A stretch of 64,000 nt of DNA from Knoellia koreensis. Lineage in GTDB: Bacteria > Actinomycetota > Actinomycetes > Actinomycetales > Dermatophilaceae. The notes beneath the pieces were generated by a model. That model did no database searches and was not told the DNA's origin. It worked only from the letters and a program-made list of their open reading frames with translations. The position numbers were made by a program, and so were the translations under genes. Location of the stretch: the NCBI RefSeq assembly GCF_013041615.1, contig NZ_JABEPQ010000003.1:310001-374000 (forward strand), given 5' to 3'. Shown here one piece after another: positions 1 to 64,000 of the stretch (its first letter is position 1; each line of letters begins with the position of its first letter).

Positions 1-12
1 ACCCTCGACCCG

Positions 13-1530
13 GTGACGGCCCCGCGGCTGGGCGACCAGACCGAGCTGCGCGCCACCGCCTACGTCGGCAACGAGCTGCTCGTGGCCGGGCTGCCCTCGG
101 GGTCGGCGGGGCCCGTGGTCGAAGCCCTGCGCGAGGCACTCGTCGACCGTGACGGTCAGCCGACCGCGGTGGTCGAGGTCAACGAACGCGACGTCGCGGC
201 CGAGCGCGTGATCCGCGAGGTGGGCCTGCCGTCGGTGACGGCCGTGGCGGAGCGGGTCTGGGTCACCCGGGTGCGACTGCTGCCGGTCGCCGAGGCCGAA
301 CCGCAGGTCGACGCCTTCGAGGCGCTGCAACGCCTCAAGTCCACCCGCGCCGACACGTCGACCAGCGCCAGCCTCAACCACGTCGTCGGTGCCGGGGCGA
401 ACTTCCGCGGCACCGCCGTGCCAGGCGACCTCGGTGGTGTCGGGTTCTGGGGAGGCCACGGCGGGGGCGTGGGTTTCTGGGGCGGGCACGGCTTCTGGGG
501 TGGTCACGGAGGACCCGGCGAGTATGCCGCGCCGGGCTTCGGCGGGCGGATGCCGGTCGCGTGGCCGGGCATCGACCCGTGCACCAACGCGCCCAAGCTG
601 GGCCGGCACCCCGTGGTCGCAGTGCCCGATACCGGTCTGGGCCAGCACCCGTGGTTCGAGCCGGGCAAGCGGGCCGCGCTCGCCGCACCGTGGCACGGAC
701 TGCCGCTGGCCGCGCCGGGTCTCGGCAACCCCGACGGCAGCCTGGCCATCGACGCCATGACCGGTGCCCTCGAGCCGCTCGCCGGCCACGGCACCTTCAT
801 CGCCGGCCTGATCCGGCAGGGCTGCCCCGAGGCGTCGATCCTCGCGCTGCCCGTCATGCGCGCGAGCGGGTCGGTCGTCGAGGGCGACCTGCACGAGGTG
901 CTCAGCCTGCTGCTGCTGCGCCACGTCGAGGGCCAGGAGCGCCGCGCACCCGAGCTCGTGATCGACGTGCTCAGCCTGTCACTCGGCTACTACCACGAGA
1001 GCCCGGCCGACGAGATCACCGATCGGCAGTTCCGCAACCTCATCGCCGAGTTCGTCGACCGCGGTGTCGTCGTGGTGGCCGCCGCCGGCAACGACAGCAC
1101 CGAGGAGCGGCTCTTCCCGGCGGGCTTCACCGAGCCGGTGCAGGGCGAGCCCGGCCTGCCGATCGCCGCCGTGGGGTCGCTCAACACCTCGCCGTCGACG
1201 GTGGCCCTCTTCTCCAACGCGGGCACCTGGGTCAACGCCTACCGGCCAGGAGCGGCCGTGGTCAGCACGATGCCCACCAACTTCCAGGGGCCGGGCGGAG
1301 CCAGCACCCAGGTGCCTGCCGGGGCCGCACGCGCCCGGGCCACCATCGACCCCGACGACTACAGCTCCGGCTTCGGCGTCTGGAGCGGCACCTCCTTCGC
1401 GGCGCCGGTCCTGGCTGCGGAGGTCGCGGCCGCCCTCGCCGCCGAGCGCAGCGTGGGCACGGTCTCCGTGGCGTCGATGCGACGCCGCGCCGAGAAGGCC
1501 CTGAGCAAGACACTGGAGGTGAAGCCGTGA
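13..1530 (+). CDS. S8 (subtilase) serine peptidase, 5' end uncertain
   Basis: Serine endopeptidase of the subtilisin fold. The catalytic triad is complete: Asp in VPDTGLG (residue 206), His in GHGTFIAG (259) and Ser in SGTSFAAPV (461), counted from GTG 13. Around residues 141-168 a Gly/Trp/His-rich unit (GFWGGHG) is repeated three times. No signal peptide or membrane segment is visible, so a cytoplasmic location is likely, unlike the exported subtilase at 51163-54459. The frame remains open from GTG 13 back to base 1 and no ribosome-binding site precedes that GTG, so the real start may lie outside the window. The stop codon overlaps the GTG start of the sigma-factor gene, which places the protease in one operon with the sigma factor and the CHAT protein. 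Confidence 0.88.
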   Translation: MTAPRLGDQTELRATAYVGNELLVAGLPSGSAGPVVEALREALVDRDGQPTAVVEVNERDVAAERVIREVGLPSVTAVAERVWVTRVRLLPVAEAEPQVDAFEALQRLKSTRADTSTSASLNHVVGAGANFRGTAVPGDLGGVGFWGGHGGGVGFWGGHGFWGGHGGPGEYAAPGFGGRMPVAWPGIDPCTNAPKLGRHPVVAVPDTGLGQHPWFEPGKRAALAAPWHGLPLAAPGLGNPDGSLAIDAMTGALEPLAGHGTFIAGLIRQGCPEASILALPVMRASGSVVEGDLHEVLSLLLLRHVEGQERRAPELVIDVLSLSLGYYHESPADEITDRQFRNLIAEFVDRGVVVVAAAGNDSTEERLFPAGFTEPVQGEPGLPIAAVGSLNTSPSTVALFSNAGTWVNAYRPGAAVVSTMPTNFQGPGGASTQVPAGAARARATIDPDDYSSGFGVWSGTSFAAPVLAAEVAAALAAERSVGTVSVASMRRRAEKALSKTLEVKP

Positions 1531-2111
1531 GCACCGACGCCACCCCCGTCTCGCTGGCCACGCGCGCGGCAGCCGCGTTCGCGGCATACCGGGCCGGTCA
1601 CGAGGAGCGCATGGACGACCTCGTCGAGCTCCTCACCCCCATCCTGTGGCACACCGCCCGCGCCCAGCGCGCGGACGCCGCCACCGCCGAGGACGTCGTG
1701 CAGACGGCGTGGGTGCGGCTCGTCGAGCGCAGCGACAGCATCAGCGAGCCGCAGGCGGTGCTCCAGTGGCTCATCACCACGGTGCGCCGCGAGGCGTGGC
1801 AGGTGGTGCGTCGGGCCGACCGGGTGCGGCCCGACGAGGACGTGCTCGACCAGGCCGCCCCGGACGGCGACCCAGGGCCCGAGCGGTCGGCCCTGCTGAC
1901 CGAGCAGCAACGCCTGCTCTGGCAGCACGTCGAACAGCTCTCCGCTCGCTGCCGCGAGATCCTGCGCGTCATCGCCTTCGCCGAACGACCCGACTACGCC
2001 GCCGTGGCCAGCGCGCTCGGCATGCCGGTCGGCAGCATCGGCCCCACTCGAGGACGGTGCCTGCACAAGCTGCGCACCAGCCTTCCCTCCGACCTGCGCT
2101 GGACGGTGTGA
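1527..2111 (+). CDS. Sigma-70 family RNA polymerase sigma factor (ECF-like)
   Basis: A 194-residue protein with the two-region layout of ECF sigma factors. A region-2-like segment covers about residues 25-100, with AEDVVQTAWVRLVE matching the DxxQxxxxR helix. A region-4 helix-turn-helix lies at about 135-185 (YAAVASALGMPVGSIGPTRGRCLHKL). I chose the GTG at 1527 because it overlaps the subtilase stop (GTGA), a sign of translational coupling. The next gene begins two bases after the stop. No anti-sigma factor of a known type is adjacent. The coupling with two proteases suggests control by proteolysis rather than by a membrane anti-sigma factor, but that is inference. The overlapping longer open frame upstream is a shadow of the subtilase. 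Confidence 0.85.
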   Translation: MSTDATPVSLATRAAAAFAAYRAGHEERMDDLVELLTPILWHTARAQRADAATAEDVVQTAWVRLVERSDSISEPQAVLQWLITTVRREAWQVVRRADRVRPDEDVLDQAAPDGDPGPERSALLTEQQRLLWQHVEQLSARCREILRVIAFAERPDYAAVASALGMPVGSIGPTRGRCLHKLRTSLPSDLRWTV

Positions 2112-2112
2112 G

Positions 2113-2592
2113 ATGAACGCTTCGGACATCGGCCCCCTCGACGACCTCGACGTCGAGCTGCTGCACGAGCTGCGCCAGGCCTGGTCGGTGGAGGACCCCG
2201 TGCCGACGGGTCTGGCCGAACGGGTCAAGTTCGCCATCACGCTGCACGGCCTCGAGGCCGAGCTGGCCGAGCTCACCAGCGCCTCGCTCGTGCTGACGCG
2301 GTCGGATGCCGAGGTCGCGCGCCCGGAGTCGATCACCTTCGCCAGCTCGCGCGCCGACGTGCTCGTCAACGTCTCCGACGAGACGGCGACGACGGTGCGC
2401 ATCGACGGCTGGGTGACGGCCCCGGGTGCGGTCGTGCAGCTCCACTCCGCCTCCGGTGACGCGCGGACGACGGCCGACGACACGGGCCGGTTCACCTTCA
2501 CGGCGGTCGACCGCGGCATGATCAGGTTCATGCTGTGGCCCGACGGCGACCGCGGTGAGCGGCCCGTGGTCACCCCCACCATCGACGTCTGA
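2113..2592 (+). CDS. Unknown protein between sigma factor and CHAT protease
   Basis: A 159-residue protein I do not recognise. The N-terminal half (about 1-70) is acidic, Leu-rich and probably helical, beginning MNASDIGPLDDLDVELL. The C-terminal half is beta-rich and looks like a small Ig-like or carboxypeptidase-regulatory domain (IDGWVTAPGAVVQLHS, then TADDTGRFTFTAVDRGM). There is no signal peptide, membrane helix or Cys cluster. Its ATG lies one base after the sigma-factor stop, and its last 38 bases overlap the preferred start of the CHAT gene. From position alone it is the best candidate for a substrate, adaptor or anti-sigma protein in this operon; nothing in the sequence proves that. 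Confidence 0.7.
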   Translation: MNASDIGPLDDLDVELLHELRQAWSVEDPVPTGLAERVKFAITLHGLEAELAELTSASLVLTRSDAEVARPESITFASSRADVLVNVSDETATTVRIDGWVTAPGAVVQLHSASGDARTTADDTGRFTFTAVDRGMIRFMLWPDGDRGERPVVTPTIDV

Positions 2593-5197
2593 GGAGGCGG
2601 CCGACACGCCTGGCGCAGACCCGGCCCACGCCGAGCTGTGGGGCCTCTACGAGCGCGGCGTCGCGGCCAACGACGCCGGGCGACCCCGCGCTGCGCGACG
2701 GGCCCTGGGCTCGGCGCGAGCGCGTCTGGCCGAGCGCGACCTCGACGAAGCGGGCCGACGGCTGCTGGTGCGGGTGCGGTTGGCGCAGGCGCTCGCCGAG
2801 TTCGAGCTGCATGGGCTGGCGACCGCGCAGCAGACCCTTGGGGTGGCGGCCGCGGAGGCCACCGACCTGGGTGACGCGGAGCTCGTCGCGCTCACTCACT
2901 CCCAGCTCGCCATGGCCCGCGGTCGTTCGGGCGACCTGCCCGGTGCCCTCACCGAGCTCGACCACGCGGTCCGGCTGCTGCACCGGTTGCAGCCGCGCGA
3001 CCAGTGGGTGGTGCACCTCAACCGCGGGATGGTGCGCAGCCTGCTGCTCGACGTGCCCGGGGCGCGACGTGACTTCGAGCGCGCCCTCGCGGTCGCCCGC
3101 GCGGCCGACCTCGCGCCACAGACCTACATGGCGATGCACAACCTCGGGTATGCCGCGTACCTCGCCGGCGACCTGCCCCTCGCCCTTCGTCTCATGGGCG
3201 AGGCCGATGCCGTGCCGGTCGAGGTGTCGCGGGCGGTGCCGTACCTCGACCGGGGCCGGGTGCTGCTCGAGGCGGGACTCGTCAGCGAGGCTGAGGCGGT
3301 ACTGGGGCGCGCCCTCGACCTGTGCGTCGACCGCGGTCAGTGGCAGGTGCGCGGCGAGATCGAGCTGGAGCTCGCGCGCGCCCGTGCAGCCCTGGGGCTG
3401 GTGGCACCCGCCCGGGCCCTGACCCGTCGCGCCGAGGCGGTGTTCCGGCGGCGCGGTGCCCCGCTGTGGGCCCACCGCGCCCACCTGCTCACCCTCGGCA
3501 TGACCCTCCAACAGGGCCGATCCGCCTCGTGGGTGGCGACGACGGGCGCGCGGCTCGCCGAGCAGGGGCGCTCGGCCGGGGACGACGCGCTCGAGGCCCA
3601 CGCCTCGCTGCTGGCCGCCCGGGCCGAGCTCGCCACCGGCAACGCGGCGCTCGCGGCGCACCACCTGGCCCGATGCTCGTCGCTGCGCCGGGGCGCGTCG
3701 TTGTCCACCCGGCTCCAGCTCGCCCTGGTGGAGGCCGACCTCGCCGGGCGCGCGGGCGACACCCGGCGGTTCCGCGCCGTCCTGACCCGCGCCGCTCGGG
3801 ACCTGCACCTCGAGGCGGCCCGGTCGGCCAGCATCGACCTGCGCACCGCCAGGTCGGTGCACGGCACCGCACTCGCCGAGCTCGACCTGGCCCACGCGGC
3901 GACGCGCGGGCCGGCCGCCGTGCTCGCCTGCACGGAGCGGTGGCGGGCCGCCACCTCTCGGATGCCTGCGATCGTCCCGCCCGCCGACGAGGAACTGGCC
4001 GCACTGTTGGCCCAGCTGCGCGCCACCGGCCGGCAGGTGATCGACAGCCCCGACCCCAACCCGCGCGAGCTGCGCGCCCAGGAAGCCCGGCTGCGGCAGG
4101 CCGTTCGCGAGCGCGAGTGGCAGCTCCAGTCGGCGGTCGCGGCGGACACCCGGACGCCACGTCGCCCACCGACGATGCGGGCGGCGCGGCTGGCGCAGCT
4201 GCGGTCGGCCCTGGCCGAGCGCGAGACCGACCTCGTGTCGTTCTTCGCGCGCGGCCGCGAGTTGCACGTCGCGACGCTGGTGCGCGGCCGGGCCGGCGTG
4301 CGCCGCGTCGGCACCCTCGCCGAGGTCACCGAGCTGAGCCAGCGGGTCCACGCCGACCTCCAGGCCCTGTCGGCGCACGGTGAAGGCCCCTTGGGCGCCG
4401 CCGTGCGATCCTCCCTCGTCAAGGGGGTGGCTGCACTCGACGCGTCGCTCCTGGCGGAGGTGCGCAGCAGCGACCGGGCACTGGTCGTGGTGCCGACCCT
4501 CGCGGTCTCGCTCGTGCCGTGGGGCCTGCTGCCGAGCCGGCGCGGCGCCCCCACCACGGTGGCCCCCTCCGGCACCGCCTGGCACGCGGGGGCGGTGATC
4601 GTCGACGAACCGCGCGTGGGTGTCGTCGTGGGGCCGGGCCTGCCCGAGGCGGTCGAGGAGGGGCGCGATGTTGCTGGCGCGTGGCACGCGCCAGCGCCGG
4701 CCGGTGCCGGCACCACGGCCGACCTCCAGGCAGCCCTCGCCGGCGGCGACCTCGTGCACATCGCCGCCCACGGCCGGCACGAACCGCAGAGCCCGCTCTT
4801 CTCCTCGGTACGCCTCACCGACGGCACGGTGGTCGCGCACGAGCTCGTCAACCAGGGCACGACTGCCTCGCACGTCGTGCTGTCGGCGTGCGACGTCGGC
4901 CGGTCGACCCTGGCACCGGGCGACGAACCGCTCGGTCTCGCGGCCGCGCTGCTCCAGCTGGGCGTGGCCTCGGTCGTGGCGGCGGTATGCCGCGTGCCGG
5001 ACGACGTGGCGCGGCGCACCATGGCCGGGTACCACCGCCGGCTGGCCGAGGGTCTCGAGGCCTCCGTGGCCCTGGCCGCGGCCACCGACTCCGGCGACCT
5101 GCTCGCCGGAGCGTTCACCGTGGTCGGCTCACCGACCCGCCTGGTCCGGTCGCCCGGTCAGATCCAGAGCGCCGGGTCGCGGAACATCGCCTCATAA
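2555..5197 (+). CDS. TPR-CHAT protein (caspase-like cysteine protease)
   Basis: About 880 residues. Residues about 30-430 are Ala/Leu/Arg-rich helical repeats of the tetratricopeptide type. A helical linker follows, then a C-terminal CHAT domain (about 560-860). The caspase-like dyad is intact: His 739 in HIAAHGRHE and Cys 779 in LSACDVG. CHAT proteases act in cell-death and defence circuits and in the type III-E CRISPR protease. The start is uncertain: GTG 2555 overlaps the upstream gene by 38 bases, and the purine-rich GAGGAGG at 2592-2598 has no ATG or GTG in frame close behind it. The 3' end overlaps the convergent cysE by 40 bases. The gene is the last of the subtilase-sigma-unknown-CHAT operon. 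Confidence 0.87.
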
Positions 5198-5760
5198 GGG
5201 TCCTCGGCCGGACGGTCGGGAAAGCGGACGGTCGCCGGGATGCCCGTGGCAATCGCGCCAGACGGAACGTCTTTCACCACAACGGAATTGGCGCCGATCT
5301 GCACATCGTCACCGATGTAGACGGGACCGAGGACGCGGGCACCGGCGCCGATGGTCACGCGCGACCCGACCGTCGGGTGGCGCTTGACGCGCTCGAGCGA
5401 ACGGCCACCCAGCGTCACCCCGTGGTAGAGCATCACGTCGTCACCGACCTCGGCGGTCTCGCCGATGACGACCCCCATGCCGTGGTCGATGAAGAACCGG
5501 CGGCCGATCCGTGCGGCCGGGTGGATCTCGACGCCCGTGACCGACCGGGTGAACGTCATCAGCAGACGCGCCGCCACGGCATACAACCCTCCGCGCAACC
5601 ACAGGCGGTGCGCGAGCCGGTAGGCCCAGATGGCGTGCAGGCCGGGGCTGTTGAGGAACACGTCGACCCGCGAGCGCGCCGCCGGGTCGCGCACGATCGC
5701 GGCGTCGAGGTCGTCGACGATGCGCGACCGGGCGCGGCTGGCGTGGAAGGCGAGGGTCAT
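5158..5760 (-). CDS. cysE: Serine O-acetyltransferase CysE
   Basis: Makes O-acetylserine from L-serine and acetyl-CoA, the first committed step of cysteine synthesis. The C-terminal left-handed beta-helix is plain from the hexapeptide pattern ([20 protein letters not shown], then [25 protein letters not shown]). Catalytic His residues lie in DHGMG and YHGVTLGG. At 200 residues it is the short bacterial form lacking the long N-terminal helical domain of E. coli CysE. I took the ATG at 5760 because the extra upstream codons of the frame lie inside the cysK tail and show no family similarity. cysK ends 22 bases upstream, so the two genes form a cysK-cysE operon. Its 3' end overlaps the CHAT gene by 40 bases. 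Confidence 0.95.
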
Positions 5761-5782
5761 CGGATTCCGTTGTCTCCCAATG

Positions 5783-6709
5783 TCAGTCGAGCAGGTCGGA
5801 GAAGAGGATCGTCGACAGGTAGCGCTCACCGAAGCTCGGGATGACGACCACGATGGTCTTGCCAGCGTTCTCGGGGCGACGGGCGACCTGGTCCGCCGCG
5901 GCTAGCGCAGCGCCGGACGAGATGCCCACGAGCAGGCCCTCCTCCTTGGCAGCCCGGCGCGCCCACTCGACGGCGGTGTCGGCGTTGACGTCGATGACCT
6001 CGTCGTAGATGTCGCGGTCGAGGATCTCGGGCACAAAGTTCGCGCCGATGCCCTGGATCTTGTGCGGTCCGGGCTGCCCACCGTTGAGGATCGGCGACTC
6101 CTCGGGCTCGACGGCGACGAGCTGCACGTCGGGCTTGCGCGACTTGAGCACCTGCCCGACACCGGTGATGGTGCCGCCGGTCCCGATGCCGGCGACGACG
6201 ATGTCGACCTGGCCGTCGGTGTCCTTCCAGATCTCCTCGGCGGTGGTCTGGCGGTGGATCTCGGGGTTGGCCTCGTTGGCGAACTGGCGGGCCAGCACCC
6301 CACCCCGCTCGGCCGCGATCTCGTCAGCCTTGTCGACGGCGCCCTTCATGCCGAGGGCCCCCTCGGTGAGGACCAGCTCGGCGCCGTAGGCCCGCAGCAG
6401 CGCCCGGCGCTCCTTGCTCATGGTCTCGGGCATGGTGAGGACGACGTTGTAGCCGCGGGCCGCGCCGACCATGGCGAGGGCGATGCCGGTGTTGCCCGAG
6501 GTGGCCTCGACGATGGTTCCGCCCGGCTTGAGCTCGCCCGACTTCTCGGCGGCGTCGACGATGGCGACGCCGATGCGGTCCTTGACCGAGCTCGCCGGGT
6601 TGTAGAACTCGAGCTTGGCCGCGACGGTCGCGTCGCTGTCGATGAGTCGGTTGATCCGCACCAGCGGGGTGTTGCCGATGAGCTGGGTGACGTCGTCGTA
6701 GATGGGCAT
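5783..6709 (-). CDS. cysK: Cysteine synthase A (O-acetylserine sulfhydrylase)
   Basis: PLP enzyme that converts O-acetylserine and sulfide to cysteine, using the product of the neighbouring cysE. The PLP lysine is in [11 protein letters not shown] (about residue 42), the substrate loop in [12 protein letters not shown], and the PLP-phosphate loop in [10 protein letters not shown]. The length of 308 residues is normal for CysK. The start at 6709 is supported by an AGGAAAG-like site just upstream and by the conserved N-terminus [19 protein letters not shown]. The gene is divergent from the membrane protein/sigma pair. The 187-base gap between them holds a direct repeat that may be an operator. 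Confidence 0.97.
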
Positions 6710-6773
6710 TGCTTTCCTCGATCGGTATGCCGCGTGGTCGCGGGTGCTGGGTCGCCCGGTAGAGCGAACCTGA

Positions 6774-6802
6774 CGTTATGCCTATTCCAACAGATCGTTA
6801 TG
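6774..6802. promoter_or_regulatory. Direct repeat CGTTATG x2 upstream of cysK, possible operator
   Basis: Two copies of CGTTATG at 6774-6780 and 6796-6802, 22 bases apart (two helical turns), lie in an A/T-richer patch of the cysK/membrane-protein divergent region. On the cysK strand they read CATAACG. The placement, about 65-95 bases before the cysK start, suits an operator for a sulfur-responsive regulator, but no regulator is identified. Confidence 0.3.
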
Positions 6803-6896
6803 TGTGGGCGCAACGCCGTCCCGGGAGGTGGGCCGTCCGGCCACTCAAGCGAGCAGGCGGTGTCACACTTCCGGCGTGGGCGGACACGACGGGGGT

Positions 6897-7616
6897 ATGG
6901 ACACCTCACCGACCCCCACCACCGACGACGCGGTCGGCGCGCTGCTCACCGCCGCCGCGCCGCCCACCCCACCGATCGCGACCGAGCGAGCTGCCGGACT
7001 CGCCCGCGCCGTGGCCCAGGACGTCGTCGAGTCCGACCGCACGCTTGCCGGCCGGGCGCGTCGCCTGCGTCGCCGGCACAAGGTCGCCGCAGCCGGCGCC
7101 GCGGCCGCCATCGTCCTGGTCCCCACGGGCGCCTGGGCAGCCGAGCACTTCCTCGCCCAGACCGGCCGGTTCGGCAACCCGGTGGCCAACCCGGACTTCG
7201 AGGACCGCTCCGAGTTCATCAACCTGTGCGCCAAGGACTTCCCCGCCTACGTCCGCACGCTGGCCCCGACCGACCTCCCGGCTGCGCCGGGCAAGACGTG
7301 GGACGGGTATGCCGCGGGGCTGGCCGAGCAGTGGGCCGCCGGTGCGGGGTGCGCGCCGTCGGCGCAGGCGGACATGCAGTCGACCAGCCTGCGGCTCGAC
7401 CTGCTCGCCGCGGCCAGCGCAGACTGGGGCTGCGCGCTCGTCTGGGCCACCGAGGACGGCAGGACCGCGCAGGCCCGCACCGCCCGCACCGCCATGCTCG
7501 ACCTCGATGCCGCAGCCCGACGGCTGGCCACGATCGAGGGGTCGGTCGGCACCCAGGACCCCGACACCTTCCTCGCCAACAGCAGGCTGCCGCAGTGGGT
7601 CGGGTGCCCGCGATGA
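6897..7616 (+). CDS. Membrane-anchored unknown protein coupled to an ECF sigma factor
   Basis: A 239-residue protein with a cytoplasmic N-terminal segment of about 60 residues ending in a basic run (RARRLRRRHK), one transmembrane helix (about 63-83, VAAAGAAAAIVLVPTGAWAA) and an exported C-terminal part with several Cys and Trp residues. This is the topology of a membrane anti-sigma factor, and its stop overlaps the start of the sigma-factor gene (ATGA). It shows no recognisable zinc-anti-sigma HxxxCxxC motif, so the anti-sigma role rests on topology and context. I chose ATG 6897 because upstream in-frame codons look non-coding. The gene is divergent from cysK. Confidence 0.7.
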   Translation: MDTSPTPTTDDAVGALLTAAAPPTPPIATERAAGLARAVAQDVVESDRTLAGRARRLRRRHKVAAAGAAAAIVLVPTGAWAAEHFLAQTGRFGNPVANPDFEDRSEFINLCAKDFPAYVRTLAPTDLPAAPGKTWDGYAAGLAEQWAAGAGCAPSAQADMQSTSLRLDLLAAASADWGCALVWATEDGRTAQARTARTAMLDLDAAARRLATIEGSVGTQDPDTFLANSRLPQWVGCPR

Positions 7617-8206
7617 GTTCGAGCCCGACGACGGCAACCCCGGCCGAGCGCCGACTCGAGGAGCTCGCGAGCGCCCACGGGCCGCGGGTCCTGGCCTACC
7701 TCGCCCGGCGCACCGACCCGCCTGCCGATGCCGCCGACGTCCTCCAGGAAGTGCTCACAACCGCCTGGCGCAAGATCCACCACGCGCCCGACGACCCCGA
7801 CCACGCGATCGCCTGGCTGCTGGCCATCGCCCGCCGCGCGAGCGCCAACCACCGCCGGTCAGCCCACCGGCGGCACGCGGCGACGCAGCGACTGCGAGCC
7901 GAGCTCGCGGCATACCCTCCGCTCGCGCAGCCGACAGACCCGGGCGGCTACGCACACGACGACGTCCGCACGGCCCTCGCCACGCTCGGCGACGGCGACC
8001 GCGAGCTGCTGGAGCTGACCTACTGGGACGGGCTGACGGGCGAACAGGTCGCCACGGTCGTCGGCGCGAGCCCGCCCGCCACCCGCAAACGGATCCAGCG
8101 AGCGCGCGACCGGCTGGCGGCGGCGCTGGCCGATGAGCGGGCCACCCCACCCGTCGACCAGGCACGCAGCACCCCGACGCGAGGTGCGGTGAGCGTCACA
8201 ACCTAG
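7613..8206 (+). CDS. ECF-type RNA polymerase sigma factor
   Basis: A 197-residue sigma-70 family protein. Region 2 is at about residues 20-85 (DAADVLQEVLTTAWRKIHHAPD, split here as DAADVLQEVLTT and AWRKIH). Region 4 is at about 115-165 (LLELTYWDGLTGEQVATVVG followed by the recognition helix PPATRKRIQRARDRL). The ATG overlaps the stop of the preceding membrane protein. The C-terminal 25 residues are a low-complexity tail. The pair is independent of the sigma factor at 1527-2111 and the two proteins are not close paralogues by eye. EtfD begins 36 bases downstream, but whether it is co-transcribed cannot be judged. Confidence 0.88.
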   Translation: MSSSPTTATPAERRLEELASAHGPRVLAYLARRTDPPADAADVLQEVLTTAWRKIHHAPDDPDHAIAWLLAIARRASANHRRSAHRRHAATQRLRAELAAYPPLAQPTDPGGYAHDDVRTALATLGDGDRELLELTYWDGLTGEQVATVVGASPPATRKRIQRARDRLAAALADERATPPVDQARSTPTRGAVSVTT

Positions 8207-8242
8207 GTGAGCGGGCGCTTAGTGCCCATTAGAGTGGCCGGC

Positions 8243-10627
8243 ATGTCTGCGCTCCAGGTCGTCGCCCTCGTGGTGACCATCCCCGTGACGCTCGTGGCGG
8301 TCGCGTTGTTCGTCCGCACCATCAACCGGTCGTTCGTCGCGACGTTCAAGCTCGGCCAGCCCGACCACTCGCGCACGAACGACCCGGGCCGGCGCACGCT
8401 GACGCTGGTCCGCGAGTTCCTCGGCCACACGCGCATGTCGCGGCTGCCGGTCGTTGCGGTGGCGCACTGGTTCACCATGATCAGCTTCGGCGTGCTGTTC
8501 TTCACGCTGGTCAACGCGTTCGGCCAGCTGGTCAGCCCGGAGTGGACGCTCCCCCTCATCGGCCACTTCCCGCCGTACGAGTGGGTCACCGAGTTCTTCG
8601 CCTGGACCGGCCTCGTTGGCATCCTCACGCTGATGGCGATCCGGCAGCTGAAGAAGCCGAGCCGCGCGCAGGGCGAGGGCGGCCGCCGGTCCCGCTTCTT
8701 CGGGTCGACGTTCTGGCAGGCCTACTACGTCGAGCTCACCATCCTCGGCGTCACCCTGTGCATTCTCACCCTGCGCGGCCTCGAGTACGCGCTCGGCAAG
8801 GCCACCGGCGCAGACACCGCCACCGCACTGCACTTCCCGATGACCGCGTGGCTCGGCGGGCTCTTCGACGGCCTGTCGGTCAGCGCCCTCGAGAACGCCA
8901 TCGTCGTCGTCGCGGCCGTGAAGATCCTCATCTCGTTCGCGTGGATGATCACCATCGCGCTCACGCCGACGATGGGTGTTGCGTGGCACCGCTTCCTCGC
9001 GTTCTTCAACATCTGGTTCAAGCGTCACGCCGACGGCCGCACGTCGCTCGGCGCGCTCCAGCCGATGCTCGTCGACGGCAAGCCGCTGGACTTCGAGAAC
9101 ATCGAGGAGCTCGACGAGGACGCCGCGCTCGGCGTCGGCAAGGTCGAGGACTTCACCTGGAAGGGCCTGCTCGACTTCACCACGTGCACCGAGTGCGGCC
9201 GCTGCCAGAGCCAGTGCCCGGCGTGGAACACCGACAAGCCGCTGTCCCCCAAGCTGCTCATGATGACGCTGCGCGACAACGTCCACGCGCGCGCCCCGTG
9301 GCAGCTCGCGTCCGAGTCGGCCCGCGCCGAGATGGGCGAGGACGCGGCCAAGCTCCAGGAAGTGCCCCTCATCGGAGACACCGGGTATGCCGCGTCCGCC
9401 GCCAAGGGCGGGGACGGCACCCATGGCGTCGTCCCCGACATCGGCGCGCTCGCGGCATACAACCCGCACGGCCCCGACGCGGTGATCGACCAGGACGTCC
9501 TGTGGTCGTGCACCACCTGTGGCGCGTGTGTCGAGCAGTGCCCGGTCGACATCGAGCACGTCGACACGATCGTGGACATGCGCCGCTACCAGAACCTCAT
9601 CGAGTCGGCGTTCCCGTCCGAGCTCGGCGGCCTGTTCAAGAACCTGGAGAACAAGGGCAACCCGTGGGGCATGAACGCCCGCGCGCGGATGGACTGGGCC
9701 AAGGACCTGCCGTTCGAGATCAAGGTGCTCGGCCAGGACGTCGAAAGCGCCGACGACGTGGACTACCTGTTCTGGGTGGGCTGCGCCGGCGCCTACGAGG
9801 ACCGCGCCAAGAAGACCACCCGCGCCGTGGCTGAGCTGCTCGACCAGGCGGGGGTGACGTTCGCGATCCTCGGCGACGGCGAGACCTGCACCGGTGACTC
9901 GGCCCGCCGAGCCGGCAACGAGTTCCTCTTCCAGATGCTGGCGCAGCAGAACGTCGAGACGCTCAACGAGGTCGGCGCGACCAAGATCGTCGTCACGTGC
10001 GCGCACTGCTTCAACACGATCAAGAACGAGTACCCGCAGCTCGGCGGCAAGTACGAGGTCGTGCACCACACGCAGCTGCTCAACCGGCTCGTGCGCGAGA
10101 AGAAGCTCGTGCCCGTCGCCCGCCCGGCCGAGGTGCCGGGCAAGTCGAGCAACAAGAACGCCGCCTCCACCGCGGAGTCCGTGACCTACCACGACCCCTG
10201 CTACCTGGGCCGCCACAACGGCGTCTACGCCCCGCCGCGTGAGCTGATCGGGGCCCTGCCCGGTGTCGAGCTCAAGGAGATGGAGCGCACCAAGGAGAAG
10301 TCGTTCTGCTGCGGCGCCGGCGGTGCCCGCATGTGGATGGAGGAGAAGCTCGGCACGCGGATAAACGTCAACCGCACCGAGGAGGCCATCGGCACCGGCG
10401 CCGAGCGGATCGCCATCGGCTGCCCGTTCTGCCGGGTCATGCTGAGCGACGGCCTCACCGCTGCCCAGTCCGAGGGTCGCGGCGAGGACGTCGAGGTTGT
10501 CGACGTCGCCCAGATGCTGCTCGCCGCGGTCAAGCGTCCCGAGCCACCGGCCGAGGACGCCGCTGCCGAGCCCGAGCCGTCGGACCCGGCACCGTCCGAC
10601 CCCGACCCGGCACCCCAGCCCGCCTGA
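8243..10627 (+). CDS. etfD: Membrane Fe-S oxidoreductase, EtfD-like (heterodisulfide reductase family)
   Basis: A 794-residue protein matching the mycobacterial EtfD type (Rv0338c), which passes electrons from acyl-CoA dehydrogenases through ETF to membrane quinone. The N-terminal third has five or so membrane helices (NarG gamma-like). Two [4Fe-4S] motifs follow, CTECGRCQSQCP (about 315) and CTTCGACVEQCPV (about 423). Two cysteine-rich CCG domains come next, with VGCAGAY, TCAHCF, CCGAGGARMW and GCPFCRVML. The last 40 residues are a Pro/Glu/Asp tail. I took ATG 8243 because the hydrophobic N-terminus starts there. It is convergent with the LuxR gene, two bases apart. The acyl-CoA dehydrogenase at 29651 is a plausible electron donor through ETF. 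Confidence 0.85.
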   Translation: MSALQVVALVVTIPVTLVAVALFVRTINRSFVATFKLGQPDHSRTNDPGRRTLTLVREFLGHTRMSRLPVVAVAHWFTMISFGVLFFTLVNAFGQLVSPEWTLPLIGHFPPYEWVTEFFAWTGLVGILTLMAIRQLKKPSRAQGEGGRRSRFFGSTFWQAYYVELTILGVTLCILTLRGLEYALGKATGADTATALHFPMTAWLGGLFDGLSVSALENAIVVVAAVKILISFAWMITIALTPTMGVAWHRFLAFFNIWFKRHADGRTSLGALQPMLVDGKPLDFENIEELDEDAALGVGKVEDFTWKGLLDFTTCTECGRCQSQCPAWNTDKPLSPKLLMMTLRDNVHARAPWQLASESARAEMGEDAAKLQEVPLIGDTGYAASAAKGGDGTHGVVPDIGALAAYNPHGPDAVIDQDVLWSCTTCGACVEQCPVDIEHVDTIVDMRRYQNLIESAFPSELGGLFKNLENKGNPWGMNARARMDWAKDLPFEIKVLGQDVESADDVDYLFWVGCAGAYEDRAKKTTRAVAELLDQAGVTFAILGDGETCTGDSARRAGNEFLFQMLAQQNVETLNEVGATKIVVTCAHCFNTIKNEYPQLGGKYEVVHHTQLLNRLVREKKLVPVARPAEVPGKSSNKNAASTAESVTYHDPCYLGRHNGVYAPPRELIGALPGVELKEMERTKEKSFCCGAGGARMWMEEKLGTRINVNRTEEAIGTGAERIAIGCPFCRVMLSDGLTAAQSEGRGEDVEVVDVAQMLLAAVKRPEPPAEDAAAEPEPSDPAPSDPDPAPQPA

Positions 10628-10629
10628 GT

Positions 10630-13056
10630 TCAGGCGACCTCGGCCATCAGCGCCGCCAACTTGGCGCGCGAGCCGATGTCGAGCTTGCGGTAGATGTGCG
10701 ACAGGTGCGCGTCCACCGTGCGGGGTGAGACGAACAGCTCCTCGGCGATGCGACGGCTCGTGAGGCCCTCGGCCACCAGCTCGGCGACGGCGCGCTCAGC
10801 CTTGGTCAGCGAGTCGAGCGGGGTGGCCACCATCGGCCCGGGGAAGGCCGGGCGGAACAGCGCGGGGATCGCCGCCGCGCCCGCGACGGTCAGCCTTCCC
10901 TGCATGACCCACCCGAGCGGGCAGTCCCCCGGCACCCCGGCGACGTACGGCACACCCGGCCGCGACCGGCCCACCGCTCCGCGGGAGATCCGCAGCGCGG
11001 CCGCCGCACCGGACAGCTGGGTGTGGGCGGGCTTGCCCTGGGCGCGCAGGAGGGCGGCCAGTGCGTCGAGCACGTGGGCGACCTGGATCGGCATACCGAT
11101 CTCGGCAGCGCGCCGAAGCGCCGACAGGTAGGAGCTCTGGGCCTGGTCGGGTTCGCCGAGGACGACCAACGCGTCACCCACGAGCGTGCGCGCCTCGACG
11201 GCGTCCCGACCGAGCCGGCTGCTGTCGGCCAGCACGACGACGTCCGCGGCCCGCCCCGCCGCGCGGGCCGGGTCCACCGGCAGCAGCTCCCTGGCCTCCT
11301 GCAGTGCCACGACGACCCGCACCGCCCAGGGCAGGTGCTCGGTGTCCACGACCTCCCCGGGCTCACCGGTGATGTGGCGCAGCAGCGTGTCGGCGAGCAG
11401 GGCGATCCGGTCCTCGTGGATCGCGACGGCCTGGTCGCGCGCATACTGCGCCAGCGACTGCGCCTCGACGACCCGGCCCTGCTCGAACGCGATCCGGGCC
11501 TGCAAGGTCAACGCGGACAACGAGATCCAGCGCTCTTCCTCCGGCGGCGAGTCGTGGATCAGCTGGGCGAGCTGCTCGGCTTCGTCCCAGTCGCCGGTGG
11601 ACACGAGGACGTCCATGAGGGTGCGGCGGGCCTGCCGGATGACGTAGTCGCTGCCGTCGAGGGTGAGGGCCCGCTCGGCGTCGGCCCGGGCCTGGGGCAG
11701 GTCCCCGGCGTCGAGGTGCATCTCGGCCCGGATGGCGGCGTTGCGCGCCTGCTCGAGGTCGCGGTCTGCCTCGGACTCCAGCGCGTTGGCATGCTCCTCC
11801 GCGCGGTCGAGCAGGCGCACTCCCTCGTAGGTCCCCCGCACCTCCGAGGCGCAGATGCCGGCCCGGCGGGCGAGCTGCGAGCCCACGAGCGGTGGCCCGT
11901 CGCCGCTGTCGAGCACCGCCTCCAGCAGCTCCACGGCCTCGCGTGGCCGCATCGCGGTGTACAGCGAGGAGAAGGCGCGGTTGGCCAGCTCGTAGCCCTT
12001 GTCGCGGGTGGCCGGGTGCGCGCAGGCGTCCGCGACCGAGGCCGCCACCAGCTCCACCTCCGACAACCACGGCTGGTCCGACGCCCCAGTGAAAAAGTCC
12101 GCCGGCAACACCCGATCGGCCCACCGCACCAGCCCGGCGCGGGCTGCGACGTCGTCACCGGACGCCGCCGCCAGCGACCGGCCCACCTCGCGCAGGGGAG
12201 CCAACATCCCGAACCGGCCGTCCGCGCCGACTTCGACGAGGTTGCGCCGCGTCAACGCGCCTGCCAGCTGCACCGCCTGCGGGCGCGACACCTCGCACAC
12301 CTCCGCAAGGACGTCGAGGCTCATCGGCTGGCCGACCGCGGCCAGCCGCCGGAAGCACTGCTGCTCATCGGGACCCAGCAGGGCGTGGGAGGCGCGCACG
12401 GCGTCCTCCATGGACTGCACCGGCACGACGTCGGACACGCCTACGAGCGCGATCTGCGCCGCCAGCTGCTCGATCAGCAACGGCAGTCCGCCACTGGCGC
12501 TGAGCAGCTTGCGCAGGGTGGCCTCGTGCTGGTCGAGGTCGACGAGGTGCCCGCCGGCGGTCGCGATCCGCGACAGGAGCAGCTCCAGCGCCGGGCCGTC
12601 GAGCGGCTCACTCGGCTCGGGCACCTTGAGCGGGGCGAGCCGCAGAACCCGCTCGTGCGGTCGCCGGGCCATCGTCTGCGCGGTGCACAGCAGCCGCCAG
12701 GTGGCGGCGTCCTCGAGCAGGTCCGTGAGCAGCTCGCCGAGACCGTCGATGGCGTCGACGCCGTCGAGCACCAGCAGCACGTCCCGGCCGTCGAGGGCAC
12801 GCTTGAGGGCCAACGTCGGCGAGTCACCGGGGATTCGTTCGCCTTCGAGAGCCTCGAGGCACGACTCGACGACCGACTCGCGGGTGTCGCCGGCGGAGGC
12901 GCGCACCCACACGCGGGCCCGGGCGCCGAGGGTGTGCTGCGCGACGAGTGACTTGCCCGAGCCCGGCGCACCGGTCAGCGTCACCCAGCGGTGCTCGTCC
13001 ACGAGGTTGCGCAGCTGCGCGATGACCTCGTCCCGACCGATGCACGGAGTGAGCAC
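10630..13056 (-). CDS. LuxR-family STAND (LAL-type) transcriptional regulator
   Basis: An 808-residue regulator. Residues 20-50 hold a Walker A loop (GAPGSGKS) and about 95-105 a Walker B strand (VLLVLDGVDAI), giving an AP-ATPase/STAND module. The middle is a long helical repeat region that normally senses the inducer. The last 60 residues are a LuxR helix-turn-helix (LTKAERAVAELVAEGLTSRR, then VSPRTVDAHLSHIYRKL). Such proteins are inducer- and ATP-dependent activators. The GTG start at 13056 is followed by the family's usual opening, IGRDEVIAQL. No obvious target operon is adjacent: the osmoprotectant transporter lies upstream on the same strand behind two hairpins, and EtfD converges from the other side. 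Confidence 0.9.
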   Translation of the reverse strand: MLTPCIGRDEVIAQLRNLVDEHRWVTLTGAPGSGKSLVAQHTLGARARVWVRASAGDTRESVVESCLEALEGERIPGDSPTLALKRALDGRDVLLVLDGVDAIDGLGELLTDLLEDAATWRLLCTAQTMARRPHERVLRLAPLKVPEPSEPLDGPALELLLSRIATAGGHLVDLDQHEATLRKLLSASGGLPLLIEQLAAQIALVGVSDVVPVQSMEDAVRASHALLGPDEQQCFRRLAAVGQPMSLDVLAEVCEVSRPQAVQLAGALTRRNLVEVGADGRFGMLAPLREVGRSLAAASGDDVAARAGLVRWADRVLPADFFTGASDQPWLSEVELVAASVADACAHPATRDKGYELANRAFSSLYTAMRPREAVELLEAVLDSGDGPPLVGSQLARRAGICASEVRGTYEGVRLLDRAEEHANALESEADRDLEQARNAAIRAEMHLDAGDLPQARADAERALTLDGSDYVIRQARRTLMDVLVSTGDWDEAEQLAQLIHDSPPEEERWISLSALTLQARIAFEQGRVVEAQSLAQYARDQAVAIHEDRIALLADTLLRHITGEPGEVVDTEHLPWAVRVVVALQEARELLPVDPARAAGRAADVVVLADSSRLGRDAVEARTLVGDALVVLGEPDQAQSSYLSALRRAAEIGMPIQVAHVLDALAALLRAQGKPAHTQLSGAAAALRISRGAVGRSRPGVPYVAGVPGDCPLGWVMQGRLTVAGAAAIPALFRPAFPGPMVATPLDSLTKAERAVAELVAEGLTSRRIAEELFVSPRTVDAHLSHIYRKLDIGSRAKLAALMAEVA

Positions 13057-13221
13057 GAACTGAGGCTATCGACACCTACGGGCGCAATATCGGTGGTTTC
13101 ACTGATGTCCTGCGGAAAGCGCCGCGGCAGGCTACTTCCCGAGGCAGGAACCAGCACCACCGGGCGGCGAGGAGGGGCGTCACCCGCGGAGCCGGTTCCG
13201 CTCCTGGTGGGAGGGCCAGCA

Positions 13222-13266
13222 CGAAGGGCCGGGTGGCGTTCTGGGGGAGCGCCACCCGGCCCTTCG
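13222..13266. terminator. Perfect 17-bp inverted repeat, second hairpin behind the ABC operon
   Basis: Arms 13222-13238 and 13250-13266 are perfect complements with an 11-base loop. The stem is GC-rich and no long T run follows on either side. It lies in the 309-base gap 13057-13365 between the LuxR gene and the substrate-binding-protein gene, about 100 bases beyond the first hairpin (13297-13340) in the direction of transcription. The rest of this gap shows nothing gene-like. Confidence 0.6.
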
Positions 13267-13296
13267 AGGTGGAGGCCGGCTCGCCGGACAGCACAA

Positions 13297-13340
13297 AGGC
13301 GGGGTATGCCGCGGCGCTGGCTCCGCGGCATACCCCGCCT
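13297..13340. terminator. Hairpin built from an inverted GTATGCCG pair, behind the osmoprotectant operon
   Basis: An 18-bp perfect inverted repeat (arms 13297-13314 and 13323-13340, loop of 8) lies 25 bases beyond the stop of the substrate-binding-protein gene. Each arm contains GGGGTATGCCGCGG, so the stem is formed by two opposed copies of the dispersed 8-mer. Position suits a terminator; the lack of a T run is usual in high-GC actinobacteria. Confidence 0.7.
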
Positions 13341-13365
13341 CACGCGTGGGTCGGGTCGACTCCCG

Positions 13366-14298
13366 TCAGCTGAGCCCGGCCTGGCTGAGGAAGTCCTTGG
13401 CCACCACGTCGGCGTCCTTCTTGTCGACGACCACCTGCTTGAGCAGCTTGGTCAGCGTCTCGGTGTCGAGCTTGGCCGACACGGCGTTGAGGGCCCCGGC
13501 GATGGTGTCGTTGCTCTTGGACTTGGTGATGAGCGGCACGACGTTCTGGGCCGCGAACATGTTCTTCGGGTCCTCCAGCGCGACGAGGTCCGCGGTCTGG
13601 ATGTTGGGGTCGGTGGTGAAGATGTCACCGGCGTCGATCTGACCGTTCTTCAGCGCCTGCAGGGTGAGCGGGCCACCGGCGTCGAGCGGGCGGAACTGCT
13701 TGAACTCCAGGCCGTAGATCTGCTTGAACCCGACCAGGCCGGTGATGCGGGTCTTCCACTCCGGCGGGCCACCGACGACGAGGTCCTGGCTCTTGCCCTT
13801 GAGGTCCTCGATCGACTTCACGCCCAGCTCGTCGGCCTTGGACTTCTTCATGACCAGGGCGTCCTTGTCCTCGGCGGCCGACTTGTCGAGCACGGTCAGC
13901 GTGCCCGGCAGGACACCCTTGAGCTCGGTGTAGACGGCCTCGGAGTCCTTGCCCGGCATGTCCTTCTTGAAGTAGTCACGCAGCACACCGGTGTACTCGG
14001 GGATGAGATCGATCGAGCCGTCCTGGAGGGCCGGGATGTAGGCCTCGCGGGCACCGATGTTGAGCTTCTTGTTGACCTTGACGCCCTTGGCCTCGAGGGC
14101 ACCAGCGTAGATCTCGGCCAGCAGGGCGCTCTCGGGGAAGTCGGCCGATCCGACGGTGATGGCGCTGCTGTCCCCGCCGCCGCCCGAGCTGGACGACTTG
14201 GTGGCCAGCGGGTCGCCGCCGCCGGAACCACCGCAGGCAGCGGTGCCGAGCAGGGCCGCCACGACGGCCACGGTCACGCTGATTCGCTTGAGCTTCAT
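13366..14298 (-). CDS. Osmoprotectant ABC transporter substrate-binding lipoprotein (ProX/OsmF family)
   Basis: A 310-residue lipoprotein that captures glycine betaine, choline or similar compatible solutes outside the membrane. The signal peptide ends in the lipobox LLGTAACGG (Cys about residue 22), followed by a Gly/Ser linker. The mature domain has the type-II solute-binding pattern of OpuAC/ProX proteins (ITVGSADFPESALLAEIYA, IPEYTGVLRDYF, VVGGPPEW). It is the last gene of the ATPase-permease-permease-binding-protein operon, 37 bases behind the second permease. A motif-built hairpin follows the stop. Confidence 0.92.
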   Translation of the reverse strand: MKLKRISVTVAVVAALLGTAACGGSGGGDPLATKSSSSGGGGDSSAITVGSADFPESALLAEIYAGALEAKGVKVNKKLNIGAREAYIPALQDGSIDLIPEYTGVLRDYFKKDMPGKDSEAVYTELKGVLPGTLTVLDKSAAEDKDALVMKKSKADELGVKSIEDLKGKSQDLVVGGPPEWKTRITGLVGFKQIYGLEFKQFRPLDAGGPLTLQALKNGQIDAGDIFTTDPNIQTADLVALEDPKNMFAAQNVVPLITKSKSNDTIAGALNAVSAKLDTETLTKLLKQVVVDKKDADVVAKDFLSQAGLS

Positions 14299-14335
14299 GG
14301 GTTCTGTTCCTCCCGGAGGGTCGACGGACGGCCCG

Positions 14336-15154
14336 TCAACTGGGTTGGCTGTCCACGGTACGCCGCGGATCGGAAATCTCTACATCGAGGGGGGTATTTG
14401 ACCGACCGGCGGACTCCGCGGACCCCGATACCCCGTCGGAGCGGCCGCGCCGCGACGCCGAGGTGCGCCGACCGGTGAGCCCGGGCGACACGGCATACCG
14501 CTGGATCGTGCCCAGCAGCAGGTCGACGACGAGCGCGAGGATGGCGACCACGAGCGAGCCGCCGGCCATCTGCGGGTAGTCACGGATCTTCTGCCCGTCG
14601 ATGAGGAACCGCCCGAGCCCGTCCGCGCCCACCACGGCGGCGAGGGTCGCGGTGGCGATGACCTGCAGGGTGGCCGAGCGGAAGCCGGAGAAGATCAGCG
14701 GCATGGCGTTGGGGATCTCCACCCGGCGCAGCACCTGCATCCCGGTCATGCCCATGCCCTTGGCCGCGTCCCGCGCGGCCGGGTCGACGCCCTCCACCCC
14801 GGCGTAGGCGCCGGCGAGGATCGGCGGGATGGCGAGCACCGCGAGCACGATGAGGCTGGGCACGACGAAGGCGGCCGAGCCGGAGCTGCCCGAGAACTTC
14901 GGGAACAGCCACAGCACCATGAGGAACAGCAGGCCCAGGCTGGGGATGGCGCGGGCGGCTGCGGCGAGGTTGACCCCGAAGAACCGCCCGCGACCGGTGT
15001 GCCCGATGGCCAGGCCGGCCGGGATCGCAATGAGTGACGCCACGAACAGCGCGATGGCGGAGTACCAGAGGTGCGTGAGGATCTGGTTCGGGATCGAGCC
15101 GGGGCCCGACCAGTTCACCGGGTCGGTCAGCCACTGCCAGGTGGAGGCGATCAT
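14336..15154 (-). CDS. Osmoprotectant ABC transporter permease
   Basis: A 272-residue inner-membrane permease of the ProW/OpuCB-OpuCD type with about six membrane helices. The EAA-like cytoplasmic loop that contacts the ATPase is visible (AARDAAKGMGMTGMQVLRRV). The ATG at 15154 overlaps the stop of the upstream permease by four bases (ATGA), which decides the start; the longer frame upstream is a shadow of that gene. The C-terminus carries a charged Arg/Ser-rich tail of about 45 residues that is not membrane-embedded. Confidence 0.92.
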   Translation of the reverse strand: MIASTWQWLTDPVNWSGPGSIPNQILTHLWYSAIALFVASLIAIPAGLAIGHTGRGRFFGVNLAAAARAIPSLGLLFLMVLWLFPKFSGSSGSAAFVVPSLIVLAVLAIPPILAGAYAGVEGVDPAARDAAKGMGMTGMQVLRRVEIPNAMPLIFSGFRSATLQVIATATLAAVVGADGLGRFLIDGQKIRDYPQMAGGSLVVAILALVVDLLLGTIQRYAVSPGLTGRRTSASRRGRSDGVSGSAESAGRSNTPLDVEISDPRRTVDSQPS

Positions 15155-15798
15155 GCGCGGGCTCCCGTCGCGCGCAGCCACGGCGTGAGCAGCCTGGTGA
15201 CGACCAGGATGACGGCGTCGAAGAGCAGCGCGAGGACGATGCACGCGACGATGCCGACGACGATGGGGTCGTAGAACTGTCGGTTGAAGCCGTCGCTGAA
15301 GAACAGGCCGAGCTGCTGCACGCCGATGACGGTGCCCACGCTCACAATGCTGACGTTGCTGACGGCGGCGACGCGCAGACCGGCCGAGATGACGGGCACC
15401 GCGAGGGGCAGCTCGACCGCGAAGAACCGCTTGCCCGGTGTGTAGCCCATGGCCGTGGCGGCGTTGGTCACGGCACCCGGCACCGAACCCAGCCCGTCGG
15501 CGACCGTGCGGACCAGCAGCGCCACGGTGTAGAGGGTCATCGCCACGATGACGTTGAAGGGGTCGAGGATGCCGCGGCCGGTGACGAGCGGCAGGATCAC
15601 GAAGAGCGCGAGGCTGGGGATGGTGTAGAGCAACCCGAACCCGGCGGTGAACGGGGCGTAGAGCCAGCGGAACCGGCGCGCTAGCCAGCCGAGCGGCAGG
15701 GCGATCAGCAACCCGAGCAGCAGGGGTAGCCCGGCCAGGACGGCGTGCTGGCGCCCGAGGTCCCAGACCTCGCCGAGGTGGTCGATGAACCAGGTCAT
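15151..15798 (-). CDS. Osmoprotectant ABC transporter permease
   Basis: A 215-residue permease paralogous to the one at 14336-15154 and of the usual length for this family. About five or six helices are visible, with the ATPase-contacting loop near NAATAMGYTPGKRFFAVELP. The ATG at 15798 lies one base after the ATPase stop and the stop overlaps the next permease start, so translation of all three is probably coupled. Two different permeases imply a heterodimeric transmembrane channel, as in OpuC systems. Confidence 0.92.
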   Translation of the reverse strand: MTWFIDHLGEVWDLGRQHAVLAGLPLLLGLLIALPLGWLARRFRWLYAPFTAGFGLLYTIPSLALFVILPLVTGRGILDPFNVIVAMTLYTVALLVRTVADGLGSVPGAVTNAATAMGYTPGKRFFAVELPLAVPVISAGLRVAAVSNVSIVSVGTVIGVQQLGLFFSDGFNRQFYDPIVVGIVACIVLALLFDAVILVVTRLLTPWLRATGARA

Positions 15799-15799
15799 G

Positions 15800-16918
15800 T
15801 CAGGCCGCCGGCGCCCCGGGGTTGTCGGGGTTCTCGACCACGGGGCGCTCGGCCTCCTCGATCGCGGTGAGCACCTCGTGCGGGCGGACCGTGCCGACGA
15901 GGGCGCCGGAGTCGTCGACGACGACGCCGCGCCGGCTGGGGCTCGAGAGCGCTGCATCGAGCACCGCACGCAGCGGGCCGCTCGCTCGGGCGACGGTGCC
16001 GCCGCGGTGGAGTCGCTCGCTGGTGACCTCGCCGTCGATGCGCCGCGGCTCGACCCAGCCGAGCGGGTGGTTGTCACCGTCGACCACGAGCACCCAGTCG
16101 TCGTCGACGTCGCGCGCAGACTCGCCGAGGGTGATGGTGCGCTCGGAGGCGAGCGGCAGGCGCGGCGCGGCCTGGAAGGACAGGCCGCGGTAGCCACGGT
16201 CGCGTCCCACGAAGTCCGCCACGAAGTCGTCGACCGGGTGGGCGAGCAGGTATGCCGGCTCGGCCAGCTGGGCGAGGTAGCCGCCGACGCGCATGACCGC
16301 CACCTGGTCGCCCATCTTGATGGCCTCGTCGATGTCGTGGGTGACGAAGATGATCGTCTTGCCGAGGTCGTCCTGGAGCCGCAGGAACTCGTCCTGGAGC
16401 TGGTCGCGCACGACCGGGTCGACCGCGCTGAACGGCTCGTCCATGAGCATCACCGGCGGGTCCGCCGCGAGGGCGCGCGCGACCCCGACGCGCTGCTGCT
16501 GGCCACCGGAGAGCTGGGAGGGGTAGCGCTTGGCGTAGTCCGCGCCGAGGCCGACCTGCTCGAGCAGCTGCATCGCCCGGTCGCGGGTCTCCTTCTTGCC
16601 CATGCCCACGAGCCGCGGCACGGTCTCGACGTTGTCGAGCACGGTGCGGTTGGGGAAGAGCCCGGCGTGCTGGATGACGTAGCCGATGCCGCGGCGCAGC
16701 TCGGACGCCTTCATCCGCCCGGTGTCCTTGCCGTCGAGGCTGATGGTGCCCGAGCTGGGCTCGATCATCCGGTTGACCATCCGCAGGGAGGTCGTCTTGC
16801 CGCAGCCGGACGGCCCGACGAGCACGGTGATCTTGCCGGTCGGGGCCTCGAGGGTGAGGTCGTGGACGGCGACTGTGCCATCGGGGTACTTCTTGGTCAC
16901 GCCGTCGAACACGATCAT
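15800..16918 (-). CDS. Osmoprotectant ABC transporter ATPase with CBS domains
   Basis: A 372-residue ATPase of the ProV/OpuCA type that powers solute uptake. The Walker A loop is GPSGCGKTT (about 36-44), the signature QLSGGQQQR (about 138) and Walker B VMLMDEPFSAVD. The C-terminal 120 residues form CBS-type repeats (ERTITLGESARDVDDDW, then RGVVVDDSGALVGTVRP), which in OpuCA sense ionic strength or cyclic dinucleotides. I prefer ATG 16918 over the TTG nine bases upstream. It is the first gene of the four-gene operon and is divergent from the lyase homologue, with 73 bases between the two starts. Confidence 0.94.
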   Translation of the reverse strand: MIVFDGVTKKYPDGTVAVHDLTLEAPTGKITVLVGPSGCGKTTSLRMVNRMIEPSSGTISLDGKDTGRMKASELRRGIGYVIQHAGLFPNRTVLDNVETVPRLVGMGKKETRDRAMQLLEQVGLGADYAKRYPSQLSGGQQQRVGVARALAADPPVMLMDEPFSAVDPVVRDQLQDEFLRLQDDLGKTIIFVTHDIDEAIKMGDQVAVMRVGGYLAQLAEPAYLLAHPVDDFVADFVGRDRGYRGLSFQAAPRLPLASERTITLGESARDVDDDWVLVVDGDNHPLGWVEPRRIDGEVTSERLHRGGTVARASGPLRAVLDAALSSPSRRGVVVDDSGALVGTVRPHEVLTAIEEAERPVVENPDNPGAPAA

Positions 16919-16991
16919 GCGAATCAACCTAACTGGTGGGTCGGACGATGTCGCCTACACCAAGGTAGGGATTGCCGGTGATACTGGCGCG

Positions 16992-18443
16992 GTGAGCGAG
17001 GATCCGGTGCTGCTTCAGGGGTCAGGGCTCGACCTGTCCGCCCTCGCCCGCGTGGCCACGGGCGTGTCGGTGGCCGTCGACCCGACCGCCCTGGAGCGGG
17101 TCGCGGCCCACGCCGCAGCCGCCCTCGACGTCGCCGACCGGCGCGAGGTCTACGGCCGCACCACCGGGGTCGGCGCGGCCCGCGAGCAGCTCACCGACGG
17201 CGCGGACGGGCACGGGCTGGGATTGCTGCGTTCGCACGCTGCCGGGTGGGGCGAGGTGTATGCCGCGCCGACGGTCCGCGCGGCCCTCGCCGTGCGGGTC
17301 AACCAGCTGCTCGTGGGCACCTCCGGCGCGCGCACCGACCTGGTGACCGCCGTGGCCGCGCTCGTGAACGGACCCGACGACGACCTGCCCGTGGTCCACC
17401 GCCTGGGGTCGCTCGGCACCGGTGACCTCACCGCGCTCGCCGAGGTGGGGCTGGCGCTCGCCGGGGAACGCCCACGCGCGGGTGGCGAACGCCGCACCGA
17501 CCTCGCGATGGGCGCCGACGACGCCCTGCCCCTGATGTCGTCGAACGCGTTCACGGTCGCCGAGGCCGCGTTGCTGGCTGACGAGCTGGAACGACTGACT
17601 GATGCCGCCACGGTGGCGTGCGCACTGAGTTTCGTTGCGCTGCAAGGCAATCCGGAGTCCTTCAGTGAGACCGCCGAGCAGGGTATGCCGTTCGCGGGCT
17701 CGCGCTCGGTGGCGTCGGCACTGCGTTCCCTCCTCTTCGACGAGGGGCTCGCGCCGCAGCACATCCAGGACTTCTTCGGGTTGCGGACGTGGCCGCAGGT
17801 ACACGGCGCCGTCGTGGATGCGGTCGCGCAGCTGCGGGCGGTGGTCGAAGCGATGGCCAACGCGGGGTCGGAGAACCCGCGGTTCGGACTCGAGGACGCC
17901 GGCGTGGTGGCCCACTTCGGCGGGTTCCATGCGGCACACCTGGCTGTGGCCGTCGACGCGACCCTGTCGGCGCTGGTGCGGTCGGCCCAGGCGGGCACGT
18001 CGCGTATCTCGCACCTGCTCACCGACCGCGACTCGGACCTGCCGCTCTTCCTCGCCGGCGAACAGGCCGGGTCGTCAGGGGCGCTCGTGGCGGAATACGT
18101 TGCCACGTCTGCACTTTCGATCGTTCGTGAATGTGCTGCCGCGCCTTCGTCCATCCACTCGGCGCACGTCTCGAGAGGCATCGAGGACGACGCCTCGTTC
18201 GCACCCCAGGCGACGGCCCGGCTGGGACGTGCGCTCGCGGCATACCGGCGCCTGGTCGCGGTCGAGCTGGTCTGCGCGACCCGCGCGGTGCGGTTGCGCG
18301 GCAGGATGCCGAGAGGTGGGCTCGCGCCGGCATGGCGGGTGGTCGAGCGGTTGCCGGACGACGTGGACGACCGCGACCTCAGCGGCGACTTCGAGCTGGC
18401 GGAACGGTTGTGCGACGAGCTGTGCGCCGCGCCCAGTCCGTGA
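16992..18443 (+). CDS. Aromatic amino acid lyase homologue lacking the ASG (MIO) triad
   Basis: A 483-residue member of the histidine/phenylalanine ammonia-lyase fold. Family landmarks are present: the Tyr loop (VYGRTTGVGAARE, about 55), QDFFGLRTWPQVHG (about 260), the GGFH helix, and the C-terminal Glu helix (LVAEYVATSAL). The segment that normally reads GSVGASGDLAPLA and cyclises Ala-Ser-Gly into the MIO electrophile reads GSLGTGDLTALA here (about 138-149). It is one residue shorter and has no ASG. The Tyr of the usual QDSYSLR motif is Phe. A standard ammonia-lyase activity is therefore doubtful. The GTG start has no strong ribosome-binding site; an ATG at 16918 is in frame but overlaps the divergent ATPase start. 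Confidence 0.8.
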   Translation: MSEDPVLLQGSGLDLSALARVATGVSVAVDPTALERVAAHAAAALDVADRREVYGRTTGVGAAREQLTDGADGHGLGLLRSHAAGWGEVYAAPTVRAALAVRVNQLLVGTSGARTDLVTAVAALVNGPDDDLPVVHRLGSLGTGDLTALAEVGLALAGERPRAGGERRTDLAMGADDALPLMSSNAFTVAEAALLADELERLTDAATVACALSFVALQGNPESFSETAEQGMPFAGSRSVASALRSLLFDEGLAPQHIQDFFGLRTWPQVHGAVVDAVAQLRAVVEAMANAGSENPRFGLEDAGVVAHFGGFHAAHLAVAVDATLSALVRSAQAGTSRISHLLTDRDSDLPLFLAGEQAGSSGALVAEYVATSALSIVRECAAAPSSIHSAHVSRGIEDDASFAPQATARLGRALAAYRRLVAVELVCATRAVRLRGRMPRGGLAPAWRVVERLPDDVDDRDLSGDFELAERLCDELCAAPSP

Positions 18444-18446
18444 GGC

Positions 18447-19064
18447 TCAGTCAGTGAGCAGCTGGCGCACGAGGTAGTCGGCGGTCCGCTGGTGCCACTG
18501 CGACGCCTGCCGCAGCATGGCGTGGTCACCGCCGCTGACTGACTCGTAGGTGACGTCGACGCCTCTCGCGGCAAGGGCTTCGGCGTAGGCCTTGGAACGC
18601 TTGGGCGAGGTCATGCGGTCACGGGTGCCGTGCCTGATGAGGACGTGCAGGCCGGGGTGGCTGCGCACCGGGTCCTGCGGTTCGACCCACGGTGCGAGCG
18701 CGGCGATCGCGCGGACCCGCTCGTCCCCGCCGAGCTGGAGGGCGACGCGGCCACCCATCGAGTGGCCGAGCAGCCCGAGCGGCAGGTCGGGGTGGCGGCC
18801 GGTCACCTGCTCGAGCGCGAGCTCGGTGTCACGCAACGGACTGGCCGCGGCACCGTTCCAGCCGCGTACGGCATACCGGATGGCTGCCACCGCGATGCGG
18901 CCGTCGCTGGCGTCGGCGAGCGCGCCCGCGAACGGTCGCATCCGCAGGACGGCCGTCTGCCATTCGCGGACCGGCGCCTGGCTGCGGTCGCGGCCGCCGT
19001 GGAGCACGAGGACGACGGCGCTGGGCCCATCGGGCTCGACGGGCCAGGTCAGCTGTGCGGGCAA
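18447..19064 (-). CDS. Alpha/beta-hydrolase family protein
   Basis: A 205-residue alpha/beta-hydrolase, cytoplasmic with no signal peptide. The nucleophile elbow is GHSMGGR (Ser about residue 100). The acid lies in HGTRDRMTSP and the His in SGGDHAML, so the triad is complete. The HG oxyanion motif follows the first strand (VLVLHGGRDRS). The small lid and length suggest a dienelactone-hydrolase or esterase type; the substrate cannot be read from sequence. The stop is three bases from the convergent lyase stop. dcd lies 66 bases upstream on the same strand. Confidence 0.85.
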   Translation of the reverse strand: MPAQLTWPVEPDGPSAVVLVLHGGRDRSQAPVREWQTAVLRMRPFAGALADASDGRIAVAAIRYAVRGWNGAAASPLRDTELALEQVTGRHPDLPLGLLGHSMGGRVALQLGGDERVRAIAALAPWVEPQDPVRSHPGLHVLIRHGTRDRMTSPKRSKAYAEALAARGVDVTYESVSGGDHAMLRQASQWHQRTADYLVRQLLTD

Positions 19065-19130
19065 GCGGTGCTCCTGCGGTACGGGCGGTGGTGTCGGGCA
19101 CGATTCGACACCGACCGGTCCGCGGATGGG

Positions 19131-19706
19131 TCAGACGTCGATGGCACGGAAGTTCTCGTGCGACTTGCTCGCGGTCGGGCCGCGCTGGCCCTGGTAGTGG
19201 GAGCCGTACTTGCTCGAGCCGTAGGGGTTGTCGACGGGGCTGGAGAGGCGGAAGAAGCAGAGCTGGCCGATCTTCATGCCTGGCCACAGCTTGATGGGGA
19301 GAGTGGCGACGTTGGACAGCTCGAGGGTGACGTGGCCGGTGAAGCCGGGGTCGACGAAGCCTGCGGTGGCGTGGGTGAGCAGGCCGAGCCTGCCGAGGCT
19401 GGACTTGCCCTCGACGCGGGCGGCGACGTCGTCGGGGAGGGTGACGACCTCGTAGATGGAGCCGAGGACGAACTCGCCGGGGTGCAGCACGAACGGCTCC
19501 CCCTGGTCGACCTCGACGAGGCGGGTGAGGTCGGGCTGTTCCTCGGAGGGGTCGATGTAGGGGTACTTGTGGTTGTCGAAGAGCCGGAAGAACTTGTCGA
19601 GGCGCACGTCGACGCTGCTCGGCTGGATCATCTCGGGGTCCCACGGGTCGAGGACGACGCGTCCCTTGTCGATCTCGGCCTTGATGTCGCGGTCGCTGAG
19701 CAGCAC
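19131..19706 (-). CDS. dcd: dCTP deaminase
   Basis: Converts dCTP to dUTP, or directly to dUMP in the bifunctional actinobacterial form, on the route to dTTP. At 191 residues it has the family's usual size. Conserved blocks are [21 protein letters not shown] (phosphate-binding Ser/Arg loop), the catalytic Glu in [12 protein letters not shown], and the C-terminal [10 protein letters not shown]. The GTG at 19706 starts the conserved MLLSDRDI. The gene is divergent from tRNA-Gly, 95 bases away. Confidence 0.97.
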
Positions 19707-19801
19707 GTGCAGAGACTAACGCGAGGCCCTCGCGGGGGTGGTCTGGCGGGGCTGCGGTGTCGGTTAGACTGCCTGCCGCACCACCGGATCCGGTGGTGCA
19801 C

Positions 19802-19872
19802 GCCGATGTAGCTCAATGGTAGAGCGCCAGCTTCCCAAGCTGGACACGCGGGTTCGATTCCCGTCATCGGCT
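19802..19872 (+). tRNA. tRNA-Gly (anticodon CCC)
   Basis: A 71-base cloverleaf: a 7-bp acceptor stem (GCCGATG with CATCGGC), a D arm with GCTC/GAGC, an anticodon stem CCAGC/GCTGG around loop TTCCCAA giving CCC, and a T arm with GGTTCGATTCC. The CCA end is not encoded. The discriminator T at 19872 already pairs into the hairpin that follows. Its last 14 bases plus the next base recur twice downstream. Confidence 0.97.
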
Positions 19873-19928
19873 CGCATTGCAAGGGCCCCCAGACACGCTT
19901 TTCCGTCTGGGGGCCCTTTGCAATGCGA
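19872..19928 (+). terminator. Hairpin abutting tRNA-Gly (stem about 23 bp, loop ACGCTTTTCC)
   Basis: Arms 19872-19894 and 19905-19928 pair fully except for one bulged A. The hairpin starts at the tRNA discriminator base, so it is the likely terminator or 3'-processing signal of the tRNA. Its loop and the last stem bases (GAC ACGCTTTTC GTC) are shared with the unrelated-stem hairpin at 20008-20060. Confidence 0.75.
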
Positions 19929-19939
19929 CTCAGAGGCAG

Positions 19940-20190
19940 GCCGGGAATCGGGAGGAGGCCGCCCGCGAGCGAAGCGAGCCGCGGGCCGACGGCTCCCGTC
20001 ATCGGCTCAGAAAAATTGATGGCCCCGACACGCTTTTCGTCGGGGCCATCAATTTTTCTGAATGGAAGTCGCGCCGGGAATCGGGAGGAGGCCGCCCGCG
20101 AGCGAAGCGAGCCGCGGGCCGACGGCTCCCGTCATCGGCTCCCGCGACAGCGACCGCGAAGGGAGCCGCGGGCTGACGACCCAGGGGCTC
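19940..20190. repeat. Duplicated 69-bp repeat ending in the tRNA-Gly 3' end, plus decayed third copy
   Basis: Bases 19940-20008 and 20073-20141 are identical over 69 bases and 133 bases apart. Each copy ends in TCCCGTCATCGGCTC, the last bases of tRNA-Gly (19859-19873). About 20150-20190 holds a decayed copy (GCGAAGGGAGCCGCGGGC...) that runs into the copC stop codon. Each repeat contains GCGAGCGAAGCGAGC between GC-rich complementary flanks. The repeats and hairpins fill the 316-base gap 19873-20188, which has no credible gene; short open frames there are artefacts of the repeats. Confidence 0.9.
20008..20060. terminator. Perfect 22-bp hairpin with the same loop as the tRNA hairpin
   Basis: Arms 20008-20029 and 20039-20060 are perfect complements around the loop ACGCTTTTC. 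The stem differs from that of the 19872-19928 hairpin, but the loop and the adjoining GAC/GTC pairs are the same. The outer stem holds a run of five A/T pairs, so on the plus strand it ends in TTTTT like an intrinsic terminator. Confidence 0.75.
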
Positions 20191-20845
20191 AGTCCTCCTG
20201 GCGTCGGTTGCGGGCCAGCAGCAAGGCCGCGGCACCACCGAAGACGAGGACCACGGCGGCACCGAGCGCGATGAGCACGCCGGTGCGCGAGCCCTTGTCC
20301 CCGTCGGTCGACCCCGGCGCGGCCTGGGCGCTCGCGGTCGGGCTCGAGGTCGGGCTCGCAGTGACGGTTGGCGTCGCGGCACCGGTGGTGGCGGTGGGTT
20401 CGGGCGACGTGGTCGTCGAGGGCGCAGCCGCGGTGGGCGCGGCGGCTGCGGTGCGGGTGGTGAAGCCGAACGTTCCGGAGATCGGGTGACCGTCCTCGGA
20501 CGTGACGCGCCACGAGACCTTGTACGCGCCGGCGGGGGCCTGCGCCGTCTTGACCTTCTGGCTGATCATGCGGTCGCCGATCGTGGGCTTGCCGTCGGAC
20601 ACGACCGCGCCGGTCGGGTCGGTGACGCGGACGACGGCTCCCGGCTCGAGCGGCTGTTCGTTGAACGACAGCGTGACCTCGCCCGGCAGCGTGGGCACGG
20701 TGCTGGAGGCCTTGGGGCTGGTGGACTTCAGTGCCGAGTGGGCGGACGCCGGGCCACTGCCGAGGGTGAGCACGGCGAGGACTGCCAGGACCAGGACGAG
20801 TGGGTATGCCGCGTGGCGGCGGGGGTGGGTGGGCAGGCTGAACAT
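20189..20845 (-). CDS. copC: CopC-domain copper-resistance protein, membrane-anchored
   Basis: A 218-residue exported protein. It has an N-terminal signal peptide (cleaved near GPASAHS) leaving the mature N-terminal His used for Cu(II) binding in CopC proteins. The CopC beta-sandwich (about 36-125) includes KSTSPKASSTVPTLPGEVTL and SWRVTSEDGHPISGTFGF. A Thr/Ala/Pro linker and a C-terminal membrane helix with a basic tail follow. It binds periplasmic-side copper and usually works with CopD; a CopD-CtaG fusion is at 36791-38809. It lies 116 bases behind a small membrane protein on the same strand. Its stop codon sits in the decayed tRNA-linked repeat. Confidence 0.9.
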   Translation of the reverse strand: MFSLPTHPRRHAAYPLVLVLAVLAVLTLGSGPASAHSALKSTSPKASSTVPTLPGEVTLSFNEQPLEPGAVVRVTDPTGAVVSDGKPTIGDRMISQKVKTAQAPAGAYKVSWRVTSEDGHPISGTFGFTTRTAAAAPTAAAPSTTTSPEPTATTGAATPTVTASPTSSPTASAQAAPGSTDGDKGSRTGVLIALGAAVVLVFGGAAALLLARNRRQED

Positions 20846-20961
20846 GTACGAAAGTCCTTACGACGATTGGGGGTCCGCGGCCACAGTCGAGGTGGAGCGG
20901 AAGGGGGTGGGTCGTCTGCGACCGGCAGCGGCCACCCGCACGTCGGGTCGGACGGTCCGGG

Positions 20962-21594
20962 TCAGCCGAGGGTCGCGAGGGACAGCGGTGGGCCCCGACG
21001 ACCCACTCCGCCGAGGACAGGTTCACGACGTGGACGGGCGGGCGCCTGCCACGCCACCCGGAGGGCGCGCGGCCTGACCGGAGGCCGCACCACAACTCGC
21101 CAACGGGGCGCCACGAGTGCGGCCAGGAACCAGACTGCAGCCTCCCCGCGCGCCAACAGGAGCCCGAGCAGCACGGCGGCCACCGAGTGCGCCAGGAACA
21201 TCGCCCAGCCGCCACCCATGGAGTGGTCCATGCCCTGCATGGCCGCGCCCGTCACGGACGAATCCGCGCACACGGCAACGGATCCCGCCACGTGTCCAGC
21301 GTGTTCAGGCATCGCCGGGACACACGCCACAGCCGTGGGCTGGGTGAACTCGAACGCACGGTGCAGCACCAGCTGCGAGCCACCCAGCAATGCGACGACC
21401 GCGACCGGACCGAGTCGTCGGCCGGTCACGAGCACCGACCCGGTGAACACGAGAAGGAGGATGGCCGCCGACCAGGCGCCAGCCGGCATACTGCCGCCTC
21501 CGGCGAGGTGGGCACCCGCGGCGAGGGAGAAGGCGCTCACCGCCAGACCCGCCGCCCGCGCCAGGCGCACGGCTCCCTGGGCTGGCGACTGCAT
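20962..21594 (-). CDS. Unknown membrane protein with Met/His-rich segment
   Basis: A 210-residue protein with about five membrane helices and the central motif MQGMDHSMGGGW, typical of copper-associated membrane proteins of unknown function. The C-terminal 45 residues are Arg/Pro-rich and cytoplasmic. I do not recognise a named family. The adjacent copC on the same strand, 116 bases on, supports a role in copper handling. The start ATG 21594 opens MQSPAQGAVRLARAAGL. Confidence 0.7.
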   Translation of the reverse strand: MQSPAQGAVRLARAAGLAVSAFSLAAGAHLAGGGSMPAGAWSAAILLLVFTGSVLVTGRRLGPVAVVALLGGSQLVLHRAFEFTQPTAVACVPAMPEHAGHVAGSVAVCADSSVTGAAMQGMDHSMGGGWAMFLAHSVAAVLLGLLLARGEAAVWFLAALVAPRWRVVVRPPVRPRALRVAWQAPARPRREPVLGGVGRRGPPLSLATLG

Positions 21595-21689
21595 GCCTCG
21601 AGCCTAGCGATGTCGGTATTTACGAACTCCATACCCCGCGAACCGTGGCGATCCCGCCCAAAGCGGTCTAGCGTCGGGCGATGTGACGC

Positions 21690-21719
21690 TTGACCTTGAT
21701 CGCTTGTGACCCATATCGA
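21690..21719 (+). promoter_or_regulatory. Candidate promoter of the GH84 gene
   Basis: TTGACC at 21690-21695 and TATCGA at 21714-21719 are separated by 18 bases, in an unusually A/T-rich patch, with the start codon 46 bases further on and GGAGGAG in front of it. Confidence 0.45.
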
Positions 21720-21765
21720 TCAGATCCAGTCATCAAAACGGTCAGCACCCGCGGAGGAGTAGCCC

Positions 21766-24531
21766 ATGACCACCCGACCGTCCGCCACCGCCCACCGCCT
21801 CCGACCGCGACGAGCCGGCATGGTCACCGCCGCATTCACCGCCATCGCTGCGGCCGGCGCCATCCTCTCATCGGTCCCCGCCGCAGCGGTGCCGGCCGCA
21901 CCCACGGCGGCCACCTCCGACCCACCACAGGTGCTCCCCACCCCGCAGCAGATGACACTGGGCGGGCCGCGAGTGCCGCTGTCGGGACGCGTCACGATCG
22001 TGACGGGTGACGCACCCGACCCGGCCGCCGTCGACGTGGTGCGGGGAATCGTCACCGCCGCCGGGGGCAGGGCCGTCGTCTCGGCATCGTCCTCGGGCCA
22101 GGGCAAGGAGGTGTGGCTGGGAACCGTTCAGGGCAACCCGGGCATCTCGCGCGTGGTGTCAGGCATGGGCAGCAAGGACGCAGCCGACCTGCGGCCCGAG
22201 GGTTACGTGCTGGTGAGCGGCCGCTATCAGGACCGACCGGTCATCGCGCTCAACGGCGTGGACGAGCGCGGCACGTTCTATGCGGCACAGACCCTGCGCC
22301 AGCTGGTCCAGGCCGGTCAGGTGCCCGGGGCGTCCATCAGGGACTGGCCCCTGATGCCGATCCGCGGCGCCATCGAAGGGTTCTACGGCATCCCGTGGTC
22401 GCACCAGGCACGACTCGACCAGTTCGAGTTCTACGGCCGGCACAAGATGAACACCTACATCTACACGCCCAAGGACGACCGCCTCCTGCGCGCCGAGTGG
22501 CGCGAGCTGTACGACGGCCCGGCCCTGGACCGGATGCGTGAGCTCGTGACCGGCGCGACGGCCAACAAGGTCGACTTCACCTTCGCACTCTCACCCGGAA
22601 ACGACATCTGCTACAGCTCGCAGGCCGACTTCGACGCGACGATCACCAAGTTCGAGCAGCTGCGCGCCCTCGGCGTGCGGTCCTTCTACATCGCCCTCGA
22701 CGACATCCCGTTGCGCTTCACCTGCGACTCCGACCGGCAGAAGTACCCGAACACCGGGGACTGGCACTGGCTCGCCGACGCACAGGCCGACTACCTGAAC
22801 CGCATCCAACGCGAGTACCTCGAGCCGAAGGGCCTGCCCGCGCTCCAGACGGTTCCGACCAACTACAGCGGCTCCGGCGAGGACCCCTACAAGGGAGAGT
22901 TCGGCGAGCGCCTCGACGACGACGTGCGCATCCAGTGGACCGGCGAGGGCGTCTTCTCCGACACGATCACGGTGCCGTCGGTGACCCGGGCCGCCCAGTC
23001 CTACCGCACCGACCACCTCTACATCTGGGACAACTTCCCTGTGAATGACGGCCGCCGCGGGCGACTCTTCCTCAACCCGCTCACCGGTCGGGCACCCGAC
23101 CTCTACCAGCACATCGACGGCTTCACGTCCAACCCGATGATCCAGCCGTACGCCTCACTGCCCGCACTGGCGGGTTACGCCGACTACACGTGGAACGGCC
23201 CGGCATACGACCCGGCAGCCTCCATGCGCGCGGTGCTCGACGAGCTGGCCGGACCCAAGGACTCCGTCCGCACCGCACTGCGCACGTTCGCCGACCTCAA
23301 CCAGAGCTGGCCGTACCGGAAGGCGGTCGTGTATGCGCCCGAGCTGAACGCGGACGTCGACGCCTTCTGGGCGGCCAGGACCGGCGGCGGGTCAGGTGGC
23401 TCGACCGCCCTGATGAGCCGGCTCGAGCGCATCCGGGCGCTCCCCACCACCCTCACCGCCATGGCCCAGCCCGGCTTCGCCTCCGACGCCGAGCCGTGGA
23501 TCACTGCCGCGTCGCAGTGGGCGACGGCCCTGCGGCACGAGGTCGCGATGCTGGAGGCGATCGACGCGGGCGACGGCGTCCCCGCGACGCGTGAGTACCT
23601 CGCCGCCCAGGAGTGGGCTGCCAAGGCCAAGCAGCCCACGGTCGACGACCAGGGCGGCGACGGCACCGTCCGCAAGGACGTGATCGTCCCCGCCGTCGGC
23701 GACGGCACCTTCGAGGCCTTCGTCGCCAAGGCCGAGGCGGAGTACGTGAAGTGGCTCGGCGCCACGCCGGTCAGCACACCGGCATACCCGGCCACCGCGT
23801 CGAGCTCCATGGGCACCTATGGCGGCAACGCCGTCAGCCGCATGGTCGACGGAGACCTGTCGACGCTCTACTGGTCGAACACCGCAGGCAACGCCGGCAG
23901 GTGGGTCCAGGTCGACCTCGGATCCGTGAAGCCGGTCGGTGACGTCGAGATCCACCAGGCCGACAACGACACCGAGACCGGCGACATGTTCTACAACGCT
24001 GCGCTGGAGTACTCCACCGACGGGACGACGTGGAGTTCGGCAGGCACCTTCTCCAGTTCGCCTGTGGTGCGCTACACCTTCGACGCCCCAGCCCAGGCAC
24101 GGTACGTCCGACTGCGCGCGGCCGCTGACAACCCCGGCGGACAGTGGGTCAAGATCCGCGAGTTCACGGTGAGCCCGCCCTCGACCGCCTACGAGACCAA
24201 TGTCCGGGCCAAGCCGGGATCGGGCGCCGGCCTCGCCTTCGACGCCAACCCCGCGACCGCGTTCGTGGCAGCGGCGGCACCCGTGGAGGGAGCGCACCTG
24301 ACCGCCAACGTGACCCCGGCACAGTCGGTGAACGAGGTCGTCGTGGTGGGCACGGCGGCCGGTGAGGTCCAGGTGCGCCGGGGCGACACCTGGACGACCG
24401 TCGGCGCCCTCGACCCAACCGCGCCCTACGCGAAGTTTGCGGTCGACCCGGCGTGGCAGGTGAGCGGTGTCCGGCTGCTGTTCAGCCCGGGGTCCGCCCC
24501 ACCGGAGGTGCGCGAGCTCATCGTGAGGTGA
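21766..24531 (+). CDS. Secreted GH84 beta-N-acetylglucosaminidase with CBM32-type domain
   Basis: A 921-residue exported glycosidase that removes beta-linked GlcNAc from glycans or glycoproteins. An Ala-rich signal peptide (about 1-42) is followed by a GH84 N-terminal domain. The catalytic barrel carries RGAIEGFYGIPW (about 203-214) and the catalytic Asp pair in YIALDDIPLRF (about 311-312). A helical domain follows, then an F5/8C (CBM32) carbohydrate-binding domain at about 675-805 (YWSNTAGNAGRWVQVDLGS). A further beta domain reaches the C-terminus. GGAGGAG lies just before the ATG. The 3' end overlaps the convergent MFS gene by 14 bases. No sugar transporter is adjacent. Confidence 0.93.
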   Translation: MTTRPSATAHRLRPRRAGMVTAAFTAIAAAGAILSSVPAAAVPAAPTAATSDPPQVLPTPQQMTLGGPRVPLSGRVTIVTGDAPDPAAVDVVRGIVTAAGGRAVVSASSSGQGKEVWLGTVQGNPGISRVVSGMGSKDAADLRPEGYVLVSGRYQDRPVIALNGVDERGTFYAAQTLRQLVQAGQVPGASIRDWPLMPIRGAIEGFYGIPWSHQARLDQFEFYGRHKMNTYIYTPKDDRLLRAEWRELYDGPALDRMRELVTGATANKVDFTFALSPGNDICYSSQADFDATITKFEQLRALGVRSFYIALDDIPLRFTCDSDRQKYPNTGDWHWLADAQADYLNRIQREYLEPKGLPALQTVPTNYSGSGEDPYKGEFGERLDDDVRIQWTGEGVFSDTITVPSVTRAAQSYRTDHLYIWDNFPVNDGRRGRLFLNPLTGRAPDLYQHIDGFTSNPMIQPYASLPALAGYADYTWNGPAYDPAASMRAVLDELAGPKDSVRTALRTFADLNQSWPYRKAVVYAPELNADVDAFWAARTGGGSGGSTALMSRLERIRALPTTLTAMAQPGFASDAEPWITAASQWATALRHEVAMLEAIDAGDGVPATREYLAAQEWAAKAKQPTVDDQGGDGTVRKDVIVPAVGDGTFEAFVAKAEAEYVKWLGATPVSTPAYPATASSSMGTYGGNAVSRMVDGDLSTLYWSNTAGNAGRWVQVDLGSVKPVGDVEIHQADNDTETGDMFYNAALEYSTDGTTWSSAGTFSSSPVVRYTFDAPAQARYVRLRAAADNPGGQWVKIREFTVSPPSTAYETNVRAKPGSGAGLAFDANPATAFVAAAAPVEGAHLTANVTPAQSVNEVVVVGTAAGEVQVRRGDTWTTVGALDPTAPYAKFAVDPAWQVSGVRLLFSPGSAPPEVRELIVR

Positions 24532-25798
24532 GAGGGTCGGGCTGGACCTCGTCGAGGTCGTCGATCGTGCGAGTGCGCGCGATCGGCGACCCGATGAGCC
24601 ACAGGACTGCGAGCGCACCGCCGACGCCGGCGAGCACGAGCGTCGGTTCGACGCCCAGCCACGCGCCGAGCAGACCGCCGAGCACCGCCCCCAGCGGCCG
24701 GATGCCGTAGTTGATGGTCGAGAAGGCGCCGACGACCCTGCTGCGCAACGCATCCGGGATGACCGCGGTCTGCAGGGCGTTGAGCGGCACGTCGAGCCAC
24801 ATGACGCCGAAGCCACTCACGAACTCGACCGCACCGAGCACTGCCGCCCGGCTCCACGTCGACCCACCCGCCAGCGGCAGAAAGGCGTACGGCACCGAGA
24901 AGAGGACGACACCGGTCATGACCGTGCGGCCTACGCCGATGACCTTGACGGCGCGGCTCGCGGTGATCGCACCGAGCGCGCCACCGGTGGCGCCGATGCC
25001 GAGCGCGAGACCGATGACCCCGGCCGACAGGCCCAGGTGGCGGCTCGCGAAGAGGATCACCAGTGCCGACGCGACGAAGTTGAAGAAGTTGATCGTGGTC
25101 ACGCAGGCCAGTGACGCCCGCAGGTAGGGGTGGCGCCCCACGAACTGCAGACCGGCCCACGCCCGCCGACCCAGGGAGCTCGCGTCATCCCTGACGACCG
25201 GCTGCTCCTCCACGCGCACGCCGCGAACCATGAACGCGGAGAACGCGAACGACAGCGCGTCGACCAGCACCGCCACCGGCGCGGTGAGCCACTGGATCAG
25301 CCCACCGCCGAGGGCCGGGCCACCGACGAAGGACAGGGACCGTGTGGTGCTGAGCATGCTGTTGGCTTCGACGTACTGGTCACGGCGGACCAGTGAGACG
25401 AAGAACGGCGCGTATGCCGTCTGGAACAGCACCTGCCCCAGTCCGGCCACGAGGGCGACGACGAAGAGCTGTGCGATGGTGACGACGCCGAACCAGTGGG
25501 CGACCGGCAGCGACAGCAGCACGAGGCACCGCAGCAGGTCGGCCGCGACGATGAGGCGCTTCTTGTGCTGCTGGTGGTCGACCCAGCTGCCGATGAGCAG
25601 CGACACGAGGTTGGGAGCCCAGACGGCGGCCGTGAGGAACCCGACCACCGGCGCGCTGGCGTGCAGCGACGTGACGGCGATGAGCGGGATCGCGAGCTCG
25701 GTGATGCGGTCGCCGAACTGCGAGACACCGTCTCCGACCCAGAAGCGGACGAACCTGCGGTCGCGTGAAAGTCGTTGTGGCGCAGCGGTATCGGTCAC
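24518..25798 (-). CDS. MFS efflux transporter
   Basis: A 426-residue, 12-helix transporter of the MFS_3/enterobactin-exporter-like type (RFWVGDGVSQFGDRITELAI near the N-terminus). It is a drug or small-molecule exporter by family; the substrate is unknown. The GTG start at 25798 overlaps the stop of the ArsR-type regulator by four bases (GTGA), so the two are one operon, and the regulator most likely represses the pump through the inverted repeat at 26413-26448. Confidence 0.9.
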   Translation of the reverse strand: MTDTAAPQRLSRDRRFVRFWVGDGVSQFGDRITELAIPLIAVTSLHASAPVVGFLTAAVWAPNLVSLLIGSWVDHQQHKKRLIVAADLLRCLVLLSLPVAHWFGVVTIAQLFVVALVAGLGQVLFQTAYAPFFVSLVRRDQYVEANSMLSTTRSLSFVGGPALGGGLIQWLTAPVAVLVDALSFAFSAFMVRGVRVEEQPVVRDDASSLGRRAWAGLQFVGRHPYLRASLACVTTINFFNFVASALVILFASRHLGLSAGVIGLALGIGATGGALGAITASRAVKVIGVGRTVMTGVVLFSVPYAFLPLAGGSTWSRAAVLGAVEFVSGFGVMWLDVPLNALQTAVIPDALRSRVVGAFSTINYGIRPLGAVLGGLLGAWLGVEPTLVLAGVGGALAVLWLIGSPIARTRTIDDLDEVQPDPLTSR

Positions 25799-26394
25799 GA
25801 TGCGTCCTCGTCGTCGTCCTCGTCGACCCGCTCCGCTTCCGGCAGCACGTACCGCAGCATTCGCACGGATCGCGCGTCGACCGGTTTGTCCCCGCTGCTC
25901 TTGCGACGCACGTAGGGGGCGATCAGGTCCTCGATGGCGCTCTCCAACGCGGCCAGCTCGTCAGCCGTGACCTCGAACGTGGTGTTCGACAGGCCCGCAG
26001 AACGACGCCACTCGATGTCGAGCAACGGCTCGACCTCACGGGCCCACTGGGCTGGCAGGCCGGCAGCCTGCTCCATGAGCACCCCACCCAGCACCTTGGC
26101 CGCGTCGAAGTCCTCCTCGGAGCTGGCGGCGAACCGGAACCCGGTGCCGACCGCCTCCCACCACCGTTGGCGCCCGTCGCCCTCCACCTCGGCGTCGCGC
26201 ACCAGGCCGTGCTCGGCCAGGTGGCGCAGGTGCCAGCTGGTCACGGACGGGGTGGCGCCCACGAGCGGCGCCAGCGCGGTCGCCGTGCTGGGGCCGCTGT
26301 TCTGCAGCTGGTGCAGGATCGCCAGCCGCACCGGGTGCGCCAGCGCCCGCATCCCCCGCGCCCCCAGCTCGATGTCGCCATACGGGTTGGCCAT
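25795..26394 (-). CDS. ArsR-family helix-turn-helix regulator of the MFS pump
   Basis: A 199-residue winged-helix protein. The ArsR-like DNA-binding domain covers about residues 10-75 (ALAHPVRLAILHQLQ, then VTSWHLRHLAEHGLV). The larger C-terminal part probably dimerises and binds ligand. No Cys metal-binding motif is present, so it is likely a drug- or metabolite-responsive repressor. It is first in the operon with the MFS gene. A perfect inverted repeat lies 19 bases upstream of its ATG, which fits autoregulation. Confidence 0.88.
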   Translation of the reverse strand: MANPYGDIELGARGMRALAHPVRLAILHQLQNSGPSTATALAPLVGATPSVTSWHLRHLAEHGLVRDAEVEGDGRQRWWEAVGTGFRFAASSEEDFDAAKVLGGVLMEQAAGLPAQWAREVEPLLDIEWRRSAGLSNTTFEVTADELAALESAIEDLIAPYVRRKSSGDKPVDARSVRMLRYVLPEAERVDEDDDEDAS

Positions 26395-26412
26395 CGCGCA
26401 CCCCTTGCCAAG

Positions 26413-26448
26413 TTGTGAGAGAACCCTTTCGAGAGGACTCTCTCACAA
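26413..26448. promoter_or_regulatory. Inverted repeat TTGTGAGAGA-N16-TCTCTCACAA, probable operator
   Basis: Two perfectly complementary 10-base arms (26413-26422 and 26439-26448) are separated by 16 bases and lie directly upstream of the ArsR-type gene. The inner sequence also has GAGA/TCTC elements. It is the likely operator of the adjacent repressor. Confidence 0.65.
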
Positions 26449-26570
26449 TGCCCAAGTCCGCGTCCACCCCCGAAATCACGTCCTGAACCAGCCCGGTCGG
26501 GTCGGCCAGGTGGGGCTGGAGGGGTGTGGGCGGAAACCCGAGGAAGCGGCTTCCGGAGCGACGAACCGGC

Positions 26571-26995
26571 TCAGTCGGCCGGGGAGGCCATCCAGACACC
26601 ATGGCCGGCGCACGTCGCGGGCACGGTCACGCCCGCGACCTCGAGCGGCTCCGCAGCCACGCTCGACGGCGCCGGCTCCAGCGCCACCCCGCCACCAAGC
26701 CTGACCTGGTCACCCACCCGCAGCTCGCCCCGGTTGCCGGGCACCGTCACCGTCACGGGTCGTCGTCCACAACTGTGGTTCCGTGCGGCCAGACCACGAC
26801 CTGCTCCCCTGCGCCGAGGCAGCCGTCCAGCACTGCGAGCGGCCCCTCGAGCAGCGCGTCAGCTCCGTCGGACTCAGACCGCCCGACGAAGACCTGCGTC
26901 CCGTCCGCCGCCTCCATCGTCTGCGCGCCGCCGCCACAGCCCGCGAGCGCCAGCGCGACGAGGGCGAACCCGACACCGACCGGGACCCCACGCAT
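26571..26995 (-). pseudogene. Small lipoprotein gene, apparently frameshifted
   Basis: Two short frames make one sensible protein. The first (26753-26995, 80 codons) begins with a lipoprotein signal (MRGVPVGVGFALVALALAGC) and ends GTTVVDDDP. The second (26571-26756, 61 codons) continues VTVTVPGNRGELRVGDQVRL to a natural end. Joining them by a one-base shift near 26754 gives a lipoprotein of about 140 residues with a continuous beta-rich domain. The alternative is two coupled genes, since the second GTG overlaps the first stop (GTGA), but the second half has no signal of its own. The gene lies 14 bases behind the metal-sensing ArsR gene on the same strand. Family unknown. Confidence 0.55.
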
Positions 26996-27009
26996 GCCGC
27001 ACCTCCGCG

Positions 27010-27444
27010 CTAGTGGCGAACACCCGGCATACCGGGGTCTTGTCCCTCACTCGACCCCTCGTGGCCGACGTGCTCGCGGGTGAGGTCGAGCAGCATGCGG
27101 ACGTGGGCGTCGGCGAGGCGGTAGTAGACGAGCCGGCCGTCGCGGCGACCCGTGACGACGCCCGAGGCGCGCAGCAGCCGCAACGACTGCGACACCGTCG
27201 CCTCCTGGGTCGCGGTCGCCGCAGCGAGGTCGCACACGCACAGCTCCCCCACCTCGAGCAACGCGTACAGCAGCCGCGCCCGCGTCGGGTCACCGAGCAG
27301 CTTGAACAACGCGGCCGCCTGACCGAGCGACTCCGCCGGCAGCGCGGCGTCGACCGCGAGCTGCACGCGGTCGGGGTGCACGACGCGCTCGACACAGGCA
27401 TCGAGCCCGAGCACCGCCTCGTCCGCCGCCGTCGTCCTTGCCAT
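27010..27444 (-). CDS. ArsR/SmtB-family metal-sensing repressor
   Basis: A 144-residue winged-helix repressor released from DNA by metal. Two metal-site signatures are visible: the alpha-3 motif ELCVCDLA of ArsR/CadC/SmtB proteins (about residues 66-73), and an alpha-5 motif DAHVRMLLDLTREHVGH with the D-x-H-x10-H-x2-H spacing of SmtB/CzrA zinc sites. An N-terminal Cys (DACVERV) could add a ligand as in CadC. ATG 27444 was chosen over longer frames, which are shadows of VKOR. It is third in a close-packed run DsbA-VKOR-ArsR-lipoprotein, with 14-base gaps on each side. Confidence 0.9.
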   Translation of the reverse strand: MARTTAADEAVLGLDACVERVVHPDRVQLAVDAALPAESLGQAAALFKLLGDPTRARLLYALLEVGELCVCDLAAATATQEATVSQSLRLLRASGVVTGRRDGRLVYYRLADAHVRMLLDLTREHVGHEGSSEGQDPGMPGVRH

Positions 27445-27458
27445 GCTCGAAGGGTAGG

Positions 27459-28124
27459 TCAGACCAGCGTCTGCCAGTAGTACCAGAACCGCTCGGCGAT
27501 GAGCCCGGCCACCGCCACGACCCAGATGACGCCGATGACCATGGCCCACCCGGGCAGCCCGCGCACCCAGCCCGGCAGGCGCGCCGGGCTCGTGCGGATG
27601 AGGTGCGACACCACCGCGAGGAACGCCGTCACCGTGCACACCCAGACGACCATGCAGTAGGGGCACAGGGCGTTGATCTCGTAGAGCGACTGCGTGATGA
27701 GCCAGTGCACGAACACGAGCCCGAACGTCGTGCCCGCGAGCATCCCCCACCAGTACCAGCGCGCGAACCGAGCGCCGGCCACCAGCGCGAGCGCGATCGC
27801 GACGAGGGCACCGAAGGCCGCGACCCCGATCATCGGGTTCGGGAAGCCGAAGACGCCGGCCTGCTCGGAGTTCATGACCGATCCGCAGCTCACGACCGGG
27901 TTGAGGCTGCACGACGGCCGGTATGCCGGGTCCTGGAGTCCGCGGATCTTCTCCAGCAGGAGCGTGAAGGATGCGATGAGCCCGAAAGCCGAGCTGAGGG
28001 CGAGGGCGACGACGACCGCTCGCGACGGACGCGCCGATGCCTCGTGGCCGTCCGCGCGGTCCGCCTGCTCGTCGTCGCTCACCGGCTCCGCGGCCGGCGC
28101 GACGTCACTTCGCGAGGGCGGCAT
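27459..28124 (-). CDS. Vitamin K epoxide reductase (VKOR) family membrane protein
   Basis: A 221-residue integral membrane protein that re-oxidises the DsbA partner and passes electrons to quinone. It has four or five helices, the redox pair CPYC in the fourth helix, and the loop cysteines CSLNPVVSCGSVM. The N-terminal 30 residues are a cytoplasmic tail. Its start overlaps the 3' end of the DsbA-like gene by 20 bases, so the two are coupled. This pair replaces DsbA/DsbB in actinobacteria. Confidence 0.93.
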   Translation of the reverse strand: MPPSRSDVAPAAEPVSDDEQADRADGHEASARPSRAVVVALALSSAFGLIASFTLLLEKIRGLQDPAYRPSCSLNPVVSCGSVMNSEQAGVFGFPNPMIGVAAFGALVAIALALVAGARFARWYWWGMLAGTTFGLVFVHWLITQSLYEINALCPYCMVVWVCTVTAFLAVVSHLIRTSPARLPGWVRGLPGWAMVIGVIWVVAVAGLIAERFWYYWQTLV

Positions 28125-28776
28125 CGATCTTGGCCTCGAAGTCCTGCACCGACTGCGGCTGGATCATGGTGCCGTTGAGGAAGAAGGTCGGGGTGCCCTG
28201 CACGCCGAGGGCGACACCGTCGTTGCGGTCGGCCTCGACGCGCTTCTGGGTGGCCGGGTCGGCGACGGCCTTGTCGTATGCCGCGAGGTCCAGTCCCAGC
28301 TCCTGGGCGAACTGGCGGAACAGCGGCGCCCTGCTCTCCTGCTGCTCACCCCACTGCGCCTGGGTGTCGTACATCTTCTTGTACATGGGCTCGAGTTTGC
28401 CCTGCTGCGCTGCGGCCTCGACAGCGACCGCGGCATTCATCGAGTTCTGGTGGCTCGGGATCGGGAAGTAGCGCAGGACGAAGGTGACCTTGCCCTCGTA
28501 CTTCGCGCGCAGGTCCTCCACGACCGGGTATGCCGCCCGGCACGCCTCGCACTCGAAGTCGAGGAACTCCACGACCGTCACCTTGCCGTCGGCTGCGGTC
28601 TGCAGCCGGTGGCTGTTCTCGCGCACCAGGGTCGCGGCATCGACGGCGCCCCCGCCACCGCCGCCACCGCCACCGGGGCCGCCTGAGCCGCGGTCGGGTG
28701 CGAACGCCAGGACCGCGCCGATCACCCCCACGAACAGCGCGACGATGACACCGGACACGAGGACGTTGCGTTTCAC
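28105..28776 (-). CDS. DsbA-like exported thiol-disulfide oxidoreductase
   Basis: A 223-residue membrane-anchored thioredoxin-fold protein that introduces disulfides into exported proteins. A membrane helix at about 5-27 is followed by a Gly-rich linker. The active site is FECEAC (CEAC) at about residues 74-79, and the cis-Pro loop is QGTPTFFLNG (about 193). It is the first gene of the run with VKOR, its electron acceptor. The many Cys pairs of the exported proteins in this window are possible clients. Confidence 0.93.
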   Translation of the reverse strand: MKRNVLVSGVIVALFVGVIGAVLAFAPDRGSGGPGGGGGGGGGAVDAATLVRENSHRLQTAADGKVTVVEFLDFECEACRAAYPVVEDLRAKYEGKVTFVLRYFPIPSHQNSMNAAVAVEAAAQQGKLEPMYKKMYDTQAQWGEQQESRAPLFRQFAQELGLDLAAYDKAVADPATQKRVEADRNDGVALGVQGTPTFFLNGTMIQPQSVQDFEAKIDAALAK

Positions 28777-28908
28777 AGCGAGGAAGCTCCGTTCGGGAGG
28801 CGCGGCAACAGGGCGCCTGGGGTTCGGACGTGGCGTTGCGGCAACGAGCGGACCGTCGGGAAAGGTTCCTGAACGGCGGTAAGGGACCAGCGCCTCAGTG
28901 CGAGCGAC

Positions 28909-29439
28909 TCAGTTCGGGACGATCCAGGTCAGCACCCAGATGAAGCCGATCACCGCGAACACGACGAACAGGGCCGCGAGGATCATCGCGATGACCACGG
29001 CGCCGTCCACGCCGTTGCTGTCATCGTCGGCGCCCGGCTCGACGCCACCCTCGGCCCGGGGCGTGGCCGGCGCCGGCGTCACCGCGTCGGCCCGGCGCCG
29101 CAGGGCGTCGACGCGCGCGTTGCCCTCGTGCTCACGCACGGGCCGCGGCAGGGAACGCCACATCGCCGGGAAGTCGTCGGCATACCGCTCCCGCCACGCG
29201 GCGATCGCGGTGTCCACGTCGGCGCCGCGCCGGGTCGTGCCGAACCAGGCCGCGCCCGCGGCCGGCAGGTCACGCATCGTCTCGTGCACCTCGCCCAGCA
29301 GCTCCAGCGCCGGCGGGTCGTAGGCGCGGGCCAGGTGCGTGACGAGCGCCTCGCGCGCCTGCCACTCGCGGCCGGCGGCCAGGTCGGCGCGCGCCTGCGC
29401 CACGACGCGGCTGCCGTCGTGCGGATCCTGCCCACTCAT
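28909..29439 (-). CDS. DUF6584 family protein with C-terminal membrane helix
   Basis: A 176-residue protein. The first 110 residues match the DUF6584 pattern seen in actinobacteria (ARADLAAGREWQAREALVTH, ALELLGEVHETMRDLPAAGA, and FPAMWRSLPRPV), a helical TPR-like unit of unknown function. An acidic linker and one membrane helix (about 150-172) follow. It stands alone between the DsbA gene (132-base gap with nothing notable) and the acyl-CoA dehydrogenase promoter region. Confidence 0.8.
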   Translation of the reverse strand: MSGQDPHDGSRVVAQARADLAAGREWQAREALVTHLARAYDPPALELLGEVHETMRDLPAAGAAWFGTTRRGADVDTAIAAWRERYADDFPAMWRSLPRPVREHEGNARVDALRRRADAVTPAPATPRAEGGVEPGADDDSNGVDGAVVIAMILAALFVVFAVIGFIWVLTWIVPN

Positions 29440-29564
29440 GGGACGCGAGTATGCCGCCTGCTCGCCGACCGTGCCGCGCGGGCTCTCGCGACCCGCTGGG
29501 TCGGCACTGCGGGCCGCGCCGGATCGGCCGTACGGGTGGCGTGACGCACAGGGGCTTGCATTCG

Positions 29565-29603
29565 TTACTCGTGAGTAGCACCATGGAAGTTACCGGCAAG
29601 TAA
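29565..29603. promoter_or_regulatory. Two TTAC-N6-GTAA-like sites upstream of the acyl-CoA dehydrogenase
   Basis: TTACTCGTGAGTAG (29565-29578) and TTACCGGCAAGTAA (29590-29603) are similar imperfect palindromes 25 bases centre to centre, 48-86 bases before the gene. This is the look of a TetR-type fatty-acid-degradation operator pair. The regulator is not in the window. Confidence 0.45.
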
Positions 29604-29650
29604 TGACGCCAGTGAACGACACCGACGTCCCACGACAGTGGAGGTGCCCG

Positions 29651-31531
29651 ATGGGCCACTACAAGAGCAACCTGCGCGACCTCGAGTTCAACCTGTTCGA
29701 GGTCTTCGGCCGCCAGGACGTGCTGGGCAGCGGCCCGTACGCCGAGGTCGACGCGGACACCGCCAAGGAGATGCTCAAGGAGGTGGCCCGCCTCTCGGAG
29801 AACGAGCTGGCCGAGTCGTTCACCGATGCCGACCGCAACCCGCCGGTCTACGACCCGAAGACCTACTCGGTGACGATGCCCGAGTCGTTCAAGAAGAGCT
29901 ACGCGGCCTACACCGACTCCGGCTTCTGGAACGTCGACGTGCCCGGCGAGCTCGACGGCACCGTCGCTCCCCCGTCGCTCAAGTGGGCCATGAACGAGAT
30001 GGTGCTCGGCGCCAACCCGGCCATCGCGATGTTCGCCGCGTCCTACTCGTTCGCCAAGCTGCTCTACATCCTCGGCACCGACGAGCAGAAGAAGATGGCC
30101 CGCTGGATCATCGAGAAGGGCTGGCACTGCACGATGGTGCTGACCGAGCCCGACGCCGGGTCGGACGTGGGCGCCGGCCGCACCAAGGCGCACGACAACG
30201 GCGACGGCACGTGGAACGTCACCGGCGTCAAGCGGTTCATCACCTCCGGTGAGTCCGACATGACCGACAACGTCATCCACTTCGTGCTGGCCCGCCCCGA
30301 AGGCGCCGGCGCCGGCACCAAGGGCCTGTCGCTGTTCATCGTCCCCAAGTACCACGTCGACCTCGAGACCGGTGAGCTCGGCGAGCGCAACGGCGTCTAC
30401 GTCACCAACCTCGAGCACAAGATGGGCCTCAAGGTCTCGACCACCTGCGAGCTCACCTTCGGCGACAAGGAGCCGGCGTCCGGCACCCTGCTCGGTGACA
30501 AGCACGACGGCATCGCGCAGATGTTCCGCGTCATCGAGCACGCGCGAATGCTGGTGGGTACCAAGGCGATCTCGACGCTCTCCACGGCATACCTCAACGC
30601 CCTGGACTATGCGAAGCAGCGCGTCCAGGGTGCCGACCTCACCCAGCAGGCCGACAAGGCCGCGCCTCGCGTGACCATCACGCACCACCCGGACGTGCGG
30701 CGCTCGCTGATGACCCAGAAGGCGTATGCCGAGGGGCTGCGCGCGCTGGTCGTCTACACCGCGACCCAGCAGGACATCGTCGACCAGGCCCAGCTCGAGA
30801 CCGGTTCGGAGGAGCTCGAGAAGGACAGCCCCGCCGAGGTCGCGAGCCGCATCAACGACCTGCTGCTGCCGATCGTCAAGGGCGTCGGCTCGGAGCGCGC
30901 GTGGGTGCTGCTCGGCACCGAGTCGCTACAGACGCTCGGTGGGTCCGGCTTCCTGCAGGACTACCCGATCGAGCAGTACATCCGCGACGCCAAGATCGAC
31001 ACCCTCTACGAGGGCACCACCGCGATCCAGGGGATGGACTTCTTCTTCCGCAAGATCATCAAGGACAAGGCGCAGGCCCTGGCCGCGGTGGCGATGCAGG
31101 TGCAGGAGTTCGCCAAGGACCTCGGCGCAACCGACGGCCGCATCGACCGCGAGCGCGAGCTGCTCGGTGAGGCCCTTGAGAACGTCCAGGGCATCCTCGG
31201 GTACATGGTCGGCGAGCTGATGAAGTCCGACGTGCGCGCGGACGAGTCGAACGACATCCGCAACGTCTACAAGGTCGGCCAGAACACCTCGCGGCTGCTG
31301 CTCGCCGCCGGCGACCTCGTCATCGGCTGGCTGCTGCTGCGCCAGGCCGACGTCGCGCACAAGGCGCTCGCTGCCGGTGACGTGTCGGCCAAGGACAAGG
31401 ACTTCTACGAGGGCAAGATCGCCGCCGCGTCGTTCTTCGCCCGCACCGTCCTGCCGAAGATTGCCGCCGAGCGCGCGATCGCCGAGGCCACCGACAACAC
31501 GCTCATGGACGTGCCCGAGAGCGCGTTCTGA
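29651..31531 (+). CDS. Acyl-CoA dehydrogenase (FadE5-like, long form)
   Basis: A 626-residue flavoprotein that oxidises fatty acyl-CoA to enoyl-CoA, donating electrons to ETF. The acyl-CoA dehydrogenase N, middle and C domains are evident ([19 protein letters not shown], then [19 protein letters not shown]). The catalytic Glu lies in LYEGTTAIQ (about residue 453). The extended C-terminus is typical of the 600-residue subfamily. GGAGGTG precedes ATG 29651 and the protein begins with the conserved [18 protein letters not shown], which rules out longer starts. It probably feeds the EtfD-type protein encoded at 8243-10627. Confidence 0.95.
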
Positions 31532-31554
31532 CCCCGCCCGATCCCGGGCACACG

Positions 31555-31589
31555 CGAAGGGCCGGCTCCCCACGGGAGCCGGCCCTTCG
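31555..31589. terminator. 16-bp hairpin terminator behind the acyl-CoA dehydrogenase
   Basis: Perfect arms 31555-31570 and 31574-31589 with a 3-base loop, 24 bases beyond the stop codon. It lies between convergent genes and can serve both. Confidence 0.8.
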
Positions 31590-31613
31590 GCAGACCGGAA
31601 TGCGTTGTGTCAC

Positions 31614-32393
31614 CTAGCGCCGGAAGTGGATGAACTGGCTGAACTGGTCGCTGCCCTCACCCTTGGTGGCCTTGCGGTAGCTGTAGGTGTCGGGGCGCAC
31701 GTGGTTGTACTCCTCCACCATGAACGACCCATCGCGGTTCACCTTGGCGACGTAGGCGACGTGGCCCCAGGTGCCGGAGTTGCGGACCGCGATGTCACCG
31801 ACGTGCGGGGTGCCCGACACGGGGATGCCGGCGCCACGGGCGGCGTTGTCCCAGTGGTTGGCGTTGCCCCAGTGCTGGCCCTTGTACTGGTTGGTGAACT
31901 TGATGCCGAGGTTGTGGTTGACCCGCCACGCGGCGAAGGACGTGCACTGGCCCTTGTAGAAGTTCCAGCGGTCGACGCCCGAGGTGGCACCGCGGTAGGG
32001 GTAGTCGTCCTTGATCGCGCCGGTCGGGGCCGGGTTGGTGGAGCCACCGCCACACTTGGGCGCGACCATGCCGTCGGAACCGGTGTAGATGTAGGCGTCG
32101 GAGACGTAGCGGCCCGTGCCGATCTTGTCCCAGATGTTCGACGTGCCGTAGGTGCCACGGACGGTGCTGCCGTAGGTCTGGCAGATGATGTTGACCTTCT
32201 GGCCCTTACTGACGGTGCCCACGGCGCCGTAGCCCGTGCCGGGGCCGGTGCGGACCGTGAGGTTGGCGCCGGAGGTCCGGACCGTGCCGGTCGCGGCGTC
32301 GGCGACCGCTGCACCACCGGCGACGACGGCGAGCCCGATGGCTCCCGCGACCGCCAGGCGGACCGGCTTCTCGCTCATGCTGAGTGTGCGCAT
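31614..32393 (-). CDS. Secreted SH3-CHAP peptidoglycan hydrolase
   Basis: A 259-residue exported enzyme. The signal peptide ends near VADAATG. A bacterial SH3 domain (about 38-105, LTVRTGPGTGYGAVGTV) should bind the wall. A CHAP domain (about 130-259) carries the catalytic Cys in KGQCTSFAAWRV and His in TWGHVAYV, with EEYNH supplying the polar third residue. CHAP enzymes cut peptidoglycan amide bonds. AGGAGA is placed correctly before ATG 32393. The SH3 module is a close paralogue of that of the VanY protein at 33086-33892, and both genes share a promoter motif. Confidence 0.93.
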   Translation of the reverse strand: MRTLSMSEKPVRLAVAGAIGLAVVAGGAAVADAATGTVRTSGANLTVRTGPGTGYGAVGTVSKGQKVNIICQTYGSTVRGTYGTSNIWDKIGTGRYVSDAYIYTGSDGMVAPKCGGGSTNPAPTGAIKDDYPYRGATSGVDRWNFYKGQCTSFAAWRVNHNLGIKFTNQYKGQHWGNANHWDNAARGAGIPVSGTPHVGDIAVRNSGTWGHVAYVAKVNRDGSFMVEEYNHVRPDTYSYRKATKGEGSDQFSQFIHFRR

Positions 32394-32457
32394 TGCATTC
32401 TCCTGACTCGTGATTGGTTCGGCCCGCCCCCTTGTCGGACCGGCTGCTTCGTCGAGG

Positions 32458-32491
32458 ACGCTAGGAGAGGCGAAGCGCGACGTCGATGGGG
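32458..32491 (-). promoter_or_regulatory. Promoter-like element of the CHAP gene (CCCCATCGACG-N17-TAGCGT)
   Basis: On the minus strand CCCCATCGACG (32491-32481) is followed after exactly 17 bases by TAGCGT (32463-32458). The same 11-mer and spacing precede the VanY gene. The predicted leader is about 55 bases. Confidence 0.55.
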
Positions 32492-32528
32492 AGAACTACC
32501 CGTCGAGGCGACCACGCGGCATACCAAA

Positions 32529-32562
32529 GGGGCGGCGCCACAACGAAAGGTGGCGCCGCCCC
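32529..32562. terminator. 13-bp hairpin behind the DUF6458 gene
   Basis: Perfect arms 32529-32541 and 32550-32562 around the loop AACGAAAG, 41 bases beyond the DUF6458 stop in its direction of transcription. A GTATGCCG copy lies beside it (32517-32524). Confidence 0.75.
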
Positions 32563-32602
32563 GTGAGGTCGAGCTGTGTTGCCGGCCGGTGCCGGCGGTG
32601 TG

Positions 32603-32866
32603 TCAGCGGTCGCGGTCGACGTGGGTCTCGTCGACGCGGGTGCCCGTGTTGGGGTCTGTCTGGCTGACCCGGCGGGTGGAGTAGCTGCCGGTGTCACGGC
32701 GGGGCCGCATCACGAGCGACAGGATGATCGCCAGCACACCGGCGATGATGCAGATCCAGCCGACGGCGTGCACGCTCAGCACTCCACCAAGGGTCGCGTC
32801 GCCGGTGTAGGCGAACGTGATGATCGCGCCGACGACGAGCAAGAAGATGCCGACTCCGATGTACAT
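32603..32866 (-). CDS. DUF6458 small membrane protein
   Basis: An 87-residue protein with two membrane helices (MYIGVGIFLLVVGAIITFAY is the first) and a charged cytoplasmic tail (MRPRRDTGSYSTRRV). It matches the DUF6458 family common in actinobacteria, function unknown. AGGAGG sits at good spacing before ATG 32866; the longer frame upstream is non-coding. It is divergent from the VanY gene and runs towards the CHAP gene on the same strand, with a terminator between them. Confidence 0.88.
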   Translation of the reverse strand: MYIGVGIFLLVVGAIITFAYTGDATLGGVLSVHAVGWICIIAGVLAIILSLVMRPRRDTGSYSTRRVSQTDPNTGTRVDETHVDRDR

Positions 32867-33001
32867 GCTCTGTCCTCCTGGTTGCAGGTGGGGGGTTGTC
32901 CCGGCGCCCATGACTGTAGCGTCCCGGGCCCCTGACCTGCGGCAATGCTGTGCGAAAACTCCAGATCGCGACCAAGTTGTGCCCTGGCGGTGGGGAGTGT
33001 T

Positions 33002-33035
33002 CCCCATCGACGGTGCGCCGTGTGGCGGCTTACGT
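33002..33035 (+). promoter_or_regulatory. Promoter-like element of the VanY gene (CCCCATCGACG-N17-TTACGT)
   Basis: CCCCATCGACG (33002-33012) and TTACGT (33030-33035) are 17 bases apart, matching the element upstream of the CHAP gene. The predicted leader is about 45 bases and includes the AGGAG site. Confidence 0.55.
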
Positions 33036-33085
33036 TCCTGCTCGCGGGGTGGGAGACGCCCACCCGAAACACCCAGGAGCACCCG

Positions 33086-33892
33086 ATGTCCGCACTCGCC
33101 ACGATCCTTCGCCGCAGGCCCGCCCGCCTCGCGCTGGTGTCCGTGCTCGGGCTCGGCGTGCTGTTCGGCGGCGCCGCCGCCGCCAACGCCGCGATGGGGC
33201 AGGTGCGCACCCAGGAGTCGCCCCTCACCGTGCGCTCCGGGCCGGGCACCGGGTATGCCGCGGTCGGCACCGTCGCGAAGGGCGCGTCACTCACGATCTC
33301 CTGCCGTACCAAGGGAACTCGGGTCTCCGGTCCCTACGGCGCGACCGACGTCTGGAACAAGGTCGGCGACGGCCGGTACGTCTCGGACGCGTTCACGACC
33401 TCGACCGAGAAGGCTCCCCAGTGCTCGTCGACCCAGCTGCGGACCGTGCAGCTGGTGGCGTTCAAGGGGGCGCGGGCGTGCAGCAGTGACGAGCGCGGCT
33501 ACGCGAACGGACGGGTCCCGGCGAGCGCACGGTGCGCCTTGTACGGCGACAAGGGCGAGTCGCTGCGTCCGCGGGCGGCCGCGGCGTTCAACGCGCTGAG
33601 CATGGCCTACGAGCGGGAGAACGGCCGTGCGCTGTGCGTGACCGACTCCTACCGCTCGCTGGAGGAGCAGGTCGCCGTCAAGGCCAAGCGCGGCAAGTGG
33701 GCTGCGAAGCCCGGCACCAGCGAGCACGGGCTCGGCAAGGCGGTCGACCTGTGCGGCGGGGTGGGCACGTTCGGCAGCGACGCCTACCGCTGGATGAAGG
33801 CCAACGGCCCCAAGTTCGGCTGGGTGCACCCCGACTGGGCCGAGCCTGGCGGCAAGCTGCCCGAGCCGTGGCACTGGGAGTATCGCGGCTGA
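33086..33892 (+). CDS. Secreted SH3-VanY D-Ala-D-Ala carboxypeptidase
   Basis: A 268-residue exported metallopeptidase that trims peptidoglycan stem peptides. It has a signal peptide (about 1-35, ending ANAAMG), an SH3 domain (LTVRSGPGTGYAAVGTV) and a VanY/M15B catalytic domain. The zinc ligands are in TSEHGLGKAVDLC (HxxxxxxD) and PWHWEY. AGGAG precedes ATG 33086. The SH3 part is clearly paralogous to that of the CHAP enzyme at 31614-32393, down to a shared GRYVSDA. Together they look like a co-regulated wall-remodelling pair. Confidence 0.93.
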   Translation: MSALATILRRRPARLALVSVLGLGVLFGGAAAANAAMGQVRTQESPLTVRSGPGTGYAAVGTVAKGASLTISCRTKGTRVSGPYGATDVWNKVGDGRYVSDAFTTSTEKAPQCSSTQLRTVQLVAFKGARACSSDERGYANGRVPASARCALYGDKGESLRPRAAAAFNALSMAYERENGRALCVTDSYRSLEEQVAVKAKRGKWAAKPGTSEHGLGKAVDLCGGVGTFGSDAYRWMKANGPKFGWVHPDWAEPGGKLPEPWHWEYRG

Positions 33893-33903
33893 GGGGTGAC
33901 GAT

Positions 33904-33961
33904 CGCGCAGGTTGGCACTGTTCGCGCACCCGCAGCTGCGCGAGCAGTGCCGAACTGCGCG
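33904..33961. terminator. 25-bp hairpin between convergent genes
   Basis: Arms 33904-33928 and 33937-33961 pair at 22 of 25 positions, and two of the mismatches are G-U pairs in one RNA orientation. It starts 12 bases after the VanY stop and 29 bases beyond the stop of the convergent NHL-thioredoxin gene, so it can end both transcripts. Confidence 0.8.
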
Positions 33962-33989
33962 AACGTGGGTCGACGCGTCTGCCGCGTCG

Positions 33990-35918
33990 CTAGCGGGTGC
34001 CGCGCAGGTCGAGGGCGAGCTCGGCGGGGGCGCCCGGCGTGAGGACGACCGGGATGCCCCAGTCCTGCTGGTAGAGGTGGCAGGCGGCGTGCTCGGGCAC
34101 CTCGCCGGTGTCGGGGTCCCCGTCACACGCAGCGGCCTGCACCGAGACGTGGAGCACGCCGTCACCGACGGCGGGGTCGAGCACGAGCCGGCGGGTGAGC
34201 CCCTCCGCACTGCCCGCGCCCTCGCGCAGCAGCGACTCGGGGGTGGCCGACACCATCAGCCGGGTCGGGTCGCCCCAGCGCCGGTCGAGCTTCTGACCAG
34301 TCGGCGGCGTGAACGTGACGGTCAGGTCGACCGCGTCGGGTGCCACCTCGGTGCGGGGACGCTGGGTGCGGTGCGCCAGCCCGTCGACACGGGTCGCCTT
34401 GTCGGGCAACGGGATCCGCGTGAGCCGGTGGGCGGCGGACTCGACCACGACCAGGGCTGCCGGGCCGCCGTCGCTGGCCGGCTCGACGACCGCATCGCTC
34501 GGCTCGGCGAGACCGGTCGCCAGTGTGCTGACCTCTCCGGTCACCGGGTCGAACCGGCGGATCGCACCGTTGTAGGTGTCACTGACCGCCACCGAGCCGT
34601 CGGGCAGCGCGGTGACCCCGAGCGGGTGCTGGAGCAGCGCCTCGGCGGCCGGGCCGTCCCGGTGGCCGAAGTCGAACAGCCCCTGGCCCACGTGTGTGGT
34701 GACCGTGAAGCCCTCGTCGGTGAGGTCGAGCGAGCGCAGCGCGGACGTCTCGGAGTCGGCCACCCAGAGTCGGGTCGACCGTTCACCGTCAGGAGCCGGC
34801 GCAGTGGCCAGTCCCGACGGCTGCGCGAACCACGCCTCGTCGGCCGCGCCGTCGCGGATGCCCTCGGCGGTCGTGCCGCCCAGCACGGCCACCGTGTTCT
34901 CGGCCGGGTCCGTCGCCAGGTGCAGCGCCCACAGCTGGTGCGTGCCCGCCATGGCGATGACGACCCGGTCGGCGAACCACGCGACGTCCCACGGGGTCGA
35001 CAGGTCCTGCTTCAGCGCCGGCCCACCGCCGGACCGTTCGCGCAGCTGGCGCCCCGTCCCGGCGAGGACGGTCCACGCGCCGTCGGCCAGCCGCAGCCCC
35101 TTGACCTGGTGGTTGACGGAGTCGGCAACGACCACGTCGTAACCGACCCTGGCGCGCACCTCCGGCGGCAGAAGGAGCAGCCCCTGCGGCTCGTTGAGCA
35201 ACCCGGGCTGGCCTACTCGCACCTCGCCGGTTCGATCAACGCCCGCTCGACCAACGGCGCCACCGAACCGGCGACGCTCGGTCTCGAGGTCGGCCTCGAG
35301 CTGGACGACGCCGTGGTGCGCGGTGTCGCTGACGAGGAACGACCCGTCGTCCAGCGCCACGACCTTTCCCGGGAAGCGCAGCGCCGTCTGCGCCGGCGGC
35401 GGGGGCGTGTAGGGCGAAACCCCTTCGCGCAGAGTGCCTTTCGCGCGGTGCTCGGCGATGAGCTCCTCGATGAGGACCCGCAGCCCGTGCGCGTGTCCCT
35501 CCCCCGACATGGAGGCGACGATGTAGCCCTCGGGGTCGATGACGACCAGCGTCGGCCACGCCCGGGCCGTGTAGGCCTGCCACGTCACGAGCTCGGGGTC
35601 GTCGAGCACCGGGTGGTGCACGGCATACCGCTCCACCGCCGCCGCCAACGCGTCCGGGTCGGCCTCGTGCTCGAACTTCGGCGAGTGGACCCCGATGAGG
35701 ACGAGCGAGTCGGCGTACTCCTCCTCCAGCGGGCGCAGCTCGTCGAGCACGTGCAGGCAGTTGACGCAGCAGAAGGTCCAGAAGTCGAGCACGACGACCC
35801 GCCCGCGCAGGTCGGCCAGCGACACCTCGACCTCGCCGGTGTTGAGCCAGCCGCGACCACGCAGCTCGGGCGCACGCAGCCGGGTGCCACGGGCCGTGCC
35901 GTGGGCTTGGGCGGTCAC
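33990..35918 (-). CDS. Thioredoxin-like protein with NHL-repeat domain
   Basis: A 642-residue cytoplasmic protein. Residues about 20-165 form a TlpA-like thioredoxin fold with the redox segment FWTFCCVNCLH. The rest is an NHL-type beta-propeller (LLNEPQGLLLLPPEVRAR, STPWDVAWFADRVVIAM, LLQHPLGVTALPDGSVAVSD) plus a C-terminal beta domain. Homologues are called NHL-domain thioredoxin proteins; the substrate is unknown. The GTG start at 35918 overlaps the nitrilase stop by four bases (GTGA), and an in-frame longer version is nitrilase shadow. No signal peptide is present. Confidence 0.9.
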   Translation of the reverse strand: MTAQAHGTARGTRLRAPELRGRGWLNTGEVEVSLADLRGRVVVLDFWTFCCVNCLHVLDELRPLEEEYADSLVLIGVHSPKFEHEADPDALAAAVERYAVHHPVLDDPELVTWQAYTARAWPTLVVIDPEGYIVASMSGEGHAHGLRVLIEELIAEHRAKGTLREGVSPYTPPPPAQTALRFPGKVVALDDGSFLVSDTAHHGVVQLEADLETERRRFGGAVGRAGVDRTGEVRVGQPGLLNEPQGLLLLPPEVRARVGYDVVVADSVNHQVKGLRLADGAWTVLAGTGRQLRERSGGGPALKQDLSTPWDVAWFADRVVIAMAGTHQLWALHLATDPAENTVAVLGGTTAEGIRDGAADEAWFAQPSGLATAPAPDGERSTRLWVADSETSALRSLDLTDEGFTVTTHVGQGLFDFGHRDGPAAEALLQHPLGVTALPDGSVAVSDTYNGAIRRFDPVTGEVSTLATGLAEPSDAVVEPASDGGPAALVVVESAAHRLTRIPLPDKATRVDGLAHRTQRPRTEVAPDAVDLTVTFTPPTGQKLDRRWGDPTRLMVSATPESLLREGAGSAEGLTRRLVLDPAVGDGVLHVSVQAAACDGDPDTGEVPEHAACHLYQQDWGIPVVLTPGAPAELALDLRGTR

Positions 35919-36742
35919 AGTCGCCGGTCCGCGAGGACGGGGAACTGCTCGCGCCACTGGGCGGTCTCGTCGAGGTCGATCTCGACGCGCACCACCTCTT
36001 CGCCAGTGCCGGCCATCGCGAGGGCGTCGCCCTTGGCCGACACGACCTGCGAGTGGCCGCCCATCTCGGTGCCCGCGTGCGTGCCGGCCGTGTTGCAGGC
36101 GATGACGACGCACTGGTTCTCGACGGCCCGGGCGTGGGCGAGCAGGGTCCAGTGCCGCACCCGCGGCGCCGGCCACGCGGCGGGCACGAGGAACACGGAC
36201 GCACCGTCGTCGAGCTGGCGGCGGTAGAGCTCGGGGAAGCGCAGGTCGTAGCACGTCGAGAGCCCCACCCGCACCGTCTCGCCGGGGCTGGTCGCCAGCG
36301 GCAGGTCGACGACGACGACCTCCTCACCGGCGTCCATGAGCCGGGGCTCGCCCGCCCCGAACCCGAAGCGGTGGATCTTCCGGTATGCCGCGATGAGCTC
36401 GCCGTCGGGACCGTAGACGAGCGAGGTGTTCGACAGGCCGTGGTCCCCGTCGGCAACCGATGACGACTCGCGCTGCTCGACGATCGAGCCCGCGTGCAGC
36501 GTCACGCCAGCGTCCCGGGCGGCCGCCGACATCACCTGCCCGATCGGGCCGTCGATGGGCTGGGCGCGGTCGGCCCACTCGCGGTAGGCGAAGCCGCCCG
36601 GGGCCCACAGCTCGGGCAGCACCACGAGGTCGTGCCCGGGCCCGTGCTCGCGCACCAGGCCGGCCACCCGCTCGATGCGGGCGTCCATCGGCTCGTCGTC
36701 GCCGTACGCGACCTGGATCAGGGCCACGCGCATGCTGGTCAT
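35915..36742 (-). CDS. Carbon-nitrogen hydrolase (nitrilase superfamily)
   Basis: A 275-residue amidase-type hydrolase with the Glu-Lys-Cys triad: Glu in VVLPELWAPGG, Lys in YRKIHRFGFG and Cys in STCYDLRFPELY. The pattern is that of the Nit2/omega-amidase-like branch. The exact amide substrate cannot be given. ATG 36742 is used; ATG 36730 (MRVALIQVAYG) is an equally good start. It is translationally coupled to the NHL-thioredoxin gene downstream, and the CopD-CtaG gene lies 48 bases upstream on the same strand. Confidence 0.92.
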   Translation of the reverse strand: MTSMRVALIQVAYGDDEPMDARIERVAGLVREHGPGHDLVVLPELWAPGGFAYREWADRAQPIDGPIGQVMSAAARDAGVTLHAGSIVEQRESSSVADGDHGLSNTSLVYGPDGELIAAYRKIHRFGFGAGEPRLMDAGEEVVVVDLPLATSPGETVRVGLSTCYDLRFPELYRRQLDDGASVFLVPAAWPAPRVRHWTLLAHARAVENQCVVIACNTAGTHAGTEMGGHSQVVSAKGDALAMAGTGEEVVRVEIDLDETAQWREQFPVLADRRL

Positions 36743-36790
36743 CGTGCTTCCTCGTTCGTCGCGGGAGGGCGGCTCGTCAGTGGGTCCAAC

Positions 36791-38809
36791 TCATCGCTGG
36801 CTGCCCTTGTTTCGCAGCTCCTGGAGGTGGGCGTTGTATGCCGCGAGCTCGGCGTCGCCGTCGCGCTCGGCCTGGCGGTCCTTGCGCCTGGTCTCGGCCC
36901 GGTCGCTGCGGACCCAGGAGATGGCGACCATGAGCGTCAACGCGACCGTCGGCGCCTCGCCGATGCCCCAGGCGATCGCGCCGGCCCGGTGCTGGTCGCC
37001 CAGCGGGTCGGTCATCCACGGCAGCTTGAGCGCGTCGAAGAAGCCGGGGGCCAGCAGGGTCGTGCTGCCGGTCATGACCACCCCGAAGAAGGCGTGGAAG
37101 CTCATCGTCGCGAACAGCACGACGAGCAGCATGAGCGGCGGCCACCGCTTGGGGCCGGGGTCGATGCCGACGAGCACCCATACGAAGAGGTACCCGGTGA
37201 GCAGGAAGTGCACCATCATCAGCTCGTGCCCGGTGTGGGTGCGCAGCGCCAGCTCGAACAGCGGCGAGTAGTAGAAGATCGCGAGGCTGAAGAAGAACAG
37301 GGCCGCGGCGACGACGGGGTTGGCGAGCACCGCCATGACTCGCGAGTGCACGACCTGCAGCAGCACCTCGCGCGGACCCCACGTCTTGTCACGTCGAGGG
37401 GTCAACGCCCGCAGCGCGAGCAGGATCGGGGCCGCGGGCACGAGCAGCAGCGGCACGAGCATCGCGATCGCCATGTGCATGACCATGTGCATCGAGAAGA
37501 GCACCCGGCCGTACACGCCCGGGGCGCCCGACACGGCATACACGAACACCACCCAGCCGAGCACCCACAGCACGGTGCGGCGCACCGGCCAGGTGTCACC
37601 CCGGCGGCGCAGGCGCACGACCGCGCCGACGTAGAGGCCGACGGCCACGCAGGCGATGGCGAGCCACAGCCAGTCGGTCTGCCACGTGGTGAACCACGAC
37701 TCCGACGTGAACCGCGGGGGCTCCGGGTAGCCCGTGAGGAGGAACGCGGGTGTCGGGTCGGGGACGGCCTCGTCGGGCACGGGCGGCGCCGACCGCGACA
37801 GCGAGACGCCGGTGCCGATGGCGACGCCCATGACGACGAGCTCGGCCAGCACCAGCCGCACGAACGCGGCCGTGGACGAGCCGGCGTCGCGCAGCCGGGG
37901 CAGCAGGGCCCGCCGGTGCTGCCACCCCGCGTAACCCAACAGCACGAGAGCCAGCGACTTGACGAGCAGCAGCACGCCGTAGCGCGTCGCGAGGTTGTCC
38001 AGTGAACCCAGCCGCAGCCACGCGGCCTGGATGCCCGACAGCGCGACGGCGCCGAAGCACCACAGTGCGATGACGGAGAAGCGCTCGGCGGTGGCCGCGA
38101 GGTCCTTGCCGAGCGTCGGCCGCATCACCGCGAGTGCGAGCAGCCCACCCACCCAGACCGCGGCCGCGACGAGGTGCACGGCGAGGGAGTTGACTGCGGT
38201 GGCGTGGTCGCTGGCCGCGGCCGAGTGGCCTCCGAGTGCGAGCGGGACCACGCCCGCGACGGCGACGACCGAGGCCCACGCCATCGTCGCCCGGCTGCGG
38301 GCGAGCAGCGCGAACGGCACCAGCAGCAGCGCCACCCCGGTCGTGATGAGCTGCACGCGGGTGGCGACGAACTGCCACGCGAACGTCGTGAACTGCTGCC
38401 CGAACGCCGGGTCCGACACGGGGATGCCGATGAAGTCGGCCATGCCGAGCACCGCGACCGCCAGGGAGGCGAGCGCCCAGACACCGGCCGCGATGGCCGC
38501 CAGGCGGGTGGCCGTGGCCCGGCGGTGGGTGCGCGTGGTCTCCGGCATGAGGTATGCCGCGAGCCCGAGGAGGCCGATCGTGGCCGCCGCCGCGAGGTCG
38601 TGGACGACGCGGGCGTAGATGATCCCCCAGCGGACGACGACGCCGGGGTCGGCGATCACCGGGGCCGCGGCGGCCTCGCCGATGATCGCGGCCAGCGGGG
38701 CGGCGACCGCGGCCGCGACGCCGAGCGCCACCCACGGCACGCCGGCGGGGGTGGCCGCGTCCCGGCCCGTGGGACGGCTCCCCGGGGCGGTGCGCACGGT
38801 CGTCGTCAT
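36791..38809 (-). CDS. CopD-CtaG fusion membrane protein (copper import/cytochrome oxidase assembly)
   Basis: A 672-residue polytopic protein. The N-terminal half has about nine helices with the CopD domain (VHLVAAAVWVGGLLALAVMR). The C-terminal half is a caa3-type CtaG domain with Met/His copper-ligand runs (FSMHMVMHMAIAM and THTGHELMMVHFLLTGYLF). It probably moves copper across the membrane for cytochrome oxidase assembly and complements the CopC protein at 20189-20845. A short charged C-terminal tail is cytoplasmic. ATG 38809 is divergent from the mycothiol-enzyme gene, 45 bases apart. Confidence 0.93.
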   Translation of the reverse strand: MTTTVRTAPGSRPTGRDAATPAGVPWVALGVAAAVAAPLAAIIGEAAAAPVIADPGVVVRWGIIYARVVHDLAAAATIGLLGLAAYLMPETTRTHRRATATRLAAIAAGVWALASLAVAVLGMADFIGIPVSDPAFGQQFTTFAWQFVATRVQLITTGVALLLVPFALLARSRATMAWASVVAVAGVVPLALGGHSAAASDHATAVNSLAVHLVAAAVWVGGLLALAVMRPTLGKDLAATAERFSVIALWCFGAVALSGIQAAWLRLGSLDNLATRYGVLLLVKSLALVLLGYAGWQHRRALLPRLRDAGSSTAAFVRLVLAELVVMGVAIGTGVSLSRSAPPVPDEAVPDPTPAFLLTGYPEPPRFTSESWFTTWQTDWLWLAIACVAVGLYVGAVVRLRRRGDTWPVRRTVLWVLGWVVFVYAVSGAPGVYGRVLFSMHMVMHMAIAMLVPLLLVPAAPILLALRALTPRRDKTWGPREVLLQVVHSRVMAVLANPVVAAALFFFSLAIFYYSPLFELALRTHTGHELMMVHFLLTGYLFVWVLVGIDPGPKRWPPLMLLVVLFATMSFHAFFGVVMTGSTTLLAPGFFDALKLPWMTDPLGDQHRAGAIAWGIGEAPTVALTLMVAISWVRSDRAETRRKDRQAERDGDAELAAYNAHLQELRNKGSQR

Positions 38810-38854
38810 GCGGACAGCCTAAGTAGCCTCGCCGCTCCTGCGTAGGGTGGGTTC

Positions 38855-39724
38855 ATGCCACAGCACCCGGCCGCACCCGAGGACTTCCCCGGCCTGGTCG
38901 AGGCCTACCGGCAGGCGACGCAGGCCGTCATCGACCTCGGCCACAGCTGCTCCGACGCCGACTTCGACCGCCCGACTGCCGCACCCGGCTGGACCGTCAA
39001 GGACCAGGTCTCGCACGTCGTGGGCCTCGAGTCGTGGATGCGCAGCGGCAGCCAGCCGCGGGTGGAGGTGCCCGACTACCCGCACGTGCGGAACGAGCTC
39101 GGCCGGTTCACCGAGGTGGCGGTGGAGCAGCGGCGGCGGGTGCGCGGCGACAAGGTCGTCGCCGAGCTCGAGACCGTCCTCGCCCAGCGGATGGACGACC
39201 TGACCGGCGGCCCGGACGCCACCGAGCCCGTGGACAGCACCCGCGTCGTCCGCACCCCGCTGGGCGACCGCCCGCTCATCGACGCGCTGCGCATCCGCAC
39301 CCTCGACATCTGGACCCACGAGCAGGACATCCGCCAGGCGCTGGGGCGGCCGGGCGACCTCGACTCCGGCGGGGCCGCGGTCTTCGTGGACGTGCTGTTC
39401 TCGGTGTTCCCGCGGCTGGTGGCGCGCGACGCGGCGGTGCCACCGGGCAACGTCGTCATCCTCGAGGTCACCGGACCCGTCAAGGGCCGCGCGGGCGTGT
39501 GGGTGGAGCAGTCCGACGACGGCTTGCCCCGCGGCATACCCCTCTTCTCCGGCGTCGCGCACGACGGCGACCCCGACGACGTCTTCACCACCATCACCGC
39601 CTCGACCGACGCGGTCACGCGCAGGGCCGCCGGCCGCGGCACGGTGGACGACATCCACTGGACCGCCCAGGGCGACGAGCACGTCGCGCGGCGGGTGCTG
39701 GAGAACCTCGTCTTCGTCAGCTGA
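38855..39724 (+). CDS. Maleylpyruvate isomerase-family mycothiol-dependent protein
   Basis: A 289-residue protein of the DinB-like MDMPI family. The N-terminal four-helix bundle carries metal-ligand residues (VSHVVGLESWM and DIWTHEQDIRQALGR), followed by the MDMPI C-terminal alpha/beta domain. Members use mycothiol, the actinobacterial thiol, for isomerase or transferase reactions; most are uncharacterised. Start MPQHPAAPEDF at ATG 38855. One of the rare ATA codons in the window lies in it, inside a GTATGCCG copy (39532-39539). Confidence 0.88.
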   Translation: MPQHPAAPEDFPGLVEAYRQATQAVIDLGHSCSDADFDRPTAAPGWTVKDQVSHVVGLESWMRSGSQPRVEVPDYPHVRNELGRFTEVAVEQRRRVRGDKVVAELETVLAQRMDDLTGGPDATEPVDSTRVVRTPLGDRPLIDALRIRTLDIWTHEQDIRQALGRPGDLDSGGAAVFVDVLFSVFPRLVARDAAVPPGNVVILEVTGPVKGRAGVWVEQSDDGLPRGIPLFSGVAHDGDPDDVFTTITASTDAVTRRAAGRGTVDDIHWTAQGDEHVARRVLENLVFVS

Positions 39725-39763
39725 CCCTCGTCCGTTCGGCCACCCCTCCCGGGGCTTGTTTGC

Positions 39764-39773
39764 GTTGCGCAAC
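39764..39773. promoter_or_regulatory. Palindrome GTTGCGCAAC upstream of MarR, probable operator
   Basis: A perfect 10-base palindrome lies 17 bases before the first MarR ATG. Around it TTTGCGTTGCG and CCGCAAGCAAA form an outer imperfect inverted repeat that reaches into the start codon. MarR-type repressors typically bind such TTGC-GCAA sites. Confidence 0.55.
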
Positions 39774-39790
39774 CATCTCGTGCTAGTTGT

Positions 39791-40387
39791 ATGCCGCAAG
39801 CAAATTTTTCGTCGAGAGCGCCACCGCCCGTGTCACCCAAGAAACCGTCCTCGGACCAGTCCCGACTCGACCGGTCCCCACTCGACCGCGCCACGGCCGA
39901 GCGCGTCAGCCTCGACCTGGTCCGGTTGGTCAAGCTGGTCAAGGTGGTCCGGATGCGCGCACCCCGCATCCACCCGGCCATCGACACCATGGCCTACCCG
40001 CTGCTGTTCAACCTCGCGCAGGAGGAGCTGCGGGTCTCGGCGCTCGCCGAGCGGATCCACTCCGACATCTCGACCACCAGCCGACAGGTGACCACCCTCG
40101 TCGGCCACGGCCTGCTCGAGAAGGTCAGCGACCCCGAGGACGGCCGCGCCCAGGTGGTGCGGCTCAGCCCCGACGGGCTCGCCCTGCTCGAGCAGGTCAA
40201 GGCGCAACGGCTCGCGTGGTTCCGCGAGCTGCTGGCCGACTGGACGCCCGAGGAGGCCAGCCGGTTCGCCGACGACCTCGAGCGGTTCACGGCCACGCTC
40301 GAGGCCCAGGCGCCGACCATCCTCGACCCCACTTCTTCGGCCACGACCTCCCCGACCGCTTCCTCCCCCACGACCACGGAGAACTGA
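39791..40387 (+). CDS. MarR-family transcriptional regulator
   Basis: A 198-residue winged-helix repressor. The DNA-binding core lies at about 65-135 (LRVSALAERIHSDISTTSRQ, then LVGHGLLEKVSDPEDGRAQV). A Ser/Thr-rich tail of about 25 residues ends the protein. The start is uncertain: ATG 39791 has no ribosome-binding site and sits inside a GTATGCCG copy, whereas GTG 39830 would remove 13 weakly conserved residues. It is followed after two bases by the MFS pump it probably controls. The palindrome upstream suggests autoregulation. Confidence 0.9.
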   Translation: MPQANFSSRAPPPVSPKKPSSDQSRLDRSPLDRATAERVSLDLVRLVKLVKVVRMRAPRIHPAIDTMAYPLLFNLAQEELRVSALAERIHSDISTTSRQVTTLVGHGLLEKVSDPEDGRAQVVRLSPDGLALLEQVKAQRLAWFRELLADWTPEEASRFADDLERFTATLEAQAPTILDPTSSATTSPTASSPTTTEN

Positions 40388-40389
40388 CC

Positions 40390-42084
40390 ATGGCAGCCAC
40401 TGCCCCCGCCCGTCCCGAGGGACCCCTCACCCACCGGCAGATCGTCACGATCCTCGTCGGCCTGATGATGGGCATGTTCCTCGCCGCCCTCGACCAGACG
40501 ATCGTCGCGACGGCGATCCGCACCATCGCCGACGACCTCAAGGGGCTCGACGAGCAGGCGTGGGCGACGACGGCATACCTCATCACCTCGACCATCGTCA
40601 CGCCGCTCTACGGCAAGCTCTCCGACATCTACGGCCGCAAGAAGTTCTTCTCCACGGCCATCACGATCTTCATCGTCGGGTCGGTCCTGTGCACCTTCGC
40701 CACCTCGATGCTCCAGCTGGCGTTCTTCCGCGCGGTGCAGGGGCTCGGCGCCGGCGGCCTGTTCTCGCTGGCACTGGCGATCATCGGCGACATCGTGCCG
40801 CCGCGCGAGCGCGCCAAGTACCAGGGCTACTTCCTCGCCGTCTTCGGCACGTCCTCGGTGCTGGGGCCGGTCATCGGCGGGTTCTTCGCCGGGCAGTCGA
40901 GCATCCTCGGCATCGACGGGTGGCGCTGGGTCTTCCTCGTCAACGTGCCGATCGGCATCGCTGCCCTCGTCGTCGTGGCGCGCACCCTGCACCTGCACCA
41001 CACCCGCCTCGACCACCGCATCGACTGGTGGGGTGCGGTCACCCTGACCGTCGGCCTCGTGCCGTTGCTGCTCGTGGCCGAGCAGGGGCGCGACTGGGGC
41101 TGGACGTCGGGCCGCTCGCTGGCCTGCTTCGTCGTGGGTGCCGTCGGTGTCGTCGCGTTCCTGCTCGTCGAGCGGGCCATGAAGGACGAGGCGCTGCTGC
41201 CGCTCGACCTGTTCCGCAACCGCACCATCGCGGTGGCGTCGGGCGCGTCGGTGCTCATCGGCATGGCCATGTTCGGCGGGCTCGCCGCGCTGCCGCTCTA
41301 CCTGCAGATCGTCAAGGGCGCGTCGCCGACCGAGGCCGGCCTGATGCTGCTGCCGCTGACGCTCGGCATCATGGCCGGGTCGGTCATCTCCGGCCAGGTG
41401 ATCAGCAAGACCGGCCGCTACCGCCGCTTCCCGATCACCGGTGCCGCGCTGCTCATGGTCGCGCTGTTCGTCTTCCACTACGTCCACGCCGACACCCCGC
41501 TGTGGCAGACGATGGTCGTGATGGTGTTCTTCGGGCTGGGTCTCGGCTTCAACTTCCAGCCGCTCACCCTCGCCGTGCAGAACGCCGTGTCGCCGCGCCT
41601 CATCGGCGTCGCCACGTCGTCGGCGACCTTCACCCGCCAGATCGGCGGCACGCTCGGCACCGCGGTGTTCCTCTCGATCCTGTTCTCGACCGTGGGCGAC
41701 AAGATCGCGGCCGCGATGGCCAAGGCGGTGCCGACCGCGGAGTTCCAGGGCGCGATCAAGGACCCGCAGGTGCTGGCGCACCCGGCCAACGCGCAGTTCG
41801 TCAAGAGCCTGCAGGCCGCCCAGGCGGGCGGCGGCTCCGGGGTATCCGGCGCCGGAGGGGACGTCCTCAAGGACAGCTCCTTCCTGAACCAGCTCGACCC
41901 GCGGCTGGCCAAGCCGTTCCTCCAGGGCTTCTCCGACTCGATGGACCTCGTCTTCCTCGTCGGGTCGGGCGTGATGGTCGTGGGCTTCCTCGTGATGCTG
42001 CTGCTGCCGCACGTCGAGCTGCGTGGCGGGTCGGCGTACAGCGAGCGCGGCACGGCCGAGGCACCGGCCGCTCCTCCCGCCTGA
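40390..42084 (+). CDS. DHA2-family (EmrB/QacA type) MFS drug exporter
   Basis: A 564-residue transporter with 14 predicted helices. The motifs of the family are clear: LAALDQTIVATAIRTIADDL in helix 1, GKLSDIYGRKKFF between helices 2 and 3, and the motif-C-like GPVIGGFFAG in helix 5. An extracellular or periplasmic-side loop of about 65 residues (DPQVLAHPANAQFVKSLQAA onward) precedes the last helix. GGAG stands before ATG 40390, two bases after the MarR stop. It exports toxic compounds under MarR control; the substrate is unknown. Confidence 0.94.
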   Translation: MAATAPARPEGPLTHRQIVTILVGLMMGMFLAALDQTIVATAIRTIADDLKGLDEQAWATTAYLITSTIVTPLYGKLSDIYGRKKFFSTAITIFIVGSVLCTFATSMLQLAFFRAVQGLGAGGLFSLALAIIGDIVPPRERAKYQGYFLAVFGTSSVLGPVIGGFFAGQSSILGIDGWRWVFLVNVPIGIAALVVVARTLHLHHTRLDHRIDWWGAVTLTVGLVPLLLVAEQGRDWGWTSGRSLACFVVGAVGVVAFLLVERAMKDEALLPLDLFRNRTIAVASGASVLIGMAMFGGLAALPLYLQIVKGASPTEAGLMLLPLTLGIMAGSVISGQVISKTGRYRRFPITGAALLMVALFVFHYVHADTPLWQTMVVMVFFGLGLGFNFQPLTLAVQNAVSPRLIGVATSSATFTRQIGGTLGTAVFLSILFSTVGDKIAAAMAKAVPTAEFQGAIKDPQVLAHPANAQFVKSLQAAQAGGGSGVSGAGGDVLKDSSFLNQLDPRLAKPFLQGFSDSMDLVFLVGSGVMVVGFLVMLLLPHVELRGGSAYSERGTAEAPAAPPA

Positions 42085-42123
42085 GGGCGAAGGCACGCCC
42101 CTCGTGCCCTACCCTCGGTAAGC

Positions 42124-42852
42124 GTGAAATCGAGCGATGTCACGTGGGATGACTACGACGCCGTGCTGTTCGACCTCGACGGGGTCCTGACGCCGACCGC
42201 CGACGTGCACATGCGCGCCTGGGAGCGGCTGTTCCGCGACTACCTCGCCTCCGCCCACCCGGAGGTCCCGGGCTACACGACGCAGGACTACTTCGCCCAC
42301 ATCGACGGCAAGCCGCGGTATGACGGCGTGCGCTCGATGCTCGCCTCGCGCGGAATCGAGCTCGCCGAGGGCACCCCGGAGGACGACCCGTCGCAGGACA
42401 CCGTCAGCGGGCTCGGCAACCGCAAGAACGCGGTCTTCGCGCAGATCCTCCACGACGAGGGTGTGCAGCCGTATGCCGGTTCGGTGCGCCTGCTCGACGC
42501 CCTCGCCGCCCGTGGCACGAAGGTCGCGGTGGTCTCCTCCTCGCGCAACGCACCCGCCGTGCTCGAGGCGGCCGGGCTGGCGGACCGGTTCGAGGTCGTC
42601 GTCGACGGGTCGGTCGCGGCGCGGGAGTCGTTGCAGGGCAAGCCTTCCCCGGAGACGTTCCTGTATGCCGCGGACCAGCTCGAGGTGCCCAAGGAGCGTG
42701 CCGTCGTGGTCGAGGACGCCCTGTCCGGCGTCGCGGCCGGGCGGGCCGGCGACTTCGGCCTCGTGGTCGGCGTCGACCGGGGCGCCGGCGAGCAGGCGCT
42801 GCTGGGCCAGGGCGCCGACGTCGTCGTGCGCGACCTCGAGGAGCTGGTGTGA
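42124..42852 (+). CDS. Beta-phosphoglucomutase family HAD phosphatase
   Basis: A 242-residue HAD-superfamily protein. The nucleophile loop is FDLDGVLTPT (about 16-25), motif II is VVSSSRNAPAV, and the Lys and acidic loops are GKPSPETFL and VVEDALSGVAAG. It should interconvert beta-glucose 1-phosphate and glucose 6-phosphate. The stop overlaps the GTG of the GH65 gene (GTGA), whose phosphorylase would release beta-glucose 1-phosphate, so the two make one disaccharide-degrading unit. The GTG start at 42124 has no strong site upstream. Confidence 0.9.
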   Translation: MKSSDVTWDDYDAVLFDLDGVLTPTADVHMRAWERLFRDYLASAHPEVPGYTTQDYFAHIDGKPRYDGVRSMLASRGIELAEGTPEDDPSQDTVSGLGNRKNAVFAQILHDEGVQPYAGSVRLLDALAARGTKVAVVSSSRNAPAVLEAAGLADRFEVVVDGSVAARESLQGKPSPETFLYAADQLEVPKERAVVVEDALSGVAAGRAGDFGLVVGVDRGAGEQALLGQGADVVVRDLEELV

Positions 42853-45422
42853 CCGCCCCCGGGCCGGAAGCCCTTGAGGCACAGGCGGATCCGCTCGACC
42901 GCGGCCGCTTCCCCATCAACGAGTGGGGACTGACCGAGACGCGCTACACGACCGACGACCTCGGCACGACCGAGACCATCTTCGCCATCGGCAACGGCTA
43001 CCTCGGCATGCGCGGCAACGTCGAGGAGGGCCGCGACACCTACCTGCACGGCACCTACATCAACGGGTTCCACGAGACCTGGCAGATCAGGCACGCCGAG
43101 GAGGCGTTCGGGTTCGCCCGCACCGGCCAGACCACCGTCAACGTGCCGGACGTCAAGACGATCAAGCTCTACGTCGACGACGAGCCGCTGCTGCTGTCGA
43201 TCGCCGACCTCGACGACTACTCCCGCACCCTCGACTTCCGCGACGGCGTGCTGCGGCGAGAGCTGGTGTGGCGCATGCCCTCCGGCCAGCGGGTGCTCGT
43301 GGAGTCCAAGCGCATGGTGTCGTTCGAGCAGCGCCACCTGGCCGTCATGACGTTCGACGTGACCCTGCTCGACGGTGACGCCCCGGTGGCGATCTCCTCG
43401 CAGGTGCTCAACCGGCAGGACGGCACCGACGAGTACCACGCGTCCGCCGACGCGATGGGCGCCGGCTTCGACCCGCGCAAGGGCAGCGTCCTCGCCGACC
43501 GGGTGCTGCTGCCGCAGAGCCACTGGAGCAGCGACCGGCGGATCGTGCTGGCCTACCGGGCGGCCCACTCCGGCATGACGATGGCGGTGGGCGTCGACCA
43601 CGAGATCCGCACCGACAACGAGTTCGAGGAGCTGTCGCACGCCGAGGAGGACGTCGCCAAGAAGGTCTACCGCGTCCGCGCCCGCAAAGGTGTGCCGATC
43701 CGCATCACCAAGGTCGCGGCATACCACTCCTCACGTGGCGTGCCCACACGCGAGCTGGTCGACCGCTGCCGACGCACCCTCGACCGGGTCCGAGAGGAAG
43801 GGGTGGCTGAGTGCTTCGCCGAGCAGCGCCGCTTCCTCGACCGGTTCTGGCGCGACTCCGACGTCGAGGTGGCCGACCACCCGGCGCTCCAGCAGGCGAT
43901 CCGGTGGAACCTCTTCCAGCTCGCGTCAGCGTCGATGCGGGTGGAACAGCTCGGCATCCCCGCGAAGGGCGTGACCGGGTCGGGCTACGAGGGGCACTAC
44001 TTCTGGGACACCGAGATCTACGTCCTGCCGTTCTTCGACTACACCAGCCCGTGGGTGACCCGTGGTGCGCTGCGGTTCCGCTACCACATGCTCCCCAAGG
44101 CGCGGCAGCGCGCGCGGGAGCTCTCCCAGCGCGGGGCGCTGTTCCCGTGGCGCACCATCAACGGCGAGGAGGCCTCGGCCTACTACGCAGCCGGCACCGC
44201 GCAGTTCCACATCGACGCCGACATCGCCTACGCCATCAACAAGTACGTGGGCGCCACCGGCGACGAGGACTTCATGCTCCACGGCGGGCTGGAGATCCTC
44301 ATCGAGACGGCGCGGATGTGGGCCGATCTCGGGTTCTGGCTCAACCGCGGTGGTGAGCCGACGTTCCAGATCCACGGCGTCACCGGCCCGGACGAGTACA
44401 CGACGGTCGTCAACAACAACCTGTTCACCAACGTCATGGCGCGCGACAACCTGCGCCAGGCCAAGCGGTGGTGCGAGAAGATCGCAGCCGACCACCCGCG
44501 GGCGTTCGAGCGGATCAGCCAGGAGCTCGACCTCGACCCGGACGAGCCGGCCGAGTGGGGCAACTGCGCCGACGGCATGTACGTGCCGTACGACTTCGCG
44601 CTGCGCGTGCACCCGCAGGACCAGCACTTCCTCGAACGGGAGGTATGGGACCTCGCCGCGACGCCGCGGGAGAAGCGGCCGCTGATGCTGCACTACCACC
44701 CGCTGGTGATCTACCGGTTCCAGGTGCTCAAGCAGGCCGACGTCGTGGCGGCGTTGGTGTTGCAGGGCAACGACTTCACGCGCGACCAGAAGCGCGCCGA
44801 CTTCGAGTACTACGACCCGATCACGACGGGTGACTCGACGTTGTCGGCGGTGGTTCAGTCGATCATCGCGGCCGAGGTGGGCTACCGCGACCTGGCGCTC
44901 AAGTACTTCTACGCCGGCCTCTTCGTCGACCTCGCCAACCTGCACGGGAACACCCCCGACGGCGTGCACATCGCCTCGACCGGTGGCGTGTGGAACTGCC
45001 TCGTCTACGGGTTCGGTGGGATGCGCGACTACAACGGCACCCTGACCTTCGACCCGCGGCTGCCGGCGGCCTGGCCGAAGCTGACCTACCGGATCGAGCA
45101 CCACGAGTCGGCGCTGCTGGTCGAGCTCGAGCAGCACCAGATGAGCATCACGCTGCGGCGCGGCCCCGACACGACGGTCAAGGTGCGCGGCGAGGAGTAT
45201 GCCGTGCGGTCGGGCTCGCCGACCGTCGTGCCGCTGGCCGACCAGGGGCCGCACATCGAGCGCCAGCTGGGCAGCATGCCGCTCGTCGGGTCGAGCGACG
45301 AGCACGACATGGTCTACACCGCCGGGGTCCCCGACCCGACGCTGCGCCGCCGCAGCACCACCAACGGCGGCGGGTCCAGGGACAGCTCCAAGGACGACTC
45401 CAAGGACACCAGGCCCGGCTGA
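42849..45422 (+). CDS. GH65 disaccharide phosphorylase/hydrolase (maltose, trehalose or kojibiose type)
   Basis: An 857-residue cytoplasmic enzyme with the GH65 layout: an N-terminal beta-sandwich (about 25-300), a linker, an (alpha/alpha)6 barrel (about 340-720) and a C-terminal beta domain. The general acid Glu is in GVTGPDEYTTVVNNN (about 517). The substrate block YEGHYFWDTEIYVLPFF is typical. Fused translationally to a beta-phosphoglucomutase gene, it most likely phosphorolyses an alpha-glucoside to beta-glucose 1-phosphate; maltose versus trehalose cannot be settled. The last 35 residues form a Ser/Asp/Lys tail. Confidence 0.93.
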   Translation: MTAPGPEALEAQADPLDRGRFPINEWGLTETRYTTDDLGTTETIFAIGNGYLGMRGNVEEGRDTYLHGTYINGFHETWQIRHAEEAFGFARTGQTTVNVPDVKTIKLYVDDEPLLLSIADLDDYSRTLDFRDGVLRRELVWRMPSGQRVLVESKRMVSFEQRHLAVMTFDVTLLDGDAPVAISSQVLNRQDGTDEYHASADAMGAGFDPRKGSVLADRVLLPQSHWSSDRRIVLAYRAAHSGMTMAVGVDHEIRTDNEFEELSHAEEDVAKKVYRVRARKGVPIRITKVAAYHSSRGVPTRELVDRCRRTLDRVREEGVAECFAEQRRFLDRFWRDSDVEVADHPALQQAIRWNLFQLASASMRVEQLGIPAKGVTGSGYEGHYFWDTEIYVLPFFDYTSPWVTRGALRFRYHMLPKARQRARELSQRGALFPWRTINGEEASAYYAAGTAQFHIDADIAYAINKYVGATGDEDFMLHGGLEILIETARMWADLGFWLNRGGEPTFQIHGVTGPDEYTTVVNNNLFTNVMARDNLRQAKRWCEKIAADHPRAFERISQELDLDPDEPAEWGNCADGMYVPYDFALRVHPQDQHFLEREVWDLAATPREKRPLMLHYHPLVIYRFQVLKQADVVAALVLQGNDFTRDQKRADFEYYDPITTGDSTLSAVVQSIIAAEVGYRDLALKYFYAGLFVDLANLHGNTPDGVHIASTGGVWNCLVYGFGGMRDYNGTLTFDPRLPAAWPKLTYRIEHHESALLVELEQHQMSITLRRGPDTTVKVRGEEYAVRSGSPTVVPLADQGPHIERQLGSMPLVGSSDEHDMVYTAGVPDPTLRRRSTTNGGGSRDSSKDDSKDTRPG

Positions 45423-45440
45423 CCCGCGGGGTCGACACCG

Positions 45441-45488
45441 CTGTGGGCTGCCAGGGGCGCAGCATTCCGCGCCTCTGGCAGCCCACAG
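45441..45488. terminator. 20-bp hairpin between GH65 and E2 genes
   Basis: Arms 45441-45460 and 45469-45488 pair at 19 of 20 positions around AGCATTCC. It lies 18 bases after the GH65 stop and 15 bases beyond the E2 stop, so it serves both convergent genes. Confidence 0.82.
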
Positions 45489-45503
45489 GTGTTGGTCGTT
45501 CGC

Positions 45504-47021
45504 TCAGCCCCAGACGAGGCCGCGCGCCGGGTCGGCGAGGATCGCGCCGACATCGGCGATGAACTTGCTGCCGAGCTCGCCGTCGATGAGCCGGTGGTCG
45601 AACGACAGCGCCAGCTGGGTGACCCAGCGCGGCTCGATCGTCTCGGTGCCGTCGGCCTGCTCGACGACCCACGGCTGGCGCCGGATCGCACCGAACGCGA
45701 GGATCGCGGACTCACCCGGGTTGATGATCGGGGTGCCGGTGTCGACACCGAAGACACCGACGTTGGTGATCGTGATCGTCCCGCCGGACATGTCGGCCGG
45801 CTGCGTGCGACCCTCGCGCGCGGTCGCGGTGAGGGCGCTGATCGCCTCGGCGAGCTGGCGCATCGACATGCGGTCGGCGTCCTTGATGTTCGGGACGATG
45901 AGACCGCGCGGGGTGGCGGCGGCGATGCCGAGGTTGACGTAGTTCTTGACCACGATCTCCTGCGCGGCCTCGTCCCAGGTCGCGTTGATCTCGGGGTGGC
46001 GCCGGATCGCGACCGTCATCGCCTTGGCCAGCACCAGCAGCGGCGTGACCTTGACGTCGCGGAACTCGCGGTCCTTCTTCAGCCGCTCGACGAGCTCCAT
46101 CGTGGCGGTTGCGTCGACGGTCACCCACTCGGTGACGTGCGGCGCCGTGAACGCGCTGCTCACCATCGCCTGCGCCGTCATCTTGCGGACACCCTTGATC
46201 GGCACGCGCGTCTCGCGCTCACCGGACTGGGCAAAGACAGGCGCCACGTATGCCGCGTCGCCGGCTGCGGCGGTCGCGTCACCCGAGGTGCCGGCGGGCT
46301 GGGAGCCCGCGCCCGCGGCATACGCCTCGACGTCGGCGCGGGTGACGATGCCACCCTCGCCGGACCCCGTGACGGAGCCGAGGTCGACCCCGAGGTCCTT
46401 GGCGAGCTTTCGCACCGGGGGCTTGGCCAGCGCACGCGCACCGCCAGCTGGGGCAGCGGGTGCAGCAGCCGCCGGGGCGGCCGCCGGGGCAGCGGGTGCA
46501 GCCGGTGCCGTCGGTGCAGCAGCAGGTGCCTCGGGTGCGGCACTGCCCTTGCGCGGGCGGCGCTTGGCCTCGGTCTGCTTGACGCCGTAGCCGACGAGGA
46601 CCGCGGTGCGACCGGTCGAGGTCGTGCCGCCGATCTTGCCCTCCTCGATCTCCTCGTCCGCCGCAGCAGCGGCGACCTCGGCAGCCAGCTTCGGGGCCGG
46701 GCTGCCCTCGAGACCCGGCTCGACCGGGCCCTCGGCGGGCGCGTCCTGCACGGTCGTCGGGGCACCGGCCCCGGCGCCACCACCGGTGTCGACGGCGATG
46801 ATCGGGGTGCCGACCTCGACGGTCGACCCCTCGTCGACGAGCAGGGCGGTGACGGTGCCGGCGAACGGCACGGGCAGCTCGACGAGCGACTTGGCGGTCT
46901 CGATCTCGACCACGATGTCGTTGACCTTGACGGTGTCGCCGACCTTGACGTTCCAGGTGACGATCTCGGCCTCGGTCAGGCCCTCACCCGGGTCGGGAAG
47001 CTTGAACTCCTTGACTGACAT
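45504..47021 (-). CDS. bkdC: 2-oxoacid dehydrogenase E2 (dihydrolipoamide acyltransferase)
   Basis: A 505-residue acyltransferase, the core of the branched-chain 2-oxoacid dehydrogenase complex. A single lipoyl domain (about 1-80) carries the lipoylated Lys in ETAKSLVELP. Ala/Pro linkers follow, then a peripheral-subunit-binding domain (VRKLAKDLGVDLGSVTGSGE) and the catalytic domain ending with SFDHRLIDGELG, which holds the active-site His. It is third in the E1alpha-E1beta-E2 operon, 31 bases after E1beta. The branched-chain assignment comes from the single lipoyl domain and the separate two-subunit E1; a pyruvate complex is less likely. No E3 gene is present here. Confidence 0.93.
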   Translation of the reverse strand: MSVKEFKLPDPGEGLTEAEIVTWNVKVGDTVKVNDIVVEIETAKSLVELPVPFAGTVTALLVDEGSTVEVGTPIIAVDTGGGAGAGAPTTVQDAPAEGPVEPGLEGSPAPKLAAEVAAAAADEEIEEGKIGGTTSTGRTAVLVGYGVKQTEAKRRPRKGSAAPEAPAAAPTAPAAPAAPAAAPAAAAPAAPAGGARALAKPPVRKLAKDLGVDLGSVTGSGEGGIVTRADVEAYAAGAGSQPAGTSGDATAAAGDAAYVAPVFAQSGERETRVPIKGVRKMTAQAMVSSAFTAPHVTEWVTVDATATMELVERLKKDREFRDVKVTPLLVLAKAMTVAIRRHPEINATWDEAAQEIVVKNYVNLGIAAATPRGLIVPNIKDADRMSMRQLAEAISALTATAREGRTQPADMSGGTITITNVGVFGVDTGTPIINPGESAILAFGAIRRQPWVVEQADGTETIEPRWVTQLALSFDHRLIDGELGSKFIADVGAILADPARGLVWG

Positions 47022-47052
47022 GGGTTTTCGCAGCCTCTTTCGGTCAGGTGGC

Positions 47053-48027
47053 TCAGTAGGCCAGCGAGCGGTCGACGGTGTCGAGCACGCGGTCGAGGTC
47101 CGGGAGGAACTCCTCCTCGAGCTTGCTCGGCGGGTAGGGCAGGTTGTAGCCGCCGACCCGCATCACCGGCGCCTCGAGGTGGTAGAAGCACTCCTGCTGC
47201 AGCAGCGCCGCCAGCTCGGCACCCATGCCGAGGAACGTCGGCGCCTCGTGCACGACGACGACCCGGCCGGTCTTCTCGGTGGAGGCCTTGAGGGTGTCGA
47301 GGTCGAGCGGGCTGAGCGAGCGCAGGTCGACGACCTCGAGGCTCTTGCCCTCGGCCTCGGCCGCCTCGGCGGCCTGCAGGCAGGTCTTGACCATGGGCCC
47401 GTAGGCCAGCAGGGTCAGGTCGGTGCCCTCACGAACGACGTTGGCGCGCAAAAGCTCTCGCGACGCGGAGTCGGTGTCGACCTCACCCTTGTCCCAGTAT
47501 CGGCGCTTGGGTTCGTAGAACAGCACCGGGTCGTCGGACTCAATGGCCTGCTGGATCATCCAGTAGGCGTCCTCGGGGTTGGAGCAGCACACGACCTTGA
47601 GACCGGCCGTGTGGGCGAAGTAGGCCTCGTTGGACTCCGAGTGGTGCTCGACCGCGCCGATGCCGCCACCCACGGGGATGCGGATCACCATCGGCAGGGT
47701 CACCTTGCCGAGCGAGCGGGCGCGCATCTTGGCGACCTGGCTGATGATGTGGTCGAACGCCGGGTAGATGAACCCGTCGAACTGGATCTCGACCACCGGC
47801 CGGTAGCCGCGCAGGGCCAGACCGATCGCGGTGCCGACGATGCCAGCCTCGGCGAGCGGGGTGTCGATGACCCGCTCCTCACCGAAGTCCTTCTGCAGGC
47901 CCTCGGTGACGCGGAAGACGCCGCCGAGCTTGCCGATGTCCTCACCCATGAGGACGACCTTGGGGTCGCGCTCCATCGCGGCGCGGAGCCCGTTGTTGAT
48001 GCCCTTGGCAATGGTCATGTTGGTCAC
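47053..48027 (-). CDS. bkdB: 2-oxoacid dehydrogenase E1 beta subunit
   Basis: A 324-residue transketolase-like subunit that forms the alpha2beta2 thiamine-diphosphate E1 with the upstream gene. Conserved blocks are VLMGEDIGKLGGVFRVTEGL, DTPLAEAGIVGTAIGLALRG and EIQFDGFIYPAFDHI. AGGAGGT lies six bases before the GTG at 48027, which decides the start against long shadow frames. The spacing to E1alpha is 79 bases, the loosest in the operon. Confidence 0.95.
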   Translation of the reverse strand: MTNMTIAKGINNGLRAAMERDPKVVLMGEDIGKLGGVFRVTEGLQKDFGEERVIDTPLAEAGIVGTAIGLALRGYRPVVEIQFDGFIYPAFDHIISQVAKMRARSLGKVTLPMVIRIPVGGGIGAVEHHSESNEAYFAHTAGLKVVCCSNPEDAYWMIQQAIESDDPVLFYEPKRRYWDKGEVDTDSASRELLRANVVREGTDLTLLAYGPMVKTCLQAAEAAEAEGKSLEVVDLRSLSPLDLDTLKASTEKTGRVVVVHEAPTFLGMGAELAALLQQECFYHLEAPVMRVGGYNLPYPPSKLEEEFLPDLDRVLDTVDRSLAY

Positions 48028-48106
48028 GCGACGACCTCCTGAGGACACGAACGACGAAGGAGTGAGGCCCGCAAGGACGAGGAGCGGGGCCGGGAGTGCA
48101 TGGCCA

Positions 48107-49321
48107 TCAGTGACCCCCCTCCTCGGCGAAGCCGGCGTGGTAGGCGGCGAACTCCTTGCGCTCGGCCTCCACGACGGGGTGCTCCTCGACGTAGATGTGG
48201 TCGAACATCGAGTCACCGGTGGGGTCGGGCATCGACAGACAGCCCTCGCGGACGTGGGCCGCGAGCTCGTCGGCCTCGGCGTCAACCTGGTCGAAGAATG
48301 CCTGGTCGGCCTTGTTCTCGTGGACGAGGTAGGACTTGAGCCGCTCGATCGGGTCGCGGTGCTTCCACACCTCGACCTCGGCCGAGACGCGGTACTTCGT
48401 CGGGTCATCGGAGGTCGTGTGGGCACCCATGCGGTAGGTGTACGCCTCGATGAAGGTCGGGCCCTGGCCCGACCGGGCGGCGTTCAACGCCTGCTGCGTC
48501 ACGGCATACACCGCAAGGACGTCGTTGCCGTCGACCCGCACGCCGGGGAAGCCGAAGCCGCGCGCCCGCTGGTAGAGCGGGATGCGGGTCTGGCGCTCGT
48601 TGGGCTCGGAGATGGCCCACTGGTTGTTCTGGCAGAAGAACACGACCGGCGCGTTGTTGACCGCGGCGTAGACGAACGACTCGTTGACGTCGCCCTGGGC
48701 GGTCGCGCCGTCACCGAAGTAGGCGATGACCGCGGCGTCGCGGTCCTCCTCGCCGGTGCCGACGTCGCCGTCGCGCTGGATGCCCATGGCGTAGCCGGTG
48801 GCGTGCAGCGTCTGGGCGCCGATGACGATCGTGTAGAGGTGGAAGTTCTTCTCGTTCGGGTCCCAGCCACCGTGGTTGACTCCGCGGAAGAGGCCGAGCA
48901 GGTTGAGCGGGTCGACCCCGCGGCACCACGCGACGCCGTGCTCGCGGTAGGTCGGGAAGGCGTAGTCCTGCGGGCGCATCGCACGGCCGGAACCGACCTG
49001 GGCGGCCTCCTGGCCGAGCAGGCTGGCCCAGATGCCGAGCTCGCCCTGGCGCTGGAGCGCGGTGGCCTCGGCGTCGACGCGGCGGATGAGGACGAGGTCG
49101 CGGTAGAAGCCGCGCAGGTCCTCGTCGCTGAGGTCCTTGACGTACTCGTCGTACTCGGTGTTGTCGACGCGCTGGCCCTCGGGCGTGAGCAGCTGCACCA
49201 TCTCGGGCCCGCCGTCACCCACCTCGGGGACCGGAGCCGTCAGCTCGGCGAGGACCTCGTCCTCGTGGGTCGGGTTCGCGGCCGGGTCGGCGGCGTTCTC
49301 GGCGACTGCGTTGTCGCTCAC
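48107..49321 (-). CDS. bkdA: 2-oxoacid dehydrogenase E1 alpha subunit
   Basis: A 404-residue thiamine-diphosphate subunit that decarboxylates branched-chain 2-oxoacids. The cofactor motif is GDGATAQGDVNESFVYAAVN with QNNQWAIS closing it. The phosphorylatable-loop region reads YRMGAHTTSDDPTKYR. GGAG stands before the GTG at 49321; a longer frame to 49384 lacks support. First gene of the operon. Upstream, 49423-49460 is A/T-richer (GATATC, AAAATCTCAGAATCC) and probably holds the promoter, beyond which comes the long hairpin of the next gene. Confidence 0.94.
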   Translation of the reverse strand: MSDNAVAENAADPAANPTHEDEVLAELTAPVPEVGDGGPEMVQLLTPEGQRVDNTEYDEYVKDLSDEDLRGFYRDLVLIRRVDAEATALQRQGELGIWASLLGQEAAQVGSGRAMRPQDYAFPTYREHGVAWCRGVDPLNLLGLFRGVNHGGWDPNEKNFHLYTIVIGAQTLHATGYAMGIQRDGDVGTGEEDRDAAVIAYFGDGATAQGDVNESFVYAAVNNAPVVFFCQNNQWAISEPNERQTRIPLYQRARGFGFPGVRVDGNDVLAVYAVTQQALNAARSGQGPTFIEAYTYRMGAHTTSDDPTKYRVSAEVEVWKHRDPIERLKSYLVHENKADQAFFDQVDAEADELAAHVREGCLSMPDPTGDSMFDHIYVEEHPVVEAERKEFAAYHAGFAEEGGH

Positions 49322-49469
49322 AGGCACTCCTTCTTCACCCGAGGGCGGGGTCTCCGCCGCGGGGGTCGGCGGTCGTGGAGCCACCGCTTGTGGCGGCGCT
49401 CACAGCTGGGGTTGCAGGGCCCAAGATATCCGGCACCCGGAAAATCTCAGAATCCGGACTGCACCGGTG

Positions 49470-49540
49470 GCAAAACGGGGGTTGCGTGCATGAAACGGGG
49501 TGTCGTGGCCCCCGTTTCATGCACGCAACCCCCGTTTTGC
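49470..49540. terminator. Perfect 31-bp inverted repeat behind the aldo/keto reductase
   Basis: Arms 49470-49500 and 49510-49540 are fully complementary around a 9-base loop, the longest perfect stem in the window. It begins 14 bases beyond the aldo/keto reductase stop. Each arm holds a run of five and four G or C residues and GCATGAAAC/GTTTCATGC. Its length exceeds what termination needs. Confidence 0.75.
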
Positions 49541-49554
49541 GGGGGGAGCCGGGG

Positions 49555-50604
49555 TCAGGAGAGCTGGGACTGGGTGCGCCAGAGGTCGATGCCGGCCTCG
49601 ACGGCGTCGCGGTCGATCGTGGCCAGCTCCTCCTTGGTGAAGCTCAGGTTCTTCACGGCCGCGGCCGAGTCCTCGAGCTGGCCGACACTGGAGGCGCCGA
49701 TGAGCACCGAGGTGACCCGCTCGTCGCGCAGTGCCCACGCCAGCGCCATCTGGGCGAGCGTCTGCCCGCGCGAGGCGGCGAGGTCGTTGAGCCCCCGGAT
49801 GTGCGCCAGCGCCTCGTCGGTGAGCAGGTCGGGCGACAGCGACTTGCCGGCCGCCGCCCGCGACCCCTCGGGTATGCCGCCGAGGTACTTGTTCGTGAGC
49901 ATCCCCTGGGCGAGTGGGCTGAACGCGATGCACCCGATGCCCTCGCGCCCGAGCACCTCGAGCAGCCCGCCCTCGACCCAGCGGTTGAGCATCGAGTAGC
50001 TCGGCTGGTGGATGAGCAGCGGCACGCCCATGTCGGCGAGGATCTTGCGTGCCTTGTCGGTGAGCTCGGGGCCATAGCTGGAGATCCCGGCATACAACGC
50101 CTTGCCCTGCTTGACGATCGAGGCGAGTGCGCCCATCGTCTCCTCGAGCGGGGTGTCCGGGTCGGGCCGGTGGCTGTAGAAGATGTCGACGTAGTCGAGC
50201 CCGGTGCGCTTCAGGGTCTGGTCGAGGCTGGCGATGAGGTACTTGCGCGAGCCGCCGTCGCCGTAGGGGCCGGGCCACATGTCCCAGCCGGCCTTGGAGC
50301 TGATGATCAGCTCGTCGCGGTAGGGCCGGAAGTCGCGGGCGAAGTGGACCCCGAAGTTGCGTTCGGCTGCGCCGTAGGGCGGGCCGTAGTTGTTGGCCAG
50401 GTCGAAGTGCGTGATGCCCAGGTCGAACGCGCGGCGCAGGATGTCGCGCTGGACGTCCATCGGCTTGTCGTCGCCGAAGTTGTGCCACATGCCAAGGCTC
50501 ACCGCCGGCAGCCGCAGACCGGAGTGGCCGACCTGCCGGTACGGCATCCGACCGTCGTAGCGCTCGGGGCTCGCGACGTAAGGGGGCAACCAGGTCTCGA
50601 CCAT
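49555..50604 (-). CDS. Aldo/keto reductase (YghZ/AKR14-like)
   Basis: A 349-residue NADPH-dependent reductase with the AKR tetrad: Asp in HFDLANNYGPP, Tyr in the same segment, Lys in IISSKAGWDMW and His in IFYSHRPDPDTP. The opening (WLPPYVASPERYDGRMPYRQ) and length match the YghZ or L-glyceraldehyde-3-phosphate reductase branch, which detoxifies methylglyoxal-type aldehydes. ATG 50604 was chosen because the similarity begins there. A rare ATA codon lies in its GTATGCCG copy (49872). Confidence 0.93.
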   Translation of the reverse strand: MVETWLPPYVASPERYDGRMPYRQVGHSGLRLPAVSLGMWHNFGDDKPMDVQRDILRRAFDLGITHFDLANNYGPPYGAAERNFGVHFARDFRPYRDELIISSKAGWDMWPGPYGDGGSRKYLIASLDQTLKRTGLDYVDIFYSHRPDPDTPLEETMGALASIVKQGKALYAGISSYGPELTDKARKILADMGVPLLIHQPSYSMLNRWVEGGLLEVLGREGIGCIAFSPLAQGMLTNKYLGGIPEGSRAAAGKSLSPDLLTDEALAHIRGLNDLAASRGQTLAQMALAWALRDERVTSVLIGASSVGQLEDSAAAVKNLSFTKEELATIDRDAVEAGIDLWRTQSQLS

Positions 50605-50671
50605 GCAGGCAGTATGCCGGTGGGCCGGCCGGGTGGGCGCGCCGACCGGTGTCATGGTGAACGATGGGGGC

Positions 50672-51049
50672 ATGCCCGCACGACCAGTCTTCCTCGCGGT
50701 CCTGGCGATGCTGCTGCTGACCGCGTGTGGCAGCAGCGACCCTGGACCGGGCCGGACGACGCCGGTGCCGGGCGGCTCGGCGACGACACCAGTCGAGGAC
50801 CTCACCGTGACGACCTCGCCGCGTGGCCGCGCCGTCACCGTCGAGGGGACCGTGGACGACGGGGTCGAGGCCGGGTGCCTCGTGCTGACGACAGCGCAGG
50901 AGACGTTCACCCTGGTCGGTGACACCCGCGAGCTGGCCAAGCTCGAGCCGGGCACCACGGTGACGGTCCGCGGGCAGGTGCGTGCGGACCTCATGACCAC
51001 CTGCCAGCAGGGCACCGCGCTGTGGGTCGAGGAAGTCACGCGCAGCTAG
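50672..51049 (+). CDS. Small secreted lipoprotein of unknown function
   Basis: About 125 residues. The signal peptide MPARPVFLAVLAMLLLTAC ends in a lipobox Cys, followed by a Pro/Thr/Gly linker and a beta-rich domain with one Cys pair (GCLVLTTAQETFTLVGD, then ADLMTTCQQGTALWV). It resembles the OB-like DUF5818-type domain of actinobacterial lipoproteins, but I cannot name the family with confidence. The start could also be GTG 50657 or ATG 50654; ATG 50672 gives the best signal peptide. It is divergent from the aldo/keto reductase. Confidence 0.7.
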   Translation: MPARPVFLAVLAMLLLTACGSSDPGPGRTTPVPGGSATTPVEDLTVTTSPRGRAVTVEGTVDDGVEAGCLVLTTAQETFTLVGDTRELAKLEPGTTVTVRGQVRADLMTTCQQGTALWVEEVTRS

Positions 51050-51091
51050 GGCCGACCACACGACCCAACACGCCACACCGCACCGCCCACG

Positions 51092-51130
51092 CACTGGACC
51101 CCGCGACCGAGACGGCCGCGGGGTCCAGTG
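51092..51130. terminator. 14-bp hairpin between lipoprotein and subtilase genes
   Basis: Perfect arms 51092-51105 and 51117-51130 with an 11-base loop, between two convergent genes (stops at 51049 and 51163). Confidence 0.8.
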
Positions 51131-51162
51131 GTGTTGCGTGAGGGGTGTTGCGGGACAACGGG

Positions 51163-54100
51163 TTACGGAGTCACGGCTCCCACGATGACCGAGCCGGTGC
51201 CGAGCACCGCACCCTGGCCGGAGACGACCCGCATCTCACCGAACAGCTGACGGCCGGCGGCCGGCTCGGCGTTGGCGGTGAGGGTGCCCTCGACGACCTT
51301 CGACGCACCCGGCGCGAGCTCGAACGGGGTCGCGGGGACCGCGAGCGAGCCGAGAGCCGGGCTGAAGAACACGTCGAGGTAGTTGTACTGCGTGCTCCCG
51401 GACGGCACGGCATACCCGTCGACACGCACCGTGTAGGTGCCCGCGGGCGGGTTGGCGATGGTCACGGCCTCCTCGGAGTCACCGTCGGCCTGCTGGGCCA
51501 CGACGGTCCCGCCGCGCAGCACGAACAGGTCGAGGTCGGCGCCCGGGTCGGACGTCCCACCGATGCTGGCGTTGAGCCGCGTGGCACCGGCCGGCACCTC
51601 GACGGTGAACTCCTGCACCTCGTGGTTGGCGATGGTCTTGCGACCGTTCACCGAGCTGCCGAGCGGCCCACCCTGCGGGGTGGCGGTCACCTGGCCGAAC
51701 TGGTTGGTCACGGTCCACTTCACCGGGGCCGGCTGGCCCTTGGTGACCGACGCCAGCGTCTGGCTGGCCGGGTCGACCGTCACGCCCTGCACCGCGGCGG
51801 TGAGGGTGTACGGGTTGACCAGCGACGGCGACGTGCGACGCGCCTCCACCTCGAGCTCCCAGATGCCGGGCAGCGGGTTCGCGTAGGCACGCGACGTGCT
51901 GTTGCAGCTCGGGGCGCTGTAGTTGGTGAAGCAGGCCGTCGACGCGGTCGACTCCACCGGGACGCCGTACGGGTTGAACGCGATCCAGCGGACCTGGTCC
52001 TTCGCGCCGACACCGCTGAGGTTGACCTGCAGCGCCTTGGCACCCTGCGGAACGCTCACGTAGAGCTTCTTGGTGAGGTTCCGCTCGACCGAACCCTTCT
52101 GGGTCTGGCTGTATGCCGGGGCGGCGAGGTCCTGGGACAGCACCACCGTGAGGAGCACCCGCTTGTCGACGACCGGGGTCGCCGGGTCGTCGATCTCGAG
52201 GATCGCCGAGTGGGCGCCGGGCGTGGACGTCCGGGCCTTGACCGGGATGTCGACCGTGCCGCCGAGCGGCATCGGGCGGCTGGTCGCCGGCAGGGTGAAC
52301 GTGCCGTCGTTGCCGACGAGACGCAGGTTGTGCGCGACCCGGCCGGAGGCGCCGCTGGTGCGGGTGGCCTGGACGACGTACGTCTTGCTCTCGCCGAACA
52401 CCTGGCCGCCGTTGGCCGCGGTGCACCGGTTGTAGACGCCCGTGCCCTGGTCAGGGACGGCCAGGAAGTCGGACAGCTCGGTGCAGACCGGGGCGGTCAC
52501 GGTGATGTCCTGCGCCACCGACTTGCCCTTGAGCAGCGACCACGCACCGGGGACGTTGACCTGGCCCGCGCCCTGGGCGAGGGCCTCGACACCGGACACG
52601 AACTTCGCCGAGGTGTAGATCGAGTCACGCAGCTGGCGCGGGGTCACGGCGACGTTGCTGGCCTTGGCGGCCGACAGCAGCAGCGACACGGCACCGGCCG
52701 TCTGCGGCGACGCCATCGACGTGCCGTTGAACATGGCGTAACCGGGCGGCAGCGAGTAGCCGGCCTCGGGAACAGGGCCACCGGGCTGCCAGGTCGGGAT
52801 CGTCGAGATCGCCGAGCCGGGCGCAACCACGTTGGGCTTGAAGCCGCCGTCCTCACGCGGGCCGCGCGAGGAGTAGTTGTGCAGGTTGAGGGGGCTGGTG
52901 ACCTCGCTGCCGTAGTTCGCCGACCAGGTCTCCTTGGTGATCGAGGACCCCACGCTGATGACGTCGGTCGCCACCGACGGGTCACCGACGGTGTTGATGC
53001 CGGGGCCGCTGTTGCCGGCGGAGATGACCAGCTGCACGCCCTCGTCGTTGATGAGCCGGTCGTAGAGCCGGGCCCGGGCGTTGTTGCCGTCGTTGAGGGC
53101 CGGGAGGCCACCGATCGACATGTTGACGACGTCGACGCCGCGGTTGACCACCAGGTCGACCATGCCGTCGGTCAGGGCGACGGCCGTGCAGCCACCACCC
53201 CAGCTGCAGGCGCGGCTCGACACGATCTTCGCGCCCGGCGCCTGGCCGTTCATCTTTCCGCCGAACAGGCCGTTCGCGGCGGTGATCCCGGCGACGTGGG
53301 TGCCATGCGCGGACTCGACGACGCCGATGTTGACGTAGTCGGCCTTCTGCCCCGGCATGCCGGCGGGGGTCAGGTCGACGTCCTCGCGGTACTCGACGAC
53401 GAAGGGCATCGACTCGGAGATGGCAGTGTCGGGGTTGTCGGTGCCGAAGTGGCCGACGTCGAACTTCTCCTTGTAGGGCCGCATCTTCTCGTCGGCCGAG
53501 AAGGTGAAGTCCTGGTTGGCGTCGACCCAGATGTCGTGGGTGGTCTCGTCGTAGAGGACGCCCCACCGGTCGGTGGTGTCGCCGTCGCGGTTGAAGTCAC
53601 CGGCCGCGTCGGAGGCGCTGGAGATGTTCTCCGCGACCCGGTTGATCCGGTAGGTGCCGCTGGAGGGAGCGGTCCAGGTCGACCCGGCATACGTGAAGGT
53701 CGGCCCGGTCACGGAGGTGAGCATCGCGCGCCACGACCCGTCACCATCGGTGAGCGGGTGGGTCGCGGTGACCCAGTCGACGATCTTGCGCTCACCGGTG
53801 CTGGTCTTCTGCAACGCGGGCGAGTCGAGGTCGACACCGGAGTCGAGGATGCCGATGGTGGTGCCGCGGCCGTCCCAGGTCGGGTTGGCCGTCTTGAACG
53901 CGATCGACCCGATGTCACGGGTCGGCATGTAGGGGTTGTCGTCGGGCGTCGACGCGCCCGGCCCGGTCGCGGCCGCCGCCCGACCGCTGGACGTCTTGAC
54001 CTCCTGCGGCTTGGGCAGCGGGATGCTCTCGTCGAGGTCGATCGCGAGGATCGAGCCCGCCTTGGTGAGACCGTCGACCTTGCCGGTCGGCACGCTGGCG

Positions 54101-54459
54101 CTGACGTAGCCGAGCTTGTCGCTGACCGTGAGCGGGGTGCCACCGGCCGCCCGGATGCTCTTCACCGCGGCGGCGCTGTCGCCCTTGTCGGTGGCCACCA
54201 TGATGGTGACGCGCTTGGCGCCGGTGCTCTCGGCCTTGGCGAGGAGCTGCCGGTCGTGCGAGCCGAGCTTGTCCTTCGGCGCGGACTTCTTGACCTTGCT
54301 GGTCGGGGCCTGCGCCTTGGGGGCGCGGTCGACTCCGCTGCCGGGGTCACCGGGGGGTGCGGCGTTCGCCGCCGTGGCGAACGTGGCGGCGACGACACCA
54401 GCCGTCGCCAGTCCTGCGACCGCGGTGATGCCGCGGCGCGTGGGGCGTGGAGATCTCAC
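51163..54459 (-). CDS. Large secreted S8 (subtilisin-like) protease
   Basis: A 1098-residue exported serine protease. The signal peptide (about 1-35) begins with twin arginines and ends ANAAPP. An inhibitor-I9-like propeptide region follows, then the split catalytic domain with Asp in GILDSGVDLDS, His in SAHGTHVAGI and Ser in NGTSMASPQTAG. A long insert of about 150 residues separates Asp and His. The C-terminal 400 residues are beta-sandwich domains, including a pre-peptidase-like domain (DPGADLDLFVLRGGTVVAQQ). GGGA precedes the GTG at 54459. It is extracellular and a likely nutrient-scavenging protease, unrelated in context to the subtilase at 13-1530. Confidence 0.93.
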   Translation of the reverse strand: MRSPRPTRRGITAVAGLATAGVVAATFATAANAAPPGDPGSGVDRAPKAQAPTSKVKKSAPKDKLGSHDRQLLAKAESTGAKRVTIMVATDKGDSAAAVKSIRAAGGTPLTVSDKLGYVSASVPTGKVDGLTKAGSILAIDLDESIPLPKPQEVKTSSGRAAAATGPGASTPDDNPYMPTRDIGSIAFKTANPTWDGRGTTIGILDSGVDLDSPALQKTSTGERKIVDWVTATHPLTDGDGSWRAMLTSVTGPTFTYAGSTWTAPSSGTYRINRVAENISSASDAAGDFNRDGDTTDRWGVLYDETTHDIWVDANQDFTFSADEKMRPYKEKFDVGHFGTDNPDTAISESMPFVVEYREDVDLTPAGMPGQKADYVNIGVVESAHGTHVAGITAANGLFGGKMNGQAPGAKIVSSRACSWGGGCTAVALTDGMVDLVVNRGVDVVNMSIGGLPALNDGNNARARLYDRLINDEGVQLVISAGNSGPGINTVGDPSVATDVISVGSSITKETWSANYGSEVTSPLNLHNYSSRGPREDGGFKPNVVAPGSAISTIPTWQPGGPVPEAGYSLPPGYAMFNGTSMASPQTAGAVSLLLSAAKASNVAVTPRQLRDSIYTSAKFVSGVEALAQGAGQVNVPGAWSLLKGKSVAQDITVTAPVCTELSDFLAVPDQGTGVYNRCTAANGGQVFGESKTYVVQATRTSGASGRVAHNLRLVGNDGTFTLPATSRPMPLGGTVDIPVKARTSTPGAHSAILEIDDPATPVVDKRVLLTVVLSQDLAAPAYSQTQKGSVERNLTKKLYVSVPQGAKALQVNLSGVGAKDQVRWIAFNPYGVPVESTASTACFTNYSAPSCNSTSRAYANPLPGIWELEVEARRTSPSLVNPYTLTAAVQGVTVDPASQTLASVTKGQPAPVKWTVTNQFGQVTATPQGGPLGSSVNGRKTIANHEVQEFTVEVPAGATRLNASIGGTSDPGADLDLFVLRGGTVVAQQADGDSEEAVTIANPPAGTYTVRVDGYAVPSGSTQYNYLDVFFSPALGSLAVPATPFELAPGASKVVEGTLTANAEPAAGRQLFGEMRVVSGQGAVLGTGSVIVGAVTP

Positions 54460-54618
54460 GTGGGGGTTCCCTTCGAGTTGCCTCGCAGTCCTCCGTGTGC
54501 TGCGAGTCGCTGCCCGGTGCGGACCGGGCACGTCGGGTCAGTTTCGCGGCTGGCCCGCTGCTCGCGGCGGGAGAGGAACGTAAAGACTTCACCAAGAAAA
54601 CCGCAGGTCAGGTCGCCT

Positions 54619-55512
54619 TTACTCGGCGGCGCGACCGATGGCGCGCAGCCGCGTCACGGTGCGCCGCACCACGGCCCGCTCCGCCCGGTCGGGGCGCGAC
54701 AGCGCGACTACCCACCGTTTGGCGTTGACACCGCGCAGTGGCCGCAGCACCACGTCGTCGTCGACGAGGGTGGTGAACCGGGGCAGCATCGCGATGCCCG
54801 CGCCCGTGGCGACGTAGGAGCGCACCAGCCGGTTGTCGCGCAGGCGCTGGGCGACGTGGGCGGGTCGTCCCGCGGAGCGCTCCACCGCCTCGAGCAGCGT
54901 CGCGAACGGGTAGCCGGTCGGGACCCCGATCCAGGTCTCGTCGACGACGTCGCGGGGGTTCAGGATCTCCTTGCGCGCCAGCGGGTGCCGAGCGGGAAGG
55001 GCCACGTCGATCGGCTCACGCGCGAGCACCCGGTGGGCGAGGGTGCTCGCGTCGGCGGGCACCGGTCCGGCGAGGCTGTGGCCGATGACGATGTCGTGGT
55101 CGGCGGCCCACCGGGCGTAGTCGCCCTCGGACACGTCGATGTCGGTCAGCTCGACCTCGATGCCTTCGGCGGCCAGCTCGCCGGTGACCGCGGGCAGCAG
55201 GAACTCGGCGGCGCTCGCGAGCGCCGCGATCCGCACCGTTCCGACGGGCCGCCCGCGGAACTCGTCGAGCCGCGCCTGCACGGCGGCGAGAGTTGCCTCG
55301 ACGTCGCCGGCCGCCTCCGCAAGCAGTCGCCCCGCGTCGGTGAGGCGTATGCCGCGTCCGGCCGGCTCGACGAGGCGCACCCGAAGTGCCCGCTCGGCGG
55401 TGCGCAGCTGTTGCGATACCGCGCTGGGGGTGCGGTGCGTGGCCTGCGCGACCGCGGCCACGCTCCCCCGGTCCGCGAGCTCGCGCAGGAGCGACAGGTG
55501 CCGGACATCCAT
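54619..55512 (-). CDS. LysR-family transcriptional regulator
   Basis: A 297-residue LysR-type regulator. The N-terminal winged helix-turn-helix (about 1-60) reads VAAVAQATHRTPSAVSQQLR, and a periplasmic-binding-like effector domain follows (VRIAALASAAEFLLPAVTGE onward). It begins MDVRHLSLLRELAD at ATG 55512. It is divergent from the EamA transporter gene, 134 bases away, and the classic LysR arrangement implies it controls that transporter. The gap 54460-54618 behind it shows nothing notable. Confidence 0.93.
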   Translation of the reverse strand: MDVRHLSLLRELADRGSVAAVAQATHRTPSAVSQQLRTAERALRVRLVEPAGRGIRLTDAGRLLAEAAGDVEATLAAVQARLDEFRGRPVGTVRIAALASAAEFLLPAVTGELAAEGIEVELTDIDVSEGDYARWAADHDIVIGHSLAGPVPADASTLAHRVLAREPIDVALPARHPLARKEILNPRDVVDETWIGVPTGYPFATLLEAVERSAGRPAHVAQRLRDNRLVRSYVATGAGIAMLPRFTTLVDDDVVLRPLRGVNAKRWVVALSRPDRAERAVVRRTVTRLRAIGRAAE

Positions 55513-55593
55513 GTAGGCAGCCTAAATGGTCTAGTCACAATTCTTCGCTGGTGCTGATGAGTTTGGCGCGTGACAGTGGTTCTCCCACCGGGT

Positions 55594-55634
55594 CGAGGTA
55601 ATCCGCGCCCCGGATCCGGTCACCGATTACCTCG
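55594..55634. promoter_or_regulatory. Inverted repeat CGAGGTAATC-N21-GATTACCTCG before the EamA gene
   Basis: Perfect 10-base arms (55594-55603 and 55625-55634) end three bases before the GGAGGAG ribosome-binding site of the EamA gene. It may be a LysR operator (it contains GTAAT/ATTAC), or an RNA hairpin in the leader that controls access to the ribosome-binding site. Confidence 0.5.
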
Positions 55635-55646
55635 AACGGAGGAGCC

Positions 55647-56648
55647 ATGCCCGTCCGGCACCGCGCCCTCGCCGTCCTCGTCGCCGCCATCTGGGGCGTC
55701 AACTTCCTCGCGATCCACGCCTCGCTCGAGGCGTTCCCGCCGTTCCTCCTGGCCGCCCTGCGGTGGACCGCCCTCGCCGTGCCGGCCCTGCTGTTCGTGC
55801 CGCGGCCGCGCATCGCCTGGCGGTGGCTGCTGCTCTACGGCGCCGGGTTCGGCGTCGCCCAGTTCGCCTTCCTCTACTGGGGCATGGCGGCCGGCATGCC
55901 AACCGGCCTGGCGTCGCTGGTGCTCCAGTGCTCGGCACCGTTCACCGTCCTGCTCGGTGTGGCCATGGCCGGCGAACGGCTGACCCGGCGCCGCGCGGTC
56001 GGGGTGGTCGTGGCGGTCGCCGGGCTGGCAGTCGTGGGGGTCGCACGCGGTGCGGTGGCGGCGTGGTTCCCGTTCCTGCTGACCGTCCTCGGTGGGCTGG
56101 GCTGGGCGTTCGGCAACCTCGCGGTCCGGCGCGCAGGTCCGGTCCACCCGCTGCGCCTCACGCTCTGGATGAGCGTCGTGCCGCCACTGCCGCTCCTGGC
56201 CCTGTCCCTGGCGGTCGAGCGCCCGGCCCGCATCGCCGCCGCCTTCGACGCCGACGTCCTGACGAGCAGCCGCGGCCTGTGGGCGCTCGCCGGTCTGGCC
56301 TACACCGTGGTGGTTGCCACCGTCGTCGGGTCGGGCACCTGGGCGTGGCTCCTTGGCCGGCACCCCGCCAGCTCGGTGGCGCCGTTCTCGATGCTTGTGC
56401 CCGTCACCGGCATCGCCGCCGCGTGGCTCGTGCTGGGCGAGCGCCCGCGCGGTTGGGAGTGGGTCGGGGCCGCACTCGTGGTGGGCGGCGTCCTGCTCGG
56501 GGCGACGCGGAGTCGACGGAGCCGACGCCCGCAGCCGCCTCAGGAAGGGTTGACCGGGTTGTCCGAGAGGAAGTCGCCCGCGACCTTGATGAGCACGTCG
56601 TTGGCCTCGGTCTCGCCGATGGTCGCCCGAACGCCGTCGTCGCCGTAG
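55647..56648 (+). CDS. EamA/DMT-family transporter
   Basis: A 333-residue transporter with ten membrane helices in two EamA repeats ([20 protein letters not shown] in repeat 1, [20 protein letters not shown] at the end of repeat 2). Members export amino acids or metabolites. GGAGGAG precedes ATG 55647. The membrane part ends near residue 290; a further 43 residues, rich in Arg, Pro and Ser, lie mostly in the 109-base antisense overlap with the pat gene. A frameshift or a recent loss of the original stop could explain that tail. Confidence 0.9.
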
Positions 56649-57652
56649 CGACGGACGGTCAACCCCGCCTCCTGCGCCGCCTCGGCGAAGGCAGCCGACC
56701 GCTCCCCCAGCCCGAACCACACGAAGTTGGCCTCGGTGTCGGGGATGAACCAGCCCTGGCCGCGCAACGCCTCGACGACCCGGGTGCGTTCTGCCACAAG
56801 GGAGTCCACGCGTTCCTTGAGCTCGTCGTACGCCTCCAGCGACGCCACGGCGGCTGCCTGCGCGATCGAGTTGACCCCGAACGGCACGGCCGTCTTGCGC
56901 AAGGCCTGGGCCACCGGCTCGTGCGCCACGGCATACCCCACTCGCAGTCCGGCCAGGCCGTAGGCCTTGCTGAAGGTGCGCAGCACCATGACGTTCGGGC
57001 GCTCGCGGTAGAGGTCGATGCTGCGCGGGGCGTCGTCGCCGGTGACGAACTCGACGTAGGCCTCGTCGATGACGACGAGCACGTGGTCGGGGACGTCGTC
57101 GAGGAAGCGCTCGAGCTCGGTGTGGGTCACCATCGGCCCGGTCGGGTTGTTGGGCGTGCAGACGATGACGACCTTGGTGCGGTCGGTGATCGCCGCACGC
57201 ATTGCGTCGAGCCGGTGGCGCGCGTGGTCATCGAGCCCGACCTGGACGCTGTTGGCGCCCGCGAGCGCCGTCACGATCGGGTAGGCCTCGAACGAGCGCC
57301 ACGCGTAGACGACCTCGTCGCCCGGGTCGCAGAGCGCCTGGATGACCTGGCCGAGGACGCCCACCGAACCCGTGCCCGTGGCGATGTGCTCGGCCGGCAC
57401 CCCGAGCTTGTCGGCGAGCGCCTGGGTCAGCCCGGTGACTGCCATGTCGGGGTAGCGGTTGATGCCGCCGGCCGCCTCGTGGATGACATCGACGACCGAG
57501 GGAAGCGGCGAGTACGGGTTCTCGTTGGAGGAGATCTTGTATGCCGTGACGCCCTCGGGCGCGGCCGCGGGCTTGCCGGGCACGTAGGCGGGGACCTGGT
57601 CGAGGGCCGCGCGCAGGCGGACGCCGGGAAGGTTCGGGGCGCTGTCGCTCAT
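56540..57652 (-). CDS. pat: Histidinol-phosphate/aromatic aminotransferase (Pat type)
   Basis: A 370-residue class I/II PLP aminotransferase. The PLP Lys is in [16 protein letters not shown]. Also visible are [11 protein letters not shown] at the N-terminus, [11 protein letters not shown], and the Asn/Asp/Tyr cofactor residues in CTPNNPTGP and IDEAYVEF. The AWRSFEAYP segment and overall pattern resemble mycobacterial Pat (HisC2), which makes phenylalanine or tyrosine from aryl pyruvates. A plain HisC role cannot be excluded, since no his genes are near. ATG 57652 is preferred over a start 33 bases upstream that lies within an inverted repeat. Confidence 0.9.
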
Positions 57653-57666
57653 GCCGGTCACTGTAA

Positions 57667-57722
57667 TTGCTTGCGTCTGCGTCAATGGCGGCTAGGGCAA
57701 CCGTTCACGCAGACGCAAGCAA
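57667..57722. promoter_or_regulatory. 16-bp inverted repeat in the pat/monooxygenase divergent region
   Basis: Perfect arms 57667-57682 and 57707-57722 (core GCTTGCGTCTGCGT) with a 24-base spacer, 15 bases upstream of the pat ATG and 45 bases upstream of the monooxygenase start. It could be a shared operator or a leader hairpin for pat. No gene ends here, so it is not an ordinary terminator. Confidence 0.5.
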
Positions 57723-57766
57723 GCGGCGGGCGGCATACGTGACCGTGGCGGCGCGTTGACCACCAC

Positions 57767-58888
57767 GTGCAGCACGACGACAGGATCTTCGAGTCGATCG
57801 TCATCGGCGCGGGGCAGGCGGGGCTGGCCGCGTCGTTCCATCTGCGGCGGCGTGGCATCGACCACGTCGTCCTCGACGCCGACGACGCACCCGGCGGCGC
57901 GTGGCAGCACCGGTGGGACAGCCTGTCGATGCATGACGTCCACGGCGTCGCCGACCTGCCCGACTCGACCGCACCCACCACCGACGACCCGCATGCCCGC
58001 GCCAACGTGGTCGTCCCGGCCTACTTCGCGGACTACGAGCGGCGGCACGACCTGCCGGTGGTGCGACCGGTGCGGGTCGACCGCGTCGAGCCGGACCCCG
58101 AGCCCGGCAGCGACCTGCTCGTGGTCCACGCCGGCGACCGCACCTGGCGCACCCGGACGCTGGTCAACGCGACAGGCACGTGGACCCGGCCGTTCGTGCC
58201 GCACTACCCGGGCCAGGAGTCGTTCGCGGGCAGGCAGCTGCACACGGTCGACTTCCCGGGGCCCGAGCACTTCACCGGCCAGCGGGTCCTCGTCGTCGGG
58301 GGTGGCGCGTCAGCTGTCCAGTTCCTCGGTGAGCTCGCCCCCGTCACCGACACGCTCTGGGTCACGCGCCGCCCGCCCGTCTGGCGCACCGGGGACTTCG
58401 ACCCCGGCGCCGGGCTCGCCGCCGTGACCCTCGTCGAGGAGCGGGTGCGCGCCGGCCTGCCACCGGCGAGCGTCGTCAGCGTGACCGGCCTGATGCTGCG
58501 CCCGCAGGAGCAGCGTGCCGCCGAGCTCGGCGCCTATGAGCGGCACCCGATGTTCGAGCGCATCGAGCCGCACGGGGTCCGCTGGGCCGACGGGCACTTC
58601 GAGCCGGTCGACGTCATCCTGTGGGCCACCGGGTTCCGGCCCGCGGTCACCCACCTCGCACCGCTCGACCTCACCTCGGAGCACGGCGGCATCCAGCTGC
58701 TTCCGGTGCGCGGCAACGTCCAGGGCGCCACCACCGCGGCCCGCGACCGGCGGGTGCAGCTCGTCGGCTACGGCCCGTCGGCCAGCACCATCGGCGCGAG
58801 CCGAGCCGGACGCCAGGCCGCGCTGGCGGTCCAGCGCTGCCTCGACTCGACCCCGGCCGAGCGCCCCGCGGACGCCCGACCCGCCTAG
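57767..58888 (+). CDS. FAD-dependent oxidoreductase (flavin-containing monooxygenase-like)
   Basis: A 373-residue flavoprotein. The N-terminal FAD loop is VIGAGQAGLAASFHL (about 12-26) and the NADPH loop VLVVGGGASAVQFLGE (about 180). ILWATGFRPAVTHL near the C-terminus is the ATG-F motif of flavin-containing monooxygenases and related reductases. It is shorter than YUC-type enzymes and the substrate is unknown. The GTG start at 57767 has no strong site upstream. It is divergent from pat and ends 10 bases before the convergent small membrane protein. Confidence 0.9.
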   Translation: MQHDDRIFESIVIGAGQAGLAASFHLRRRGIDHVVLDADDAPGGAWQHRWDSLSMHDVHGVADLPDSTAPTTDDPHARANVVVPAYFADYERRHDLPVVRPVRVDRVEPDPEPGSDLLVVHAGDRTWRTRTLVNATGTWTRPFVPHYPGQESFAGRQLHTVDFPGPEHFTGQRVLVVGGGASAVQFLGELAPVTDTLWVTRRPPVWRTGDFDPGAGLAAVTLVEERVRAGLPPASVVSVTGLMLRPQEQRAAELGAYERHPMFERIEPHGVRWADGHFEPVDVILWATGFRPAVTHLAPLDLTSEHGGIQLLPVRGNVQGATTAARDRRVQLVGYGPSASTIGASRAGRQAALAVQRCLDSTPAERPADARPA

Positions 58889-58898
58889 CGGCTGGGGC

Positions 58899-59282
58899 TC
58901 AGTTGTCGTCGGCGTCGGGCAGGACCCAGCCGAGCACCATCGAGACGATGGTGATGATGAGCGCGCCAAGAATGGCGTCCCACCAGAAGTGGTCGATCAC
59001 GAACGACAGTCCCAGCGGCCCGGACAGCCACTCGGTGAGCTGGAGCATGAACGCGTTGACCACGAAGGTGAACAGCCCCAGTGTCAGCACGATCAGCGGG
59101 AAGCTCAGGAACTTGGCGATCGGCTTGACGACCGCGTTGATGAGGCCGAAGAGCAGCGCGACGAGGATCACCGTCGCGAACTTCGAGCCGAACTTGCCGT
59201 CACCGAAGGAGATGCCGGGCACGATCCATGCCGCGACCCACAGGGCCACCGCGTTGACCGCGACCTTGATCAGGAAGTTCAT
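58899..59282 (-). CDS. Phage-holin-family (PF04020-like) small membrane protein
   Basis: A 127-residue protein with four membrane helices (NAVALWVAAWIVPGI, ILVALLFGLINAVVKPIAKF, LTLGLFTFVVNAFMLQLTEW, and a C-terminal helix) and the NAVVKP motif of the YvlD/DUF360 family. Despite the family name it is chromosomal and widespread, with no lytic genes nearby. Function unknown, probably membrane-stress related. ATG 59282 is fixed by the conserved MNFLIKVAVNAVALW. A strong hairpin lies 26 bases upstream. Confidence 0.88.
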   Translation of the reverse strand: MNFLIKVAVNAVALWVAAWIVPGISFGDGKFGSKFATVILVALLFGLINAVVKPIAKFLSFPLIVLTLGLFTFVVNAFMLQLTEWLSGPLGLSFVIDHFWWDAILGALIITIVSMVLGWVLPDADDN

Positions 59283-59307
59283 GGCACCGATCGTGCCAGA
59301 CCGGGAG

Positions 59308-59354
59308 CGGGTATGCCGGGAGGTGGGCACCGCGCCCACCTCCCGGCATACCCG
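59308..59354. terminator. 21-bp perfect hairpin from an inverted GTATGCCG pair, in a divergent gap
   Basis: Arms 59308-59328 and 59334-59354 are fully complementary with a 5-base loop, and each arm holds GGGTATGCCGGG. It lies between two genes that point away from each other, so neither ends here. It may stop antisense transcription running through the small membrane-protein gene from the monooxygenase, or act in a leader. Confidence 0.6.
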
Positions 59355-59423
59355 AACTTTGGGCCAAAGTTCGCCAGTGCCCGGAACCTTCCCGGCGTGG
59401 GCGAACTTTGGGCCAAAGTTCGC
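59353..59423. promoter_or_regulatory. Two near-palindromes CGAACTTTGG-G-CCAAAGTTCG, probable operators
   Basis: Copies at 59353-59373 and 59401-59423 are near-identical, with 10- and 11-base arms around a single central G, 49 bases centre to centre. The second ends 12 bases before the thioesterase ATG. The size and symmetry suit a dimeric repressor; the regulator is not in the window. Confidence 0.6.
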
Positions 59424-59435
59424 GAGGATGTCGGC

Positions 59436-59864
59436 ATGAGCGACGCCGAGCCGGCCCCCGAGGGCACCCCTGACCTGACCATGGTCCGCCGGATGTGGGC
59501 CGACGACCGTGCGAGCCGGGCGCTCGGCATGGACGCGCGCACCATCGAGCTCGACCACGCGGTCGTCGCGATGCCCGTCACCGAGGACATGGTCAACGGG
59601 CACGACATCGCCCACGGCGGCTACATCTTCACCCTCGCCGACTCGACCTTCGCCCTCGTCTGCAACTCCGGCGGGCGCCCGACCGTCGCGGCGGGCGCGG
59701 ACGTCACGTTCATCGCGGCGGCGCGGCTCGGCGACGTCCTCGTGGCCGAGGGACGCACGCGTGCGGCATACGGACGCAGTGGCCTCACCGACGTGACGGT
59801 GACCCGCGAGTGCGACGGCGCCGTCATCGCGGAGTTTCGCGGGCGGTCGCGAAACCTACGCTGA
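59436..59864 (+). CDS. PaaI-type hotdog thioesterase
   Basis: A 142-residue hotdog-fold thioesterase that hydrolyses aryl- or hydroxyaryl-CoA esters, as in the phenylacetate pathway. The motif DIAHGGYIFTLADSTFAL holds the catalytic HGG region. MVRRMWADDRASRALGMDA opens the fold. ATG 59436 was chosen over longer frames that belong to the monooxygenase shadow. No other paa gene is near. The two palindromes directly upstream imply its own regulation. Confidence 0.9.
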   Translation: MSDAEPAPEGTPDLTMVRRMWADDRASRALGMDARTIELDHAVVAMPVTEDMVNGHDIAHGGYIFTLADSTFALVCNSGGRPTVAAGADVTFIAAARLGDVLVAEGRTRAAYGRSGLTDVTVTRECDGAVIAEFRGRSRNLR

Positions 59865-59916
59865 TCTCGTCAGGCGCGGCGCCCGTTTCGTCCCTATCGT
59901 GCGGGGCATGCGATCA

Positions 59917-60657
59917 ATGAAGCTCGTGTCCAGCACGGTCCTGGCCCTCGCCACCGCGGGCGCCCTGACCCTCACGCCGTCCGCCGCCTCGGCCGCGGAC
60001 ACCCCGGCGAGCGGCCCCACCAAGGGCCCCTGCGCCTACACCCCGCTGGAGGACCAGACCTACTCCACGTGGGCCGGCCTGCCGCAGGACCCGCGCAAGA
60101 CCCCCGACAAGGGCCTGGTCCGGATCACCCTCAAGACCAACCGCGGTGACATCCCGATGGTGCTCGACCGCTCGCTCGCCCCCTGCACCGTCCAGAGTTT
60201 CGCCTACCTCACCGCGCGCAAGTACTTCGACGACACGATGTGCCACCGGCTGACGGCCTACCAGACGCCGCCGTACGCGCTGTCGGTGTTGCAGTGCGGT
60301 GACCCGCTCGGCACCGGCTGGGGCGACCCGGGCTACTGGTTCAAGGACGAGCTCGACTCCGCCAAGGCGCTGCAGAACTGGCCGGGCTTCCCCGACGGCA
60401 GCCGCAAGAACTACCCGCGCGGCACGCTCGCGATGGCCAACGGCGGCCCCGACACCAACGGCAGCCAGTTCTTCCTCGTCTACGAGGACTCGCGGCTGCG
60501 GCCCGACTACACCGTCTTCGGGTACGTCACCGAGGAAGGCATGAAGGTGCTCGACCAGATCGCCGCGGGCGGCATCGACCCGGGCACCGAGGGCAGCCCC
60601 GAGGACGGCGCGCCCGCCCAGCCGGTGCACATCCTGCGGGCCAAGCGCGGCGCCTGA
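59917..60657 (+). CDS. Secreted cyclophilin-type peptidyl-prolyl isomerase
   Basis: A 246-residue exported isomerase that speeds proline isomerisation in folding of secreted proteins. It has a signal peptide (about 1-27, ending ASAAD), a linker of about 45 residues with a Cys, and a cyclophilin domain (about 60-240) with FDDTMCHRLTAYQ, GTLAMANGGPDTNGSQFFLV and YTVFGYVTEEGMKVLDQI. The usual FHR active-site Arg is present as CHRL. ATG 59917 is preferred; ATG 59908 and GTG 59899 are in frame. A GTATGCCG-paired hairpin follows 26 bases after the stop. Confidence 0.92.
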   Translation: MKLVSSTVLALATAGALTLTPSAASAADTPASGPTKGPCAYTPLEDQTYSTWAGLPQDPRKTPDKGLVRITLKTNRGDIPMVLDRSLAPCTVQSFAYLTARKYFDDTMCHRLTAYQTPPYALSVLQCGDPLGTGWGDPGYWFKDELDSAKALQNWPGFPDGSRKNYPRGTLAMANGGPDTNGSQFFLVYEDSRLRPDYTVFGYVTEEGMKVLDQIAAGGIDPGTEGSPEDGAPAQPVHILRAKRGA

Positions 60658-60683
60658 GGGCGCGAAAAGCCAACAACCACAAG

Positions 60684-60721
60684 GTATGCCGTGTGGTCGC
60701 CGTGGCGACCACACGGCATAC
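60684..60721. terminator. 18-bp hairpin from an inverted GTATGCCG pair, between cyclophilin and galE
   Basis: Arms 60684-60701 and 60704-60721 are perfectly complementary, each beginning or ending with the 8-mer. It is placed as the terminator of the cyclophilin gene and stops only nine bases before the galE start codon. Confidence 0.75.
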
Positions 60722-60730
60722 TCATGCATC

Positions 60731-61747
60731 ATGCGAGTCCTCGTCACCGGCGGCGCCGGGTACATCGGGTCCCACACCGTCGTCCAGCTGGCAGCCGCAG
60801 GCCACGAGGTGGTGGTCGTCGACAACTTCAGCAACGCCAAGCCGACCGTCGTGCCGCGGCTCGAGACGCTGATCGGCGGGCACCTGGAGGTGCACGCGTT
60901 CGACCTCACCGACCGCGACAAGACCGAGGCGTTGTTCGCGCAGCGGCAGTTCGACGCGGTGATCCACTTCGCCGGGCTCAAGGCGGTCGGCGAGAGCACC
61001 GAGGTGCCGCTGGAGTACTACCAGAACAACCTCGACTCGACCTTCGCGCTCGTCCGGGCGATGCAGCGGCACGGGTGCTTCACGCTCGTGTTCTCGTCGT
61101 CGGCGACGGTCTACGGCGAGAGCGCCCAGCCGCCGTTCGCCGAGGACCTGCCGACGTCGGCGACCAACCCCTACGGCTGGACCAAGGTCATGCAGGAGCA
61201 GATCCTGCGCGACGTCGCCCGCACCGACGAGCGGTGGCGGATCGCGTTGCTGCGCTACTTCAACCCCGTGGGGGCACACTCGTCCGGCACGATCGGCGAG
61301 GACCCGAACGGCATACCCAACAACCTCATGCCGTTCATCGCCCAGGTCGCCGTCGGCAAGCTGCCCGAGCTCAAGGTGTTCGGCGACGACTACCCCACGG
61401 CCGACGGCACGGCGCTGCGCGACTACATCCACGTCGAGGACCTCGCCGCCGGGCACCTCGCGGCGCTGACTCGGCTCGGCGCGGTCGACGACCGGGTGTC
61501 GACGTGGAACCTCGGCACCGGCCACGGCACCTCGGTGCTGGAGGTGCTGCACGCGTTCGAGCGGGCCGCCGGTCGCGAGCTGCCCTACGAGGTGGTGGGC
61601 CGTCGCGCCGGTGACATCGCCGCGTCGTTCGCCGACCCGTCGCTTGCCGAGCGCGAGCTGGGCTGGAAGGCGACGCGCGACATCGACGACATGTGCGCCG
61701 ACCAGTGGCGCTGGCAGAGCCAGAACCCGCTGGGCTACCCGGACTGA
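60731..61747 (+). CDS. galE: UDP-glucose 4-epimerase
   Basis: A 338-residue short-chain dehydrogenase-type epimerase that interconverts UDP-glucose and UDP-galactose. The NAD loop is VTGGAGYIGSHTV (about 4-16), the SSS-catalytic block VFSSSATVYGES, and the YxxxK pair in NPYGWTKVMQEQ. NPVGAHSSGTIGEDP and the LRDYIHVEDLA motif are GalE hallmarks. The conserved N-terminus MRVLVTGG fixes ATG 60731, yet the hairpin of the previous gene ends nine bases before it, leaving no ribosome-binding site. A leaderless transcript from CATACT at 60717-60722 is possible. Confidence 0.95.
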   Translation: MRVLVTGGAGYIGSHTVVQLAAAGHEVVVVDNFSNAKPTVVPRLETLIGGHLEVHAFDLTDRDKTEALFAQRQFDAVIHFAGLKAVGESTEVPLEYYQNNLDSTFALVRAMQRHGCFTLVFSSSATVYGESAQPPFAEDLPTSATNPYGWTKVMQEQILRDVARTDERWRIALLRYFNPVGAHSSGTIGEDPNGIPNNLMPFIAQVAVGKLPELKVFGDDYPTADGTALRDYIHVEDLAAGHLAALTRLGAVDDRVSTWNLGTGHGTSVLEVLHAFERAAGRELPYEVVGRRAGDIAASFADPSLAERELGWKATRDIDDMCADQWRWQSQNPLGYPD

Positions 61748-61750
61748 CGG

Positions 61751-63763
61751 CTAGCCGGCACCGAGGGCGGGCTCGCTGCGCGACGGCTTGCCGTTCTCGA
61801 GGTGGCCGGCAAAGGCACGCAGGTATGCCGTGCCCGTCACCGTGACGGTGAGGTCGTACCAGCCGGCTGCAGCGCGGGTGTCGACGGTGGTGACCCGTCC
61901 CTTGGTCGGCACCGTCCCGGCATACCCGTCGTGGATGGTCACCTCCACGCCCGTGGGTGCGTCGACCTCGATCCGCAGGACGTGGCTCTGGCCGGAGCGA
62001 ACCACCTTGACCTGCACCGGATCCGGCACGGAGGCGTCACCGCGGTAGCGGCGGAAGAACCCGTTGGGGCCGTGCAGGTGCACGTCGTACTCGCCGGTGA
62101 CGGGGAAGGACGCGTCGACGCTCTTGCCGGCGCCGACCGTGTAGGCGTGCGGCTGTCCGGCCGGCGCGATGAGCCGGGCCTGCAGGTGCGCGGCCAGGGT
62201 GCCGGTGTTGCGCAGGTTCAGTGCGATGGCGCCCGCGGTCCGGCGCTCCTCGACGTCCAGGGCGTAACCGATGGGCCGCGCGGGGCGGGTGCCCGGCTCC
62301 TGCCTCGGCATCTGCCCCTGGGCCGGCGGCACCGGCCGGTAGCTCGGGTGCCGTCCGTCGTCGGCAGGCTTCCACGCGTCGGTGCTGGGCAGGGCCGGGA
62401 CCTTGGCAGCGGTGCGGGAGAAGTCGAAGGCGGAGGTGAGGTCACCACAGATGGCGCGGCGCCACGGCGTGATGTTGGGCTCCTCGACGCCGAACCGCTC
62501 CTCGATGAACCGGATCACCGAGGTGTGGTCGAAGGTCTCGGAGCAGACCCAGCCGCCGGTGCTCCACGGCGAGACGACGAACATCGGGACGCGCGGGCCG
62601 AGGCCGTAGCTGCCCGGACCGTGGCGGCCGTCGTAGAACTCGTGGTCCGTGGGGACGGTCGACTCGCCCGGGATCACCGGGGACGGAGCGTGCGGCGGGA
62701 CCAGGTGGTCGAAGAAGCCGTCGTTCTCGTCGTAGGTGATGAACAGCGCGGTACGGCTCCACAGGTCGGGGTTGGAGGTCAGGGTGTCGAGGACCTTGCT
62801 GAGGTACCAGGCGCCGTAGTTGGTGGGCCAGTTCGAGTGCTCGCTGAACGCCTCGGGCGCGGCGATCCAGCTCACGGACGGGAGCGTGCCGGCATCGACG
62901 TCACGCTGGAGCTGGGCGAAGTAGTCCTCGCCGTCGCGCGCCTTGGTGCCGCGACGGGCCTTCTCGTACAACGGGTTCCCGGGCTCGGCGTTGCGGTACT
63001 TGTTGAAGTAGAGAAGGGAGTTGTCGCCGTAGTTGCCGATGTAGGCGTCCGACGTCCAGCCCCAGGAGCCGGGACCGTCGAGACCGGTGCCCTCGTCCTG
63101 GTAGACCTTCCACGACACCCCGGCCTGCTCGAGCCGCTCAGGGTAGGTCGTCCAGTCGTAGCCGAGCTCGTCGTTGTAGAGGACGGGACCGCCGCCCTTC
63201 CCGTCGTTGCCGGTCCAGCCCGACCACAGGTAGTAGCGGTTGGGGTCGGTGTTGCCGATGAACGAGCAGTAGTAGGCGTCGCAGACGGTGAAGGCGTCGG
63301 CGAGCGCATAGTGGAAGGCCGCGTCCGCGCGCTCGAGGTAGGCCATCGTCGTGGTGCCCTTGGCCGGCACCCAACCGTCGTAGTGCCCCTTGTTGACCGC
63401 GGCCTGGCCGTCGGTCCAGCTGTGCGGCAGGCCCTCGAGGAACTGGGCGCCGAGGTCCTCGGCGGTCGGGTGGAACGGCAGGTACTCGCGACCGTTCTTG
63501 ACCTGGTGCCATACCGACTTGCCGCTGGGCAGCTGCACCGGGTGCGGGTCGCCGAAGCCGCGCACGCCGCGGAGCTTGCCGAGGTAGTGCTCGAAGGACC
63601 GGTTCTCCTGCATGAGGACCACGACGTGGTCGACGTCGCGGATCGAGCCGGAGGTTCGGGCGGCGGGGATGGAGGCCGCGCGGGCGATGCTCTGGTCGAG
63701 CATGGTCAGGGCGGCGGCGCCACCAGCGATCTGCAGGAAGCGGCGGCGGTCGATGTTCACCAT
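61751..63763 (-). CDS. Tat-exported phosphocholine-specific phospholipase C
   Basis: A 670-residue phosphoesterase that cleaves phospholipid head groups outside the cell. The Tat signal is IDRRRFLQIAGGAAAL with cleavage after ARA. The PLC/acid-phosphatase-like catalytic domain (about 40-480) has HVVVLMQENRSFEHYLGKLR, NDGFFDHLVPPHAPS and TFDHTSVIRFIEERFG. Two C-terminal DUF756 domains (about 500-665) complete the standard layout. GGAGG precedes ATG 63763; a longer frame upstream is non-coding. Convergent with galE, three bases apart. No phosphate-regulation site was recognised. Confidence 0.93.
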   Translation of the reverse strand: MVNIDRRRFLQIAGGAAALTMLDQSIARAASIPAARTSGSIRDVDHVVVLMQENRSFEHYLGKLRGVRGFGDPHPVQLPSGKSVWHQVKNGREYLPFHPTAEDLGAQFLEGLPHSWTDGQAAVNKGHYDGWVPAKGTTTMAYLERADAAFHYALADAFTVCDAYYCSFIGNTDPNRYYLWSGWTGNDGKGGGPVLYNDELGYDWTTYPERLEQAGVSWKVYQDEGTGLDGPGSWGWTSDAYIGNYGDNSLLYFNKYRNAEPGNPLYEKARRGTKARDGEDYFAQLQRDVDAGTLPSVSWIAAPEAFSEHSNWPTNYGAWYLSKVLDTLTSNPDLWSRTALFITYDENDGFFDHLVPPHAPSPVIPGESTVPTDHEFYDGRHGPGSYGLGPRVPMFVVSPWSTGGWVCSETFDHTSVIRFIEERFGVEEPNITPWRRAICGDLTSAFDFSRTAAKVPALPSTDAWKPADDGRHPSYRPVPPAQGQMPRQEPGTRPARPIGYALDVEERRTAGAIALNLRNTGTLAAHLQARLIAPAGQPHAYTVGAGKSVDASFPVTGEYDVHLHGPNGFFRRYRGDASVPDPVQVKVVRSGQSHVLRIEVDAPTGVEVTIHDGYAGTVPTKGRVTTVDTRAAAGWYDLTVTVTGTAYLRAFAGHLENGKPSRSEPALGAG

Positions 63764-63836
63764 GCGCCCAACCTCCCGCTGCCCCGGCCCGCGCGGGTGA
63801 ACGTCACGCGCCGAACCGGTGACCTTTCGGGAAACC

Positions 63837-64000
63837 TCAGCCCTGCGGGGTCGTCTCCCCCGAGCCCGCCGCCTTGACGACCCAGTCGAAGAGCGCCTGC
63901 TGGAACGGCAGCTGCGCGGCGTCCATCTCCGGATGCCATTGCACCGCAACGATATTCGCGTCGCGGGACTCGAAGGCCTCGATGATGCCGTCAGGCGTCG
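63837..64000 (-). CDS. Class I glutamine amidotransferase (peptidase C26), C-terminal part only
   Basis: The final 53 codons of a gene that continues past the right edge. The fragment reads TPDGIIEAFES, then VAVQWHPEMDAAQ, then LFDWVVKAAGSGE to a TGA. The WHPE motif holds the catalytic His and Glu of class I glutamine amidotransferases. GIIEAFES and the short tail point to the gamma-glutamyl-GABA hydrolase (PuuD-like) branch. It is on the same strand as phospholipase C, with 73 bases between. Confidence 0.82.
   Translation of the reverse strand, partial: TPDGIIEAFESRDANIVAVQWHPEMDAAQLPFQQALFDWVVKAAGSGETTPQG

Follow-up and report, generated by a model that had tools for sequence, protein, structure and literature searches.

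Copies of the octamer GTATGCCG that share an orientation avoid one another over about 1-1.5 kb in the genome that carries our window (the whole 64,000-nucleotide stretch of DNA analysed), whereas copies in opposite orientation show no avoidance. Because only same-orientation copies repel, each DNA strand appears to be tagged separately. We put at about even the chance that in Dermatophilaceae GTATGCCG tags the whole genome strand by strand in a way that differs from both classical uptake sequences and the Chi of RecBCD, as either an unpolarised Chi read by AdnAB or an asymmetric strand mark. We know of no earlier system of strand-by-strand tagging, with evolving dialects and genera that lack the code, in Actinobacteria.

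The window holds 67 copies of GTATGCCG, 34 on the plus and 33 on the minus strand, spanning positions 522 to 61925 (Table 1), an exact recount that agrees with the initial annotation. The signal extends beyond the window: the whole 4.28-Mb genome carries 3,986 copies (1,983 plus, 2,003 minus) compared to 114 (54 + 60) for a control word made of the same letters reversed. Markov counts covered the window and 904 kb of the genome; in the window, expectations at orders 0-3 were 2.2, 1.0, 1.4 and 4.0, generating an excess of about 17- to 67-fold, in line with the earlier estimate of about 30-fold over an expectation near 2. Expectations at orders 4-6 reached 19.5, 46.4 and 66.0. An explanation by sub-words, raised as a possible refutation, holds only at orders 5-6 (904 kb and window) and is circular there, because the sub-words are nearly confined to the motif: 67 of 68 TATGCC and 67 of 69 GTATGC occurrences in the window lie inside GTATGCCG. 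Copies occur both in genes and between them, as had been noted, with 0.85/kb in coding and 1.54/kb in intergenic DNA by the gene calls made in this analysis. The consensus around isolated intergenic copies is GGTATGCCGCGTGG, which makes the previously proposed GGTATGCCGCG core a fair description of context, although it is complete in just 17 of the 67 window copies. The intergenic inverted pairs noticed earlier are likewise present (three of <60 bp in the window), but few copies belong to them, and the 20 '+-' and 10 '-+' pairs of <60 bp in 904 kb take up a small share of the total.

Table 1. Copies of GTATGCCG (8 nt each) in the window.
Position	Strand	Location
522..529	+	called gene
1582..1589	-	genic
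3148..3155	+	genic
4985..4992	+	genic
5577..5584	-	genic
6725..6732	+	intergenic
7307..7314	+	genic
7908..7915	-	genic
9385..9392	+	genic
9453..9460	-	genic
11089..11096	-	genic
13304..13311	+	intergenic, inverted pair left arm
13326..13333	-	intergenic, inverted pair right arm
14491..14498	-	genic
16250..16257	+	genic
17258..17265	+	genic
17683..17690	+	genic
18238..18245	-	genic
18869..18876	-	genic
20804..20811	+	genic
21484..21491	-	intergenic
23201..23208	-	genic
23780..23787	-	genic
25412..25419	+	genic
27025..27032	-	genic
27921..27928	+	genic
28276..28283	+	genic
28528..28535	+	genic
29178..29185	-	genic
29449..29456	+	intergenic
30585..30592	-	genic
30724..30731	+	genic
32517..32524	-	intergenic
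33253..33260	+	genic
35621..35628	-	genic
36383..36390	+	genic
36836..36843	+	genic
37534..37541	-	genic
38552..38559	+	genic
39532..39539	-	genic
39789..39796	+	intergenic
40571..40578	-	genic
42471..42478	+	genic
42663..42670	+	genic
43717..43724	-	genic
45197..45204	+	genic
46248..46255	+	genic
46316..46323	-	genic
48502..48509	-	genic
49872..49879	+	genic
50088..50095	-	genic
50612..50619	+	intergenic
51408..51415	-	genic
52111..52118	+	genic
53685..53692	-	genic
55347..55354	+	genic
56929..56936	-	genic
57539..57546	+	genic
57731..57738	-	intergenic
59311..59318	+	intergenic, inverted pair left arm
59344..59351	-	intergenic, inverted pair right arm
59764..59771	-	genic
60684..60691	+	intergenic, inverted pair left arm
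60714..60721	-	intergenic, inverted pair right arm
61309..61316	-	genic
61823..61830	+	genic
61918..61925	-	genic

The 24 one-mismatch words of GTATGCCG number 320 in 504 kb (635/Mb) versus about 730/Mb in three motif-free relatives, and thus show no enrichment when summed. Individually, GAATGCCG (28 versus 4 per Mb) and GCATGCCG (109 versus 58 per Mb) are more frequent than in the motif-free relatives, and GTACGCCG (62 versus 129 per Mb) and GGATGCCG (143 versus 204 per Mb) are less frequent. This near-miss pattern is as for an exact reader.

Among the 859 copies in 904 kb of the study genome, the ratio of observed to expected same-orientation pairs was 0.32-0.54 at distances below 1 kb, 0.85 between 1 and 1.5 kb and 1.04 farther apart, in contrast to 0.90-1.27 for opposite-orientation pairs below 1 kb (1.12-1.26 for convergent pairs). 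When positions were held and orientation labels shuffled in 5000 permutations, the 186 same-orientation pairs among 625 close pairs fell well below the 312.5 expected (z = -10.1), and none of the 5000 permutations was as low. Four other genomes deviated in the same direction, with 4 of 5000 permutations as low in G058 (dialect GGATGCCG), 1 in G151 (dialect GTATGNCG), 14 in G017 and 132 in G099, where the effect was weakest. Below 1 kb, G058 had 106 same-orientation pairs versus 176 expected; its opposite pairs were slightly short as well (81 convergent versus about 87, or about 0.93, and 78 divergent versus about 87). Nine other octamers from the control band showed no comparable avoidance, the lowest same-orientation ratio being 0.97. 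The orientation effect is similar inside and between genes regardless of gene strands, and therefore acts on the DNA. No long-block strand polarity was seen: in the study genome, with its origin not located, every one of seven blocks of 100 kb had between 39 and 55 copies on each strand. The overall strand balance had been taken as an argument against Chi; that argument is not supported, as balance hides the polarity that is visible when same-orientation copies repel and opposite ones do not.

Enrichment of GTATGCCG is the mark of one family, the Dermatophilaceae, in which many members carry the motif and whole genera lack it, and 290 genomes from elsewhere in the class show no comparable enrichment. 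Sister genera of similar GC have no excess, and presence or absence is mostly constant inside each genus. The suggested survey of relatives yielded a family-level motif with one-base dialects, GGATGCCG or GTATGNCG, that mostly track genera, and copies are conserved among congeners of the closest dialect. In the 904 kb inspected, all from one genome, two gaps of about 10.9 kb are free of GTATGCCG and encode a serine recombinase and a phage-type integrase, so that in these two elements the motif is depleted in mobile DNA. An rRNA operon is also without GTATGCCG.

The initial annotation had likened the motif to the DUS of Neisseriaceae and the USS of Pasteurellaceae, and much of the likeness stands: genome-wide spread in genic and intergenic DNA with intergenic enrichment, about one copy per kb in extreme excess, inverted pairs, overall strand balance, family dialects that differ by one base and mostly follow genera, and absence from the two recombinase-bearing elements. 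Such traits are described as DUS/USS-like in the cited parts of PMC3630211, PMC1939737 and PMC7811141, and the lack of strand polarity also matches reports for DUS/USS (PMC1939737). We nevertheless judge it fairly unlikely that GTATGCCG is a strand-specific uptake sequence for natural transformation, in which the tag would be needed on the imported or recombined strand. Uptake by H. influenzae is reported to be indifferent to sequence orientation (PMC1939737), and therefore a classical DUS does not predict same-orientation avoidance; a directional Chi-type reader would fit the spacing better, as tested in the study genome and four others. By our own reasoning, uptake models with the locus on either strand should give convergent avoidance, and the study genome has none. 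The unenriched near-misses also tell against uptake, although near-miss enrichment varies among uptake sequences: one-mismatch forms are enriched for the uptake sequence of A. pleuropneumoniae (947 versus 86; PMC1939737) and are reported to add just 21% to exact copies in Kingella oralis. The competence genes that were to be looked for are present, with ComEC in 155 of 159 family genomes and ComEA at 19 of 19 loci examined; the four ComEC misses (G061, G064, G065 and G115) are motif-rich genomes of 58-95% completeness. However, ComEC, ComEA and secretion-type ATPases (T2SSE-type in 158 of 159 genomes) also occur in motif-poor genomes and therefore have no positive link to the motif. The type IV pilus marker PilM was found in just 5 of 159 family genomes and predicts the motif no better than the others, and no pilin-type receptor was found; unlike the bearers of DUS and USS, the hosts of GTATGCCG are Gram-positive and nearly all without this marker. 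We know of no DNA uptake sequence in Actinobacteria.

A target of asymmetric, one-strand DNA modification, labelling each strand as old or new for mismatch repair or as self or foreign, would need separate evenly spaced copies per strand, as observed, as well as an exact reader whose dialect could shift by one base. We consider this improbable, as to our knowledge no modification site is enriched to such a degree, the mostly steady genus-level distribution is unlike that of mobile modification systems, and among five C-to-T products only GTATACCG exceeds the motif-free relatives (4 in 504 kb versus 0 in 240 kb), which therefore gives little sign of 5-methylcytosine. A precedent exists in HIP1, an over-represented cyanobacterial octamer that many members of its group have and others lack, and that has been tied to methyltransferases in the part of PMC4390886 cited here; unlike GTATGCCG, HIP1 is palindromic and therefore unable to carry orientation. 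Even spacing and genome-wide spread would also suit a binding site for a nucleoid or segregation protein, which we think quite improbable: a double-strand binder should ignore orientation, whereas clear avoidance is confined to copies of like orientation. KOPS and other FtsK-type polar motifs resemble GTATGCCG, as proposed here, in being octamers with a single reading direction. Each replichore shows a strand bias of KOPS, however, and a directional segregation signal of that kind should produce a long-block bias, of which GTATGCCG has none. Finally, coding copies favour two reading frames (322 + 223 of 676), as a by-product of composition or codon usage might. That origin is almost certainly wrong, and is refuted by the spacing and by a 20- to 60-fold excess over Markov orders 0-3 that is greater between genes than within; like-GC sister genera have no excess, and GTATGCCG overrides codon preference, since 322 of the 544 TAT codons sampled lie inside it, as do 223 of 235 GCA-TAC pairs in frame.

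We therefore tentatively favour, at somewhat short of even confidence, a functional and polar Chi-like tag of self DNA, shared by many Dermatophilaceae, whose likeliest reader is AdnAB. Selection or biased recombination would maintain GTATGCCG on the two strands independently, with a copy about every 2 kb on each. A directional enzyme would unwind and resect DNA from a double-strand break, recognize GTATGCCG in a single orientation, perhaps as single-stranded DNA, and on encountering it cease destruction and pass the DNA to recombination; because a break has two ends, a separate evenly spaced set would be needed on each strand. From the polarity of the spacing we infer a resecting enzyme as the reader, and we guess that this enzyme is the genome's own helicase-nuclease, AdnAB. 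Two neighbouring proteins match the A and B chains of 6ppj/6ppr (E 1e-149 and 1e-182), which we take to be mycobacterial AdnAB. AdnA was found in all 30 genomes searched, including motif-poor relatives, and its presence is therefore no predictor of the motif. RecBCD was ruled out as reader, RecC being missing from 65 of 93 motif-rich genomes (present in 28 of 93, versus 32 of 58 motif-poor). Like the Chi of E. coli RecBCD and B. subtilis AddAB, GTATGCCG is a short, exact, non-palindromic and over-represented word, probably orientation-dependent in function to judge by its spacing, with one-base dialects among relatives (also described for proteobacterial Chi, PMC8022716), and it does not occur in either of the two mobile elements inspected. 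Unlike E. coli Chi, which is reported to be polarised (PMC8022716) and to have 1,008 copies versus 151 expected (PMC1939737), GTATGCCG is unpolarised over long blocks, far more strongly in excess and not tied to RecC, and its candidate reader, AdnAB, has no known Chi; the Chi response of AdnAB is stated to be unknown in the cited parts of PMC4824097 and PMC13309787. We counted the missing long-block polarity and the size of the excess against the Chi-like reading, along with the weak effect in G099 and the slight shortage of opposite pairs in G058.

GTATGCCG offers actinobacterial genetics a ready test of Chi-like control of AdnAB, for which the dialects and motif-free sister species are natural controls. 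Comparing avoidance within orientations with that between them, as the spacing test does, could also be of use in sorting other orphan motifs that occur genome-wide. If GTATGCCG were instead an uptake signal, it would be the first we know of beyond two Gram-negative families and would provide a route to the transformation of such bacteria.

The 8-mer GTATGCCG occurs 67 times in the window (34 copies on the plus and 33 on the minus strand), which bears out the approximately 67 copies of the initial annotation and compares with 1-4 expected under Markov models of orders 0-3. The signal continues beyond the window, as that annotation required of a genuine motif, with 1,983 plus-strand and 2,003 minus-strand copies in the Knoellia koreensis genome versus 54 and 60 for the reversed word, our composition control, and with no long-range strand bias of the motif in this genome. 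In 904 kb sampled from it we counted 859 copies versus 14-43 expected at orders 0-3. Expectations at orders 4, 5 and 6 rise to 221, 594 and 838, close to the observed count, because the sub-words of the motif exist almost solely within the motif. Among the matches listed for the word itself in the openly licensed literature, judged by title, we saw no report of the motif, and it was not found in such literature on uptake sequences (in Actinobacteria, or newly described) and Dermatophilaceae transformation, or on Chi with Actinobacteria or AdnAB and Intrasporangiaceae motifs.

We found that copies of the motif avoid one another according to orientation. Across the 904 kb, same-orientation pairs stood at 0.32, 0.52, 0.54, 0.52 and 0.85 of expectation at separations of 60-250, 250-500, 500-750, 750-1000 and 1000-1500 bp, with convergent pairs at 1.26, 1.19, 1.12, 1.26 and 1.01 and divergent pairs at 0.90, 0.98, 1.27, 1.14 and 1.00 in the same bins. 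When orientation was permuted over fixed positions, 186 of 625 pairs at 60-1000 bp shared an orientation versus 312.5 expected (z = -10.1, reached in 0 of 5000 permutations), and adjacent copies were opposite in 608 of 858 cases (three across block ends), and in 49 of 66 in the window. In a control band of ten words that included the motif, such avoidance was absent from the other nine. In the same permutation test, a same-orientation count as low as that observed arose in 4 of 5000 trials for genome G058, which carries the one-base variant GGATGCCG, 1 of 5000 for G151 (variant GTATGNCG), 14 of 5000 for G017 and 132 of 5000 for G099, the weakest case of polarity, which we retained in all counts. 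Below 1 kb in G058, same-orientation pairs fell to 0.60 and opposite pairs were also slightly short, at about 0.9. The same-orientation fraction was alike (0.26-0.37) for pairs in one gene, in two genes of like orientation, in two genes of opposite orientation and in intergenic DNA, and we therefore infer that the motif acts on DNA, each time on a single strand or in a single direction, and over about 1 kb. Even spacing alone, since the evenness lies within each orientation, was dropped as support for a DNA uptake sequence, and a surplus of inverted pairs was rejected as a main feature, with 20 '+-' and 10 '-+' pairs below 60 bp in 904 kb versus about 12 each (scaled from the next bin).

These spacings bear directly on what might read the motif. 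A directional resecting enzyme would need motif coverage of its own in each direction, and because separate coverage per direction is what we observe, we tentatively place first, by reasoning from spacing, a Chi-like site read by such an enzyme, a reading to which we give somewhat less than even weight. Modification of one strand, or a strand mark, would likewise need separate coverage of each strand; we consider it improbable. Strand-specific DNA uptake lies between the two, unlikely at about one chance in several. If uptake were directional and either strand could bring in a locus, we reason that convergent copies would be redundant, a pattern not seen in the K. koreensis genome. A reader blind to orientation, whether double-strand uptake or nucleoid binding, predicts mutual avoidance among all copies, and the K. 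koreensis genome differs from this as well.

The core of the motif is held exactly. The 24 words one mismatch away add up to 320 copies in 504 kb (635 per Mb) versus about 730 per Mb in three motif-free relatives; taken singly, a few are raised, such as GAATGCCG (28 versus 4 per Mb) and GCATGCCG (109 versus 58), and some are lower than in those relatives. This implies an approximately 45-fold preference for the exact form, if a simple mutation-selection or mutation-drive balance holds. The consensus of 126 isolated intergenic copies is GGTATGCCGCGTGG, with a flank on the 3' side only and a base after the core that is never A. By boundaries from a simple in-house gene caller, the motif is denser between genes (1.54 per kb) than within them (0.85 per kb), and genic copies show a slight sense surplus (376 sense versus 300 antisense). 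Among 676 coding copies, 322 are read as G-TAT-GCC-G (Tyr-Ala) and 223 as CG-GCA-TAC (Ala-Tyr); in the genes sampled, the motif accounts for 322 of the 544 TAT codons and for 223 of the 235 GCA-TAC pairs that lie in frame. Of 188 copies aligned across nine congeners, 90 were kept exactly, compared to 16-27% for control octamers; exact retention was 50-69% in G001, G002, G003, G005 and G008 and only 27-36% in G006, G007, G009 and G010, congeners with fewer copies. Six of 25 single-mismatch losses were C to G at position 6, giving GTATGGCG.

Named ComEC loci place the family as Dermatophilaceae/Intrasporangiaceae. Motif counts are two-humped over its 159 genomes, which we classed as rich (93), poor (58) or low (8) by genus and by hand, with G100 and G152 as exceptions; the rich class takes in the GGATGCCG genomes and also G133 (404 copies). 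Every one of the 11 genomes in the window's genus is rich (625-3,986 copies), as are genomes of many further genera, with a maximum of 4,724 copies in G017. We classed eighteen genera as poor (7-149 copies per genome), and g20, g21 and g69 are intermediate (153-322). Differences also arise within genera: G152 has 37 copies versus 1,251-1,660 in its four congeners of genus g56 (G066, G103, G128 and G144), and G100 has 19 versus 1,062 and 3,681 in two congeners. At single loci, the motif was present in Pedococcus, Knoellia, Janibacter sp. HTCC2649 and Intrasporangium oryzae, and none was seen at loci of several Phycicoccus, Intrasporangium flavum and Nostocoides sp. Soil756. None of 22 genomes from other families of the order exceeded 167 copies, and among 290 genomes of the class outside the family the highest count was 386 in 7.5 Mb, where the reversed word had 176. 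Many genomes of families f22 and f38 carry GTATGCCG at about twice the reversed-word control, a surplus that is probably compositional.

Some genera use a changed word. GGATGCCG reaches 4,480 (G132), 3,619 (G146), 2,195 (G075) and 2,099 (G109) copies in genus g65, 3,816 and 3,838 in g17 and 3,949 in g48; the next highest genome is G011 (1,336), and both G011 and G160 (1,210) exceed most genomes. GTATGCCG drops to only 40 copies in g48, with 235-361 in g17, G132 and G146, and remains at 1,217 in G075 and 1,189 in G109 despite GGATGCCG there. The form relaxed at position 6, GTATGDCG, has 3,273-5,477 copies in the five g49 genomes, 3,747 in g4 and 2,147 in g5, with 738 and 746 in the window's congeners G006 and G007 and 107 in the K. 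koreensis genome (reversed control there, 313). By these counts, the shift in dialect is a single base and mostly stable within genera. No hidden dialect emerged in 80-100 kb of the motif-poor G011, G016 and G019, or in 20 kb each of G018, G068, G071, G072, G100, G113, G152, G153 and G177; motif-poor genera may use a weaker or longer word. GTACGCCG may be a dialect in G079 and Nocardioidaceae, but several CGNCGTAC words rise jointly in Nocardioidaceae, as codon use would produce. In the word screen, expected values were trimmed means over mostly 20-kb loci and could not drop below 0.15 for rare words; the flags it raised on six neighbour words in the K. koreensis genome are therefore not evidence of enrichment. 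A relaxed form, GTATGACG, occurs 5-7 times per approximately 17-22 kb in loci L126, L118, L120 and L052 (G128), where hardly any are expected; L126 is labelled as a Nocardioidaceae MAG, which could reflect a wrongly labelled bin or point to a second family. Separately, about 20 kb of DNA close to the ComEC locus in Pedococcus bigeumensis carry 14-15 copies of a short repeat with CGGACTGACC (L069 of G005; L088).

No gene tracked the motif among the candidates searched (RecC, PDDEXK_1, AdnA, ComEC, ComEA and T2SSE-type ATPases). We rejected RecBCD as the reader, since RecC does not track the motif: 28 of 93 rich genomes have it, compared to 32 of 58 poor ones and 5 of 8 low ones. Any trend is towards genomes without the motif (odds ratio 2.9, Fisher p=0.0035 at species level; odds ratio 4.5, p=0.028 when each genus counts by its majority; no phylogenetic correction). 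RecC is present in the K. koreensis genome and in none of the 10 further congeners searched, so RecBCD was perhaps recently gained; in genus g56, the motif-lacking G152 is the only one of five species with RecC. PDDEXK_1 proteins were found in 159 of 159 genomes, T2SSE-type ATPases in 158 and ComEC in 155 (the four misses being motif-rich, incomplete assemblies, 58-95%), ComEA at 19 of 19 loci and AdnA in 30 of 30 chosen genomes; ComEA, the ATPases and AdnA occur regardless of the motif. Being near-universal, none of these explains its presence or absence. PilM-type type IV pili occur in 5 of 159 genomes. The K. koreensis genome carries neighbouring genes matching two chains of solved structures that we take to be AdnA and AdnB. 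For AdnAB, the candidate reader of a Chi-like site, PMC4824097 and PMC13309787 state that control by a Chi-like sequence is unknown.

Coordinates of features in the K. koreensis genome (G000)
Feature	Position	Strand	Source loci
Neighbouring genes matching chains A and B of 6ppj/6ppr	L237: 3890-7042 and a stretch taken as 438-3899	- (both)	L237
RecC	G000:C10:305703-306716		
Two motif-free stretches of about 11 kb (serine recombinase; phage-type integrase)	G000:C1:129482-140334 and C1:192321-203216		L013-L014, L016, L167

Within C1:1-540,000 of the K. koreensis genome, six intervals longer than 5 kb lack the motif. Three of them hold, respectively, a serine recombinase, a phage-type integrase and an rRNA operon; in the remaining three, translations judged by eye suggest genes for transporters, genes for secreted proteins and a region containing an Rhs-like fragment, so mobile DNA does not account for every gap. 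Motif-free stretches could serve to detect young mobile DNA in this family.
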